DNA of 64,000 bases from Calonectria ilicicola (lineage: Eukaryota; Ascomycota; Sordariomycetes; Hypocreales; Nectriaceae). Positions 1-64,000 of this stretch are shown piece after piece; positions within the stretch are counted from its first letter, which is position 1; each line of letters opens with the position of its first letter. The position numbers were made by a program, and so were the translations under genes. Location: NCBI GenBank assembly GCA_020809705.1, contig CP085826.1:7316001-7380000 (forward strand), in the 5' to 3' direction. The notes beneath the pieces are model-generated. The model was given only the letters and a program-made list of their open reading frames with translations. It was not told the DNA's origin and ran no database searches.

Positions 1-134
1 CGGTTATCAAGCTTGAGCTTCATCTATAGTTATCATACATGTACCTGGATAAATAGGTGGTTGGCAAATAAGCTGCAGACCTAAATATGAGCAGTGGCTT
101 AGGCTCCTGCACTTCTCTTGCCTACAAATGGGCT

Positions 135-710
135 GTTCATATTAGAAGTATCGCCTGACTTCGTTGGCCTCTTTGAGAAAGAATGTCACTATCATATATT
201 TTTTATACGTGATGTACGCTGCAAGAGTACACTGGGCGGATGCTCTAAGAGGGTTCTCTGATCAATTCAACGACCAAAAGAGCCTGTCACTCTTATTGGG
301 CTCATCTATAGCAACTTCCACCTAGCATTTCAAAATGGGATTAGGTTTGTACTTCTTTGCGGATAAGACCTACAGCACCGCCTTCCATTTCATTTTTTTG
401 TCTTCGGTGGGTCGATGACAAGCTTTGGAGAAACATCTACACATTCAAAGGCGTTTCGGTGGATCTTATCCACAATGAAGTACAAGTCTGATACCATTTT
501 GAAATGCCAGGCGACAGTTTCTATAGATGAGCCCAATAAGAGTAACAGGCTCTTTAGTTAAATTGATGAAAAGCTCTTTTAGAGTATCCACCCAGTGTAT
601 TCATGCAGTGTACATCGCGTAAAAAAATAAAAAATAATATAAAAAACTATGATAGTGACAAGACACTCGCCAAGAGGCCAACAAGGTCAACCGATGCTTC
701 TGGTATGGAC
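135..710. repeat. Long imperfect fold-back (inverted repeat) element
   Basis: The arms at about 135-370 and 461-710 are reverse complements of each other along most of their length, around a loop of about 90 bp. Shared blocks include CTCTTATTGGGCTCATCTAT in the left arm with its complement near 523-540, and CACTATCAT/ATGATAGTG further out. Most mismatches between arms are transitions (G:C in one arm, A:T in the other), as expected if RIP-type mutation has acted. There is no ORF inside and no clear target-site duplication. It could be a MITE or fold-back relic, or an inverted duplication; the class is not determined. Confidence 0.75.
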
Positions 711-976
711 GTCACGCAACAGCTCCGTGGACAAGACATACGCAACGGGTAGTCACATGAGGAGGGATAGTCACATAAGGGGCCCGCGGGCCCTTTCAAC
801 CTAGCTTCTTCATCCTTCATCACCCATCAATACAATCCATTTCCCTGCTACAGCAGCTTTCTAGCCCTTCGTGCTTTCCAAGGCCTCTGGCCATCGCCTC
901 TTTGATCGTATCAACAAGCACCAATTTTTATACTTCCGAGGCACTGCGTTAACAAGTCCTCACCACATAAGCCAAG
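711..976 (+). promoter_or_regulatory. SmB 5' flank
   Basis: Upstream region of the SmB gene, between the fold-back element and the ATG at 977. It contains a small palindrome GGGCCCGCGGGCCC at about 780-793 and then a pyrimidine-rich stretch. No TATA box is evident. Confidence 0.3.
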
Positions 977-1577
977 ATGTCGAACAAACAAGGAAGGATG
1001 GCCGGTTACATCAACTGGCGGATGCGAGTGACACTCAACGATGGAGGAGCCATGACCGGTCAGATGCTCGCCTTCGATAAGCACATGAACCTTGTCCTAG
1101 CCGATACCGAGGAGTTTCAGCGTGTCAAGCGCAAGCACAACAAGCCTGCCGCCCCAGGCTCCTCCGATTCGGCCTCGCAAACCATTGAGACTGAAGAGAA
1201 GCGAACTCTCGGTCTGACTATTGTCCGTGGTGCCCACATCATCTCGCTGTCGGCCGAGTCCCCTCCCCCCGCCGACCCAAGTGCTCGACTTGGAAAGAGT
1301 GCTCCCGGAGGTATCCCCTCTGCTCTAGCCTCTGGACCTGGCGTTGCCCGCGCTGCTGGCCGAGGTGCACCCCCTCCAGGCTTCCCTGGAAACTTCCCTC
1401 TCCCTGGATTCCCTGGCAATGCCTCTTTTCCTCCTCCAGGCTTCAACCCTCCCGGTGGGTACATTTATAAGCAAGAGAAATGCAGGAACCTAAACCGCGT
1501 GGAACAAAGAAGTGTTTGATGACAAGATTCACGCGTATTTCCAGGCTACAAAGTCTGTTTTTCAGCCAGCCAACTGA
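977..1577 (+). CDS. smb1: Small nuclear ribonucleoprotein-associated protein B (SmB)
   Basis: Core Sm protein of the U1, U2, U4/U6 and U5 snRNPs; it helps form the heptameric ring on snRNA and acts in nuclear pre-mRNA splicing. The N-terminus (GRMAGYINWRMRV, then GQMLAFDKHMNLVLAD and EEFQRVKRK) is the Sm1 motif, and GLTIVRGAHIISLSAE is the Sm2 motif with its RG pair. A Pro/Gly-rich tail with repeated PPGFPGN-like units follows, as in other SmB proteins. The ATG at 977 gives the conserved start. The 3' end is uncertain. The frame runs to a stop at 1519, but a donor after 1454 (GTGGGT) joined to the acceptor at 1569 gives a short PPAN-stop end of about 161 residues, which I prefer. Family assignment is firm; the last exon is not. 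Confidence 0.85.
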
Positions 1578-4500
1578 GAATCCGTGCTCCTCTTTTTTCG
1601 TCTTCTTTTTATTTTGTCCAGTGTGTTCATAGAGGTCCATAGAGGTTTATTTGCGTCTAATAAAAAAGGAATATGTAGCCAACTCGACCAGGACTTCTCT
1701 CAGAAGCCCCAAAGCCATAATGGTAGCAGATACAACCAATACAACCAACAACCTTGCTTGGCAATGAGTTTCCAGAAAAAGAACCAACCAACTTAATTAT
1801 CTGTACAGTGCAACCTTAATGCCCACATGAAAGTTTAGATAGTACGGACTTCTATTACCCCATCTCCGGAAAGCGATCATAAAAGCGGCAGGTTGTGCCC
1901 TATACCATGTTCTCTGCCTTCTGACATCCTTACTTCATAAAAATTTGGATGGGGTAGCGGACGCTTCCCAAAAAAAAACCCAACGTTCAAGTTAAGCTCT
2001 TTGGGTCTCAAAAACGACAACAATCCGTATTTTTTTGGGTTATCGCCTCTTTATTATACCTCGACTTAGTGGACAGCATTCGAAAAAAAAAAAAAAAAAA
2101 ACAAGACACGGGCAGATCTCTGTGCTACAGACCATTCAGTCGAATGACTAATAAGTGGCGAACAGCGGGCATATCAAATAAATTTGCAATCGGAAGAGGA
2201 ACGAGACTGAAGCTGGATCATACACAAATTAACACCAACCTCCCTATCTTTTTAGCGCCAATACAAGTCTAGCTATCCGGCAAGGTCAATCCAATAAGGC
2301 GGCTGTGTCGTTATAATCATCGGTGGGGCGGAATGAGTGAGCTACATATAAGATCCGGGATTTCACTGCAATTTTAGCTTCCAGAGGCCACCCACCACGG
2401 ACAATTTCCCCACACTTCGGTCTTACCCTATACCACCGCAAATTCGGTTTGGGGTTCTGTTTCCTGGCACTAAAATTCCACACAACTTACGAAGTCAAAT
2501 TTTTCCTTTCGTCGTATTAGAACGTGGAAATTTGAACGAGAAGGGTATGCCTTTCGAGTGGAAAGCGTTACGAGGCCTTGTTGTCACAAGCATTAGATAT
2601 TGAATGGCGAAAATATTAATTTTGTTACACTATATTATCACTTGGAATTGTTTTGATGTTGGATCCTGAGCGGTTCTGACTTCACCAAAATCTCCACAAT
2701 TGACAGGGAATGAGTGGGTGGCATGAACCTGCGCATTTCACTACAATTTTAGCCGTGACGGTCATCGCAGGAAGTTTGCTCGAGTGGCCCTGGCCCTATC
2801 CTATTCTATGGCACATTTTTTCTTCCCTCCGTTTTTGAACCCCTAAGGAGTGTATAATGTATTCGAGTATTGAGGTAAAGAAGATGTCATGGCTAAGAAA
2901 GACAGCTCTTTTGGGCTGGTAGGGGACGTTGCCTCACCTAACCCTTTTACTATGCCTGAATCTCTAGCGGATAGGCCACACTTTTGTTGGCTCGATGGAA
3001 TAAAAACCGAGGACCCCGACCTTTTTTTATAACCATGACAGCTCCTTTCTGAGGTATCTGCACATTATTTGGTCAAATCATCGGATATCTGGTCCATGTG
3101 TTAAATCATGTGACCCTTGTGGGGTGACGGGGGTTGATCTGCTCAACGCAGTGGTTCGAGGGCCCCTCTTCGCCAAGGACAATCATGATATCGGCAAGCG
3201 ATTCGCGGTTGCATTGCAAATGGTATATGAAGCGAGAAAGCCGATCAAAACAAGGAACCAGGGGCATTCGTCCGATGGTAGGAAATTGGCGGAACACCAG
3301 GAGAGAAGCATCCCCGGCTCGGTTCGCGCGAGATTAACTGCCCTGTCCGGTGGTGGGAGATGGGAGGATTTTTTTGCTCAACATTTAACGGCGCTGGGGG
3401 CGGAGATACCCTTGGCAATTAAGCTTGTTCGCTTGCAACAAGTTTTTTTCTTCTATTTTTCTACTCGTCCGCCCTGGTGTCGACCTAGAACGCAGGGAAT
3501 CACATTGAATACGTGTATACGTGAGAAGGGAAATCAATTAAAGCCCTTCATTCCACATGGGACTGCAGTGTGTGTAGTGAGTGTGTGTGTGCATTTTGGC
3601 CCGGCTGCTGCGTCAGTATCAAGGGCGGGCACCCCGAGAACCGATTGTATGGGAGACCCCAGGCTGCCAAGCAACACCGAGACCCGTCGTCGGGCCCGGG
3701 ATGTCGGGCGTCGCGGAGAATTTACTGGGCGGCAGTCGTAAGACTTCAGGGCGCATGTTTCGAGGTCCACCCTGCTTTGCATCTTGTAGGCGCCTCAACC
3801 ATGTCAGGGGCACCTGTCGAACCGCTACAACCCTTGCGGTTCTGACGGCAGCAACTAACTCCGCTACAATTATGGGTTTATGGGGTCCGTGGTGGTGCGC
3901 AGATCCCTGCGTGGGGCCCCCGTTGGGGCTAGGACCATGGCATTCTGCTGTCGCTGCTACATGAATCTGAAGCTAAGCGCAGAAGTTACAGCGTCGGATG
4001 TCGGTGGACCTGCTCCAAAACGGCGTCGTGATAGGTGGATGGATGGGATGTTTCGTGATTTCTGAAACCGGGGAAACCTTTTGTGCTGCGACAACGCTAA
4101 GACAAGGTACAGAGAAGAAAAAGGACAAGAAGGAAGGCGAAAAGGAAAATATATTGGATTGAAATGAGATGAAAAAGGAAGAAAGGGGACTTTGTTCTGG
4201 TCTCGAGGCAAAATGTTTAAAGACCACGAGGGAGACTGGCAATCCTGGGATGCTATTGGGGCTTGAACTTGGCTCCCTTCTCTCCCTCAGGGCTGCTGAC
4301 GGATGTCGGAGGGCCCTGTTCTCTAACTGGACTGGACGACAAGGGCAACACATGGCTCATTAGCCCTCTTCGCCTATCCTCCAGACTACCAGCTTGAAAG
4401 CCGCGTAATCCAGCCATCGCTAACTTGCTTATTTTGCCCATAATTCCCACCCCGGCGCGCATCAATCAACTTGCTCTTTGTTTCCGGTGTTCCCGCTTCC

Positions 4501-6970
4501 CGCAGCGTCTCCACGTCCCGGTGTGGGTGGTTTTTGGGCGATATGGGCGTGGCGTCGTGTCAGAACGCGCGTATACGGGTGGAACCCTCTCCCTCGGTCC
4601 TGCGTCCCATGATGGAGAATTGAGACAAATCAAGACTGGCTAAATGCCCATTCCTCGATTATTTTCTTTTTGCCTCGCCCCCGGACCCTCGGGGGTTGGG
4701 GGAGAGGAGAGTTTGGTTTGGTGGCCTCCGGAGCCGACGGAGGATTTTGTTGTGCACGCCCCCCCCAGCGTGTTATAGGAATGACATCGACGATTTTTTT
4801 TTACTGCTCTACGGATTAACCGATAGCGAGAGAGAAAATCGGTCTGGTAGTAGGTTGGCGGCATATCAATATCCGTATGGCTATAGCCTTGATTGGAGCG
4901 GGTTGATTGGAAATTCTTACAGCCTTCATCCCAGAAGGCAGTGTTGTAATCGGGCCCTTGTTTCGATTGTAAGGACTCCCTCCATCTCCGTGAGGCTGCC
5001 AAGACTATGCCTCCAACAGGTAAAGATGACCGAGGGACTGGGAGCAGCTTGGTGGATTAATTCTAATTAACTAACGACGAAACATTCAAGCGAGGCAGCA
5101 CGGACAAGGGAACCTGCAAAAAGCCAAGAGGTGAAAATGGAGACAGGTCAAGCCACATGTTTCTTTCTTCTCGTCAATCTCTCTTCTTTCCCTGTGTGTG
5201 CGCGTATTCGAATGGCTCAGCCCCGTTCTTGAACGATTTAGCATCGGAGACTATTGATGATATCCTTTCTGCTAAGAGCGCATCGCTTCGATTCAAGCTT
5301 TTGTGGGCCAAGTCGTACGTACGCAAACCCACCTGCGGCAATCCACGCGGCGGCACACCGGAGCCCGAAATCAGAATCAGTGCGTCTTGATCTCCCACAC
5401 TGCCGGCCACTCTATTGGGAACGGACGGGCGACCGCCCGATCCCTGGGCAGGGCTTGCGTCAACAGATGGAGACGACGGCGCAGGGGCCCCAGGGCTCAA
5501 CTGTCTGCCGCTTTTAGAGGTGGCCCAGGACTGGTGTGTGATTTGCCCAAGTGTTTTTGGGATGTCTTGGATTGCAGGCGTACAGCGGCATGAGATTGGG
5601 TCATGTGTAGAGGAGAGGAGAGGAGCGAGCACACATGAGCGAGCGAGTGTGCATGCTGCTGTCATGGATGAGGGCAAATTAAAAGAGGAGATGACTTGAC
5701 GGTAGTAGCAGCAGTATTCAACAGGACCGAGATTACAATGGGATTATGGTGGCATCGGGGGGTTAGCCAGTCATTCATTCATTCATTCGTTCTGGTCATG
5801 TCATGGTGGTGATGAATTTCCCGTCGTGGCTGGCGGGTGTGAGCAATGCATTGTCCCAGGTGAGGCGAGGCTGAACGGGTGTGGCGGCCCCATCCCATTG
5901 AGAGACATTTGTACAGTGAAGAACGGCCTCGAACACCACGGCCAGCCACCACCAGCACACAAAAGATAGAGATGTTATTTAGATGATGAAGGTGTTGTTT
6001 AACCTTATGGCACATTCTTAATCCCTTGGCTTCGAGTACAATTCTTTTTGGGCTGTTTCAAGGGCAGCTGCACAATACTAACTAGTACATCCCTCTATCT
6101 ATCTGCACGCACACAAGCAGCAGACAAGGCCCTGTCTTTTTTCCCTTTTAGTGGGCTCCCCAGTGCAAGCAAGCGCCCAACGGCCAGCGTTACGTCACCC
6201 CCCGGCCAGCGGGGCTCGCACACTTCCAGGGGGCCCAATATAGCGGCAACGTCGGCCAGCCCCGATTGGGAACCCCTGCCCGCGACAGACATCCAATACA
6301 TTGGATTGCATGGGCTGGCAGAAGCCGCAGCGAGCCTCTGTTCCATGTTCATGTTCGTACGTACACGGGCATACGTATACGCCGTATCCACTTGTTCTGT
6401 TCAAGACACCCGCCGGTGCTATGTATATCTGCGTGCTGGGCCCTCGTAGCCGTCTCAACTGCTGCATTCCTGTTGTTGACTCTCCCTCCATCTCCCCCTC
6501 TAAACCATCCCTCTTCCTTTTTTCCTCCATCCGACGTTTCTTTTTTTTGTCTTCTTTTTTCTTGTTTTGTTGTATACCCACGAGCACGCGACCAAAAAAA
6601 AGAAACCCGTCTCTTGATTGCTCTTGTGTGCTGTGTATACTTGGTGCTGCGCCGGTGCTCACCAAAAACCCTCCAACAACACACCTACTTCGACTAGCAT
6701 CGCACCTGTGATGCGTCCCATCTTTGCCGTTTTTGTCACTGTTTAACCGTTATACACTGGATGTTCCTGCCACCGACTTTCTTTTGATCCATTTCTCCAA
6801 CCAGCGACTAAACTCCTTTCCGAACAATCGCCTCTCGACCTACGATACCCGGATTCACTCACCCTCACATTTATACAATATCACCTGGGCTCGATATATT
6901 CACCAACATCGTCCCTTGTAGCCTTTAAATCCTATTTGGACTCACAACAATCCATTCTATTTACATCGAA
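1578..6970. other. Gene-free region of 5.4 kb
   Basis: No ORF here has convincing coding character. Frames are short, overlap on both strands and are rich in Pro/Arg/Ser from base composition. Visible items are a poly(A) run at about 2083-2101, an ATTC microsatellite near 5771, GT-rich stretches near 3570 and CT-rich tracts at about 6480-6560. The last 500 bp are pyrimidine-rich and probably hold the promoter and a long leader of the arylsulfotransferase-like gene. No tRNA or 5S rRNA was recognised. An lncRNA cannot be excluded. Confidence 0.5.
5771..5792. repeat. ATTC tetranucleotide microsatellite
   Basis: About five ATTC units in a row, the last changed to GTTC, in intergenic DNA. Confidence 0.8.
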
Positions 6971-8821
6971 ATGGTGTCTCGTTGGAGGAACACGGCCAAG
7001 GCCGCACTGTCTGCTCTGGCTTTTGCCGGCACAGCTGTGGCAGACCTGGTCATGTTTAACAACGTAAACGACTTTACCGCGCTAGCAGATGCCCACAACG
7101 GCTTCCCCAGCCAGACATTTAAGTCTTCAGATATTGTGGCTCCCGTCTTCAACGTGGAAAAGTACGAGTATAACGAAGTCGATGATGCTCCCTACATCTT
7201 CATCGGTTCTGTCTATGGCGAGATGCGGGCTGGCCCCATGATTCTCGACGCTAGGGATCTCAGCCTCGTCTACGCCGACCAGCACTACGACAACTCGTAC
7301 ACATCGCAGGTTCAGGAAATCAACGGAACCCGCTACCTCGTCTTCTGGGAGGGAGTTCACAACCGTGGCCACGCCAACGGCTGGGGCCTCGTGTTTGACG
7401 AAAACTACGATCTCAAGTGGAATGTCACGGCGACGGGATTCAAGGAAGATGCCCGCGCCGACATGCACGAGATGCGCATTACTCCCCAGGGCTCTGCTAT
7501 CTTTACTGTTTACTGGAGCATCCCCTGGGACTGCACCCAGTTTGGCGGCCCCGTCGATGGTCTCCTGATGGACAGCGGTTTTCAGGAGGTTGATCTCGAG
7601 ACCAACGAGGTCCTCTTTACATGGGCTGCCACAGAGCATTTTGATGTTGGCGACACCAAGGCCCGATACGGAGAAGGATTTGGTGTTGGCGACAACTCTG
7701 GTTTCGACTTCTTCCACATCAACTCTGTCGACAAGACTGAGGACGGCAACTATCTCATCTCTGCTCGTCACATGTCCACCATTGCTCTCATCGACGGCAA
7801 CGACGGCCATGTCATCTGGGCTCTGGGTGGTGCCCGCAACCAGTTCCTCGATCTGAGCGAAGGCCGAGCCACCAACATTGGCTGGCAGCACGATGCTCGC
7901 TTCTTCCACAACCAGTCCCACATCACCATGTTTGACAACCACGCCGAGTACACCGGCCCCTGCCACGAAGATGGCTGCAAGTCCCGTGGTCTTCACCTCG
8001 AGATCGACGCCGGGGCCATGACTGCCCGCGTCGTCCAGGAGTACTGGCACCCGGCCAAGCTCGACTCTGGTGCCATGGGCGGTCTCACCCACCTCGACAA
8101 CGGCAACGTGCTGGTCGGCTGGGGCTACAACCCCGGCTTCGTCGAGTACAAGCCCGACGGCACACCCGTCCTGGAGGTGCAACGCGGCAAGCTGGGCGAG
8201 AGCTTCCAGGCCGACATGTTCGCCTACCGAGTCGACAAGCACAACTGGGTCGGCCGCCCCAAGTGGCTGCCCAGCGCCGCCATCGACGCCCCCCATCGAA
8301 CCACTGAGAATGCCACCGTCTGGGTGTCGTGGAACGGAGCCACGGATATTGCCTCGTGGGTAGTGGTGGGTTCCTCCGTCCCCCAAAGCCCCGTCAGTAT
8401 CGTGCCCGCTAACATGACACAGCTCGCCTCCGACTTTGCCAACACGCTCAACGGCCACGAGAACATTGTCGCCGTCGCCAACCGCACCGGCTTCGAGACC
8501 GAGATCTTCCTCGGAAACGCAACCAACCACCGCTACATGGCCGCCGCCGCCCTGACCGCCGACGGCACCATCCTCGGCTCGACCTTTGTCATCGACATGG
8601 CCACCGGCCAGCCCTGCCTGATGCCCAGCAACGTCAACAACCTGTGGCCCGAGTCCGACTCGTCCATGACCAAGTTTGTCATCTTTGGCATGATCCTTGG
8701 AGTGGCCGTTGCAGTGTCGACTCTGGGCCGCTGGTTCTGGCGCCGCCGCTACCACCTCCCCGGCTGGGAGCAGATGACCAAGTACGAGCGACTAGATATT
8801 GAAGAGAGAAGAATCGACTAA
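6971..8821 (+). CDS. Arylsulfotransferase-like (ASST family) secreted/membrane-anchored protein
   Basis: A single-exon gene for 616 residues. The N-terminus is a signal peptide (hydrophobic AALSALAFAGTAVA, about residues 10-25). The body is a beta-propeller-type arylsulfotransferase domain (fungal Arylsulfotran_2 type), recognisable from HEMRITPQGSAIFT, ISARHMSTIALIDG, VIWALGG and GWQHDARF followed by MFDNH. Near the end is a membrane helix (about 569-586, VIFGMILGVAVAVSTL), then a basic WRRR stop-transfer motif and a short cytosolic tail, so the protein is probably anchored at the cell surface or in an endomembrane with the propeller outside the cytosol. Several N-glycosylation sequons are present. 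In bacteria ASST moves sulfate between phenols; fungal substrates are unknown, so activity is inferred. The 542-residue antisense frame is a shadow caused by high GC3. Confidence 0.85.
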   Translation: MVSRWRNTAKAALSALAFAGTAVADLVMFNNVNDFTALADAHNGFPSQTFKSSDIVAPVFNVEKYEYNEVDDAPYIFIGSVYGEMRAGPMILDARDLSLVYADQHYDNSYTSQVQEINGTRYLVFWEGVHNRGHANGWGLVFDENYDLKWNVTATGFKEDARADMHEMRITPQGSAIFTVYWSIPWDCTQFGGPVDGLLMDSGFQEVDLETNEVLFTWAATEHFDVGDTKARYGEGFGVGDNSGFDFFHINSVDKTEDGNYLISARHMSTIALIDGNDGHVIWALGGARNQFLDLSEGRATNIGWQHDARFFHNQSHITMFDNHAEYTGPCHEDGCKSRGLHLEIDAGAMTARVVQEYWHPAKLDSGAMGGLTHLDNGNVLVGWGYNPGFVEYKPDGTPVLEVQRGKLGESFQADMFAYRVDKHNWVGRPKWLPSAAIDAPHRTTENATVWVSWNGATDIASWVVVGSSVPQSPVSIVPANMTQLASDFANTLNGHENIVAVANRTGFETEIFLGNATNHRYMAAAALTADGTILGSTFVIDMATGQPCLMPSNVNNLWPESDSSMTKFVIFGMILGVAVAVSTLGRWFWRRRYHLPGWEQMTKYERLDIEERRID

Positions 8822-10927
8822 AGGAGAGATAAACAAGAGAGGGGAAGAATAAGAGAAGGAGAAGCAACAAAAATGCGAACAAGGCTAGCATATTTTCTTT
8901 TGAGCCTTTGGTGTCTTGATTAGCTTGCATGAAATCGGCGTTGATACCTCGGGAAATGATATGAATGGCGAATTGGCGTTGAAAGGGATTTGGAGAAACC
9001 AACCTGATAAATAGGTTTTACATTGCTATATTGCATCCTCTGTACTTAACACATACACACACAATGACGAAATTTTCTATTATGTTCAATTAAGAGTTTC
9101 TCTATGCAACTGTGATGATTGAGATGTTTACATGTCTATTCTGTTCGACTGACTCCTAGATACAAGTCGTTTTGGATGGACTACTTGCAGCAAATCGAAT
9201 AAACCGAATTAACCAAAAATGTTGACTCATCTCGTTTGGGAACCCTCTATCCATATTCACTACCCGTTCGATCCCCTCCATCTCGACACACACACAAAAA
9301 ACAAGTATAAACGCGTTTACATCCCGCCCTGGCTCAAGATTGCCCTCTTCCTTCACCACGCCACGGCCATGCAGGAACACACAGACCAAGGGGACGCACA
9401 AGCTTTTTACTCCCGTCAATCGGACTGGGTATTATGGATGCACACAGACACGGACACACACACGCCCCTACGCCTCTCCTACCCCCCCTTCTTACCCTAC
9501 CCCCTGGACCGCCGACAGCCCGTGCCCAGCCAAAGCCGATAAAATAGCTCTGCTTCCGCGTAATCCCCAAAGCCACCCCGTGCGGAATGGGAACAAGATG
9601 GGAACAACGTCACCCCCAATGACGACGACTGCATCGCTTGGGTGGGTCGAACGCAGCGCGCTATTGCCATGAATAGAAGCGCAAAATCTCACTGTGAAAT
9701 ATTATATGGGCCAAGGCATGGGCGCGCACGGGAAAGGGGCGGGTGACGGTCGCTAGTGGTGTTCAACTGATTCTGGGAGATTATGACCATCATAAATCAT
9801 ACTTGATGTACATAGGATGCAGTCATAGAAGAGGAAAAAAGTACAATGGATGGGGATAGATAGTAACTAGAAGGATCGCGGCATTTGATCCCATCGATGC
9901 CGAGGAAGTGGACTTTTTTTGTTGAGTGTATTCCCCGCCGAATGGCTTGACCTCGACGGGCAATCGCAACTGCACAACGGCACCATAAACAAGCCGGGCA
10001 ACAAGCTCCACTACCAGCAAAAAAATATCCTTTCAGGACTGACCAGGTGTTCAAGAACCCGGCCCGGTTGTGGCTCCCCTGTCCACAGCATGGTGTTTGT
10101 CCTACATGCTATGGGAGTAGATGGTGGTTGGTGTCCCCCCCTGGTGTTGCTGACTTGTCTTGCAGCAATATCGGACAAGTGTTGTCTCTATACAATATCG
10201 TATCATCGGAACAAAGTTGATTCCTGCAGATGGTTTTCTTCTTTTTGGGTTCAAACTACCGGTCTCCGGTTCGGACAGTTCGGACACTCCGGACCGACAT
10301 CCAAGTCGGACATTGATCCCGACTAATGAAGTTAAACAGATGCCGACTTTACTATGAACTACTTCTCTCTGACAGTTTACCAGACCTCCCGAAACGTAAT
10401 GTACGATGCCGACATATCTATCGGAACGATCTACGACAACGCCGAGCCAAGACCGCGTCAAAGTCTGTCCGACAGAGGCCAAACCTTGCTGAGCACACAT
10501 GAACACGGGGTTCTTTCTCAACATCAAAACTAGGACCAGAATATGACCAATTCCACAAAGTCACGTACGATTCAGCCCACGTTTAGATGCCATCAAGGAT
10601 CATTTGCTGCTATGTTCTCTCTATAAACCTCCAATTCATCACTCCATGTATCACTAACCCAGGGTATCCTCAAACATCCTATCGCGAAATAAACAGAATT
10701 GCGAATTCCAATAGCCACTATTCATGGGCTAAAGCGATGCCTCATCGCCATTACCGGCTTGCCAAATCAAAAAAACAGTGTACGCGAGCCAATGGCTCGT
10801 GTCTAGAAACACCCATTACCAGAGCACTCGTGCTGGACATGGCTCTTCCAATACCTTCCCCAAAACTTCGCCCCAAAACTTTGCCCCAAGAAGGTCGCCT
10901 GAACCCAAATGCGCCAAAATCAAACAT
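8822..10927. other. Intergenic region between convergent genes
   Basis: It holds the 3' flanks of the arylsulfotransferase-like gene and of the RdRP. A stretch at about 10255-10330 repeats CGGAC many times in both orientations, and 10860-10890 has an imperfect tandem of CCCCAAAACTT(C/T)G. No gene is supported. Confidence 0.4.
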
Positions 10928-13900
10928 CTATGCATCATCAACTGGAATACCTTGGTCATCATAATCCATGGTCTCCTCGATCGCACCCATGCTTTCGTTG
11001 TCCTCACGTCTATTGGCGAGCATCTTGATGCGAATCGCGTCTGGTTTCAGAACGCTCCACATTTGTGCCGTGACGGCTACTGCACTCTGGCCAGTCTTCT
11101 CACAAGATGCCAGGGCCTTTATCCAGCAAAGCTGTCGACCTGCAAGCCTCCATACCATTTTGCTTGATCGATTGTAGTAGAGCGTAAACATGGCTGATGC
11201 TTTGAGCAGCGACCATTTGCTCAAGGCTGGATCCCCGTTCCAATAATCGTAGAAGCCATTAATCACTCGAGAATTTGAAAGCTCATCCGGTCGCTCAATT
11301 GCAGCCCATGCATCAAAAATGACCTTGACCTTCAGTTTGAAGTCGTCGCTCTTTCTGCACATGGCTAGTTTCCACATTTGGTCAATTTTTTCAGTCTCCT
11401 GCTTGAGATGCTCAACAACCTTTTTCATTGTCCTTGAGGTGTCCTTTTGACTTTCAAACTCCTTGTAAAGTCTGATCAGATCGGGATCATAGTGGTTTAT
11501 TTGAGACGCATGAGTAGCTTTGTAAAACTCTCCAAGACTTCTGTCAATCACCAAATTCGCCACTTGGAATTTGAGATGGTCCAGGATATGGATGGCACCG
11601 TTAGGTCTTCTGTAATCCCTACTCTTCTCCTTCAAGTATTCGGGCTCTTTGGCTTTCATGTTCATATCCCGTTTTAATCGGGTAAAATCTTCGTTGCTAA
11701 ATATCAGGCCTTGCTTGCTTTGATCGACAAGGAGCCCAACTAGGGTGCTCAGAGCAATGGCGCGCTCACTGTTTACGCTATTTTCGTAATAGCAGAGACG
11801 ATCCTTGAAATTTGTGCAAACTCCCAGAAGGGGTGGTTGCATATTAAAAGTGATGGCCGATTTGAGAAAAGCCTCCGAAGCATCGTCAATGTTATCATGG
11901 TCATCTATCACGGACTGAAAGGTCCGTTTATCCTTCACCAAATATCCAAGCTCAACCAAATCTTTTTGAGGTGGCACGGGAGCGTTGGCAAAGTTTCGCA
12001 CAACTTCTGGATCCCAGCAAACCCAGGCTCGGTCACCATCGTAATCACCGCCAGATAGCAGGTCAGCCAGTGGTGTATTTCCCTTGGAGGAAAATATAAT
12101 TACGTCCTTTAGTTTTCTTAACTCGGGTCTAAAAACTGCCTTGACCTTTTGGATGTCGCTGACAAAATGGGCAGGCGATCTAGCCACGAGAACATCGATA
12201 CCATCTAGCAGTGTTTCGGAATCCTCATCGACTTGAAATTTGGAGGAAAAAGCAAGTTGAACCTCCCCCTCTTCCAGCGTACCGGTAAAGTCAATGACCA
12301 TCAGGGCGTAGGTGGACCGAGGAATCTTAATGTTCATCTTGGACTTGAGCAATTCCGTCTGTCTTTTGCGAAAATCCCATGAAAGATCATTCAGGAATCT
12401 ATTCTGGTCCATAGCGAAGCCAGCATCAAGAAGATAGGCGATGATATCCCCATCCCATTCCGGAAGGCCGCCAGCGAACGGGGATATTTCTGAAGAAGAG
12501 TTTGAAGAAGGAGCATTTCGTTTAATCCACGCCCGAAAATCAAGTGGGTGTTTCATAGCCTCCTTCTGCTCGTCAAGTTCTTTACGCAAGCCTTCAACCA
12601 TGTAATTCTCAATTGTTTTTCGCATGGCGGGGCGGTTTATAGATTGCTCCTCTAGCACTGGGATAAATTGCTGGTTCAATGCTGCTGAATGAAGTTCTCT
12701 GGGCCAATCTCGAACTTCAAAAGTCCGATGATGGACATCTTGAAAGTCGCATTCCCATTTTCGCTGAGATGGGTAAGTCTCGATCCAGTCGCCGGTATTA
12801 TCGAGACTGTCTTCTTCTGTATCGATGATCCACATCCCCTTTGCACTTCCTATGCGAGCTTGATAACCGCATGGTGTGTCGGAGAGTCCGAGGTGCACCG
12901 CTACCTTCCGAGCAAGACTGCGAGACATCCTTCCGACACCATCATTCATGACTTTCGCTTTCTCGCCCTCTGCCTGTATTTCGCCAAGCAAGTCTTTCTC
13001 ACGGTGAATAATCTGATGATTCTCAAGAATAACAGTTGGCCATGTATTGCTAAGGTCTGAAAAAAAAAAGGTTAGTGGCTAGTCGGCGATAAAAACTTGG
13101 CTACTCACTGAGGGCAATGCGGGAAAATAGCTTAGGTATGGGCTGTTTTGCATTCGTCTCATGATCAAAGTTTAAAGCCCAACTTAAAAGAGTAGCACGC
13201 TTCATCTTGGTGCGAAGATTTGAATCTAAAGATTCCTCCTGAGGTGGAAATTTGGATTCAGGCATGCGAAAGTTAATGCCGTCAATCGCAAAGAAGTAAA
13301 CACGCTCCCTGACGACGTTGATAACCTTGCCGGGGTTCATGGGGTCTTTGGTATCCTTTTTTTTCACCTTGCTGCCTTCATTAGTGAAAATCGGGACCCA
13401 AGTACGGCCTAAAAAGTAATGAGGCTTTTCAGTCAACCACTGCACAATTCTTTCTTGGTCCTGGGCATGTTGCCCTCTGCTAGAGGGGCCGGAGGGACCT
13501 CGCGATGGCAGCAAGACTTCCAAAAAGCGATCCGCTCCAAAGCGGCGACTAAGGCGGTATCCAAGCTTGAGAGATGGCTGCTTGAGTTTAAGGTGAAATA
13601 CATGGCTGGATGATTGTTCAAGCAAATCCAGATCAGCGGACAAAGTGACAATCTTGGGACCGACGGTGAAGGAGGTCAATGCTGCCTTCCAAACCTGGGG
13701 ATCACAAGAAGGAGGTAATCCCTTTCCAATAAATAAGCGATGTGAGAATATCTTGGCTCTGAATTTAGACTGGTCATGCCAGCTATCATCAGGCTGGTAT
13801 TCGACATCCCACTCCGCCAAGTCAACGCCGCAGTGCGCTGCGGCTCGTGCCAATTCCCAAATGATAATGACTGGGGCCTGGTTCAAGCAAGGGACGGGAA

Positions 13901-14991
13901 ATTTCGCTATTTAATGATCAGAAAAAAAAGAAGGTTACAAGTAGACAAGAAGATATTTCTAACTTACGCCATACGCGGGATAAGGGATCTGGGGCTGCAA
14001 GCGGAGACAAATTATCCTGAACAAAACTAGTCTTGGCAACAGGGTCGGAAAGACGGGCCGTACCCGGACGGTGCTCGCATGGTGGAGCGGAACTTCTGGG
14101 CAGATCTCTCTGCTTTGAAATGGGAGCAAAAAGGTTGTCATTCACGATGCTGGGAGCGGCGGTTTGTGATTGGACTGGCTGGGAGCTGGCGGGGGTGGTG
14201 TTAAAACTAGTTTGCACCGTAACCTGGCTAGATGTAATGTCATGCTGGGCTGTTGCAGAAAATACGGATGACGCAAACGATGTCTTTCTTGAAGTTGTCA
14301 CAGATCTGCTTGAAAAGGATGCCCGAGATTGGCTGAAGGGGATCGAATCATCACGTCCATTGGCGGCGGGACCTGCATCAGCATCAGCCCTTTGAGACTG
14401 TGCAACAGGGGTCGCGCAAATCGAACCTCTAGTCCGAACTGGGATGTCGTCAATGTCGTCGATGCTGTCAGCTTGAGAGGAGGCGGCGTATCCAGCGGGC
14501 CTGGCCCTAGGGCGCTTCGGAACAGAATCCGGGAACTCTGGGGACAGCCGTTTGGTCGGGTTCGGAGAGTTCGGCGTCGGACGGTGTTGACTAGGACCGT
14601 CATCCCGGAGCAAACCCAATAGAATTTGTTGAAGGGCGGCCCGTTCCTCAACGCCCGGGCTAGCACGAAGTGGGTCGAGGTATTCGCTGGTCGGAGTGTC
14701 GGCAAGTTTGGCCTTTTCTTTTTGCTTTTGTCTTAGGAACTGATCAGCTCTGCTGCGGAACCGGCCAATGCTGGTTGACAGGTGTCCAGGGTTCTTGAAG
14801 CTCAGGTATTGGGCGCGGCTGTATATTGCATCCACGCGGTCGTCCTCCTGGGTGCGGCGAAGCTGACGGCGCTTAGCCGGGGATAGGCTTGCATCGGGAA
14901 TAGAGAGGTTGAGCTGGAAATCAGAGTTGAGCGAGCGAATTGTGCGGTCAAGCTCCTCCTTCCCCTTATGGACGGGAGCTTGCGCCGCCAT
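10928..14991 (-). CDS. qde-1: RNA-dependent RNA polymerase, QDE-1-like (RNA silencing)
   Basis: Cell-encoded RdRP that makes double-stranded or aberrant RNA for Dicer in quelling-type silencing. Exons (minus strand) are 14991-13968, 13906-13109 and 13056-10928. Introns of 61 and 52 nt have GTAAGT/TAG and GTGAGT/CAG ends, and the model closes at 3951 nt, 1316 residues, close to Neurospora QDE-1 (about 1400). The first 300 residues are polar, Ser/Pro-rich and probably disordered. The catalytic half carries the signature DYDGD at residues 945-949 within SGGDYDGDRAWVCW; the three Asp residues are the metal ligands known for this family. The form of this motif favours QDE-1 over the meiotic SAD-1 group, but I could not run a phylogeny. 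It is divergent from the Zn2Cys6 gene at 16107, with about 1.1 kb between them. Confidence 0.9.
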
Positions 14992-16106
14992 GAGGGAGGA
15001 GCGACTGTCAATCTCGACAGAAAGCTAGCTAGTGGTGGCCGCGGGAAAGTGTATGCGCAACTAGCAAGAGTGGTGGTGGTGTGTGGGATCGGATAGCAAT
15101 TCCAAAAGTGGGCGATATAGTCGCAATGGCGGGGTCGTCGAGTTGCTGGCTCAGCATCGGGCAAGCTTCCGACGATGACGCGCCGTCCAAAAACCAAAGC
15201 GGCGGGATGTAGGAAAGTGGAGGATGGTTGGAAGTGTAAGCGGTGGAGAAGATTGTGAGGCCGACAGCAGCGCGGTCTCGTCCGGAGAGCTGCCGTGAAG
15301 TTTGAGCTGGTTCCTCTGGCGCTGAGCAGTGAATCCCTCTCACATCTCACTTGGGATCTTGGGGCGAGTGGACTCACTCACGTGAGCGGGCCGCACGAAT
15401 TGGCCATGAGATTGTTTCCTCTGTTGCCAACTGCACCCAACTGCATAGCTAGCTACCTGGCTCAGATTGCTGGTGTAACAGCACCTTGAATCACCCACAC
15501 TATCCCCAGCCAACCGCGGAGCACTGATACCCAACCGACTGCTTTATGCGGCCAGACATGCATTGCTAGAGTCTAATTAGATCCGGGGATGGGTTTGCAC
15601 CTGCGACCCAGAAATTTGGCACTATGCTCCAAGATCTAATCCATCTCCTCGGAGCTCTGCCCTGGCTTTAGCTGCCATGTTGGCTGGCGGTGAGGTGCGG
15701 CATCTGCGAGCGGCGACTGCGGCGAAGACGAAACTTGCCTAAAGGGTCGCATCTGTCGAATCTGAGGCTCTCCCGCTGTGGGGCCGCCGCATTTGGCAAT
15801 CTTCGGCACAGGGTTAGTCCGATATCCGAAGCTTTCCCGACCCCCTGAAGCTGCCCACTGCAACCAATCAGGCAGCTCCAATTCGCCAAGATGCAAAAAT
15901 TCCCCATTTTCACACAGTGCTCTGAAAGCCGAGCGGCCCCGCCCCAAACGGCCCTCCGCCCGATCTCTTCCCCTCGCCGCCGCATGGAGCTGCTCGGAGT
16001 TCGGCATTTGTGATCCCCTCGTCTTGCACTTGCAGCCAAAGCATCTCGCATCGCCTTTGCTGTGTGGCCGCTATCTGGAGCCACGCACCCGCTTTGTACC
16101 TGAATC
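14992..16106. promoter_or_regulatory. Divergent promoter region, RdRP / Zn2Cys6 factor
   Basis: 1.1 kb between two gene starts facing away from each other. The frames inside (for example 14802-15377 minus) overlap the RdRP start and look non-coding. No TATA box or repeated motif stood out. Confidence 0.35.
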
Positions 16107-18866
16107 ATGGCCGAGAACCCCAGTCCAGACGACCGGGTCGCCATTGATGAGCTGACGCCGGAGGAAGCAAGTCGCATCATTCATTCTCACCGCAAGGTCC
16201 GCTATGGTAAGAAGCCCGATCCTGTCGCTCCCCCTCTGCGCTGCCTCTGCGCTACGTCTGTCGCACCCTTCGTGATGCCCTCTCACCACCTTGAATTGCC
16301 TCTGCCTCTGCTCACCCTGCTGCCCTACTAGGTACCGCCTGCTGGCCATGTCGCCAGCGCAAGGTAAAGTGTGACAACAAACAGCCCTGTGAGAACTGCG
16401 TCAAGAGAGAACACCCGAGGTTATGTTCCTATAAGCCAAATCGCTCCTCCACGTCCAAGAACGCGTCCACCGGCTCCGAGGCGAGCCAGTCCAACCGAAA
16501 GAGGACGCACTCATTCTCGGATGCGCGAGAAGAAGTGCGCAAAGTTGAGCGCCAGGACAGTTGGCCTCGTACCATAGGTAAGCATCGCGTCGGCCGCCTC
16601 GGATCACACCACCGCTAACAAACACCACAGCCAGCATCGAGGAAGCAGAAATCGCGGGGGATCGCTACCTCGGAAAGAACAGTATTCCCGCTCTGCTCCG
16701 CGAGCAGTCGTCGCCAATGAACAAAAATGACAGCGTCGACATCCGCCAGGATATGCGCTCCATCCTCGGCCTGGATACCTCAGCCCCTTTCCCGCTCATG
16801 TCGTCGCAGCATCTGCAGAAATTGACTCAAGACATTTCCAATGAGCTACCATCCGACAGAGAGGTCGTCAAGTGAGTCGAATCTGCGCGGCGATGAAATG
16901 ACGCGAAGCATGCCCTGCTCCCTCTTTCCCTGCTAACTGCCGAACCTCAGGCTTTTCCGCGCCTACAAGGAAATACCGCAGCCCTTTTGGGGATTCGTGA
17001 TGGACGTGGACGATTTAGAGGCAAAGCTCATGGTTTACCTCGAAGATCGTTCTCGCAGCGCGACCAATGGGGCCAGGTCCTCAAAACCCGTCACAGCCTC
17101 ATGGCTGGCCATACTTTTTGCAGTCTTGGCAGTAGGCTCACAGTACCATGAGTCGCCATACCACATCCGCACCAGAGACTCACAAAAATACATACAAATC
17201 TCATTTCATTTCCTTCGCCTTGGAAATTTCCTTCTCAGGTATTCATTTTTCTCTCATTCAACGTGTTGTGCGACCGCAGAATGCTGACTGAAAACTCTGC
17301 CAAGACCCTCGTTCGATTCAATCCAGGCCCTTCTACTCACCAGCTTCGTCCTCCTCAATGACATGAAAGCCGAGGCCTCCTGGGCCTTGATGGGCCTGAC
17401 ATGTCGCCTTGCTCAGTCGCTCGGTCTGCATAGACCAACTCCGAGTGAGAGTCGCGACAGCACTCCTCACAACTCATTGTCCAAGGAGATGATTCGGCGA
17501 CGTCTGTGGTGGAGCTGTGTATGGCACGACACCCTCACGTCGCTCTCTTTTGACAGGTAGCCCCCATTGACCCCAAACATCACCAGACTTGATGCTCACT
17601 CATACTTTAGGTCACCCATGACCAATTTTCCCTGTTGTCCGATCCCTGTCAGCTCGACCAACCCCAACGGCAATTATTCCTATCTCGAGACCATGTATCA
17701 CCTCATGGACATCATCTCTCGCCGATTGAATCCCGACCAAGTCGCCACCGTCACATACGCGCAAATTGTCGACAATTGCGAAGCCGTCGAAGCTCTGCGA
17801 TCCCGTGCCTGCTCCCAGCTCCGATTCAAGGAAAGCTGCAAGACGGCTCTCGATAGACTTCAGCACTATGCCATTCGCCTTCATACCTCGTTTGTTATAT
17901 CGGTCGCTTGTCGCCCAGCCCTGCGAAGGGACTGCGAAATGGAACCCGAACAGAAGAAAGAGCTGGCCGACAGGTGCAAAACGAATCTGACCGAAACAGT
18001 CCGAATGTTCCTCGCAATGCACCAGCTTTCAGCGATCCCAACCCGAAGCTGGGCCTTTACCTACCACGGTTTGTCCTCCGCTCTACTACTGGGCATCCTG
18101 TCCGAAAGCAAGACCGATCCCGAAGTCCGGCAACTACAAGGTGACTTAATCGCTGCCCTCTCAGCAACGGCGGCCAAGGATGCAAGCTCACCTGAGCCGC
18201 ACGTCATGACGACTGACAAGGACATTGAACTGTCTGGGCCGCTCTGGCGAGCTCTCACGGCCCTCAAGAACATCTACGACCATGGCTCGCTGGTTGGCTC
18301 CAACTTCAAAAAGGAGGGGGAGTCATCAGCCAGTGGCAGTGGAACCAGGACCCCACTGGTTCCTTTCGGCCCTGGAGGTCAGGTTATTGCCCAGCACAAT
18401 GGACAGTTCCGGAGCGTGCCGCCGGGAGGCGACCCACGGGAAGACGCCGCCCTTGCCATGGCCGAGATGCAAAACGGAGGCGCTGCGCTGCAGGATTTCT
18501 CCGGGTAAGTCACCCCCATCATCATGTCATTGACCAACCCTACCCCTTGCCTCTCTTGTTTTCTAACGTGGTTTTCTTTTCTTGCCTCCTACCAGGATCC
18601 CCTACAACCCGCAGATGCAGCAGAACAACCTCCAGCTCGACAACATGGGCGCAATCAGCGTCGATCCCACGCAGTACATGGCGCCAATGGACCTCTACGA
18701 GTCGATCTGGGGTGGTATGTGCTTCCACCCGCAACCGTTCTTCATCTCAGGCCTAGCTGACTTGTCAGAATCGCCTGACCCCTGGAACTCGGGAGTGGAC
18801 TCGTTGAACTTTGACTTTCTGGCTCAACCACCTCCTGGACAACCCCAGCAGCAGTTTTATTTCTAG
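16107..18866 (+). CDS. Zn(II)2Cys6 transcription factor with fungal-specific middle homology region
   Basis: DNA-binding regulator. Eight exons: 16107-16206, 16332-16577, 16631-16871, 16951-17238, 17305-17556, 17611-18504, 18596-18714 and 18769-18866. All junctions are GT-AG and in phase; the product is 745 residues. The first intron falls just before the zinc cluster, which reads C-x2-C-x6-C-x5-C-x2-C-x8-C (ACWPCRQRKVKC, then CENC and LC). A regulatory middle domain follows (DSIQALLLTSF, LAQSLGLHR, EMIRRRLWWSCVWHD), typical of fungal_trans proteins, and the tail is Gln/Pro-rich. The last intron (54 nt) keeps the frame open if retained. Target genes are unknown. The unlinked neighbours RdRP and RIO1 give no hint. 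Confidence 0.88.
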
Positions 18867-19657
18867 GTCATTATCCTCCCCTTCGATTTTTTCCTTCCTC
18901 CGCCCTCTCCCTCTTTGCATATAATACCGATGACGAAACGGGGTTTTCTCTTTTTTTTTTTGACCAAAAAAAATTACGACCGCCGCGATATATAAAAAAA
19001 AACTGACCGAAAAAATGTTGCTTCTCGAGAGATGGAATGCGGGTTTGTTTGCTGTTTACTATTTGATGTTAGGATTTTTTGTGTGTAGATTGAACATTCA
19101 ACGGCAAGGCATGGCACGGCGTGAAGGTTGAGGGACATTTTCCGAAACGACTAATGAAATGACTTTGTAGTCTTTTTGACTCTTTTTTTTTGGGTTCCTA
19201 TCTTCATGACGTCGTGCTTCATCATGGCTGTCTACATCAAAGCCTCGTGCTGGAAATCTAGTCTCGCCTCCAACAATGTAGGCGAGACTATCCAACTGAC
19301 ATCGTAAAAACACAATGCCGCATTCGCTTGATGATCCCACAGCACAATCGTAAATCACTTCCCACAACTTTTCGGCCTCCTTTTTTTTTTCTTTCAATCG
19401 TCAGCGCTCTCTTTGATCGTCCCGATGCCCAAAGGAGGGCATTCAGATCGCACCCGGCGCCTAGACAGGAGGTTACACACAAAAAACAAGTGATAAACCG
19501 TCTCCGCTAAACGCGTCGGCGACAAATCAGTGCTCATCATCCGATTGTAAAAAAGAAGAAGTTTCCTTCGCGCTCGAAGCGCGTTTTCCAGAACCTTTTA
19601 TGTGGGTACTTTTTTTTCGGCTTAGGAGTTGGTCCACCTTGAAGAGACGCGTTTCAT
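18867..19657. other. Convergent 3' flanks
   Basis: Between the ends of the Zn2Cys6 factor (+) and RIO1 (-). It contains A- and T-runs (about 18951-18970 and 19182-19190) and no coding frame that can be supported. Confidence 0.4.
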
Positions 19658-21394
19658 CTACTTCTTACGGCGGGACGTGCTCGAGACAATCTTCTTCTTA
19701 AGGTGCTTAGGCATCTTCTCCTTTCGCTTCTCGCGCTTGGCTTCCTTGACGGCCTGCTTATGTTGCTAGGGTGTGTTAGCACGGCGGGGGGGTTAAGTGA
19801 ATGGCAGGGATTAGACGCGTACCTTCTTCTCATCCTTGTCTTCAAACTTGCGTCCGCGGGGAGGGCCCTTTTCGAATCGGCTTTCGTCTCCAGATTCGTC
19901 ACTGTCAACAGAAGCACCTTCACCAGACTCGTCAGATGAGCCCTCCTCCTCGGCATCTTCCTCTCCGGCCTCCTTGGGTTTTACCACCTGGTCTGCCAGC
20001 AGGTTGCTGTAGACTAGGTCGTTACCCTCGCCCTTGCCAACCTTTTGCGCGTCCTTTTCAATGTCATAGACTTGCTCAAGTGTCTGGGGAATGTATTGGT
20101 TTCGGAAGACTTCGTTGTCCACCTCAAGTTGGGCGGCATGGTCCTCGTCAGCGGCAGAAGTGCGCGTCTCGTAGAGGATCTCAATGGCCTTGCTCATCTC
20201 AGGCTCCTCAACGGCTCCTTCGGGGGCAGTGATGAAGTTGAAGATGGCTCGGTCGGCAAGAGTGTCGACGCCTTTTCTTCGGAAAAAGTCGCCAACGTTC
20301 TTGATATCCATTCGGAGGAATTCAAGGGATCTGGGGTGGTCGGGCTCAACACTCTGGGAAACATCGATGATGTAGAGCTTCTCCTTGTGGTACAGGATAT
20401 TGTACTCACTCAGATCGGCGTGGACAAGTCTGCAGATCTGGTAGATGCGGCGCATCAGACCAAGAAGTTGTACATAGAGTTTGTGCCACTGCTGGTCGAC
20501 ATCATCGCCAGTCAAGACGGCGTCGCGTAGACGGGGGTAAGCCCAGCCCTTGCGATCACCGAGGAATCCCATGACCAGGACATGCAGCTTGAGGCTGATG
20601 GGCTCTGGGCAAAGGATTCCGGCATTGTAGATTCTTCGCAGGTTTCGGAATTCCTTTTCTGCCCACAACTGAACCATCTTGCGGTTGTTTCCCTTGTCGA
20701 AACCACTCTTAAAGCGGTGCTCACCGGTGATGTAGCGCTCGCGATCCTTGAAGCTCAGAATGGCAGTCTTGTAGACCTTGATGGCGCGCTGGGTGGTCTC
20801 GCCTGTCTTGTCGTCGTAGAGGACGGAGCCGTAGACGTTGGCCTCCTTACCAGTGCTGATGGCGCCGTGGACCTCGCTGACGGTGCCGCGGTTGATCATC
20901 TGCAGCAAGATCATGCGGGTGCGCTGATCCAGCACCTGGTCGCTGGTGGCGCGGTCGGCCTTGTCCTTCTCCTTGTCCTTGTCGCCATCTTGTTTAACCG
21001 AGTCGAGTCTGATCTTGGCGGCGTGCTTGGAGAGGGCCGAGATCTGGTCGTCAACGCTGGCAAAGGTGTTGGCCGTGGGCTTCTGTTGGTTGGAGCGTGG
21101 GACGGCGCTGGGGCCGTCGCCCTGGAGCTGTCGCTGGCGGTTGTAGGACTTGGTCAGGTCGCCGGACGCGGGATCCCATTCCTGCTCGTCGAGATCGGCG
21201 CCATTGTCGTCGTCGAAAATGTCGTCAAGGTCGTCGTCGTTGTCGATGGCGTCGGGGTGCGGGGCCCCACGAGGCATGCGCACCTCGGGTGGGACGTCGT
21301 CGGTCTGGCTCTGGCTCTGGCCGTAGCCTTCGTTGGCCGTGTAGGTAAATGGCGGCTGGTGAGGAGCCGCGGGGTCTCCGGCCGACGCATCCAT
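19658..21394 (-). CDS. rio1: RIO1 atypical serine/threonine protein kinase
   Basis: Atypical kinase/ATPase needed for late 40S ribosomal subunit maturation and cell-cycle progression. Two exons (minus strand), 21394-19823 and 19765-19658, with a 57-nt intron in phase 0; 559 residues. Motifs seen are the nucleotide loop STGKEANVY, the catalytic loop HADLSEYN and the metal-binding loop IDVSQSVE, followed by the RIO1-specific helix region after LEFLRMDIKNVGDFFRRKGV. The C-terminus is an acidic tract (EEDAEEEGSSDESGEG) and then a very basic tail KEAKREKRKEKMPKHLKKK, as in other RIO1 proteins. I chose the ATG at 21394 (MDASAG); an in-frame ATG at 21454 would add 20 residues. Confidence 0.93.
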
Positions 21395-22547
21395 GATGGC
21401 TGGTTGTGTTGGAGATTTTGCTTTGTGCAAGCCCGTGGTTTGGAATTTTTTCAACCCACCTTGAGAGTTATCGCGGGGTTTGCGGGCGGTTATCTTATCG
21501 CAAGTGTGGAGCCTGCAACTTATTTTTTGTTGTGCGTGCCCTTCCTTTAGTTGCTTTGGTGTCCGTCTGTGGCTTTGGTGCGCTTTAAACTAATATATTT
21601 TTGGTGTTAGCTGGTGACTCATGGCATGGGCCAAAATTATTAATTACACCATCCATTGCCCACAATGCCATCTTCCGTCAATTGGCACAGTCATGCTTTA
21701 GGCTGCAATCCCTCCGTGGCGACGGATTCCAGTCACACCTTGGCAGGGAATTGTGAATTGCAGTAGTCATCAGTCATCGTCATCATCATGAATCACACTG
21801 CCTGCCCTTCATTGTCTGTCATTGTCTACCATGCATCATGGGTTGATAGATATTCAACCAAATGAGTCTTTGCCCATCACCACATCATATCGCCCAGCCA
21901 AAGCCAGCCGAAACCCTTTGGTCCCGTTGGCCCTGATCATGATCGTCCCTGGCCATGCAAATCACAATGATCGGCTCTCTCAGCCGCACATCGGATCGTG
22001 GTCTCGGCAAACGCAGATGCATCGGTGTGGTGGAGATTCCGGGGTCGAGCCTTTTCTTTCTCTGCGCGCCGCAAATGTTGCCGAAACCATCCAAACACCA
22101 ACCCGGATCCTCACGATGCCGAACACTGCACCAAGAGGACGTTATGCCGCGCGTATTGTCTTGGCCTCGCCGCCCCAAGCTCGCCGCCTTCCTGAACCCG
22201 GACATTGTGGCGCGCCCGTTTGCTGGAATGCCTGCTCTTTAAGCATATCCATGCCATAACCACGCTAGACCACGCAGCTTTGGCATTCCTGTTGCTCACT
22301 TCCTGCCCATTCCAGTCGCCGCCTTAGTTTTGAAGATCTAAGCTAGAAAACGCATGCGTAGCCCTCTGCAAATGAGATCTAGAACCGTTAGCAAAGGAAA
22401 GCCTTTGTTCGCGACTCGTGTAAAATTGTCTTTGTCGTTTCCGAGATCGACAATTGACTCTCCCACCGCGCTGGGTTTAAATCCGCGAGGTGTCCCTGTT
22501 CGTCTTCTCCATTCGGTCCCCTCAAACACTCTCAGTCCTCTCGAATC
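21395..22547. promoter_or_regulatory. Divergent promoter region, RIO1 / aspartic protease
   Basis: 1.15 kb between divergent starts. It includes a CAT/TCATCA-rich stretch at about 21765-21800, and a TTTAAAT element at about 22473 followed by a CT-rich tract before the protease ATG. No gene is supported. Confidence 0.35.
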
Positions 22548-23965
22548 ATGAAGTTTTCTGTGCTTGCTGTGGCTGCGGCCCAATTGGGGAGTTGCGTGAG
22601 GGCCCAGGCTCAAGAAGCCGTCGACCATGCCAATAGCGACTTCACTAATGTCGCCGGTGTCGACGGCTGGTGGGAGAATGAAGTCCCAGAACATCATGAG
22701 TCGAGACAAGCCAAAAGAGGTGGGCAAGAATTTGCCGTCGACCAAGTTCAAAACAGAAATTATCAGGCCCCTGGAGCGCCTCTAGACATGCTCAAGGCAT
22801 ACGCCAAGTATAACGCGATACCCCCCAAAAGTCTACGAAAGGCCTTCAAAACCAATTCCAAGCTCGTCGGTCAGTCAACTCGGGTCAACTCCACAGTCTC
22901 CTTCTAACGACCCCAGCCCAATTGGGTAACCAAACAGGATCCGTGGCTTCCATTCCCGCCAACTCATATGATTCCGAATATGTGATACCGGTGTATATCG
23001 GAACTCCTGGCCAGGCCACCTATCTCAACCTTGACACTGGTTCAGCTGATTTGTAAGGCGCCCAAAACTGTTCCTACTTGGTCCGACTAACAATTTTCAG
23101 GTGGACCTTTTCGACAGACACCTACCTGTCAGCACAGCCAGGCCATATTCTATACAGGCCAAAGCGGTCCTCTACAAGTCAGCTTATGAAAGGACTGACT
23201 TGGGTCATTCAATATGGAGATGGCTCAGGAGCCAATGGCATCGTGTATTCTGACAAGGTAAGGATTGGCAACACCTGGGTCAACGGGCAAGCAGTCGAGT
23301 CTGCCCTTTCAGTCTCCAAAGAGATGATTGCCGACACCTTCTCTTCCGGCCTGATCGGTATGGCAATGAGCACAATTAATAGCGTCCTGCCAACTCCACA
23401 AAAAACATATTTTGAGAACGTCGTCAACAACTTAACACTGCCCGTCTTTACCTGCGACTTGAAGAAGGGCAAGATTGGGTCTTACAACTTTGGATATATT
23501 GACAAGAAGGCATACACCGGCCAGCTCTATTACACCACAAGCATCAGCCCCAAATTCTGGCAGGTGAAGCTTACCGGGTACAGAACCGGTCAGAACCCCT
23601 TTAGAACCTTGGCTTGGCCAGCCATTGTCGACACCGGCACCACACTGGCTTTAGCTCCCCAGCAGATTGTGACTGAATACTACAAGCTTATCAAAGGCTC
23701 AGCCTATGATTCGTCTTGGGGAGTCATGACCTTTCCCTGCACGGCGACACTACCCAACTTTGTGTTTGGTCTCGGGTCGTACAGGGGCGTTGTTCCTGGT
23801 AGATACATGAACTATGGGCCGATTGGTAATGGGAGATGTTATGGCGGCCTCCAGATCTCGACTGGACTGCCATTTTCTGTACTGGGCGACATTGTACTCA
23901 AGGCTCAGTTTATCGTATTTAACGGCAAGACTAAGGCTATTGGATTTGCCAACAAGCCTACTTAA
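22548..23965 (+). CDS. Secreted pepsin-like aspartic protease (family A1)
   Basis: Extracellular acid endopeptidase of the aspergillopepsin/penicillopepsin type. Three exons, 22548-22869, 22938-23052 and 23101-23965, give 433 residues. The order is a signal peptide (about 1-19, ending VRAQA), a propeptide with a basic site (SRQAKRGG) and the two-lobed catalytic domain beginning near YVIPVYIGTPGQ. The catalytic motifs are DTGSADLW (Asp about 140) and DTGTTLA (Asp about 323), and the flap is QYGDGSGANG. The second intron splits the first active-site motif at the Leu codon. One disulfide is suggested by FTCDLKK and FPC in the C-terminal lobe. Secretion and activity are inferred from family features. 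Confidence 0.92.
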
Positions 23966-24700
23966 GATAGAAAAAAAAAAGGTGACGCCTGCACATAGTT
24001 AGTAGGGTATATCAAAAGATAATTAACGTTTTATTTTGTGTAGCATGACTTTGGCCTCCGGAATTACATTGAAAACGTATAGCGAATTATCAGAAGTGTG
24101 TGTAGGGTGATTTCTAGAATATGTGATATGTAGATTGTGAGGAAATATTGGCATTATTTGCATTGTTATTCATTCCTGCTTACAGGCCACATCATTACGT
24201 ACGTTGAGCATTTGAGGCATGATTTTGGTGTAAGACGGAGTGGAGATGTTGGCCCCGCCAAGCCCCCAAAGATCCTGGTTGAATTTCCATTTTCGCTCAC
24301 GATGGATCTCCCAATGGCGGCATAGATGACAAATATAGACGCGGAATCGGCACAATGTTGACACAATGTATGCCAACATTCAAGATGGGTTTGTGAACGG
24401 AGTTCTCGGAGTCCAGGCGGTCTGCACCAAAATGGCACTCGTGATAGTATGTCCAGGGTAGTTACAATAGGCGAGGCAGCTAGATAGAGTGTGGCAAAAT
24501 GCGGCCATGCAGTTGAGCGCCACCAAAGATGGACAGTGACATCAGCGGATCCCCAACATGGATCGACAAAGTCACCCCACAGACAATGCTTCGGTCGAGA
24601 GAGGAAATGAAATGGAGGCACAAAGGTAATGGGTGAATTCAAGCCACTGGTGGAGAGCAAAAAGGGCTATAAGCGAGAGGCTCACCACCCGCACAGAGAC
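23966..24700. other. Intergenic region: protease 3' flank and oxidoreductase promoter
   Basis: An A-run follows the protease stop, then AT-rich DNA (24000-24200). The reading frames present are short and unlike known proteins. Confidence 0.35.
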
Positions 24701-25699
24701 ATGTCAGACCCGGATCAGCAGCAGCCACTGGAACTCTCCATCGAGAACCTGCAAGCCCTAGAGCGCCTCAACAACCCGTCGCTGAAAATGGCAGAGAGCG
24801 TCCTCGTGCTCGGCGCAGGCGAGCTGGGTCTCAGCATGCTCGAGGCGCTGGCAAAGAGCCCGCACCGCCAGAGGACACGCATATCGGTGCTGCTGAGACA
24901 GGCGACGCTCGACTCGGCTGCCCCGGACAAGAAGCGGCTGACGCAGCACATTCGCGCCCTGGGCGTCGACTTTGAAGCCGCCGACGTTGTTGCAGCCACC
25001 GTGTCCGAGCTGGCTGCCATATTCGCCCAGTTCGACACAGTAGTGTCCTGCAACGGCATGGGCCTTCCGGCGGGCACCCAGCTCAAGCTGCTTGATGCAG
25101 TGCTCCAGGCCGGCGTGAAGCGCTACTTTCCCTGGCAGTTCGGCATGGACTACGACGTGATAGGCGAAGGTAGCTCGCAGGACCTATTTGACGAGCAGCT
25201 AGAGGTGCGGCGGAGACTAAGGGCCCAATCGTCGCGAGTCAACTGGGTCATTGTCTCGACAGGCCTGTTTATGAGTTTCCTCTTCCTGACCGACTTTGGC
25301 GTTGTAGACCTACAGCAGCGCACCGTAAGGGCGCTTGGCAGCTGGGACAACCGCATCACGCTGACGACGCCCGCCGATATAGGGCGAACCACGGCCGACG
25401 TGGTACTGGATCCACAGGGCATCGAGAGCCAGGTGGTGTACACGGCGGGCGACACTATCTCCTACGGTGCATTGGCGAACCTGCTGGATGAGCATTTCCA
25501 CACAAAGTTCCGGCGCGAGCTGTGGGATCTGCAGACGCTGCGGCGGCAGATGGACGAGGACCCGAACACCATGGTCAAGTACCGTGACACGTTTGCGCAG
25601 GGCCGCGGAGTAGCGTGGGACAAGGAGAAAACTGTGAATTCGCAGAGGGGCATTGAAACGACGGATGTGAAAAATTACCTTGAGAGCAGTTGGCCGTGA
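24701..25699 (+). CDS. NmrA/isoflavone reductase-like NAD(P)-binding oxidoreductase
   Basis: Cytosolic Rossmann-fold protein, single exon, 332 residues from the ATG at 24701 (MSDPDQQ); the frame is open to an ATG at 24629, and an ATG at 24788 sits just before the fold. The dinucleotide-binding loop is VLVLGAGELGLSML. Conserved blocks FDTVVSCNGMG, FPWQFGMDYDVIGEG and TTPADIGRTTADVV are typical of the fungal isoflavone reductase-like (NmrA-like) family. These proteins reduce small-molecule substrates or sense the NADP(H) state. The substrate is unknown and the neighbours do not suggest one. The upper strand is GC-rich with strong codon bias, so expression is probable. Confidence 0.82.
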   Translation: MSDPDQQQPLELSIENLQALERLNNPSLKMAESVLVLGAGELGLSMLEALAKSPHRQRTRISVLLRQATLDSAAPDKKRLTQHIRALGVDFEAADVVAATVSELAAIFAQFDTVVSCNGMGLPAGTQLKLLDAVLQAGVKRYFPWQFGMDYDVIGEGSSQDLFDEQLEVRRRLRAQSSRVNWVIVSTGLFMSFLFLTDFGVVDLQQRTVRALGSWDNRITLTTPADIGRTTADVVLDPQGIESQVVYTAGDTISYGALANLLDEHFHTKFRRELWDLQTLRRQMDEDPNTMVKYRDTFAQGRGVAWDKEKTVNSQRGIETTDVKNYLESSWP

Positions 25700-26353
25700 A
25701 GGATGCCTTGCCTTGGCTAGGCTAGGGGCACGATGTGATGGTGATGTGACAAGACCGAGGCAGAAGCGTGGGGTGTGTGGTACAAGTTACAGAGTCAAAA
25801 GTGGATGATGCCTAGAGAGGAGGAGCACGCAGGATTCAAACGGGAAAAAAGCCGGTAGCATAACGAATTGACATGTCACGACTGATGATGATTTGATGCT
25901 GCCCAAGGACGGCACAGCGTAGGCATGATTGTGAGGTGTATTTTGTTGGTTGGTTGGGTAGGTTTGCGTGGGAGCGCATCCTTGTCTCTCTGCTCTGCCA
26001 TGTGCTTCTGGAGCGTGCAATAAGAGGGCAAACTATTATTCACATGTGTGGACGAAAGGAGACTATTCTGTGTGTAGTTGGTGGTCTGTTTCTGGGCATA
26101 GAAGGTCGTGTATGTCATGTCGACGTTCAAGGTCGTGGCTTATTGGAGGCCGGCCCCGGGGCCCGGATTGAGGCCTTGCCCAAAGTGTATATGGTCGGGT
26201 CCCCGAATGGCCGAGACTGCAGTTCGGAGCTTATCGGGATGCCCCCCTTGGGCTTATCGTGTCTCATGTACTTTAACTTAGTATCATCATATCAATGCCT
26301 ATCAATAGCTCTGACAGTGGCACTGGGGCTATCGACGCGCCATGAAGGGGGGA

Positions 26354-26381
26354 ATGGATGGATGGGTGGATGGATGGATGG
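26354..26381. repeat. GGAT microsatellite
   Basis: Six GGAT-type units with one GGGT interruption, in intergenic DNA. Confidence 0.75.
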
Positions 26382-26713
26382 GGCCTATCGACATGGCCAT
26401 CTGCACCTGTGAAGCGACTCAGAGTTTCGAGACAGTGCAGCATGGGGAAAAGTCACCGGCTCGGGTCACAGGCTGGGCAGGCAAGTTTATCCGGGGCTGA
26501 TAAGGTGATTGATTGTCTCGAGAGAAGAGAACCCTGTCCTCTCTATGCGCCCCCATGATCATGATCCATGTGGCTGGAAGAGGCTGCTCACGTCCGTCAA
26601 TCACATCCCAAGGTGCAGTCAGGTGTCTGAGACAGATTTGATGCCTCAGGTAGGTTGTGTTTTGGAGTGGGAAGGGGAAACGCGGCATGCATAATTAGAA
26701 CAAAGCAAGTGGA

Positions 26714-26739
26714 AAGCAAAAGCAAAAGCAAAAGCAAAA
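26714..26739. repeat. AGCAAA hexanucleotide repeat
   Basis: About four tandem AGCAAA units, in intergenic DNA. Confidence 0.75.
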
Positions 26740-27371
26740 CAAAAAAGCATGACAACAATAACAAAGTCCATTTGCGTTTCTGGGTACCGGGGACACCGTT
26801 TCTTTGTCAGAGAGACGAGGACGAGGACGAGGAGTGTGTGTGACTCCCACACAGCCCGGAGAGTGACTCCTTTCGGGCAGACGCCAGCCAAAGCTGACAA
26901 TGCACTAATTAGCTAACAGGCGAGGGCAATTTCCAGAGAGAGAAAGCGAGAGGCCCCCAAAAATTAGAGCCCATGATGCTTTTGGGAAAAGGCCAAGGCA
27001 GATGCGGCGCCTCTTCTTTCAACCAAGATACCAAAGTACACGATGATGTAGAGCGAGGTCATGGAAGCGATAGCCTGCTGCGACGACCAAGGCCCAAGGC
27101 CAGGGCCAATGACGACACCCTCTTTGGCATTGCGAGCTGGCGCGTGGACAACAATCTCGATGCGACCCCGGCCTTGCGCAGCCAATCGCAGCGGCCGGCC
27201 CGGGTGCTGTCACATGGGCGCAAGATGCCCTGCAGGCTGCCCGCGGGACAGTGGGGTTTAGCGCGTGTTTCGATGCGTCGGAAGGCATCCTGGCAGGGCA
27301 TCTTTACGGGGCGGCAGGGCGTAGGACTACTGGTGGACTGCAGTACCACTGTACAGACAGTAGGCTTGCCT

Positions 27372-27405
27372 TGGCTGGCTGTCTGGCTGGCTGATTGATT
27401 GATTG
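27372..27405. repeat. GGCT/GATT compound microsatellite
   Basis: GGCTGGCTGTCTGGCTGGCT followed by three GATT units. Confidence 0.7.
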
Positions 27406-28396
27406 CCTGCACCCGTCGTTGGACAAATGGATCGCCACCCGAGAGGACGAAGCCAAGGAAAACGCTCACTGCGCGCCCCATGGCCTTCCCCCGGAATTCG
27501 CCCTCCCATCATCATGCGCCCCTCCCTCCCTCCTGTCTGCACTGCACTGCATCACTGCACCACTGCACCACTGCTTATCGCCTCGTCGTCGCCGTATCAG
27601 CGCCAGCCCAGTTCCCGCGTGCGCATGCGCATGCATGTCTCATGCCCTCCAGACTGCCTAGGCCGGAAGCCGGGATCAGGCCCGCTGCGCCTCCAGCAGC
27701 AGCCTGGAGGGAGCTGGTGGGAGCAGCTTGGCGGCTCTTGCCTGCGCGTTGGTTGCTATTCCGGTCGTCGTCAATTAAGTAGAGTAATTCACTTAACCTA
27801 ACTTGACTGAAAGAGAGTGTGCAACATGTAGGCAGGGTCCAATATCTCCGTGACTCACGGCGTGGAGGTGGCAGAGCAACCGGCGCCTCCAGCCAATGGC
27901 GTCGCGAACCATCCAGTCATCCAGCCACAACAAGATACACACCCACACCCCTGGTCGCCCATGGTGGCCTAGCTTTAGCTTGTATGACGCCTTGCAATCT
28001 TGTATCAGTGCGCTACCTCCGGCTTGCTTCCAGCTCCCAGGTACCGACGGGACCCTGTGTACCTTGTGTGAGCCCCCGTTGACACAATCCTGGTCCAGAT
28101 GACTCCTTCGGCCTCTCACCCAATCACCCGCGTGCCCCGTAGCCATGATATAATGCTGTGCCCTCTCGTCGTGCTTTCCAGACGTCTCTCCAAGCTTCGA
28201 GCCCCCCCGGACTTCTCTCTGTCCTGTCCTACGCCCTTTAGTGCCGAGCACGCAACATAGTCTTGTTGTCTCGAGAAGCCTTGCGCCATAGTTGACGCCT
28301 TTTCGACAACAACACCATCCTTTCCTTCGGCCTCGTCATCTCCCATTTGCACTACACCTCTTATTGTTTAAAAAACCCATCCAATCCCCATCAATC

Positions 28397-29413
28397 ATGG
28401 ATGTTGATACCCTTCCAACCAGCACCGGGGATCTCCCATCGTCCCTCAGTCAACACCGTCACATTCCTCCCGGTCGTAGCCTGAACCGCCCTCATGCCCA
28501 TCGCTCCCGCAACTACATAGTCCGCGCCGCTGCCAAGCGCTACGCAAACACTCCCGGCACCTACCTGTGCCAGGAACTGGGGCTTCCCTGTGCGCCCAAC
28601 TGCTCGCGGTGCAGCGACTCCAACCCAGTCACCCGCCGGGCTCGTATCGAACGGGACCTGCGAGCAGAGACGACTCCGATTGCAATCCGCTATCGAAGTC
28701 CCCGAACCCGCACCAGATGGACAAGCGATGAGTCGGAGGGATGTGACCTGGCCCGCAGCGCCGTCCCGCTCCCCAGCGACCGTTTCCGCCTCACTAGAAC
28801 GCCTTCTCTCGAGCGAGAGGATGCCTTCCGTGATGCCGCCACTGCCAAGGGCAATGTGCGTCTCCGACGCAACCAGTCTGTGAATGACGAGGCCGAGGTT
28901 GCCGAGCTCTACCGCATGGGCCTGCTCTACGATGACGAGCAGGACCGCAGCGAGAGCTTCAACCTCAACTGTATCGAGCACCGGGAGCCAGTTTTCACTA
29001 TCCGCACCGCCAAGCGGTCACGGAAGAACAAGACCCGCCGCTACTCGGATCTCGACCAGCCTCCTCTTCACCTGAACCTATCCTTCACCGACCTCGGTGG
29101 GGACCAGACAATTGCCCAGTACCTCTCCAGCAACAGCTCAGCCACCGATTCGGAGCCATCAGACGATGACTCCGTCCAGCAATCTTCTTCGCGGGCCTTT
29201 GCGCCCTTGCGGGTCATCTACGAGCTCGACGGTTCTCAGCCCGACTTTGACGTCGACACCTCGCAGCCACCCGATTTGGTTTCCGATCTTCTTTCTGATT
29301 ACGACTGCTTCTCCGACAGCGACCTCGACGACCTCCCCTCACAGAGGGAGGTCCAAGACAGTGCAGCTGCCCCAGCCTCCGAGGCCTGGGTTGTGCTAGG
29401 TGACGACTCGTAG
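28397..29413 (+). CDS. Acidic Ser-rich protein of unknown function
   Basis: Single exon, 338 residues from the ATG at 28397 (MDVDTLP). I do not recognise a named domain. The N-terminal part has a basic region (HAHRSRNYIVRAAAKRYA) followed by four cysteines in a C-x6-C-x3-C-x2-C pattern (YLCQELGLPCAPNCSRC), which could bind a metal. The rest is low-complexity and acidic, with Ser/Asp runs (SDYDCFSDSDLDDLPS), and ends VVLGDDS. No signal peptide or membrane helix is seen. The ORF is GC-rich with codon use like its neighbours and is by far the longest frame here, so it is probably a real gene. A nuclear or regulatory role is possible but not shown. Confidence 0.7.
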   Translation: MDVDTLPTSTGDLPSSLSQHRHIPPGRSLNRPHAHRSRNYIVRAAAKRYANTPGTYLCQELGLPCAPNCSRCSDSNPVTRRARIERDLRAETTPIAIRYRSPRTRTRWTSDESEGCDLARSAVPLPSDRFRLTRTPSLEREDAFRDAATAKGNVRLRRNQSVNDEAEVAELYRMGLLYDDEQDRSESFNLNCIEHREPVFTIRTAKRSRKNKTRRYSDLDQPPLHLNLSFTDLGGDQTIAQYLSSNSSATDSEPSDDDSVQQSSSRAFAPLRVIYELDGSQPDFDVDTSQPPDLVSDLLSDYDCFSDSDLDDLPSQREVQDSAAAPASEAWVVLGDDS

Positions 29414-30215
29414 CAGGTCCGCCTCAAAACCCCCCCGTGTTCCGTCGGGATTTTGAGCAATACGATACCGGTGGGAGAGCCTCACCGCGGACTGGTCCTC
29501 ACAAAACCTAGCCTTCCCTGGGCCTCGCGAAGAGCGGGGGTGTAAAAAAGGGTTTACATAGTGAATGGATGTGATGGGGATAGTCGGGCCTTTTTCTTGG
29601 CTGCTGGTGCTCGCGAAGAGATTCGCTTGAGCATCGCTCCAGAATGAGGCCTTGCAGACTTTTCTTGTGCAAACATGTACACCACAGCGTCCATTACCGG
29701 ACCTGCTAGCATAGTCTTGGAGAGCGTTGGAGAGCGTTGTCATTTTTTGGGATTATTATTATTATTACTATTACTTTGGCTGGCCAGCCAAAGCGCTTTA
29801 TACAGATGTGTTGTTACAATACAATTAGAAAATTATTGGGGCCCTCATGAACTTTGTGCACTTCTTTCCTTTTTTTCTCTCCGTGAAATCTCTGCAAACT
29901 TTCCGTTGCCAAGCTCGACTATGATGCCTGGAATGTAATGAGTGAATCATTCTCTAACAGGTTTGCGTGGCCTTTTTTTGCGTAGTAAGCTGACATATTC
30001 AATCATGCTTTTCTCCCCGCTACCCAAGTTGGGAAGTCCGGCCATGAATGTCTCCGAGGGCCCCACCCGGCGCCCCGGGTCTAGTGGGTCAAAGTCTCCG
30101 GCCGGAGAGATTCCCATCGGGGTCAAGAGGGGTATAAAGATGACCGTTCCTGAATGCAGAGCCTCATTCTAAATAAAGTCAATCTGTACTACAATAAAGT
30201 TACATATAATACACC
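29414..30215. other. Intergenic region with promoter of flavoprotein gene
   Basis: It contains an ATT-rich stretch at about 29755-29775 and GC-rich blocks around 30060-30110, then a TATA-like element close to the next gene. No gene is supported. Confidence 0.4.
30132..30138 (+). promoter_or_regulatory. TATA-like box of the thioredoxin-reductase-like gene
   Basis: GTATAAA lies about 80 bp before the ATG at 30216, after a GC-rich block, in a position that suits a TATA box with a short leader. Confidence 0.4.
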
Positions 30216-31224
30216 ATGTCTGTTAAGATTTACGACGCCCTCATCATTGGCGGTGGCCCCGCTGGCTTGTCCATGGCTGCTTGCCTTGCCCGCCAACTGT
30301 ATACCGCCGTGGTCCTGGATTCCGGATCGTACCGCAACGAGCGGACAGAGCACATGCACAATGTTCTCGGGTTCGACCATGTTGACCCGGCCGATTTCCG
30401 GGCCAAGGCTAAGGCCGATCTGTTGAAGCGCTACGAAACTATCGAGTTTAAGTCTGCTACCGTCGAGACGGTGCGGAAGCTTGACACTGGCATCTTCGAG
30501 GCCGTGGACACCTCAGGTGCTATTTGCTGGGGCAAAAAGCTTGGCCTAGGTACAGGAATCATAGACATTACGGACGACCAGCCCCAGGGCTACGACGAAT
30601 GCTGGGGACGTGGCATGTGAGTAACATAATTTTCCACCCCAAACATGGCTTGAAGCTAACACTGTCATTAGTTTCCACTGCTTGTTCTGCCACGGCTACG
30701 AAGAGCGAGGTGCTGAATCAGTAGGCGTGTTCGCCGGTGGATTCACAAGCACTGCCGACATGGTCGCCCATGTTGCCCCTATGGCTAAGCGACTGAGCAG
30801 CAATGTCAACATCTACACCAACGGCAACGACCAGGTCTATTCCGAGGTGCAAACGAAATTGAAAAGCAGCAAGATTAAATACGACAACCGCAAGATTGCC
30901 CGCTTCCAGCTCAAGGACAACGGGCCCCATGTGACGATTCATTTCGAGGACGGCACCTGCAAGACAGAAGGCTTCATTGTCAACCACCCGTCCGTGAAGC
31001 AGAAGGCCAGCTTCCTCGACCAGCTTGGCCTGGAGCTCACGCCGACGGGAGAGATCAAGACCGAGGGCCCCTTTTGGGCGACGAGCGTAAAGGGGTGCTT
31101 TGCCGCGGGCGACGCGGCGACAATGTTCCGGAGCGTCCCTCAGGCGCAAAACATGGGGGCATTCGCTGCCATAGGGATAACGGGGCAGCTGCAGGCAGAA
31201 CTAGATGCTAGCGACGAGCTATGA
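30216..31224 (+). CDS. Thioredoxin-reductase-like FAD/dithiol oxidoreductase (GliT-type family)
   Basis: Class II pyridine-nucleotide-disulfide flavoprotein. Two exons, 30216-30616 and 30672-31224; 317 residues. The FAD-binding motif is GGGPAGLSMA (about 12-21), the redox pair is HCLFCHGYEE (CxxC), and the C-terminal FAD motif is GCFAAGDAATMF. The CLFCHGYE form is shared by fungal thioredoxin-reductase-like oxidases and the GliT-type dithiol oxidases of epidithiodioxopiperazine pathways, rather than by housekeeping thioredoxin reductase (CATC). The segment where NADPH binds in classical enzymes (AGGFTSTAD) is not a clean GxGxxA motif. No non-ribosomal peptide synthetase or other pathway gene is nearby, so this copy is an orphan. 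Substrate unknown. Confidence 0.85.
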
Positions 31225-34102
31225 TTGGGGAGTTTTGGTTGGTAATTTAGAGTGCATAATTTAGAATGAGCCTTTTTTTTCCCCTCTGCTAGAACCAACA
31301 GGCAACCCTAGTGATGTTGATCTTTTTTCGCGTAGGCCCAAGGGCTTTTGCACCCCTGCAAGAATCCGGAAGTTGCCCTAGCTCAAAGAAAACTTTTGCA
31401 AATGTGAAGCAAAATGTCTTTGTTTAGGTAATGATGATGTGTTTCCCCTGATATTGGATGATTAATTGATTACTGTATTGTGTTCCTGTTGTGCACAGTT
31501 GAAAATGGTGAGCTTTTTGAGGATGTATTATTTTTTTGAGGTGGTGTAAATAAACATACTATTATTTTACTACAGTTTATTTAAATTCCTAATATCGAGT
31601 TTACTTTTATGCATATCCTTTGAGCAATATTGAGTGGCATCGATAGTGTAGATCCGATGCGATAGATGGGATGCAATGGGCGAGGTGTATACCCGATTAG
31701 CCGTAGTACCCTACACTACTTGAACTTACGTCTCCGAAATCGGTGAGAGATCTAACGTTGACTGTTGTTTTCGCAATTGAATGTTGTGCAGCCTATAGCC
31801 TAATTGCCAGGGCTGTCAATACTAGTCTCCTAAGCGCGAAACCCCAAGACTCATGACTTGTGGGGATTAGCAGTCAGGAACCTCGGCATCTGAACACGGC
31901 ACATTCCCTGTCTAAGATCGATGCTAACGGCAATAGCAATGACCCGGATGGTAGGTCGCACAAGGGATCTTCCGGCGTCATCATGACTGGATGAATTGCT
32001 AAGCTATTTAGGCTTGGTACCCGAGGTTGATGGTATCCACCACTCCTTCCAATTTGGGTAGCATACAGTAGTGGGGAAAAAGAAAATACTGCTGTGATAG
32101 GTTGGTGATTGCGGATGAGATCGGCGGCCATCTGGAGCGCATAGACTGGCGTCCCCTGAGAAAACTGCCTGGGCTCGCATGCGCCCATTGATTCGCGCGC
32201 AATGATCGCAGAGTGGAAAACCTCTCACATGCTAATATTTCATCATGCATCTTGATGGAACCTTCATCTCACATCGAACCTCTGGAAGGTATATCCGTCC
32301 TTCCCCTATAGCTAGATATGGGGACCACAACGTATCATTGTGTGTCAAATCGCCAAGCAACGTCGCCCTGAAAAGCTTCGAGCCACTAATCGAGGGCAGG
32401 GTTGAATCATTCGGCCCGTGAGATGCGTTAGCGTTCTCGGGTATCGCAGTTGGCTGACGTTCAGGTGACGAGAAGACACCGGCGGAGGAGGCGGACGAAC
32501 CGGCCCCTGTCCTCCCCATTCATGCATATAGAAGACAGGGCATGTATTCGATCAATGAGATTCTGTGCAAACTGAGACACAGTTGCTAGGTATGAAGCGT
32601 GAGACTTTCTAGCCGACGCTATTAACGCTGGTGCGCGGTGGTATGCCCATCTCAATGACACCATCGATGCTACACTGGCGTTGTGGCCGTGGCATGGGCC
32701 TGGTAACGTCGTATGTAGCGGAGGGCGGAACAGGGCAATCGAGGAAGAATGCATTTGCCTATTTCTGAGGCTTGCATATAGGGCATTCCGTGTTTTAAAC
32801 CAAATAACAGCCGTGGAACTCATTGGCTCCTAGAAATGTTCTAGGCTCTGGCCTGCTATTGTTGTCGCACCGTGAAACCGCCAACGCGCGCGTCTCCTTC
32901 CGACCTCTCCCAGGTATTTGGGAATCGTAGGGGTCCCGAAATACCGTTTTCTGCAAAGAAACATTGCGTTACACAATTAATCGCTGTCGACCCCTTGCAG
33001 TGATCGACAGCGTGACGGAAGGGAGCTTCAACAATGCGGTACAAATGTTTATGCGCGGCTGGTGTGGGTTCTCTCTCTCACTCTGTCTTTTCGCACCCAA
33101 GCCCGCGAGTGGATTGCACCCTGTTCACTGAAACCCTCCCCCCCAGTTTACTCACTTTTTATTTTTTTTTGCCTCTTATCCCCGGGAGATAGTCTCATGA
33201 TGTTTCTCCTGCTGGACGGGAATGACGGGACACAAAATGACATTTCTGCATCGGCAAGGGATAAGAGTAGTCCCCCGGCAATCTGGAGTCGCTAGCGCGC
33301 AAGGCTAGAGCCTCATGGGGGAAAACGCTGTAGGCTCGGCTCTGCAATATATGGGGAAACCCAATGAACCTTTGCTTGTATGCGCAGCTAAGGGGAACTT
33401 TTGGAGTGCGAATGCCCTCTTGCAGCCTAGCTGCGAGATGCTCGACGGGCATCAACGCCAAAAGAGTGTGGCTCTGTTTTTGCCAAGGGCAGATCTCAAT
33501 TAGTAGAGCGGGCGCTAGAGTCATGTCTCACATTGCCCGTTGGTTCCTGTCAATCAAGTCCTCTTTAGCTCGAATACAAAGCACCCTCTTGTCTCACTAT
33601 CGACACATCCGTCTTGGGCCCAGCAGGGATCCTCTCGGCACCATTCGTTCGCCGCTCAAAGGCCATCATATGGCAGCCCGGGGGGCGTATTCCCAGAGGA
33701 TCCCAAAGGGCGGGGATGCAGATGCGGGCCGGCCTATTGCATATCCCCCCGCGCCCTGACCGCGGGCGGCGTCATTGTTGATGTGAGGCTTCACTCGGAG
33801 GGTTCCACCTGCTCCGGAGCCTTGGACCAAACCCCCCTTGGATCGGTGGGGAGGGGTGCTGGTTCGTCCGCGGGTGTTGGGCGCCTCCCATCTAGAAGAT
33901 GTGTAGTGTAGACAGGGCTGAGACGCAAATTTGAGATGGAGGGCTCTAGGAGGGGCAGAGTTATAAGTATGAAGAGACCTGCCGATGGTGTTGTGGCTTG
34001 AGAGTTGAATCACACCCGTCGCACTCGCTTTTCTCCTTCCTTTTCCTCCTTCTTTTATTCAGTACCCTCATTTGCCTCTTTTTGGCACCCGCAAAACAAA
34101 CC
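31225..34102. other. Gene-free region of 2.9 kb
   Basis: The first part (31250-31800) is AT-rich. Between about 31870 and 33050 the minus strand has several short overlapping frames that do not join into a recognisable protein. CT-rich DNA and a TATA-like ATAAGTAT (about 33962-33969) precede the next gene. I see no supported gene; a decayed gene is possible. Confidence 0.4.
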
Positions 34103-35353
34103 ATGTTTAAGCTGGTGGCTCTCTTCACCTTCCTCGCTGTTGCTTCAGCGAGGAGGTGCAAGGACATTACTGTTCCCGTGTCATTGAAGGCCGAGAATAC
34201 CGTCTTTACTATTAAACCCCCCACGACCAAGATGGAAGTGACGAATCTATTTGTGAACATGGCTCAGCAAGGCCGCAACTATGGTAGCCTCATTCAGAAT
34301 GGAGTTGGTGGCCATCCTTTCTTGCAGGATTTTCCTCCCTGGTGACTGACAAGTTTTGCAGACAAAGCAAGTTTCGGGCGAGTATAAGCTCGCGGCCACA
34401 TACTGTGAACCCGACCATGGACCCGGCCACGCACTTCAGATCATGACGCACGGCGTCGGCTTCGACCGTCGATACTGGGACCATCCATACAACGACTTCA
34501 ACTATAGCTATGTCGCCAAAGCAGTTGACCAACACAACTACTCGACTCTTACATGGGACCGCCTGGGCATTGGCGCCTCGACCAAGGGCCACCCCATCGA
34601 CGAGATCCAAGTCTTTTTGGAAATTGCTGCGCTTCGCGAACTTACCAGTCTAGTAACGAGCGACAAGATCCCCGGTGTCCACGGCAAATACGATCGAATT
34701 ATCCACGTCGGCCACTCTTTCGGATCCGTCATGACGTACGCGCTGTCCAACATGCACCCGGCGCTGACTGACACCATCATCCTCACCGGCTTTTCGCACG
34801 TCTTTTCCTTTATCCCCATGTTTCTCCTGGGCAATAACTTTGCGCCCGTCATGGACTCGCCTGTTTTAGCTGGCCAATATCCAGAGGGCTATGTCGCATC
34901 TGCATCGACGAGCAGCATGCAGATCAACTTCTTTGGCGAGGGCGACTTTGATCCAGTGATGCTGGAACTGTCGTACAAGCTGGGCCAGCCTGCAGCCCCA
35001 GCTGAGCTGCTCACCGTTGGCGCGCCGGTTGGCAAGAAGAGCGCATTTACAGGACCTGTCTTGGTCATAACTGGCGGTGAGTCTGCATGTGTCCGCTGTG
35101 CATGCCAGAATGCTGACGATCGACAGAGCGTGATTTACCATTCTGTGGGAGCGACTGCATGGCGACGGAAGGCGTCGCTGACGGGCTTGACTCAATCCTC
35201 GAGGTGTCACGGGACTATTTCCCCGAGGCCTCGCAGTTCAACGCGACGGTTGTGCCCGGCGCGGGGCATGGGCTGAACTATGGCTACTCCCACCCGTTTA
35301 CTTACAACAGCATGTTCCAGTTCCTATACGAGACAGAAAAACCGACGTACTAG
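34103..35353 (+). CDS. Secreted alpha/beta hydrolase
   Basis: Three exons, 34103-34303, 34362-35076 and 35127-35353, giving 380 residues; introns of 58 and 50 nt are in phase. A signal peptide covers about residues 1-16 (MFKLVALFTFLAVASA). The fold is shown by the oxyanion region HGVGFDRRYWD, the strand TLTWDRLGIGAS, the nucleophile elbow GHSFG (Ser) and a late VVPGAGHGLNYGY that supplies the catalytic His; the acid is probably in the VLVITGERD segment. Three or more N-glycosylation sequons are present. Fungal secreted relatives act on esters or lipids, but the substrate cannot be read from the sequence. The next gene downstream is also secreted. Confidence 0.87.
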
Positions 35354-35949
35354 CTCTGAAAATAGAGTGAGTGAGTGAGTGAGAGAGGCGCAGCATCTGC
35401 GCAGAAATGCACGAGAAACGAGATTGTGTTTTTGTTTTTAAGAGACATAACATTATTATTCGAGTGTGGAGAGGAAGAGCAAGAAGAAGCAAGAAGAAGA
35501 CAACAAGTAATTTGGCTTGAAACAGATGGCGCAGAGCCAGAGTCTCGCGTCAGCATTCGTTGGATATGATTTTGATCCTTTTTTTTTTTCTGCATTCATT
35601 TTCAAGCAGGAATGCGTTTTGGAGTTTGATAGAGGTTGCTGCCTCTGCGATGCAGCATGCTGATATTAATCGTATTTAATTAATACTCTCTCGCTATAGA
35701 GCTGGCTTTTTTTGAGTAAGAATCGATGATTAGATTCCTGAGTGTGTTTTTCATTGGTGAAGCGTGTCTTGCATAAAGTTTATCATTTCCATGTCTCAAA
35801 GATGTGTAAGTGTGGGATGGGTTGCTTATACAAGACAATCCTGATGAGCAAAAGTTTTCGACTCCGAGGTGTCCTGTGTTCTTCACCTTTTTCTACTTTG
35901 TGAGCACCCATTACGACATTGAAAAAAAAATCGGATTGATGAAAAAAGA
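35354..35949. other. Intergenic region
   Basis: Starts with a GAGT microsatellite (about 35365-35385) and GAAGAAGCAA repeats near 35475-35500, then AT-rich DNA. No gene is supported. Confidence 0.4.
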
Positions 35950-36570
35950 ATGGTGCGACATTCCTTTGCAGGTATCTTAATCATTTGCCTTGTGTGCGTT
36001 GCACATTTGGTCTCGGCGCAACTCGAGCTGGCTGCGAATAAATCCAATTCGACAATTGACGCCGGGCTCGAGAAAGTAATCGCTCGAGACGTGCCACTCG
36101 AGGCAGATTCGAAGCCCAAGAATGACGAGGTGAAGGCGATTCCCGCACGGGTGGACGTACGATGCCGGTACCAAAAAGTAGTGTGGCGCCCCAAGTCAAA
36201 GCACTACTTTTACAAGATATTTCTGGCACCAAACGGCGAGGAATTCCTGAATTGGTGTGGGAAGCTCGAAAAAGCGATACAGTCTACCTGCCGAGACAAG
36301 TTTGGCGTCCTTCTGGAGCCGAAGTACATCAACTTTGCGCGATGCGACTTGAACTCATACGACGAGCTCAACGGACAATGGGGCTTCACGGCTGCGATTG
36401 AACTTTCCAACTGGAACGACCACAAGAAGGACACCAACTACGCCAACAGGCCATGTATGGAGGCTGCCATCGAGGCCGCTGCGAACGAGGCGACTGTTGA
36501 TTGGCTGGCGGGCGGCGGCGAAAAGTGCCAGAAGATTGACGGGCGACAATATCGGTTGACATACGGCTGA
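35950..36570 (+). CDS. Small secreted cysteine-containing protein (unknown function)
   Basis: Single exon, 206 residues. The N-terminus is a clear signal peptide (GILIICLVCVAHLVSA, cleavage near residue 23). The mature part has six cysteines (in VRCRYQ, NWCGKL, STCRDK, ARCDLN, RPCMEA and EKCQKI), enough for three disulfides, and no membrane helix. I know no domain that matches. Size, secretion and even cysteine number fit the general profile of fungal secreted effector-like or defence proteins, but that is an inference. It lies 0.6 kb downstream of a secreted hydrolase on the same strand. Confidence 0.75.
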   Translation: MVRHSFAGILIICLVCVAHLVSAQLELAANKSNSTIDAGLEKVIARDVPLEADSKPKNDEVKAIPARVDVRCRYQKVVWRPKSKHYFYKIFLAPNGEEFLNWCGKLEKAIQSTCRDKFGVLLEPKYINFARCDLNSYDELNGQWGFTAAIELSNWNDHKKDTNYANRPCMEAAIEAAANEATVDWLAGGGEKCQKIDGRQYRLTYG

Positions 36571-36910
36571 GGAACGGGAATTGGGGACGAGAACGGGGAC
36601 GGGGAGGAACTTTTGGGGGCTTCCCGTATAGAATTAGGGAACTTTTGAATTGACCCATTCTATATTCGCAAAGATGCGACGCCAATGGCAATAACGGTGT
36701 AGTAATTATCGCCGCATTCCCAGCGTGTAGCCCTTCAGAAGCCGTAGACAGCCGCTAACTAGTGGGGGTTCCCAACGCAGTGGACCCCTGTCGGCCCCAC
36801 TGTCAGCGAGCTCTTCCAGTGGGCTGCCCCAGTGAGATGCCCCAGTGAGCTGCCCAGATCAGACGGACCGGCCTGAGAGCTGCCCCGCAGCAGCAGCTTC
36901 CGTCATTCTC
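36571..36910. promoter_or_regulatory. 5' flank of Xaa-Pro aminopeptidase gene
   Basis: 340 bp with repeated CAGTG(A/G)G(A/C)TGCCC-like units at about 36818-36855. No TATA box is obvious. Confidence 0.3.
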
Positions 36911-38825
36911 ATGGCTCCCGGTCCTGTTATCAAGCTGGCGGCGGTGGCCACTCCCACCATGGCGGGGTCACGTCTCACAGCAGCTTGTCGTTGGGCTCTC
37001 CTCTCTCGTCCAACCTCTCGTTCAACATCATTGATCTCGACGTCGAATCCGGCCTCGAGTTTCTCTCGCTGCGCCACCCGATCTCGATCCTACTTGTCGC
37101 TTGCCAGCTGCGCTCGTCGCTCTGGTCCTTATCGCCTGCAGCTCCCCCGAAGCTACACCACTACCACTGCCACTGCCACTACCGCTGTCCCTACAAACGC
37201 CTCCAACATGGTCGCCGAAGACTACGAGACGGTCCTCAAGGGCAAATACCCCGGCAAGGCGCACGCCAAGCGCGTCGTCGAGCTCATTGCTGAGAAGAAC
37301 CCCGCCACTAATGGCGTCCTCTATCTTGAGGGTCGCATGACCAAGATGATTGAGGATAACGACGAGCCCGAGCACTTCCGGTATGTCTCAGATCCCCTCA
37401 CGGCACGCGATGCCCTCACTGACACACCTGCACCATAGCCAGCGCCGATACTTTTACTACCTCACCGGCTGCAACCTCGCCGACTCACACTACATCTACG
37501 ACATCCAAACCGGAAAGGCGACTCTGTTTATCCCCCCAATCGACCCCGATAGCGTCATTTGGTCTGGTCTTCCCGTCAGCATCGAGGAGGCTCTCCAGCG
37601 ATATGACGTAGACGAGGTCAAGTACACCACCGATGTCAACGCCACTCTCGCCGGCCTCGGTGCTCGCGATTCCGGCTCGACTGTCTTTGCCATTGCGAAC
37701 CAAGTTTCCGACCATGTTACATTCCTAGAGTTTGGCGCCAAGGATTTTGGCCTCCTCAAGCCTGCCATCGAGGTTGCTCGTGTGGTCAAGGATGAGTTTG
37801 AGGTGGCCTTGATCCGCAAGGCGAACCAGGTGTCTGACGTTGCCCACCAGGCCGTCGTCAAGAACACCCTCAAGGCCAAGAACGAGCAGGAGCTCGAGGC
37901 CATCTTCATAGAGCGATGCGTTGCCCATGGCGCCAAGGAGATGGCTTACAGCCCCATCTTTGCCAGTGGACGTGCTGCCGCTACCCTCCACTATGTCAAG
38001 AATGATGAGCCGCTAGATGGCAAGCTAAACCTCTTGCTCGATGGAGGTGCCGAGTGGAACAACTATGCCGCTGATATTGTGAGTGACAACGCGCCTGTCT
38101 CATTGTATTCACACACAGGGCTAACAGATATACTAGACCAGAACCTTTCCCCTCTCGGGCAAGTTTACCAAGGAGTCTCGAGACATTTATGACATCGTCC
38201 TTAGGATGCAAAAGGAGTGCACCGAGGTGTTGAAGGAGGGTGTGCTTTGGGATGATGTTCATCTGCTTGCTCACAAGATTGCCATTGAAGGCCTTCTCTC
38301 AATTGGCATCCTCAAGGGCGACAAGGACGAGATTCTCAAGGCCCGCACCAGCGTCGCCTTCTTCCCCCACGGCCTGGGCCACTACCTGGGCATGGACACA
38401 CATGACACTGGTGGTAACCCCAACTACAGCGACGAGGACAAGTTGTTCCGCTACCTCCGAGTGCGCGGCAAGCTGCCCAGCGGGAGCGTAGTGACTGTTG
38501 AGCCCGGCGTGAGTGTACTGTCAATGCGAGGGCAACCGCTAGCATGCTAACTGTTGCAGATTTACTTTTGCGACTTTATTATCGCTCCCTATCTGAAAGA
38601 CCCCGCGCACAGCAAGTATATTGACGCTAGCGTCCTGGAAAAGTACAAGGATGTTGGCGGAGTTCGGTGAGTATTCAATGCTTGCATTTCAGTGCTGAAG
38701 ACAGGTCTGACAATTCATCTTGCAGAATCGAGGACAACATTCTCATTACAAAGACGGGTTACGAGAATTTGACAACGGTGCCCAAGGAGGCTGCTGAGCT
38801 AGAGGCCTTGATTGTCGGAAATTAA
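36911..38825 (+). CDS. pepP: Xaa-Pro aminopeptidase / prolidase-type metallopeptidase (M24B)
   Basis: Removes the N-terminal residue before proline, or splits Xaa-Pro dipeptides, using two metal ions. Five exons, 36911-37380, 37439-38078, 38137-38508, 38560-38666 and 38726-38825; 562 residues with all phases closing. The catalytic domain shows metal-ligand segments [40 protein letters not shown] and RIEDNILIT. The first 99 residues are Arg/Ser-rich and nearly free of acidic residues, like a mitochondrial presequence. An internal ATG at 37208 ([22 protein letters not shown]) matches the usual cytosolic start of fungal PEPP proteins. So one gene may give both forms; alternatively only the internal start is used. 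Confidence 0.9.
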
Positions 38826-39244
38826 ACCAAGAAATAAAAAGAAAGCAGTGACGTTGGATTCGGATCATCATGGCGTTGCAACAAAAGAAGCAAGCCGGGT
38901 CAGTCAGAAACCATAGAAACGAGTAATACAGCCACGGCAACTGCGAGCCGTCATGAGACTCCAATTGATTGAATCGTAGCACAGCGCACAATACAATGTC
39001 TGATAGACATGTGGCGATGGGGTGATATCGCAGTACCGTGCGATCGGAGCGACAACCCCTGAACACACACGGTGCCGTTTTCTTGGCCAATTCTTGGCTC
39101 AGGATGGCATGGGTCGTGTCTCATTTTACCAGCGGTAGGCGGCCTCTATCGTATCGCCATCGGAGAGGGAGCGCAAAAATGGACTCGTAACATTTCCCCA
39201 TCCCTTTTGCTTCCCCGTAAACAAGTAAATACACACAAGAAAAC
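38826..39244. other. Intergenic region
   Basis: 3' flank of the peptidase gene (AATAAA 8 nt after the stop) and promoter of the next gene. Nothing else recognised. Confidence 0.35.
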
Positions 39245-41116
39245 ATGGGCACGCGGGCAGACTGGGCGGCCAGATACCAAGAGGCATTGCCGTCGCCTCC
39301 ACCACCGCCGATTTCTCCTCCGCCAGCGTACTCCGGGCCAGCGTACTCTGGGCCAGCCTACACAGAGCCCTCCCTCTACGGACCCTCCAGCGCATCCCCA
39401 TCCCTGGCTCCGCCTGAGCCGATACGTCCGCTCCGGCCCGTGAGGTCAGCGACAAACCTTAGCGGAGCGCATCCCCGCCAGGAGTCTGGCTTTGTCGATG
39501 GCCAAGGAAGCTTGCAGGTCGACTTTGTTGTCGATCCTCTGTCCCGCCAGTCGTCGCTGAGCCCGCAGCCCGACCACGAGATCCGACGCGTCAAGAGCTC
39601 GTCGGCCCTGTCCGCCGCCACGTCCCAGGACCAGGCGCCAAAGGACCAGTCCAAGTGGAAGGCCGCCCTGGGAGAGGCTCAGTACTTTGCTGGTGGTCTC
39701 ATTAGCCATCCTGCCGAGTCGACGAAGCATTTCACCATTATCCGTCACTCTCATGCGCTGGTATGGTACCGTGGCCCGTCCACTTCGGTGCCCATCACCA
39801 TTCTCTCCGATGAGCCGCTGCCGCCAAGTAGGACTATATGGCTGCAGCAAAAGGGCTTCTCGGGCAACATGGGAATGTCCCTCAAGGCCATGATGGGTAG
39901 TAATGGAAATTGGATCAATGTTACTCCAGCCACCAAGGCTGCTGCTGAACACATCCAGCCAAATGAAGAACGTGCTATCCAGCGGGACTTGAAGAGGTTC
40001 TTCAAAAAGGCTGGAGGAAGGGCCAGAAAGCACATCGCCAGAGAGACTCACATTGTCCGAATCCCTGCCGCCGCTACCGACGGCTACTTTCGTCTCGTTA
40101 TGAGTGAAAATGAGGAAAGCAAAAAGGTGCTCTGCGGAAGCCCCGTGTTCCGGATCGCCAGCACCTCCACCGATGCTAGCTCCGTTAGGGGCTCGAGTCT
40201 CAGCACAATGCCGCTAGAACTGGGTGTCAAAGTGGCAACCACCATTGGTCAGCAGGTTGTGAATAAATACACTGGCGTTGCAGGAGCAGTCATTCAAAAG
40301 GGCACGAAAAGGATCCCGACCAAGGCCATCACAAAGGCTGTGGGCACTGCGTACAAAACTACGGGGCTCAGCGACGCTGTCAATGAGAGCTGGAAAAATG
40401 GAAAAGCAGGCCGTTACGATCCTATTGCAGGAGGTCCTCTGCCTGATGGGCCGCTAGAAGTTATTGGTGCTGAGACAGGCCCCGAGCCTCCGTTCCCCTT
40501 CAAATTCGCTGGCAAAGTGGTGCGCGGCACCGGTATCTCGGTTAGGGAGCTCGGGATACCTACCGCGAACCTTGGCGAGGTTCCCGATGAGGTCAAGATG
40601 CGCATGTCTGGCGTCTTTGCGGCCTGGGCGTGTATCCAACCGCAGCCGGGCCTCGAGGACATTTCCGGAGATTGGTACGAAGCCATTGTCACGATTGCCC
40701 CTCTGCGAAACGCAGCTCCAGGCGTTGTGCAAAAGAACAAGGTTGCCGTCCACATTATCAATGATTTCGAAGACGTTGTGTTCTATGATGCGCGGCTAAA
40801 AGTTATGCTAATGGGATACTTGCATCCATGGGCCCAGGAGCATTCCAACGAAACGCTGATTCAGGAACACGGCCAGGATGTCATGACCACTCTCGCTAGC
40901 TTAGGGCGCGAGGCTTGGGCGCCGCAGGAAGCTAGGGCGACTATGCAAATAATGAAGGGCGAAAAGACCTTTTCGGATAGACTAAACGATGTCACGGGCA
41001 TGGTGCAGAACCGCGTGGATAGACTCCCGCTACACCTAGCCGGTGTGAGGTCAGAATCGAACTTGATGCGAGATCAAGTATATGGTAACGGCGGACTTTG
41101 GATCCCAAGGTGTTGA
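39245..41116 (+). CDS. Protein with divergent, probably inactive riboflavin-kinase-like domain
   Basis: Single exon, 623 residues. Residues 1-140 are Pro/Ser-rich with short repeats (PPAYSGPAYSGPAYTEP). Residues of about 150-310 form a conserved fungal region with unknown fold (YFAGGLISHPAESTKHFTIIRHS, IWLQQKGFSGNMGMSLKAMMG, HIVRIPAAATDGYFRLVM). Residues of about 418-560 follow the riboflavin kinase fold: GKVVRGTGISVRELGIPTANL has the glycine loop and the PTAN metal/ATP motif, and YEAIVTIAP, VAVHII, DFEDVVFYDARLKVMLMGYLHP match later strands. In active enzymes the position before Thr/Val-His-Ile is Glu; here it is Ala501. So ATP and flavin folds are kept but catalysis is probably lost. Relatives are often annotated as LipA/NB-ARC proteins, which I do not support. 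Confidence 0.8.
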   Translation: MGTRADWAARYQEALPSPPPPPISPPPAYSGPAYSGPAYTEPSLYGPSSASPSLAPPEPIRPLRPVRSATNLSGAHPRQESGFVDGQGSLQVDFVVDPLSRQSSLSPQPDHEIRRVKSSSALSAATSQDQAPKDQSKWKAALGEAQYFAGGLISHPAESTKHFTIIRHSHALVWYRGPSTSVPITILSDEPLPPSRTIWLQQKGFSGNMGMSLKAMMGSNGNWINVTPATKAAAEHIQPNEERAIQRDLKRFFKKAGGRARKHIARETHIVRIPAAATDGYFRLVMSENEESKKVLCGSPVFRIASTSTDASSVRGSSLSTMPLELGVKVATTIGQQVVNKYTGVAGAVIQKGTKRIPTKAITKAVGTAYKTTGLSDAVNESWKNGKAGRYDPIAGGPLPDGPLEVIGAETGPEPPFPFKFAGKVVRGTGISVRELGIPTANLGEVPDEVKMRMSGVFAAWACIQPQPGLEDISGDWYEAIVTIAPLRNAAPGVVQKNKVAVHIINDFEDVVFYDARLKVMLMGYLHPWAQEHSNETLIQEHGQDVMTTLASLGREAWAPQEARATMQIMKGEKTFSDRLNDVTGMVQNRVDRLPLHLAGVRSESNLMRDQVYGNGGLWIPRC

Positions 41117-41155
41117 ACGAGGAAGATGAGCTTTGTCATTATTATTAATAGACGT

Positions 41156-41161
41156 AATAAA
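41156..41161 (+). terminator. Poly(A) signal-like AATAAA
   Basis: AATAAA about 40 nt after the stop of the riboflavin-kinase-like gene, followed by AT-rich DNA; a fitting place for 3' end formation. Signals in fungi are loose, so confidence is modest. Confidence 0.35.
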
Positions 41162-41323
41162 AGCAGCATAGCGGATGTATAAACTTCAGGTATTTGTAGT
41201 ATTAAGCTGTAATCTTAGATTTAATTTATTCTTATTCTCTTACTAGTCTTACTCTTTAGCATACAAATATCATGACCATCCCATATCCATGCATGTATCC
41301 AAGACAATGTATTTGATTTCATT

Positions 41324-43414
41324 CTAAATCTTGCCCCTCTCAAGGAACTTGTTGGGGATATCTACATACTTGCTGCGAATATACTCGCACAAGTTCTTGC
41401 CCAAGCTATCAAAGCTCGACGTCGAGTTGAAGCCTCGGTCAAGATGGTCCTTGAGCAGGAAGTGCACGGCTCGGATGTTGGGCATCTCGCAGCGGTCAAT
41501 CTGGCGACCCGCGTCGTCCTTGCCGAGAAGTTCTCGCATCTTTGTGGTTGAGAGGACGGTTCGGAGCCAGTCCCACTCGTCCTCATGACGAACAAACAGA
41601 CCAAGATTGGCGTTGCTAGACTTGTCACCGGACCTGCCCATGACAACCCAGCCCAGAGGACCCCGGGTTGTAGGGCCAAATGAGGACAAGTCAGCAGGGT
41701 TTGAAGTCTCAGCCTGTGAGGGCTGCTCCCGGGCGAATTCTTGTGTCTTGGCCGGAGGAAGAATCCTCTTGACCGTGCCGTCGGGCAGATGAGCAGTCTC
41801 CTCAACAAAGCTCTGCGGCATCAAAGACACCCAGTACTCGAAAAACGGCCGGCCGACAGCCGTGCGCATGTCGGGCGCCATGGTGCCGCCGGGGTACGAC
41901 TGCAGCAGGTTCTCGATGCAGAAGCGTGCAAAGGAACCACGATCCGAGTCAACAAAGCTGCTGCCGGCGAGGAGCTCATCGTCGCGCGTCTGCGCGAAGA
42001 TGCGCAGGTCGACGGTGGCCTCCTCCTGCGACTGCGGGTTCTCAGGGATTGCGCCGGCAATCATGAACTTGAGACAGGAAAACTTGTCGAGATACTTGCC
42101 CATGCGGGCCTTTGTCTGGCGCTCGATCATGGCAGCTTTTTCTTCAACGTCGAGGCCAGTAAGATAAAAGTGGAACTCGGCCTGCCAACCGCCCTTGGCT
42201 GTGATGCCAACTGCGACATACATGATTAGCGGCAGTTCGGAAACTACAAGGAGGGTGGTTTCTGGTTTACTTACCTTTAGTGGTGGGAGGCGCAGGAAGG
42301 CCCTTGATACCGGAGACTCGGACGGCATTCTTGCCAACTTGTTCCAGCTTAACGTCTTCAATGGAAGCGGTCACGTCTGAGTTGTAATACAATGGACCCT
42401 GGATCTCATACAACAGCTGACTTGCAATGGTGGCTGTGTTGACGAGACCATCTTTACCCTGTTCCATGGTGATGACCGCCTCCCCGTTGGCTTCAATCGA
42501 GGCAATGGGGTATCCCATGTCGAGATCGTTGACACCCAGGTCCTTGAAACCTGAGTAGTAACCACCAGTGGCATAAGTTGAGCACTCAATGATGTGGCCC
42601 ACCATCAAAGCTGATGCGAGCTCAGTGACATGCTCTTCACGGTTCCATCCCCACCACCACATGGCGGCGCCGACGGTGACGGATGCATCGGCGACTCGGC
42701 CACATAGGACGATATCAGCGCCGGCTTTGAAGCACTCGGCGATGCCGGTACCGCCAAGGTAGCATTGTGCGCAGACTGGCTCAAAGCCCCATTCTTGGAT
42801 GGGCTTGTTGGCCGGGAGGTTCAAGAACGGCTCCCCTTGGACACAGTTAGTGATATATTTCTTTCTTATAGTGCATTTAGACATACCCTTCTTGTAGAGA
42901 TCCAAGACAGCATCGGTGACGTCGTCTCCATCGACCACGCCGACTTTCAAGTCCACGCCGTGCTTCTTGATGAGCTCCTTGACAGCATCTGCAAGGCCGT
43001 GAACATCCGAGGCGCCAGCATTGACGGCCACCTTTGTGCCCTTCTTTGCGAGCCATGGAATAGCGGGATCAAACTCTTCTAGAAAGTAGGGCTCATATCC
43101 CTTGGCCACAACCGTGGAGCCAGTGGCCATTTTGCGGTTGGCAAGCCTGTCTCGCTTGTCCGATCCTCGGAGAGTCATGTTACACTCACTCATCCAATCG
43201 CCAGTTATTACATCGACTTCCTCGTTCTTTGCCATGTCTTCCATGGCTCGCTTTCGGTCGTAGACACCTGATGCATGTCAGCTTTGGAGTCATGGTTCAT
43301 CATCAGGAACTTACCTCCGGAACATCCTGCAATACGGATGGGGCGCGACGAGGGCACACCAAGTCGCAGGCCACTGCCGTTTGTTGCATGGTCACTGGTA
43401 GCTGAAGGAGCCAT
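41324..43414 (-). CDS. AtuA-family (DUF1446) protein 1
   Basis: Acyclic terpene utilisation family protein, reaction unknown. Exons (minus) are 43414-43315, 43267-42887, 42835-42275 and 42210-41324; 642 residues. The N-terminal AtuA domain shows RIAGCSGG, VDVITGDWMSE, VAVNAGASD, ADIVLCGRVADAS, GHIIECSTYATGGYYSGF and LLYEIQGPLYYNSDV. The C-terminal small domain has GRSGDKSSNANLGLF and CEMPNIRAVHFLLKDHLDRG. The second intron (51 nt) has no in-frame stop, so retention would insert 17 residues. It ends ERGKI, at best a weak peroxisomal signal. An 11-bp motif shared with other cluster genes lies about 220 bp upstream. It marks the left edge of the catabolic cluster; the gene next to it (39245) looks unrelated. 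Confidence 0.93.
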
Positions 43415-44647
43415 TTTGGATAACTGTAGTGAATGGGTGAAGGTCAAAGAATGGAAACGAGAGTATACCTCATGGACCCTGAGACATTATATGCCAACAG
43501 ATTACAATGCCCACAAAATCCAAAATAGTACACAAAGAGGCATTATCCAATTAGTCCAGCCCATCTGTCACAGGTCCAACACTGCATTGTGGCGATGTGA
43601 TGATTACGGCTCTCTGCCTCCCAGGATGACGCTAATGATTCAGCGGAGGGTCAGGCACACTGTCTATCGTGCATTGCGGGGATTCGAGCTCGCTGCCCCT
43701 CACTCCAGGGTTCTATGGGCTTGGGGAAAATGATATACGAGGATGATGAACCATTGGTAAGACGATCCAGCATATCTAGGATCTAGCCGATCTGATAGAA
43801 TTACCCACGCTATGTTTTATCGCTGCCGAATCTTACTTACTCGTATTCGAGGCGTGTACAGTACAATCTTTGAAAGATTGTGACCCTCTACCTCTTCTCG
43901 CCATCTTCCAGCCGAACTATGAATAAACAAATAAAATAAAATAAAATTAAAATAAATAAATTAGATATATAATTTTACCATTTATTTCATTTATTTACTT
44001 TTTTTACCATGACGTCGAAATTCTAACGCGGTTAACTTCTGTGCTGGTGAAGATGAAGTCACCGGGCACAATCTTTCAAAGGGTGTGTATTGTAACAAGG
44101 ACTACCAGTATTTCGGCACTCGGTTGGACCAGGATATCCTCCATTAACATGCCGAACGTTGGAAAATGAATGTAACCATATTGAAACATCGTCAATATCT
44201 CCGATAAGGAAGCCTGTACTCTCATCCTTTTGGTTGCCATGATGACTCATCATGAAATAGAAGTAACAAGACAGCGAGTTGACTCGAATTTGGCTTACAG
44301 TGTGCAATTTTCAAAAGACACACTCATGGCTGCATCATATTTCTTCTTGTTTCTTCGTTTTGCTTTTTCGCACAAAAATATTCGGATGGACTCGTAAATT
44401 AATTTATACCACACGCGCAGGCGCAGACGTTGCAACTCACCATCTCTCATCAGATCTTAGCAGTGCATTTGTTTTAATCTTGAACATTGAGACTTCAATT
44501 AAACATGCTAAATAAAATGTATTACCTGGTATACTATAGTCCCTATACCTTGCCATCGCATCCAGCAGGCAGGAATATTCGGACTGCTCCTGAGGCGACC
44601 TGCCTCTTACAGCGCAGCGGATATCCAAACAAAAACATATTCTAGCT
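43415..44647. other. Intergenic region with AT-rich core and small inverted repeat
   Basis: The promoter side of AtuA-1 carries a cluster motif at 43632. Around 43920-44010 the DNA is nearly pure A/T with repeated AAATAAA units. This core is flanked by an inverted pair, CTTTGAAAGATTGTGACC at about 43870-43887 and its near-complement GGCACAATCTTTCAAAG at about 44066-44082. No gene is supported. Confidence 0.45.
43632..43642 (-). promoter_or_regulatory. Cluster motif TGAATCATTAG, copy 1
   Basis: Read on the minus strand, about 220 bp upstream of the AtuA-1 start. It is identical to the copies at 47779, 53001 and 54842. Confidence 0.6.
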
Positions 44648-45404
44648 TTAGTCCTTGTAAAGATATCCATCCTTCTTCCTAAGCACGTGATGCTTCAATC
44701 CCGTTCTCAAGTGTTTCGTGTTGGCAATGCTCTCTTGAATTGCCTTGCTGGGAACATGTACGTCTTTCAAGTACTCGGGGCTCTCGTATGCCTCAGCTGC
44801 AAATAGGCGGTTTTCCTGCTTTGGATCTCTCAAAATTCCGTACATCAAGGTTCCCGTCTCATCGCGACTTGTCTTCGCTACTGCATCCCAGTATGGGAGC
44901 GATGTGTCGACACCGCCAGGAACGTAGTCGAGCTCAGCAAAGAGAACATGCGGATCTCCAAGATCCTGCACTTCGGGTCGGATATGTCGAGAATCCGGAA
45001 GGTACTCCAAGACAAACATTTCGGGTTTAGTGCCGGGCTCTAGCACCTTTTCCTCGGCGAGCCACTGTTCGGCGGATTTCACTGAAGGGAGGGACATGTG
45101 CTCGTCGAATGCTGCTTGATCGGCGTATCTGGCTGTGTCAGCGGTGTCGCTTGGACAGGTTTTAGCACTTACTCCTCAATTGCATAAACGGTGGTGGAAT
45201 CATCTTCGCGCGGGATGAAGGAAGCATATTTCAAGGTCCCCGGCTCATTTCTCTGTGCGGAACCCGCTAGAACCCGTAACCTGTCGAGCAGCTGTAATTG
45301 AGGTTAGCAGTGAACCGTTGGATGATGAAGGGTGAACATGCTTGGTCACGGCGGGTCTCGTCGACCAAGGTCAATCGCGCAAAAATGAAAATTCTCTTGG
45401 ACAT
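44648..45404 (-). CDS. Tandem ABM-domain protein (antibiotic-biosynthesis-monooxygenase-like)
   Basis: Small alpha+beta barrel oxygenase-type or dimeric ferredoxin-fold protein. Exons (minus) are 45404-45342, 45291-45173 and 45128-44648; 220 residues. Two ABM units are seen: IFIFARLTLVDETRRDQ with NEPGTLKYA and YAIEEYADQAAFDEHMSLPSV, then VLFAELDYVPGG with DETGTLMYGILRD and FAAEAYESPEYLKDVHVPS. The first intron (50 nt) needs a GC donor (CAA/GCATGT) with a perfect GCTAAC branch site and CAG acceptor; only this choice keeps the first ABM strand in frame. ABM proteins oxidise or isomerise aromatic or quinoid compounds without cofactors, or simply bind them. It lies just downstream of the CoA ligase gene on the same strand, inside the cluster. 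Confidence 0.82.
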
Positions 45405-45832
45405 TGTCGATGATCACAAAGATAAACAAAAAAAAGAGAGGCCAAGATTGGAAGAAGGGCGAATTGGCGATGCTGTTCTCTCTTGTTGACATTGTCGTCA
45501 TAGGGTGGGGCACGTGAGCTTGGTAGGCTACCCCTCATATGGTATTGGGACATCTTACCCGAAACATCTGCTGTGCCATAAAATTGATTTTAGAAAGCCG
45601 CGGTATGCGGTGTCCATTTCCGTTCAACCGTAAATAGTGCTTCATTTTAGCTTTCTTGGCCAATATATGCGTCCATTCGATCTGCCCCATAGCAACGCGA
45701 TCTCGCTACCCTACAGACAAGTTGACACTGTTGTGTCATGCACGTCGAGACGACTCTGCTCTTAAGATGAGAGCCTTGGTGTCAATTGAGGATGAAATAT
45801 GTAGTAATTGTATAGCTTTGTATAAAAATGGA
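45405..45832. other. Ligase 3' flank and ABM gene promoter
   Basis: 428 bp on the minus strand between the ligase stop and the ABM start. No TGAATCATTAG motif and no further gene seen. Confidence 0.35.
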
Positions 45833-47512
45833 CTACAGTTTTGTTGGAAATCTTTTGTCTAGTGAACACAGCCCATCTCTCATCTCTACCATTTCCTTTC
45901 GCAAGATCTTCCCGGTCGCATTCTTTGGCAGCTTCTCCACTTCCCAAACCCCACCACGAAGCTTCTTGTAACCGCTAACTTGCTCGTCAATCCATTGCTG
46001 AACATGTTTTAGGGCACTTCTCTTGTCCTTGGCGCTTTTATTTCTCATGTGCGGCTTTAAAATGACCCAGGCCGTGGGCAGCTCTGTGAGCTGAGTCTCG
46101 TCCCACAGCGCCGCCACTCCACTTTCGGCCACATCTGGGTGAGAGTTGATGTACGACTCCAATTCAGATGGTGACACTTGGAATCCTTTGTATTTGATGA
46201 GGTCTTTCGTGCGACCTACAATGGAGAGGCGTCCGTTTTCGTCAATGGTGCACACGTCACCCGTATTGTACCACTCATCCTGAGGAAATGCCTTTTGGTT
46301 GGCCTCATCGTTGAACGCGTACCCGGTGGTAATGTTTGGTCCCCGTAGCCACAATTCGCCAGGACCGCCTAACGGCGCATCTTTCCCAGTACCTTCAGTG
46401 ACGAGTCGCGCTTCAACGCCCGGGAGCAGGCGTCCAGTGCAGCCCTCGGGAACAGACTCATCCAGACGTTGATATGCCACGTATCCCGCAGCTTCCGTCA
46501 TACCATAAGCCTGGATCATCTTCCATGGAGCCCGGGACATTAGCCTCTTCAAGTCGTCTTTTTTGAGAGGAGCTCCGCCAACGTTTAGAATAGCCGCCCG
46601 GGAAAAGTCATAACGCTCTGCGACATCTGACTTGGCTAGCGACATGACGACAGATGGCACGCCTTGGAACGACGTCGCTTGGTTTGACCCAACCAGCTTT
46701 GCAAATGCCTCGAGGTTATAAGAGGGCATTGCATGATGAAACATACCGGTATAGGGACCCAAGAACATGGGCATTGTTGTCATTGCAATGTGAGCCCAAG
46801 GTGTAAACGCCACGGTTTTTGATGCGGGATGAAATTGCGAAGCATCATGCGCCATGAGCTGGAGCACATTTGCGACAAAATTGTAGTGGGTAAGGCAAAC
46901 ACCTTTGGGCTTTCCAGTTGTTCCAGATGATAAATGAATAGTAGCAAGCCGCTTAGTGGTGTCAGGCCAATAGGGTATCTCTAATCGCTCTGAAGCTAGA
47001 AAGCTGTCAGGAATGTGAAGATGTTGAGGAGACTTGGTGATGATAGTAAGAACAGTGGGGCGCTGCCATTCAACGCCTTCTTTCGTCAATTCAACCGCCG
47101 CAACTTCAATTGCCTCCACAATTGCGGGAAGAATTTTGCCATAGGCAACCACATATTGAGGACGGCAGACTGCGATGCCATGCCCGATTTCGGTGGCTTT
47201 CAATGCATAATTGATGGGGCACACCACGCTCCCGTTCCACAAGATGGAATGAAACAGCTCCAGAAACTCAACGCTGTTGGGCAATATAATAGCCCATCGT
47301 GCTTGGTCTGGTGGATTCAGCTTTTGCTTGAAGCCGTTGGCGAGACGACCAGCTCGGTCTCGCAGCTCACCAAGCGTGATGCTCCGATTTGTGAGACTGT
47401 CAGCGGCAATAAGATGAGATTCTGGTAAATCATATGCAGATGTATGCAGAAGCTGGGTAAGATTCTGATCTCTGGGGATATCAACCCTTCGATCCAAATT
47501 GTAGATTGTCAT
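45833..47512 (-). CDS. AMP-dependent acyl-CoA ligase (4CL-like)
   Basis: Activates a carboxylic acid to its CoA thioester via an acyl-adenylate. Single exon, 559 residues. ANL-family motifs are IHLSSGTTGKPKGV (P-loop), YGMTEAAG (A5), YNTGDVCTIDENG (A7), GRTKDLIKYKGFQVSP (A8) and the C-terminal lysine in PKNATGKILRK (A10), so it should be active. The closest layout is the 4-coumarate-CoA ligase-like group with broad substrates (aryl, fatty or terpenoid acids). It ends in TKL, an atypical PTS1, so peroxisomal import is possible. It is divergent from AtuA-2 across a 557-bp promoter with the cluster motif; in bacteria the Atu pathway also has a ligase (AtuH). Confidence 0.93.
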   Translation of the reverse strand: MTIYNLDRRVDIPRDQNLTQLLHTSAYDLPESHLIAADSLTNRSITLGELRDRAGRLANGFKQKLNPPDQARWAIILPNSVEFLELFHSILWNGSVVCPINYALKATEIGHGIAVCRPQYVVAYGKILPAIVEAIEVAAVELTKEGVEWQRPTVLTIITKSPQHLHIPDSFLASERLEIPYWPDTTKRLATIHLSSGTTGKPKGVCLTHYNFVANVLQLMAHDASQFHPASKTVAFTPWAHIAMTTMPMFLGPYTGMFHHAMPSYNLEAFAKLVGSNQATSFQGVPSVVMSLAKSDVAERYDFSRAAILNVGGAPLKKDDLKRLMSRAPWKMIQAYGMTEAAGYVAYQRLDESVPEGCTGRLLPGVEARLVTEGTGKDAPLGGPGELWLRGPNITTGYAFNDEANQKAFPQDEWYNTGDVCTIDENGRLSIVGRTKDLIKYKGFQVSPSELESYINSHPDVAESGVAALWDETQLTELPTAWVILKPHMRNKSAKDKRSALKHVQQWIDEQVSGYKKLRGGVWEVEKLPKNATGKILRKEMVEMRDGLCSLDKRFPTKL

Positions 47513-48069
47513 TATTGGGGATTATGGAGAACGGTGTCTTGGAAATAGAGCATGTAGAGAATCGTCACTGAAAACATATTGATAGTCTTGTTCAACCGGT
47601 GATTTTGTGTATATGAAACTAGTGACGATATATTCATTGTTGTACCGGCTAATGAGGGAGATGTCTTCCGCCATCCCTGCGTATGGCATTCAAACATTTA
47701 CAACATGATACTTTCAAGATCTCGGTAAAGTGACACATCTGACGTGCATTGGGGCACTAGCGTGGATGCTGAACGCACTGAATCATTAGCTTAATGCACC
47801 TCCGCCGCTGCCGAGATGGGGTCACACGGGGGTGGGGGTTGGGATGAAATGGAGAAGTGAGGAGATACAGTTGACTAGGCTGCATTGAAACGCCCTTTTG
47901 TTACTCATCGCTGGTAATGTTTGCCGGGCGAGCCATCGCTTGGGTATCGTTGCAGAGGCGTTGGATTGAGGTGAGCTGGGTGGACATGTCTGAGAGCTCG
48001 AACAACCTCACCAAGATTTTGCTTTAGAGCCAGTATTGAGTTTTCGAATATTATCAAATAATCTTCAAC
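47513..48069. promoter_or_regulatory. Divergent promoter, CoA ligase / AtuA-2
   Basis: 557 bp between divergent starts, holding one exact cluster motif at 47779 and a G-rich stretch at about 47827-47843. A shared site here could control both genes. Confidence 0.5.
47779..47789 (+). promoter_or_regulatory. Cluster motif TGAATCATTAG, copy 2
   Basis: Lies about midway between the ligase (267 bp) and AtuA-2 (281 bp) start codons, within CACTGAATCATTAGC. Confidence 0.65.
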
Positions 48070-49953
48070 ATGTCAGCCATCGCTCCCCAAACGAAGACAC
48101 GCCGTCCGATTCGGATCGGAAATGCGTCTGGAGCGATCGGCGATGGCATCGATCAGGTGTACCGTCTTGCAACCTCCGGCGCCGTGGATGCCATCACAGC
48201 CGACTACCTCGCCGAATTCAACATCGCATGGAAGGCCATCGAACTTCAAACGAGGCCTGATCTGGGTTATGAACCAAATTTTCTGGAACAATTGGCATGG
48301 AATAACGGTGACGCTGCCCGTGCCGTGGCCAACAATCACATCAAGATTGTTCACGACGGAGGTGCACTCAATCCGAAGGGTCTGGCAGAAAAGGTCGATT
48401 CCTATTTTGTCAGTTTGGGAATAAGGCATATGAAAGTTGCCTGGGTTGATGGCGACAATATTACTGAGCATGTCAAGAGCAACCGACTGGGAGCTCTGAG
48501 ACACCTTGACCAAGACGGCCGAACCTTTGAACCGATTGGCAATCAGATCCTTGCAGCGAATGTATACACTGGGCAACGTGGAATTATAAAAGCTCTTGAG
48601 GAGGGCGCCGATATTGTCATCTGCGGTCGATGCTGCGATGCCTCCCCGGTTATGGCCCTGGCAACTCACTGGCATGGGTGGTCAGAAAATGACTACCACC
48701 AGCTTGCCGGCAGTTTAATGGCCGGGCATCTTATCGAATGCGGTGCCTATGTCACTGGAGGAAACTATTGCGGTGCCAAAGAGATTGCGAAACTGCACCA
48801 TGCTGGTTACCCAATAGCAGAGATCGCGGCCGAGGGGACCTCCATCATTACCAAACCAGAGGGAAGCAACGGAGCTGTGACGGTAGACACATGCAAAGGC
48901 CAGCTTCTTTACGAGATCCAAGGACCGAGATATCTGAACCCAGATGTCGTGGCTCAGATTGATGGCGCTATCTTGGAACAAGTAGCGAAGGACCGAGTCA
49001 AATTGTCTGGAATCGTCGGATTACCTCCGCCCTCAACGGCAAAGGTGGCAATTTGTGCTTTAGGCGGATATCAAGCCGAGATATCAGCATATGCCGCGGG
49101 CCCAGACGTTGATGACAAATTTAACCTCATGAAGTACCAAGTGATGGGACAAATAAACAAGGATGATTTTACAACATTCAGTATCGAAAAATACGGGTCC
49201 TCAGTCGCCAACCCTCGATCACAAAAAGAATGCACGGTGCAATTTCGCCTGTTTGCACAAAGCACAAAGAAGGAAGCATTCACTCAGTTTAGAAGAGCTA
49301 TTTTCTATAATGGAATGCAAGGCTACTGTGGATTGCATCTTGCAATGGATTGGCGAACTATGGAGCCAAAGCCTTTTGTTCAATACTTTCCTGCCCTGAT
49401 TCCACAGGCATCGCTCCCCAACCTTTTGGTTCATTTTGTCGCTGGGAAGACATATGAGGTGGCCCCTTCAGGCCTCAAAGATGCGGCGGCCTTACCAGAG
49501 AAGTCATCAGATACAATTATTTCACCGAGGCAAGCGACATATTCATCCCGGCAAACCGTTAGACGACCATTGGGCGACCTCTTCTTTGCCCGCAGTGGTG
49601 ACAAAGGCGGCAACGCCAATGTCGGCTTTTGGGTCCGAGACCCGAAGGCCTTTGCGTTTGCACAAACCTTCTTGACTGTACCGAAATTAATCGAGCTCCT
49701 TGCAAATGACTGGGATTCTAAATACTCAGTTGAGAGATGTGAATTCCCGAATCTTCATGCTGTTCACTTTGTAATTAAAGGAATTTTGCAGGAGGGCGTC
49801 AGCAGCAGTAGTGTACTAGATGGGTTTGGAAAGAGTGTCTCGGAGTTTTTGAGAGCCAGAATTGTTGACCTCCCAATGGATTTGGTTCAAGATGAAGAGA
49901 AAAGGCGGAAGGAGGCTGAAAGAATCGCCATGTCTATCCGAGCTAGGATATGA
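48070..49953 (+). CDS. AtuA-family (DUF1446) protein 2
   Basis: Second AtuA-type protein, intronless, 627 residues. It shares the family blocks IRIGNASG, VDAITADYLAE, IVHDGGALN, ADIVICGRCCDAS, GHLIECGAYVTGGNYCG and LLYEIQGPRYLNPDV, and the C-terminal domain ARSGDKGGNANVGFWV with CEFPNLHAVHFVIKG. It is clearly more distant from copies 1 and 3 than they are from each other; for example it lacks their QAEFHFYL/QAEWHFYL form (QAEISAYA here). The C-terminus is IRARI, comparable to the AKI-type PTS1 known from yeast multifunctional beta-oxidation enzyme, so peroxisomal import is plausible. Biochemical role unknown. It shares a promoter region with the ligase. Confidence 0.93.
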   Translation: MSAIAPQTKTRRPIRIGNASGAIGDGIDQVYRLATSGAVDAITADYLAEFNIAWKAIELQTRPDLGYEPNFLEQLAWNNGDAARAVANNHIKIVHDGGALNPKGLAEKVDSYFVSLGIRHMKVAWVDGDNITEHVKSNRLGALRHLDQDGRTFEPIGNQILAANVYTGQRGIIKALEEGADIVICGRCCDASPVMALATHWHGWSENDYHQLAGSLMAGHLIECGAYVTGGNYCGAKEIAKLHHAGYPIAEIAAEGTSIITKPEGSNGAVTVDTCKGQLLYEIQGPRYLNPDVVAQIDGAILEQVAKDRVKLSGIVGLPPPSTAKVAICALGGYQAEISAYAAGPDVDDKFNLMKYQVMGQINKDDFTTFSIEKYGSSVANPRSQKECTVQFRLFAQSTKKEAFTQFRRAIFYNGMQGYCGLHLAMDWRTMEPKPFVQYFPALIPQASLPNLLVHFVAGKTYEVAPSGLKDAAALPEKSSDTIISPRQATYSSRQTVRRPLGDLFFARSGDKGGNANVGFWVRDPKAFAFAQTFLTVPKLIELLANDWDSKYSVERCEFPNLHAVHFVIKGILQEGVSSSSVLDGFGKSVSEFLRARIVDLPMDLVQDEEKRRKEAERIAMSIRARI

Positions 49954-50476
49954 GGGAACTTGCACTGAACCTACTATTCAAATTGGCTGCTAGAATACGT
50001 CAACAGCCGGCAGGCTCTCGATCTAACGGTTCAGATAAAATATCTAAATGCTACATATGAATAAATTACTGCTTTAATATTGCAGTGGCTTTTTGGACCT
50101 GAGAGATGCAGCTAAAATGGATGAGGTGAAATTATTTTGTCGGCATATACATCATGGCCCAGCAGTTGCGAGTCTTGGGAAAACTAAAAAAAAATGATGA
50201 CATTCTGTCCTGAAATTGGCGACTAAATATTCTAACAAATCAGAAAATTACCTGAACCATAATTATGCTTACATTCCATATCTGGCAATTGCCCGAACGG
50301 GGTGCCGTCCGAGGCCCAGGCCTGAGCCTCGGCAAACGGCTTCGCCCTGGCAGTTCCATGGCGGGGTAGACGCAGGGTCAGGATAGTGGCAAGATTATTA
50401 AAGCACGACCTGATCCTTTCCCAGAACGCAATTGATATTTTAATTTATTGTTATTTATAAAAAGAAATTATCGAAA
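49954..50476. other. AtuA-2 3' flank and hydratase promoter
   Basis: 523 bp, AT-rich, with a GC-rich patch at about 50292-50380. No exact cluster motif was found. Confidence 0.35.
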
Positions 50477-51551
50477 ATGAGCGCCAGCGATAGACCCGTC
50501 AAGAATGCCTCTGGGCGATACGACAATGTCGACTTTCGAAAGGCTGTCGGATACAAATACCCACCTCTGAAGTGTAGCTACAACCGCAGAGATGTCTTGC
50601 TCTTTGTAGGCGCTAATCGCTCAAATTTAATGAAGTGAAGGACTGACAAAATTGTGCAGGCCAACGCAATCGGCGTCAAGGCAGAGGAGCGTCACTTTCT
50701 CTACGAGCTTCACCCCAAATTTGCCACGTTTCCGACTTTCCCAATTAACCTAGCTTTTAAACGAACGGACCATGATGTATTTGACTTCATCGCCCGCACC
50801 GCTTCGGCCGAGATCCCCGGCACTCCTCCTTTCGATGCTCAAAGGTCAGTTGATGGAGAGAGAGCCATTGAGATTATCAAGACTATCCCCACCAGCTCGG
50901 AGGGGTTAGATCTTGAGATCCACAACAAGGTCATTGGTGTTTATGACAAAGGTAAGCATCACCACTACGATTGATCGGCTGCAGTGATTAATTTTTTTAT
51001 TAGGTGGCGCCATGATTCTTGAGGCGGAACAGGAACTCGTGGATGTGAAAACTGGCACAGTTTACGCCAAGATGGCATCTACATCCTTTGGCATGGGCCA
51101 GGGTGGCTATGACGGACCTCGTGGCCCCTCGAAGCCTTCCCCCAAGCCCCCTAAGCGAGCCCCAGATGCAATCCACACTTTCCAGACGACTCCTGAGGTC
51201 GCCCTCCTTTACCGCCTCTGTGGTGATTACAACCCAATGCACGGCGACGAGGCATTTGGAAAGCGAGCAGGTTTCAAGGGAAGCATTTTGCACGGATTGG
51301 GAACATGGAACATTGTCTCCCACGGCGTTCTGAAGGAGCTTGGAGGCTCCGACCCAAGCCGATTCAAGAAGTTTGGTGCCCGATTCAAGAGTGTCGTTTA
51401 CCCTGGAGATGAACTTGAGACGCGCATGTGGGTGGTAGGATCTAAGGATGGTGTTGACGACGTTCTCTTCGAAACTATTGTCAAGGGTGATGGACGCGTG
51501 GCTTTGTCTAATGGATTTGCGCAATTGGTGCAAAAGGACAGCAAGTTGTAA
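50477..51551 (+). CDS. MaoC-type peroxisomal 2-enoyl-CoA hydratase 2
   Basis: Hydrates trans-2-enoyl-CoA to (3R)-hydroxyacyl-CoA. Exons are 50477-50605, 50660-50951 and 51004-51551; 322 residues, in phase. It is a double hot-dog protein like the C-terminal domain of fungal Fox2, but free-standing, with no attached dehydrogenase domains. The N-terminal half has YPPLKCSYNRRDVLLFANAIG. The hydratase-2 signature in the second half is YRLCGDYNPMHGDEAFGKRAGFKGSILHG, keeping the catalytic Asp/Asn and His. The C-terminus is SKL, the canonical PTS1, so it should be peroxisomal. Lying beside AtuA-2 and two crotonase-type hydratases, it probably serves the cluster pathway rather than general beta-oxidation. 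Confidence 0.92.
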
Positions 51552-51876
51552 AATTTATAGCGAGCATAGTGTTTTATAAAAATTATTTTTCAGAGACAAG
51601 ACCTTGGTCCTAGCACGAAGCCTTCGGAGGATGTTAACTAGCCAGCCATAATCTGCATTCTCAATCATGGGTTGAATGTTTGTGGCCCTAAAATGTAGAC
51701 CGTGGATTCAGAGTTTTACCTGCAATTTCTCGATACAAAAGATGTCATAAAAATTGAAACAAATAATTTATTAATCAAAAAGACTCATCTATTAGATTTC
51801 TAATGTCTTTTATTTGATGTGTTCGGTATGGCGCCATGTGCTTGCGACAGACCTTTGAGCGTTGCACCTCCAATAT
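51552..51876. other. Convergent 3' flanks
   Basis: 325 bp, AT-rich, between the MaoC hydratase (+) and crotonase 1 (-). Nothing else recognised. Confidence 0.35.
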
Positions 51877-52728
51877 CTACAAATGTGATGGGAACCATTT
51901 CGGATCCCTCTTCTCTCGATATGCAGCGAGACCCTCACTGGCATTTTTACTCCTCAACATGGCTTCTGCCCAGAGTTCTTGTCCTCTCATGGTGGCCCGG
52001 CTGACTCCGGTTTCCCACACCTCTCGAGCGCCAAGTCGGGAAATAATGACACTATCTGGGCTTAGGCTGGCTATTTCAGAAGCATAGTCAAGCGTCCTGT
52101 CAAGTAGCTTATCCAACGGGACAATCTCTTTGACAAGCCCCCATTGTAGTGCTTCCTCAACCGTAAGCGTTCGGCCTGTGAGGACAAGGTCCATGGTGCG
52201 ATGGTTACCAAATAGCAGCATTGCTCTGGGAAGTGCTCCAGCGAGCGCAGAGACACCGCGCAGCACCTCGGGAAGTCGAAATGATGCATTCGGGGAGGCG
52301 AATACAACGTCGGAATTGAGGACTATCTCAAAACCACCACCATGGGCATGTCCATTGACTGCGCAGATGATTGGCTTTTTCCCAGTTCTGTTGGTCATAC
52401 CACCAAAGCCACCATGAGGGTACTCGAGCGCGACATCGTTTGTTTTGATAATGTCAAGCCTCTGTTTCAGGTCCATACCAGCGCAAAAGGCTTTGTCGCC
52501 AGCACCGGTGAAAACAGCGCACCTGAGCTCAGGCTCGGCATCGTACCATTTCCAAAGCGCTCCCAATTCAATGGTTGCTTCTACCGGAAGGCAATTGCGG
52601 TATTCTGGTCGGTTGATTGTGACGAGAAGAATGTGCTTGCGAGGGAAGCTAACAATGCTGTGCTCAACGTGGGGATACGGATTCTCAATCCACGAAGGGA
52701 TAGGGTTTTTCGTCCTTGGGGTGGCCAT
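51877..52728 (-). CDS. Enoyl-CoA hydratase/isomerase (crotonase family) 1
   Basis: Single exon, 283 residues. Crotonase fold: oxyanion-hole strand FCAGMDLKQRL, GHAHGGGFEIVLNSD and FRLPEVLRGVSALAGALPR. Both glutamates equivalent to Glu144 and Glu164 of rat enoyl-CoA hydratase are present (GGGFE and LPE), so hydratase activity is expected. It ends WFPSHL; SHL is an accepted PTS1 variant. In the bacterial Atu pathway a crotonase (AtuE) hydrates isohexenyl-glutaconyl-CoA; an equivalent step here is inference. It is divergent from crotonase 2 over 731 bp with a cluster motif between. Confidence 0.92.
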   Translation of the reverse strand: MATPRTKNPIPSWIENPYPHVEHSIVSFPRKHILLVTINRPEYRNCLPVEATIELGALWKWYDAEPELRCAVFTGAGDKAFCAGMDLKQRLDIIKTNDVALEYPHGGFGGMTNRTGKKPIICAVNGHAHGGGFEIVLNSDVVFASPNASFRLPEVLRGVSALAGALPRAMLLFGNHRTMDLVLTGRTLTVEEALQWGLVKEIVPLDKLLDRTLDYASEIASLSPDSVIISRLGAREVWETGVSRATMRGQELWAEAMLRSKNASEGLAAYREKRDPKWFPSHL

Positions 52729-53459
52729 GTCAAAAAATTAGGATAGTGCGTTGTTCACTGGGTCAATCACTGAATTGATGGGATGCAAAGGAAAAGACTC
52801 TGGACAGCTGCAATTTTGCTTCCATCGTTAATCCGGAGAATGCTCCTCAGAATAGCTTCTTCACCTCGGTTGATTTCGGTCAATGGATATCCGACATAAA
52901 ACTGAAGCATGCCTGCTCTTGGTGCCCTTACATCACATCACTCGTTGCAGTGTTCGAATGATCAAACTGTCCACTGTATCCTTGACCGCTATCTATTTAC
53001 TGAATCATTAGTGCGCCTTCTCGGACCAGCTTCCCCGCATTTCGGGGGTGTGCCTCGGCCTCCACCCAGTTGCCATGTCAGCCGAACACTATTCCAAGCG
53101 AGACAGGGATGGAGACACGAGGAAAGGTTCCTGCATGCACCTGCATTGGGAAGTGAGTTTGATCTGGCTGGTTTAGTCTGATCTGGGGTGCGTTGGGGTG
53201 ATGGAGCCCGAGATTCACTGAACTGATTGATGATGTTTCTAGCCGTGGGATTACGGCAATAATTGTTCTGTTTGGGCTGAGTAGCAACCTACTGAGTGCT
53301 CTCATATTTTTTATGTCCTAAGAAACAAAATCCCAACAAGATTCATTATCATCGCCATTGGGCAATTGCGCACGCGTTTTCTGTGCTCCATCTGGACCAA
53401 GTCTACAGATTTTCAATCCACCATCGACTTCAACCTCAGCACAGGCGACGACTTTCAAG
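52729..53459. promoter_or_regulatory. Divergent promoter, crotonase 1 / crotonase 2
   Basis: 731 bp between divergent starts. It holds an exact cluster motif at 53001. The frame of crotonase 2 is open upstream to 53358, but with a non-coding-like sequence and a non-ATG beginning. Confidence 0.5.
53001..53011 (+). promoter_or_regulatory. Cluster motif TGAATCATTAG, copy 3
   Basis: Within TTACTGAATCATTAGT, which has imperfect dyad symmetry (ACTGA/TTAGT arms). It lies 273 bp from the crotonase 1 start and 449 bp from the crotonase 2 start. Confidence 0.65.
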
Positions 53460-54296
53460 ATGTCTTCATATCCTACAACAACGCCTCCCCCTCCAACGCC
53501 TACATTTCTCAAGCTGAGCTTTCCGGCTCCCCGAGTCGTTTTGGTTCGCATGGATAGACCCAAGGATCTCAATGCGATGTCTACGGCGGCTCAATGGGAA
53601 ATGGACTCAATCTGGAAGTGGTTCGACGACGAGCCTAATCTTTCAGTCGCTATCATTACAGGTACCGGCAGGGCATTTTCTGCTGGAGCTGATCTCAAGG
53701 AGTGGAACAACTCCATGTCAGACGATGCAGACCCGAGCAAACGAATGGGTAACGCGCCTGCCTTCAAGCCGCTGAGCCGTCGTCTAGGAAAGAAGCCCGT
53801 GATTGCTGCGGTCAACGGTCTTGCAATGGGCGGCGGCTGCGAGTTTGTGGTCAACTGTGACTTGGTTGTTGCGGCAGAGGATGCATACTTTGGGTTGCCC
53901 GAGGTTCGTCGTGGAATTGCAGCGATTGGTGGTGCCCTGCCTCGATTGATACGCATCATTGGCTTGCAAAGAGCATCCGAATTCGCGCTTACGGGGCGTA
54001 ATGTGACAGCCCAGGAGATGTTTCAATGGGGGATTGTAAACAAAATTGTTCCCAAGGAGCAAGTTGTTGAAGAGGCAGTGAAGTATGCTGAGATGATTGC
54101 CAAGAACAGTCCCGATGCAATCATCTGTACACGAGCAGGAATCCGTCAAGGATGGGAGACTGCAGCGGTTGAGAGAGCAGTTGATTGGACACTAGAGAGA
54201 GAATTCACAGAGCTACAAAAGGGAGAAAATATTCTAGAGGGCCTCAAGGCATTTTCGGAGAAGCGGGAGCCGAAATGGAAGGGAAGCCGGCTGTGA
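53460..54296 (+). CDS. Enoyl-CoA hydratase/isomerase (crotonase family) 2
   Basis: Single exon, 278 residues from the ATG at 53460 (MSSYPTTTPPPP). Crotonase motifs are GRAFSAGADLKEW, GLAMGGGCEFVVNCD and FGLPEVRRGIAAIGGALPR; both catalytic Glu positions are kept. It shares the ending -EKREPKWKGSRL with crotonase 1 (-EKRDPKWFPSHL), suggesting the two are paralogues by duplication; SRL is a good PTS1. Having two active-looking crotonases and one MaoC hydratase in one cluster points to several double-bond hydration steps or to different stereochemistry. Confidence 0.92.
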   Translation: MSSYPTTTPPPPTPTFLKLSFPAPRVVLVRMDRPKDLNAMSTAAQWEMDSIWKWFDDEPNLSVAIITGTGRAFSAGADLKEWNNSMSDDADPSKRMGNAPAFKPLSRRLGKKPVIAAVNGLAMGGGCEFVVNCDLVVAAEDAYFGLPEVRRGIAAIGGALPRLIRIIGLQRASEFALTGRNVTAQEMFQWGIVNKIVPKEQVVEEAVKYAEMIAKNSPDAIICTRAGIRQGWETAAVERAVDWTLEREFTELQKGENILEGLKAFSEKREPKWKGSRL

Positions 54297-55371
54297 GTCT
54301 CGATTATTACCATATGAAATAGGTAGATCGAATTTGGAATATGTAATTTTACAGTGAAATGACAAAACCCTGATATTAGATGCATATAATTTATGAAGTA
54401 TAAGGAAAGGGGCTAGGTCATATGGAATTTATTATATTATTATCATGATCCTACGATAAGCTATCAGTCATGGGAGGGTTATAGCCCCGATTACGCCTCG
54501 ATAGAGTCAACATGCTGGCATGCTTCATTCAACAAAGCACCAACTGCACAATCTTGAGAAATGTTGAACAAGCACGCTGAATCATGTTTGAACTTTTTTT
54601 TTAACGTCCCTGAGAGTTGCATCCGGTGTTTCCGACTGCACGAGTTTGGTCACCCTCCCACGCAACCCCCTGGTTTAGTATTGTAACAATAGATCCGTGA
54701 GCGTCGTAATACCAAGCAAGTGAGATGGGAAACAGGTATTACTGCTTACGCTTGGAACGACTATTTTGAACTACAGATAAGGGAGCTCGCGTGGTCTGTG
54801 TCGTCAAACCCCTCATGTTCCAAGATTGGGGACACAAGCACCTAATGATTCATTACTTCACGCGCTTGTTAGCTGGGCTACTTTTGCCTCTTACCCTTGA
54901 CTCCCGGCCCTAGCGACACCGCCCCTTCCCCGCAAATCTAAGCTGCATTATGGTTCCCATTTTCCGGGATAATCTGGGGTAACAAATCCGGGGATGTCAT
55001 GGTAGCTATTGGCTGCGTGGTGGCAGTCAGCTCGATGGGTTGACGTCTCACAGTCCAAGAACTGCCCACGAATTTGGGTTAGTTCGCACGATCATAGCGC
55101 CACACGGGAGTCGCTTGGGAGTTTCTCTCCTGATTTCGTACAAGGGATGTAGTTGACAGTCTGGACCTGCACCCAAAATCAGTGGCATGTTCTACCCCCA
55201 CCTGAAAAGAGATATTTTCATCAATATGTAAGACATAAGGTGCCGATCACCCCCCCTTGGGTAACATATTACTGCCGGATTTCTCCTTTCAATTTATCCC
55301 GAGTCTCGAATTTCATACTATTCTCATCTTATCTCATTCTCAAGCCATTGGATATATGGATCTATTTAGCT
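54297..55371. promoter_or_regulatory. Promoter region of MFS transporter 1
   Basis: 1.07 kb with an exact cluster motif at 54842. Another TGAATCA core sits near 54569. No gene is supported. Confidence 0.45.
54842..54852 (-). promoter_or_regulatory. Cluster motif TGAATCATTAG, copy 4
   Basis: On the minus strand, 520 bp upstream of the MFS transporter start, within CCTAATGATTCATTA. Confidence 0.6.
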
Positions 55372-57255
55372 ATGGACGAGAATAAGATTGAGCATACTGC
55401 CGAGCATCTCGACATTGTCGAAGAAAAAGAGCGGGCAAAGCACGACACCGACGCTTCCTCTATCAACTCTGCAGCACTCGGTGATGACCTTCCACCTGGA
55501 TACTTTTATTCACTTCGCTTCCTTGGAGCTCTTGCTGTGAGTTGAACAGACCCAACATGCAGAATTTAAACTTACCAAATTTAGGGCTTCTGTTTTTCTG
55601 CCATCAGTGCCTACATCTTTCTGATCCTCCCGACAAATGTCTTGACATATATCAACGCCGATATTGGCCCAAGCAATTACATTTCTTGGGTAAATATTGC
55701 CCGTACCTTGGCATTGTCGTTTACATATACTATCCTCGGCCGACTCTCCGATCTCTTCGGTCGCCGGTGGTTTTTCATTGGAGGAAATATTGTTGCCCTG
55801 GTGGGAATCATCATTTGTGCGACAGCTCAAAATGTCAATACACTTATCGTGGGAAGCGCCGTGTATGGGCTTGGTGAGACTGTCCAACTCAGCTTCAACG
55901 TTGCAGTCGGTGAGTTGGTACCAAACAAGTATCGACCAATGGTTCTCTCATTTGTCTTTCTTACAAATGCCCCAATTGCTACTTTTGGACCGATCATAGG
56001 TGAGTTCATACAGTCCAATCATTTTATTTTATATTCTAATCAAGTATAGCCCGTAAGTTTATTGAGAACCCTTCGCTTGGTTGGCGTTGGTGTTATTACA
56101 TCAACATTATCGATGTCGCGCTTGCTATTATCCTGCTCTTCATTTTCTATCACCCACCGACATTTGAACTTCTTCACGAACGCAAGACCAAAAGGCAACT
56201 TCTCAAAGATCTTGATTACTTGGGCATTTTCCTCTGGACTGCTGGTCTTACCATCTTCTTGATGGGAGTCTCTTGGGGTGGCAGCATGTATCCATGGAAG
56301 TCAGCTGCAACAATATGTTCCCTGGTTCTTGGAGGACTGCTTTTGGTTGCCTTATTTATTTGGGAAGGATTTGCCAATCTCACCTATCCTGCGATTCCTG
56401 TCAAGTTTTTCGCCAACAGAGGATTCATGTCCCTAGTCTGTTGCGCGACCGTCGCCAGTAGTGAGTAATCGATTTCTGAACTAACCTGGTATTTGGCTAA
56501 TTTGTCCAGTGTTTTATTATAGCGCCGTCTTGCTCTGGCCTCAACAAATCCAAGCTCTATTCACCACCGATGTCACTTATGCTGGGTGGCTATCTTGTAC
56601 CGTGGCTTCCTCAACAGCGCTAGGTCAGATTTGCGCTGGCGTAATTGTGAGGTGGGGAGGAAATGTCCGGTACTGGTTGATCTTTGCCACCTTCTCCATG
56701 GTTGGATTTGTTGCTGCGCTTGCATCTCTCACCCCAAACGACAAAAATACAGGTGTCGCACTCACTATCCTCGGCCCATTCTTTGTCGGCTTTATTGAAC
56801 TTGCATCCTTGGCTCTGGCTCCTCTGTTCTGTGCAGCACAGGACATTGGGCTTGCGTCAGGTCTGCTCGCATCCATTCGATCAGCAGGCGGTTCAATCGC
56901 AGTCGCAGTCTACACCACCATTCTGAAAAACAGATTGGCCACAACCATTCCAAATAATGTTATTCCTGCAGTAGAAGAGGCAGGGCTCCCAGAGAGTCAG
57001 GTTTCGGACCTTCTCGCAGCCATCAATGCTGATGATTTGTCGAGTTTCTCACAGGCGGTTCAGGCTGCTGTGAGCTCTGCCTTGCCTACAGCATATGCAC
57101 AAGCTTTCAAGACAGTCTATCTAGCTAGTCTTGGATTTGGTGCCATTGCAATTATCGGATGTCTCTTTTCAAAGGATGCTAAGAAACACTTGACTGACAA
57201 GGTTGAGCGACGAATGCATGATGGCAAAGCAACCAAGAAGCCACAGGATGTTTAA
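55372..57255 (+). CDS. MFS transporter 1, TRI12/DHA2-type
   Basis: Proton-coupled export or import carrier of the 14-helix fungal TRI12-like group. Exons are 55372-55536, 55585-55999, 56050-56460 and 56510-57255; 578 residues, all phases closing. The cytosolic N-terminus is charged. Helices begin at FLGALAGFCFSAISAYIFLIL; the MFS signature loop between helices 2 and 3 is GRLSDLFGRRWFFIGG, and VYGLGETVQLSFNVAVGELVPNKYR is characteristic of TRI12-like carriers. The C-terminal tail is Lys-rich. The family carries siderophores, trichothecenes and other small molecules; here uptake of the cluster substrate or efflux of toxic intermediates is inferred from location and a shared promoter motif. Confidence 0.92.
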
Positions 57256-57500
57256 GTAGTCCGTCCACAGTAGTCAGAAATAGAATTATTAGTCTTTAAT
57301 TGTGTCTATTTGTTGTTTCTTGTTCCATCATTCGAATGCTTTACTGATATCTCATGGCTATCCCAAGATTCATGATTCTGATGTTCGTTTAGAGTTTTTT
57401 TTTCTCGTTTATTGTTCTTTTTTTTTTTATTCAGACCATTGGTCAACCTCATTTGAAATGGCTAGCTCCAATGTGTAAGACTTGATCAATATTGTATTAT

Positions 57501-58353
57501 TTAGCAGTTCCATCCTCCATCAATACTAACAGCGTTTCCGCTAATATAGCTGGCATCGTCACTCAAGAGGAAAGCAATCAAGGCAGCCACTTCTTCAGGC
57601 TTCCCTTGTCTCTTCAGCGCTACATCATTCACAGTCTCCTTCTCAAATTCTGCCGTAGTTCCCCAAGTCTCGGCTGCCTTGGCCGCTGATCTAAGCATCG
57701 GTGTATCAATACGTCCACTATGTCGCAAAGCAGTTAGATTTGGGCATCTCGAATTATTAGAGAATGGGGGGAACGTACGGGCAAATGGCATTAACTCGAA
57801 TTCCTCGGTGGCCGGCATCCTTTGCAGCAGATCGAGTCAACCCTATTACTGCGTGTTTGCTGGCTGAGTAGGCGCCGTTCTTCTCTCGTCCAATTAAGCC
57901 AGCAATTGAGCTTGCATTAACAATGCTGCCATGATCGGCAATGTTTTGGAGCTCCGCCTTGAGGCAGTACATCACGCCGGTCGTGTTAACTCCGAGAACA
58001 AACTCCCACTCATCAAAGTCTTGCTGCTCAAGCAACCCGTGGTTTCCACCAATTGATTTGGGAACAACACCGGCCAAGTTGGCGGCTCCATCAAGTCGAC
58101 CAAATTTAGCGACAGTCTCCTTGATCCATTCATCAACTTGATCCCACTTGCGGACATCCAAGGGGAACATCAATACTTCAGAGTGGTATTGATCTTCGAT
58201 TTCTTTTCGGGCCTTTTCGAGGCCTTCTTTAGAAAGATCAGCGATCGAAAGCTTGGCTCCACGACTGGCTACAAGCTTTGCTGTGGCGAGACCAATCCCG
58301 GAGGCAGCCCCAGTGATGGCAATCACCTTGCCGGATAGTTGAGTGTTTGACAT
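57501..58353 (-). CDS. Short-chain dehydrogenase/reductase
   Basis: Classical SDR using NAD(P). Exons (minus) are 58353-57779 and 57717-57501; 263 residues. Motifs are TGAASGIG (cofactor loop), NLAG-type NAAG region (ANLAGVVP), the catalytic Ser in NASSIAG and YSASKHA (Tyr and Lys), and the C-terminal SGNAVSIDGGW. An acidic residue after strand 2 (SIADLS) favours NAD over NADP. The end, GWNC, is not a PTS1. In the bacterial Atu system AtuB and AtuG are SDRs; here it may oxidise an alcohol, aldehyde or hydroxyacyl-CoA intermediate. It is downstream of AtuA-3 in the same direction. Confidence 0.92.
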
Positions 58354-58619
58354 GGTTTTTAGTAGCGAAAAATAAATTATTCACGCTAAATTAGGTAATA
58401 AATTCTTTTATTTTACATAGTAATTCATATTCGTCTGAGGCTATGGTCGCCTTTTATTCGTGGTCTATTGTTGACCATGCGGGTGCTGATATCCGCTAGC
58501 TCCCCCCGCAGCTACAGCCGATGAACACGCGGAATGGTTTCAGAGCTTGCAGTGCGAACTCGGTAAACTCTCTATTTTGGCAACTAAAATGCTTTTGGCT
58601 AGAGTTATCCTGTTATAGC

Positions 58620-60609
58620 CTATAGATGCCCGTCTTGGATGAATTTCTTCGGTACTGGAACCACCTTTGCCCTCAGATACTCGCCCAGATTTTTGGCCAA
58701 GGTATCAAGCTTGCTTCCCGAATTGTAACCCCGATCAAGATGGTTTTTTAACAAGAAATGAACCGCCCGGATGTTTGGCATCTCAAATCTATCTATGCGA
58801 CCTCCACTGTATTCATGCGCTCCCAAAAGGCCTTTAAACCTATCAATGGTAAGGAAAGCGCGTAGCCATTCCCACTGCTCGTCATCGGGAACAAATAGTC
58901 CGACATTTGCGTCGGACGCCTTGTCACCTGAGCGCGAGAGGGCAACCCAACCCAATGGTGCTTCTTCCGTGGGGCCAAACGAGTCAAGTGATCGAGGATT
59001 AACAGGGTCATAAGACTCTTGAGCACCATATTCCTTCATCACAGGCGGCAGATGAATGGGTATTATCTCTTCATCTCCAAATAAGAGGTGGACGCGGTGA
59101 TTGCAGGCACTCTGAGGGATGAGAGACACAAAATATTCCCAGTAACTTTTTGGCGCCGATTGCCGTAGGTCATTCGGACGAGAAACACCCTGTGGGCACA
59201 CTAATGTTAGAAATTCCGCCGCGAGTTAGTTTATCGGAAGACTTACCGGGCACGATTGTAGCACAGTCTCATACAACTTTCTCGCAAAGCCATCGGGCTT
59301 TGATCCATCAAACAGCTCGGCTCTGGGGCCTTGAGCGAAAATGCGAAAGTCGACGGTGGCTATCTCTTGGTTGACTGGGTTCAGCGGGCTAGTGCCATGG
59401 ACATGGAACTTGAGCATGGTAAATTCTTGAATGAGCTCTTCTCCGATCGCGTAACGAGCTTGTTCTTCCATCCAACGGCACTTTTCCTCTATATCCAATC
59501 CTACCAGATAAAAATGCCACTCAGCTTGATATCCGCCATGGGCTGTGATCCCGACGCGTGTAGTAGGGGGTGGAGGAGATCCCCTTATGCCAGATACATG
59601 AACAACATCCTCTTCGACTTGTTGTATCGCAATGTTTCGCAGATCAGCAACCACGTCGGAATTGAAATATAACGGACCCGATATTTCATAAACCAGCTGT
59701 GATGTGACCGTTTCCGTATTAACAATGCCATTTGTACTCTCTTCTTTGGTAATGTTGCATTCACCATTACTAAGCACTTCGGCAATTGGAAATCCGAGAC
59801 CAAGGTGTTTTTTTGCCTTCATAAGATCTTTGAAGCGGCTATAATAGCCCCCGGTGACAAACGCTGAACATTCAATCAAGTGACCAGCAATGAGAGCTCC
59901 AGCAAGCTCATCGAATTGATGCGCCTTCCAGTTGTGCCAATATGCTGCCAAACCGATTGTTGGTGCCGCATCGGATACCCTGAATTGATTAGAATACTCG
60001 ACGCCAAGATCACCGTGATTGATTGGAATTATTGTCTTACCTTCCGCATATTACAATATCCGCTCCTTTTCGGAATGCTTCTGCAATTCCAAGACTTCCC
60101 AGGTATGCCTGGGCGCATATGGGCTCATGTCCCCATTCGCTCAGAGTTTTCCCATCTGTAGAGCTAACAAATTCATGGCCATTCGCGACCATGTTCTTGA
60201 AGGCACCCGTCACATCATCGCCTTCAATCCAAGCTACATTCATGTTAAATCCAGCTTTTTGAACCATATCTTGTACAACTCTAGCCAGAAGTTCAGTGTC
60301 ACTTGCCCCGGCGTTGACTGCCAATTTTGTTCTATTCTCTGCGAGAAAGGGTATCGCCGGTTCAAAGCATTGAAGAAAGGTACTGGCATACATTGCTGTC
60401 TTTTTACGCTCCTCGAGAGGGAGAGTAAAAATAGAGACATCTTGCCGGGCTTTACCAGCACCATAGCCCGTCATGACATTTTCAGATAGCCAATCCCCCA
60501 CGATAGCATCAACCTTGGGATCCTTTGCCAAACGCGAAATTGCTTCGACGCGATCGGTGAACCCTCCGGATGCGCCCGCAATCCGAATGGGGGCTCTATT
60601 AGAAGGCAT
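58620..60609 (-). CDS. AtuA-family (DUF1446) protein 3
   Basis: Third AtuA-type protein. Exons (minus) are 60609-60041, 59979-59247 and 59189-58620; 623 residues. It shares with copy 1 IRIAGASGG, VDAIVGDWLSE, LAVNAGASD, ADIVICGRVSDAA, GHLIECSAFVTGGYYSRF, LVYEISGPLYFNSDV, GGYQAEWHFYLVGLDIEEK, SRSGDKASDANVGLF and FEMPNIRAVHFLLKNHLDRG, so copies 1 and 3 are the closer pair. None of its introns sits at the position of a copy 1 intron. It ends QDGHL, a weak PTS1-like end. A near-exact cluster motif lies about 340 bp upstream. Function unknown. Confidence 0.93.
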
Positions 60610-61024
60610 GATGAAAGCTCAAATATCCGATTCTAAATGATCGAATAAGCTAAAAGAGAGAGATAAATGATGGATTGACCGTAGTGTGCTTTCTGTCTTC
60701 TGCGCAACTTGTATGAAGCCATTCAGTCTTTAATTACTGCCACCTCGCTCTTTACAGATAGCCACCCTAAGTCAATACAACATCCACTACGTAAATCCTC
60801 AGCTTTGCACCAAGTGATGCAAGTCCAGTGAGCAAGAATACCGAGGTTGGATTGGAAGAGGGCCAAAATTAGGGACTAGGCGACCTCTAGCCCGCGTATC
60901 GAAATCCGGGTCAACTGCGACTTCGGATTTTGGGGCTAACCCCCGCACTGATGATTCAGTGTCAAGTTGGAGCACTTGTTTACTGCATTTAGCCGTAATC
61001 CTTTTTTAGACAACGAAGGAGTCA
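60610..61024. promoter_or_regulatory. AtuA-3 promoter and bZIP 3' flank
   Basis: 415 bp with a one-mismatch copy of the cluster motif at 60948 and a CCCCGC box just before it. Nothing coding was seen. Confidence 0.4.
60948..60958 (-). promoter_or_regulatory. Cluster motif, near-exact copy 5 (TGAATCATCAG)
   Basis: One mismatch to TGAATCATTAG, on the minus strand, upstream of AtuA-3. The surrounding CACTGAATCATCAGT is a good dyad. Confidence 0.5.
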
Positions 61025-62372
61025 TTAGGGCGAATTGGAAAGTGGCACCGGTACCTGACTGTTGTCAATGATCTGGCCGGAGTCAAGGTCAATTAGGCGA
61101 GCAATCTCCGGAAATCGACTTCGGAATGTAACTCCGATCGTCCAATTCCGAATCTGACGCATGTGCTCCTCGTATACTGGGTTTATGGTGGTTTCTGCGG
61201 TTCCGTTCCCATTGATGGATGCTGCGAGGAGAACAGATGAAGGGTGATATGGCCAATTCAACTCGAATTCTGAGCTGTAAGTGGCCGCAAAGTCATCCAG
61301 GCTAATTTCCGGGTGGTTGATAAGATACTCTCTTGCGCGCGGCCTGGTTCATTAGTAAAGTGGGAAATAATGAATCATCGGGCCGTACCAAGGGATCCGA
61401 TCTATCCACGCCGAGTGAGGTATTGAGAATTGGCTTGGGATCGGTCGTAACCAGTCGGGCATTAGATCCCAACTCTGCTTGTCTAACATGACCATCCACT
61501 AGATCTATTTGTTAGCACCCTCATCTAATTTCCAGTGTATGCATAAAACCTACCTTGAGAAGTGTCGCCATGACGTAAAACACTGCAACTTGCTTTGGAA
61601 GGCCCTCAATCTCGCGATATGTCCTCAGCACATCCGCCACCACATTGCTAATCTCGTCATCGGATCGATGGTCTTCGTCGATCAAGCTACTTAGATTTGG
61701 ACGAAGTGGAAACCTTGCCGCTTTGCTCCCTGGAGATGAAGGCTGGAATGCATTCTCCGCCCGTACAGTATCAACGAAGCCCTGAAGAATCTGATCTGCT
61801 AGACATCCAGGCAGCGTGTTTTTCGGATAAAGCTCCCATAGAGCTGGGTTCATAGTGCTCGCGTTGCTAACAACGCTGGGACTGTGACCTGTGTCTTCAC
61901 CAAACCCATCACGTCCCATCAGACTTAGCTGTAACGCAGCATTCTGAGTGCGTAGCTGTGCATTTTCATTTTCCAAAAATCCCAACCTGGCCTCGAGCAT
62001 ACCCATGGCCCGGCCTTTCTCCTCGAGGGCATTCGACAAATAGGCGACCTGATCATTCAGAACTTGAATGGTCCACTTGTTTCGATCGCGCATTGCCTGC
62101 TGGGACTTGCGATCCCTAGCCCGTTTGCGTTGCAATTCTTGCTCGCGCAATGATGACAGCGCTGAATCATCGTCATTCTGGTTGCTGCTGCTGCTGGCCA
62201 TGATGGGCAATAGACCTGAGATGCATTGAGGGTGGCGTGCAAGTGGAGGCCTGGGGAACGCGGGGTGAAATATGGGGGCTATGGGCTGTTTCTGGGGTGG
62301 TGTTACAGGGCCTTGGGGATCGTTGCAGGGGCTGACAGGGGTCTCGGACCAGTGGAGTGGAGGGTCCATCAT
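61025..62372 (-). CDS. bZIP transcription factor with DUF3425 domain (putative cluster regulator)
   Basis: DNA-binding regulator. Exons (minus) are 62372-61554, 61498-61389 and 61343-61025; 415 residues, all phases closing. The basic region is RKRARDRKSQQAMRDRNKW, followed by a leucine-zipper-like coiled coil (about 85-130). The DUF3425 domain has LPDWLRP-like MPDWLRPIPSQFSIPHSAWIDRIPWPRARE, then the helix VLLAASINGNGTAETT region. An alternative start at the Met of MASSSSNQ (62201) would drop 57 Pro-rich residues. Such bZIP-DUF3425 proteins are often local regulators of catabolic or secondary-metabolite clusters. AP-1-like bZIPs bind TGA-N-TCA cores, which fits TGAATCA in the shared motif; this link is inference. 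Confidence 0.88.
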
Positions 62373-62542
62373 GTGGGAGGGGTCATGGAGAACGATTCCC
62401 TAGGGTCACAGCAATTATTCCATGATGTAAGAGCAGCCAATTTATGTAAGGTTGGATAATATGGGTCGATTTCGAATAAAAACGGTTTGATCTATTTTGA
62501 TTGAAATCACCGCTGATTTAGGCCTTACGACAAATTCCCGTC

Positions 62543-63376
62543 ATGATGATGGATGCACAAGCCCAACAATACATTGCGTCCTTGCACGACCAATCGATCG
62601 GGACAGCTTTGGAGGACACCTGGTATTGTATTTCTGTGTGCCTCACAGGAATCTTTTTTTTTAATTCTCGCTAATGAATTATCAGGCTTGTTCTTTTGCG
62701 GCTAGCAACAAAGGCCAATATGTTGCCGATGTTTTCACCGAAGCAATCAGAACAAGGCAAGAGGATTATGCGTACCACAGGCATGTCTTGAAAAGAATAA
62801 AAGGTATACTTTGGAGCGATCTTTCAATATCGTAGTTTCTTTTATTGACAAATTCCAGAGGGGCTATTGAAAACTGGCATCATATATGGCATCCCTCGTC
62901 TCATCAACGCATTCAGAGCCATCGTTCGAGTGCTTCCATCCCCGGAATCCATCGAAGTCTCATCCATCCGGAACCATATCACTACCCCGAGCGAAACGGA
63001 CGAAAGAGGTATTGAATACATGCGCAACATCTTTCGAGCCGATCTGGACCCTTTTCTCGGCTCTATGGACACGCATTGGCCTGACCTCCGCACACTTGTT
63101 GTCACCTATATTTATGGCTACTATCAATCCGACACCTCTGTCCTCGATGCTGTGACCACGTCACAGTTGAATATTGCTACGTTGGTTCCCATGGATGTTC
63201 CAGCTGAAGTAGCCTGGCATATGAGAGGTCTCGTAAGAAACGGTGGGACAGAGGAGCAACTCAAGGTAGCCTACTCCATCGCCTTAGAAACATGTAAAAT
63301 ATGCAATGTTCAGCTCAAAAATGAGATGCCACAGGCGCAAGATGTCATTAATGAAGAGCGCTTAATAGTAGATTAG
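62543..63376 (+). CDS. Carboxymuconolactone-decarboxylase-like (AhpD-like fold) protein
   Basis: All-helical protein of the CMD/AhpD superfamily. Exons are 62543-62635, 62686-62803 and 62859-63376; 242 residues. The first intron uses a weak donor (TCT/GTGTGC); it was chosen because the joined sequence DTWYCIS-ACSFAASNKGQYV keeps the conserved helix and the frame. Later blocks are KTGIIYGIPRLINAFRA and DLRTLVVTYIYGYYQSDTSVLD. The AhpD-type active-site CxxC is not in the expected place (a CKIC near the end is probably coincidental). Members decarboxylate or isomerise ring-cleavage lactones or act as peroxidases; the role here is unknown. It is divergent from the bZIP gene over 170 bp, so the two could be co-regulated. 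Confidence 0.8.
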
Positions 63377-63595
63377 AAATTCAGTCGTTTGGACGGCTCC
63401 GTTCTTGGATCGCTCTTGTAGGGTAGCTCGTACTCCAACTCATCGAGTGTATTTTTTTAAGAAAAGAATTCAACTATTTAGCATGATGAATCACTTTCTA
63501 ATTATTGCACTTAATTTATAATAAAATAAATTTTAAAATATTTCTGTAGTCGAAATCCAACTTCATGCCATGCGAGGACTTAGCTCCAGTTGTGT

Positions 63596-64000
63596 CTAAG
63601 ATGTAGTTTCAGAAGTCTCATTCTCCAACTTGGCAGCCACATTATTGGATCTCTGTGTTTTGTCAATAGATTTAACACTCAACGCAGCCATTATAGCCAC
63701 ACACCCAAACGCTATCGCTACTAGGTACACCATTCGGTAGGATTTTGAGTTGGACAAAAGGACGGCTTGTTGGACTGCGGCGGTAGTCGAATTGGTAATG
63801 CCAACAACTGCGCTGTAAGCAGCAGGCGTATTGACCTTGGCTGCAGCAAGTAAGGATGCAAATGTCCCATTGTAGTCAGTCTTTTCTGCTGCAGCCCGGA
63901 CTTGACCTGGCAGTAGTTTGTCAAATTCGCTTGTCTGGATGGACGTATAAATGGCTGTTGCGACCGCACCACCGATCAACCGAAAAGTGCTGATGAGCCC
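63596..64000 (-). CDS. MFS transporter 2, C-terminal part (cut by window edge)
   Basis: The last 130 or so residues of a second MFS carrier, open through the window end. It resembles the end of transporter 1 and other TRI12/DHA2-type proteins: the helix STFRLIGGAVATAIYTSIQ corresponds to SIRSAGGSIAVAVYTTILK of transporter 1. A loop with AAAEKTDYNGTFASLLAA, the final helix VYLVAIAFGCVAIMAAL and a polar tail follow. The start lies outside the window, so length and integrity cannot be judged. It is the 13th gene of the cluster seen here, and the cluster may continue past the edge. Confidence 0.85.
   Translation of the reverse strand, partial: GLISTFRLIGGAVATAIYTSIQTSEFDKLLPGQVRAAAEKTDYNGTFASLLAAAKVNTPAAYSAVVGITNSTTAAVQQAVLLSNSKSYRMVYLVAIAFGCVAIMAALSVKSIDKTQRSNNVAAKLENETSETTS

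What the first reader, a model, noticed from the sequence alone, without database searches (positions are those of the whole stretch)
41324..64000. Undescribed catabolic gene cluster built round three AtuA-family proteins
Thirteen consecutive genes encode three AtuA/DUF1446 proteins, a CoA ligase, a MaoC hydratase, two crotonases, an SDR, an ABM protein, a CMD-like protein, two MFS carriers and a bZIP regulator. The mix (activation, hydration, dehydrogenation, transport, regulation) reads as one degradation pathway. I know of no described fungal pathway with three AtuA-type proteins together; novelty is therefore inference. The left edge is sharp (unrelated riboflavin-kinase-like gene) while the right edge is beyond the window.
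Basis: partly seen in the sequence, partly recalled or inferred. Interest (0 to 1): 0.88.

Follow-up and report, generated by a model that had tools for sequence, protein, structure and literature searches.

The report
Fungal cluster for cleaving branched acids
A fungal chromosome carries a gene cluster, with a core shared across several classes of fungi, whose enzymes are predicted to attach an acid to coenzyme A, add water at a branched carbon and then cut the carbon chain there, which would give fungi a likely new way to digest branched molecules that ordinary fat breakdown cannot handle.

The parts
41324..43414 (-). AtuA1 (4 exons, 642 aa): predicted C-C lyase, AtuA/CmlA domain plus AtuA_ferredoxin domain; no PTS1
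43632..43642 (+). CTAATGATTCA element, 219 bp upstream of AtuA1
44648..45404 (-). ABM-domain protein (3 exons; first intron needs a GC-AG donor in my hand model)
   Evidence: PF03992
45833..47512 (-). CoA ligase 1 (559 aa, C-terminus TKL)
   Evidence: AMP-binding; nearest solved structures luciferases and 4-coumarate ligases
47779..47789 (-). TGAATCATTAG element in the divergent ligase1/AtuA2 promoter
48070..49953 (+). AtuA2 (intronless, 627 aa): predicted C-C lyase; most listed relatives end in a PTS1-like [KR]L
50477..51551 (+). MaoC / MFE-2 type hydratase (322 aa, ends SKL); fused to AtuA2 in three annotated relatives
51877..52728 (-). crotonase 1 (283 aa, ends SHL), SidH-type
53001..53011 (-). 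TGAATCATTAG element in the divergent crot1/crot2 promoter
53460..54296 (+). crotonase 2 (278 aa, ends SRL), SidH-type
54842..54852 (+). CTAATGATTCA element upstream of MFS1
55372..57255 (+). MFS carrier 1 (TRI12 type)
57501..58353 (-). short-chain dehydrogenase/reductase
58620..60609 (-). AtuA3 (3 exons, 623 aa), probably a lineage-specific relative of AtuA1
60948..60958 (+). CTGATGATTCA, one-mismatch copy of the element, upstream of AtuA3
61025..62372 (-). bZIP-type DUF3425 regulator, candidate binder of the element
62543..63376 (+). CMD-like protein (22.0 bits, just under the Pfam cut-off)
63596..64000 (-). MFS carrier 2 (TRI12 type), cut by the window end; it continues to about 65671, and a second CoA ligase (66188-67948, extended coordinates) shares its promoter element at 65897

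Best explanation
This is a co-localised fungal gene cluster, conserved at its core, that likely runs a carboxylase-free hydrate-then-cleave pathway: an acid with a branch at its beta carbon is predicted to be joined to CoA by the ligase, hydrated by the SidH-type crotonases or the MaoC to a tertiary 3-hydroxyacyl-CoA, and then cut by AtuA proteins predicted to act as C-C lyases. A tertiary alcohol cannot be oxidised to a ketone, so ordinary beta-oxidation stops there; cleavage beside that carbon would get round the block. Shown here: gene content, conserved neighbourhood of AtuA1, AtuA2, crot1 and crot2 (MaoC through fused models), a shared promoter element, PTS1-type C-termini, the predicted citramalate-lyase fold, SidH as nearest solved relative of both crotonases, and no match to a carboxyltransferase, acyl-CoA dehydrogenase/oxidase or thiolase in the cluster. 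Inferred: lyase activity, peroxisomal location of the hydratases and AtuA2, and control by the bZIP. The MFS carriers, SDR and second ligase would import and prepare substrates. The substrate is unknown; a plant-derived isoprenoid or alicyclic acid, possibly with a second carboxylate beta to the branch, is my guess.
Against: No activity, metabolite or expression data. Identity to citramalate lyase is only 14-15%, and a shared fold does not fix a reaction. The ThnQS result is unpublished data quoted in a review. The known AtuA-type substrates carry a carboxylate beta to the alcohol, and nothing here would add one. AtuA1 relatives have no PTS1 (0 of 81), so the enzymes may be split between compartments. 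The element was noticed by eye and then counted; it is missing upstream of MaoC, SDR, bZIP, CMD and ABM, and the other 22 genomic copies are about the level of the reversed control (17). One relative (Fusarium zealandicum) has AtuA1 on a different contig from AtuA2. Fungal queries found no MaoC near bacterial AtuA (0 of 80 loci, many with short flanks). Of 120 AtuA2 contigs, 88 showed no crotonase relative in the capped list, which cannot tell absence from not being listed.
Confidence: 0.58

Rival explanations
1. A classical Atu-type pathway whose biotin-dependent carboxylase is supplied by genes elsewhere, so the cluster degrades acyclic terpenes as in Pseudomonas.
For: Bacterial AtuA is usually next to a carboxyltransferase (47 of 80); this genome has an AtuA next to a carboxyltransferase and a biotin carboxylase on contig 7.
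Against: That locus has its own AtuA, which groups on a long branch with the bacterial ones while the cluster copies lie in a fungal clade (support 0.90 for the bacterial side, only 0.57 for the fungal clade). No carboxyltransferase match in the 81 kb read. In Neonectria ditissima only three unidentified tags lie inside the AtuA1-to-crot2 core, the number that ligase, MaoC and crot1 would fill (their identity there is inferred).
Confidence: 0.15
2. The cluster handles mevalonate or anhydromevalonate, for example the acyl groups of siderophores, since its crotonases resemble SidH.
For: Both crotonases have SidH as nearest solved structure, and crot2 scores highest of the five SidH-type genes compared here (281 bits; others 229-261). 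SidH and SidI are peroxisomal (PMC3709128, abstract and passages).
Against: The best SidF-type acyltransferase match lies about 5 kb from a different SidH-type gene on contig 3, so the siderophore enzyme is probably that one. SidH needs no AtuA (recalled).
Confidence: 0.1
3. A biosynthetic (secondary-metabolite tailoring) cluster rather than a catabolic one.
For: Two TRI12-type carriers and an ABM protein, types often seen in such clusters (recalled).
Against: None of the 13 genes or the second ligase is a polyketide synthase, peptide synthetase or terpene synthase; the core is spread over four classes, unlike most such clusters (recalled).
Confidence: 0.1
4. AtuA proteins here are not lyases but have another role on CoA esters.
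For: Only 14-15% identity to the solved lyase; several copies, in two subfamilies.
Confidence: 0.12

Closest known systems
Pseudomonas acyclic terpene utilisation (atuABCDEFGH) pathway
   Same: AtuA homologue, crotonase hydratase, acyl-CoA ligase and SDR types; the same proposed logic of hydration to a tertiary alcohol followed by cleavage
   Different: No carboxyltransferase and no acyl-CoA dehydrogenase match in the fungal cluster; extra MaoC and second crotonase; peroxisome-type signals; two or three AtuA proteins instead of one
Citramalate lyase CmlAB (PDB 9erq, 9evf)
   Different: 9evf has two chains, the fungal protein one; identity 14-15%; the fungal proteins sit beside CoA-thioester enzymes, so the substrate is likely a CoA ester
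ThnQ/ThnS lyase of anaerobic naphthalene degradation
   Same: Called AtuA-like; encoded with MaoC and crotonase genes; reported to cleave a tertiary 3-hydroxyacyl-CoA
   Different: Anaerobic bacterial aromatic pathway with thiolases and acyl-CoA dehydrogenases in the operon; sequence relation to the fungal proteins not tested here
SidH mevalonyl-CoA hydratase (PDB 7oeq)
   Same: Nearest solved relative of both crotonases; PTS1; substrate with a tertiary 3-hydroxyl (recalled)
   Different: Siderophore biosynthesis; a different SidH-type gene lies beside the SidF-type gene in this genome

Membership tests
AtuA / CmlA-CmlB C-C lyase family | PF07287 domain (with PF23544 in single-chain members) | tested here: met
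   three of three proteins, PF07287 E 2e-158 or better
AtuA / CmlA-CmlB C-C lyase family | fold of the solved citramalate lyase | tested here: met
AtuA / CmlA-CmlB C-C lyase family | cleavage of a tertiary hydroxy acid or its CoA ester | not testable with these tools
   needs enzyme assay
Pseudomonas-type Atu pathway | geranyl-CoA carboxylase (AtuC/AtuF) in the cluster | tested here: not met
   no carboxyltransferase match in the 81 kb stretch
Pseudomonas-type Atu pathway | citronellyl-CoA dehydrogenase (AtuD) in the cluster | tested here: not met
   23 acyl-CoA dehydrogenase (PF02770) matches in the genome, none in the cluster
Pseudomonas-type Atu pathway | hydratase, ligase and SDR of the Atu types | tested here: inconclusive
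   family level only
SidH-type hydratase | closest to SidH among solved structures | tested here: met
SidH siderophore enzyme | gene beside SidF | tested here: not met
   best SidF-type match is on contig 3 near another crotonase
Conserved fungal catabolic gene cluster | conserved co-localisation in other genomes | tested here: met
   core genes only; 39 contigs with two or more of AtuA1, AtuA2, crot1, crot2
Conserved fungal catabolic gene cluster | shared regulation | tested here: inconclusive
   five exact promoter elements; no expression data
Peroxisomal beta-oxidation | PTS1 on the enzymes | tested here: inconclusive
   by sequence present on MaoC, crot2 and most AtuA2 relatives, a variant (SHL) on crot1, absent on AtuA1
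Peroxisomal beta-oxidation | acyl-CoA oxidase and thiolase | tested here: not met
   no PF02770 or PF00108 match in the cluster

The most novel reading that the evidence does not exclude
Ascomycete fungi own a peroxisomal, carboxylase-free alternative to beta-oxidation at branched carbons: SidH-type hydratases make a tertiary 3-hydroxyacyl-CoA and single-chain AtuA lyases cut it, in a bZIP-controlled cluster whose core is spread over at least four classes and which was never described because AtuA was a domain of unknown function.
Probability: 0.42. Interest if true: 0.86.

Novelty: new variant of a known kind. Interest (0 to 1): 0.72.

Why it matters
AtuA/DUF1446 proteins are numerous here (nine copies in the fungal clade of this one genome) and have relatives in many ascomycetes, yet I found no fungal one with a shown function. 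If they are C-C lyases, a layer of fungal catabolism of branched or alicyclic plant compounds becomes readable from genomes, with direct assays, a defined core gene set and a testable promoter element. It would also give fungi a route round branched carbons without biotin-dependent carboxylation.

Tried and rejected
Single-sequence PDB search with AtuA2 gave only a de novo TIM barrel (9qkx), rejected as chance; the profile search ranked 9erq first but only at E 0.026, hardly above designed repeat proteins (0.031), so the claim rests on the fold comparison. A siderophore role was considered because of SidH and put lower after the SidF-type gene was found elsewhere. Clustering around the paralogous AtuA loci of this genome was tested: no MaoC, ligase 1 or crotonase match lies beside them in the 6-9 kb stretches read (seven loci; two had SDR matches); instead there are class III CoA-transferases at two, DUF3425 genes at two and a carboxyltransferase at one. 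Searches for a described fungal pathway found none; the library lacks most subscription journals. The NCBIfam scan gave no family for AtuA2, and the listed matches of ligase 1 and the crotonases were below the cut-offs. Other fungal DNA could not be read, so conservation of the outer genes and of the promoter element is untested. VIA-align lists can miss families; no claim is made from absences there. Microdochium bolleyi (AtuA1 and AtuA2 ids 8 apart, not ordered locus tags) was left out of the tag counts. The bacterial set is the best 80 of at least 584 relatives. Pfam was run on the outer flanks only for the larger ORFs.
Full report
What is in the window. The window is G000:C2:7316001-7380000 of an unnamed 69.9 Mb genome in 12 contigs. 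Its nearest named relatives by these genes are nectriaceous fungi: AtuA2 is 80% identical to Neonectria punicea, AtuA1 90% to Dactylonectria macrodidyma and crot1 93% to Ilyonectria robusta. Order: AtuA1(-), ABM(-), ligase1(-), AtuA2(+), MaoC(+), crot1(-), crot2(+), MFS1(+), SDR(-), AtuA3(-), bZIP-DUF3425(-), CMD-like(+), MFS2(-). Beyond the window a second CoA ligase follows at 66188-67948 in extended coordinates; the two larger ORFs tested after it have no Pfam family. The left neighbour is a riboflavin-kinase gene.

Is it one unit? Synteny. No fungal DNA collection was at hand, so I used the contig lengths and locus tags of listed relatives. All 120 listed hits of AtuA2 are AtuA2-type by best match to this genome's copies; of the 120 listed hits of AtuA1, 81 are AtuA1-type and 39 belong to the paralog at C9 (L012); none is AtuA3-type. 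Thirty-nine contigs hold at least two of AtuA1, AtuA2, crot1 and crot2; 32 of the 120 AtuA2 contigs also hold a crot1 or crot2 relative and 8 an AtuA1 (lower bounds, see Tried and rejected). Ten of the 39 contigs are under 120 kb. Locus tags: AtuA1 and AtuA2 are two tags apart in 4 of 4 species with ordered tags (Microdochium bolleyi ids, 8 apart, left out); AtuA2 and crot1 two apart in 3 of 3; AtuA2 and crot2 three apart in 5 of 6 (Sarocladium five). This is the window's order AtuA2-MaoC-crot1-crot2. The middle gene is shown to be MaoC by fused relatives: P0094 (Neoarthrinium) and P0110 and P0115 (Colletotrichum; P0110 stands for 33 member sequences) are AtuA2 fused to a protein 72-77% identical to this MaoC, and P0116 (Cudoniella) is AtuA2 fused to a CoA ligase closer to ligase2 (42%) than to ligase1 (34%). 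The fusions may be annotation read-through, which would still show adjacency. The species span Sordariomycetes, Dothideomycetes, Leotiomycetes and Eurotiomycetes (one or two species looked up for each class). Counter-example: Fusarium zealandicum has AtuA1 on another contig than AtuA2. Here two genes lie between AtuA1 and AtuA2, elsewhere one, so ABM is probably a local insertion (inference).

Is it one unit? Promoter element. I noticed a recurring word while reading the sequence; counting all 10-mers in the 7.0 kb of cluster intergenic DNA put it first: CTAATGATTCA/TGAATCATTAG has five copies, in the promoters of AtuA1, ligase1/AtuA2, crot1/crot2, MFS1 and MFS2/ligase2, and none in 50.3 kb of flanking DNA. 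Genome-wide there are 27 copies in 69.9 Mb against 17 for the reversed control; five fall in 22.3 kb here (Poisson 4e-13, before allowing for the choice of word). With one mismatch allowed, one more cluster copy appears, upstream of AtuA3 (two such in 50.3 kb of background). The element holds a TGATTCA core of the kind bZIP proteins bind (recalled), and the cluster has a bZIP-type DUF3425 gene; binding is not shown. Upstream of MaoC, SDR, ABM, bZIP and CMD it is absent.

Where the proteins go. MaoC ends SKL, crot2 SRL, crot1 SHL, ligase1 TKL. Among relatives crot2 ends SRL or SKL in 52 of 52, crot1 SHL, SHI or SYL in 46, 11 and 11 of 68. AtuA2 relatives end in [KR]L in 86 of 120; four of these are the fused proteins, whose end is not AtuA2's, leaving 82 of 116. 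AtuA1 relatives do so in 0 of 81. ARL and AKL, the commonest AtuA2 ends, are named as working PTS1 variants in PMC3709128 (passage). So hydratases and AtuA2 are predicted peroxisomal and AtuA1 not.

What the hydratases are. The nearest solved structure of both crotonases is SidH, mevalonyl-CoA hydratase, by a wide margin; mevalonyl-CoA has a tertiary 3-hydroxyl (recalled). This genome has five close SidH-type genes (E 2e-55 or better to crot1; the next match is 8e-26). The one on contig 3 lies about 5 kb from the best SidF-type acyltransferase match, so crot1 and crot2 are probably dedicated paralogs, although crot2 scores highest against SidH (281 bits against 229-261).

What is missing. The genome has 23 acyl-CoA dehydrogenase/oxidase matches (PF02770) and 32 thiolase matches (PF00108), none in the cluster, and no carboxyltransferase match lies in the 81 kb read. 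In bacteria AtuA is beside a carboxyltransferase in 47 of the 80 best loci, 24 of the 32 with more than 9 kb on both sides (the query was taken from one of these loci). The 32 genomes average about 1.1 such genes per Mb (229 matches, a lower bound, in about 207 Mb), so under one of 32 would be expected by chance. Crotonase matches lie near 32 of 80, ligase matches near 13, SDR near 9, MaoC near none (fungal queries). This fungus has the carboxylase arrangement too, at C7: AtuA, carboxyltransferase and biotin carboxylase. In a tree of 68 sequences (10 own, 18 fungal, 40 of the 80 bacterial) that AtuA groups, on a long branch, with the bacterial ones, while the cluster copies fall in a fungal clade of nine own copies (support for the fungal clade is only 0.57).

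Reading. Ligase activates; crotonase or MaoC hydrates a beta-branched enoyl-CoA; AtuA cleaves at the tertiary carbon; products enter central metabolism. The missing oxidase, thiolase and carboxylase fit this and fit neither plain beta-oxidation nor a Pseudomonas Atu pathway run by the cluster alone. Shown: content, neighbourhood, element, signals, folds, nearest relatives. Inferred: reaction, substrate, regulation, location. Against: low identity to the solved lyase, no activity data, AtuA1 without PTS1, unknown source of a second carboxylate if one is needed.

Novelty. No described fungal pathway with AtuA was found in the searches. The fungal mentions that I opened are lists or a guess: AN10086 in Aspergillus nidulans (PMC5371717, passage) and two AtuA proteins in Phacidium infestans, there guessed to serve terpene uptake or detoxification (PMC12148953, passages). 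I rate it a new variant of a known kind.

Noticed in passing
L013:3438-7486 and L105:2136-5770 (own genome contig C7): An AtuA gene, an acyl-CoA carboxyltransferase and a biotin carboxylase lie together, with an RPE65-type carotenoid oxygenase gene beside them: a candidate fungal Atu-like carboxylase locus, perhaps for apocarotenoid or similar acids.
   Followed up: partly
L014:5244-6272, L017:1641-3116: Two other AtuA loci of this genome sit beside a class III CoA-transferase.
   Followed up: partly
L011:4949-5350, L017:7-753: Two AtuA loci outside the cluster also carry a DUF3425 gene; the genome has 57 DUF3425 matches in all.
   Followed up: partly
G000:C8:2385496-2387856: A weak AtuA match and a CoA-transferase III match both report an open frame of 962 residues, possibly one fused protein.
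   Followed up: no
G000:C7:83165-83175 and C7:5332066: Two of the 22 copies of the promoter word outside the cluster lie inside a DUF3425 match or within about 0.5 kb of one.
   Followed up: no
cluster intergenic DNA: A second word, CTTCCCCGCA, occurs in three cluster intergenic regions and not in the 50.3 kb of flanks.
   Followed up: no
window 6929-38189: Left of the cluster: arylsulfotransferase, RNA-dependent RNA polymerase, RIO kinase, aspartyl protease, NmrA-like, abhydrolase and aminopeptidase P genes, an ordinary mixed neighbourhood.
   Followed up: no
P0141, P0185 (relatives): AtuA1 relatives fused to a TauD dioxygenase (Neoarthrinium) or an M28 peptidase (Verticillium), probably annotation read-through into neighbours.
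   Followed up: no
window 45292-45341: The first ABM intron keeps the frame only with a GC-AG donor in my hand model.
   Followed up: no
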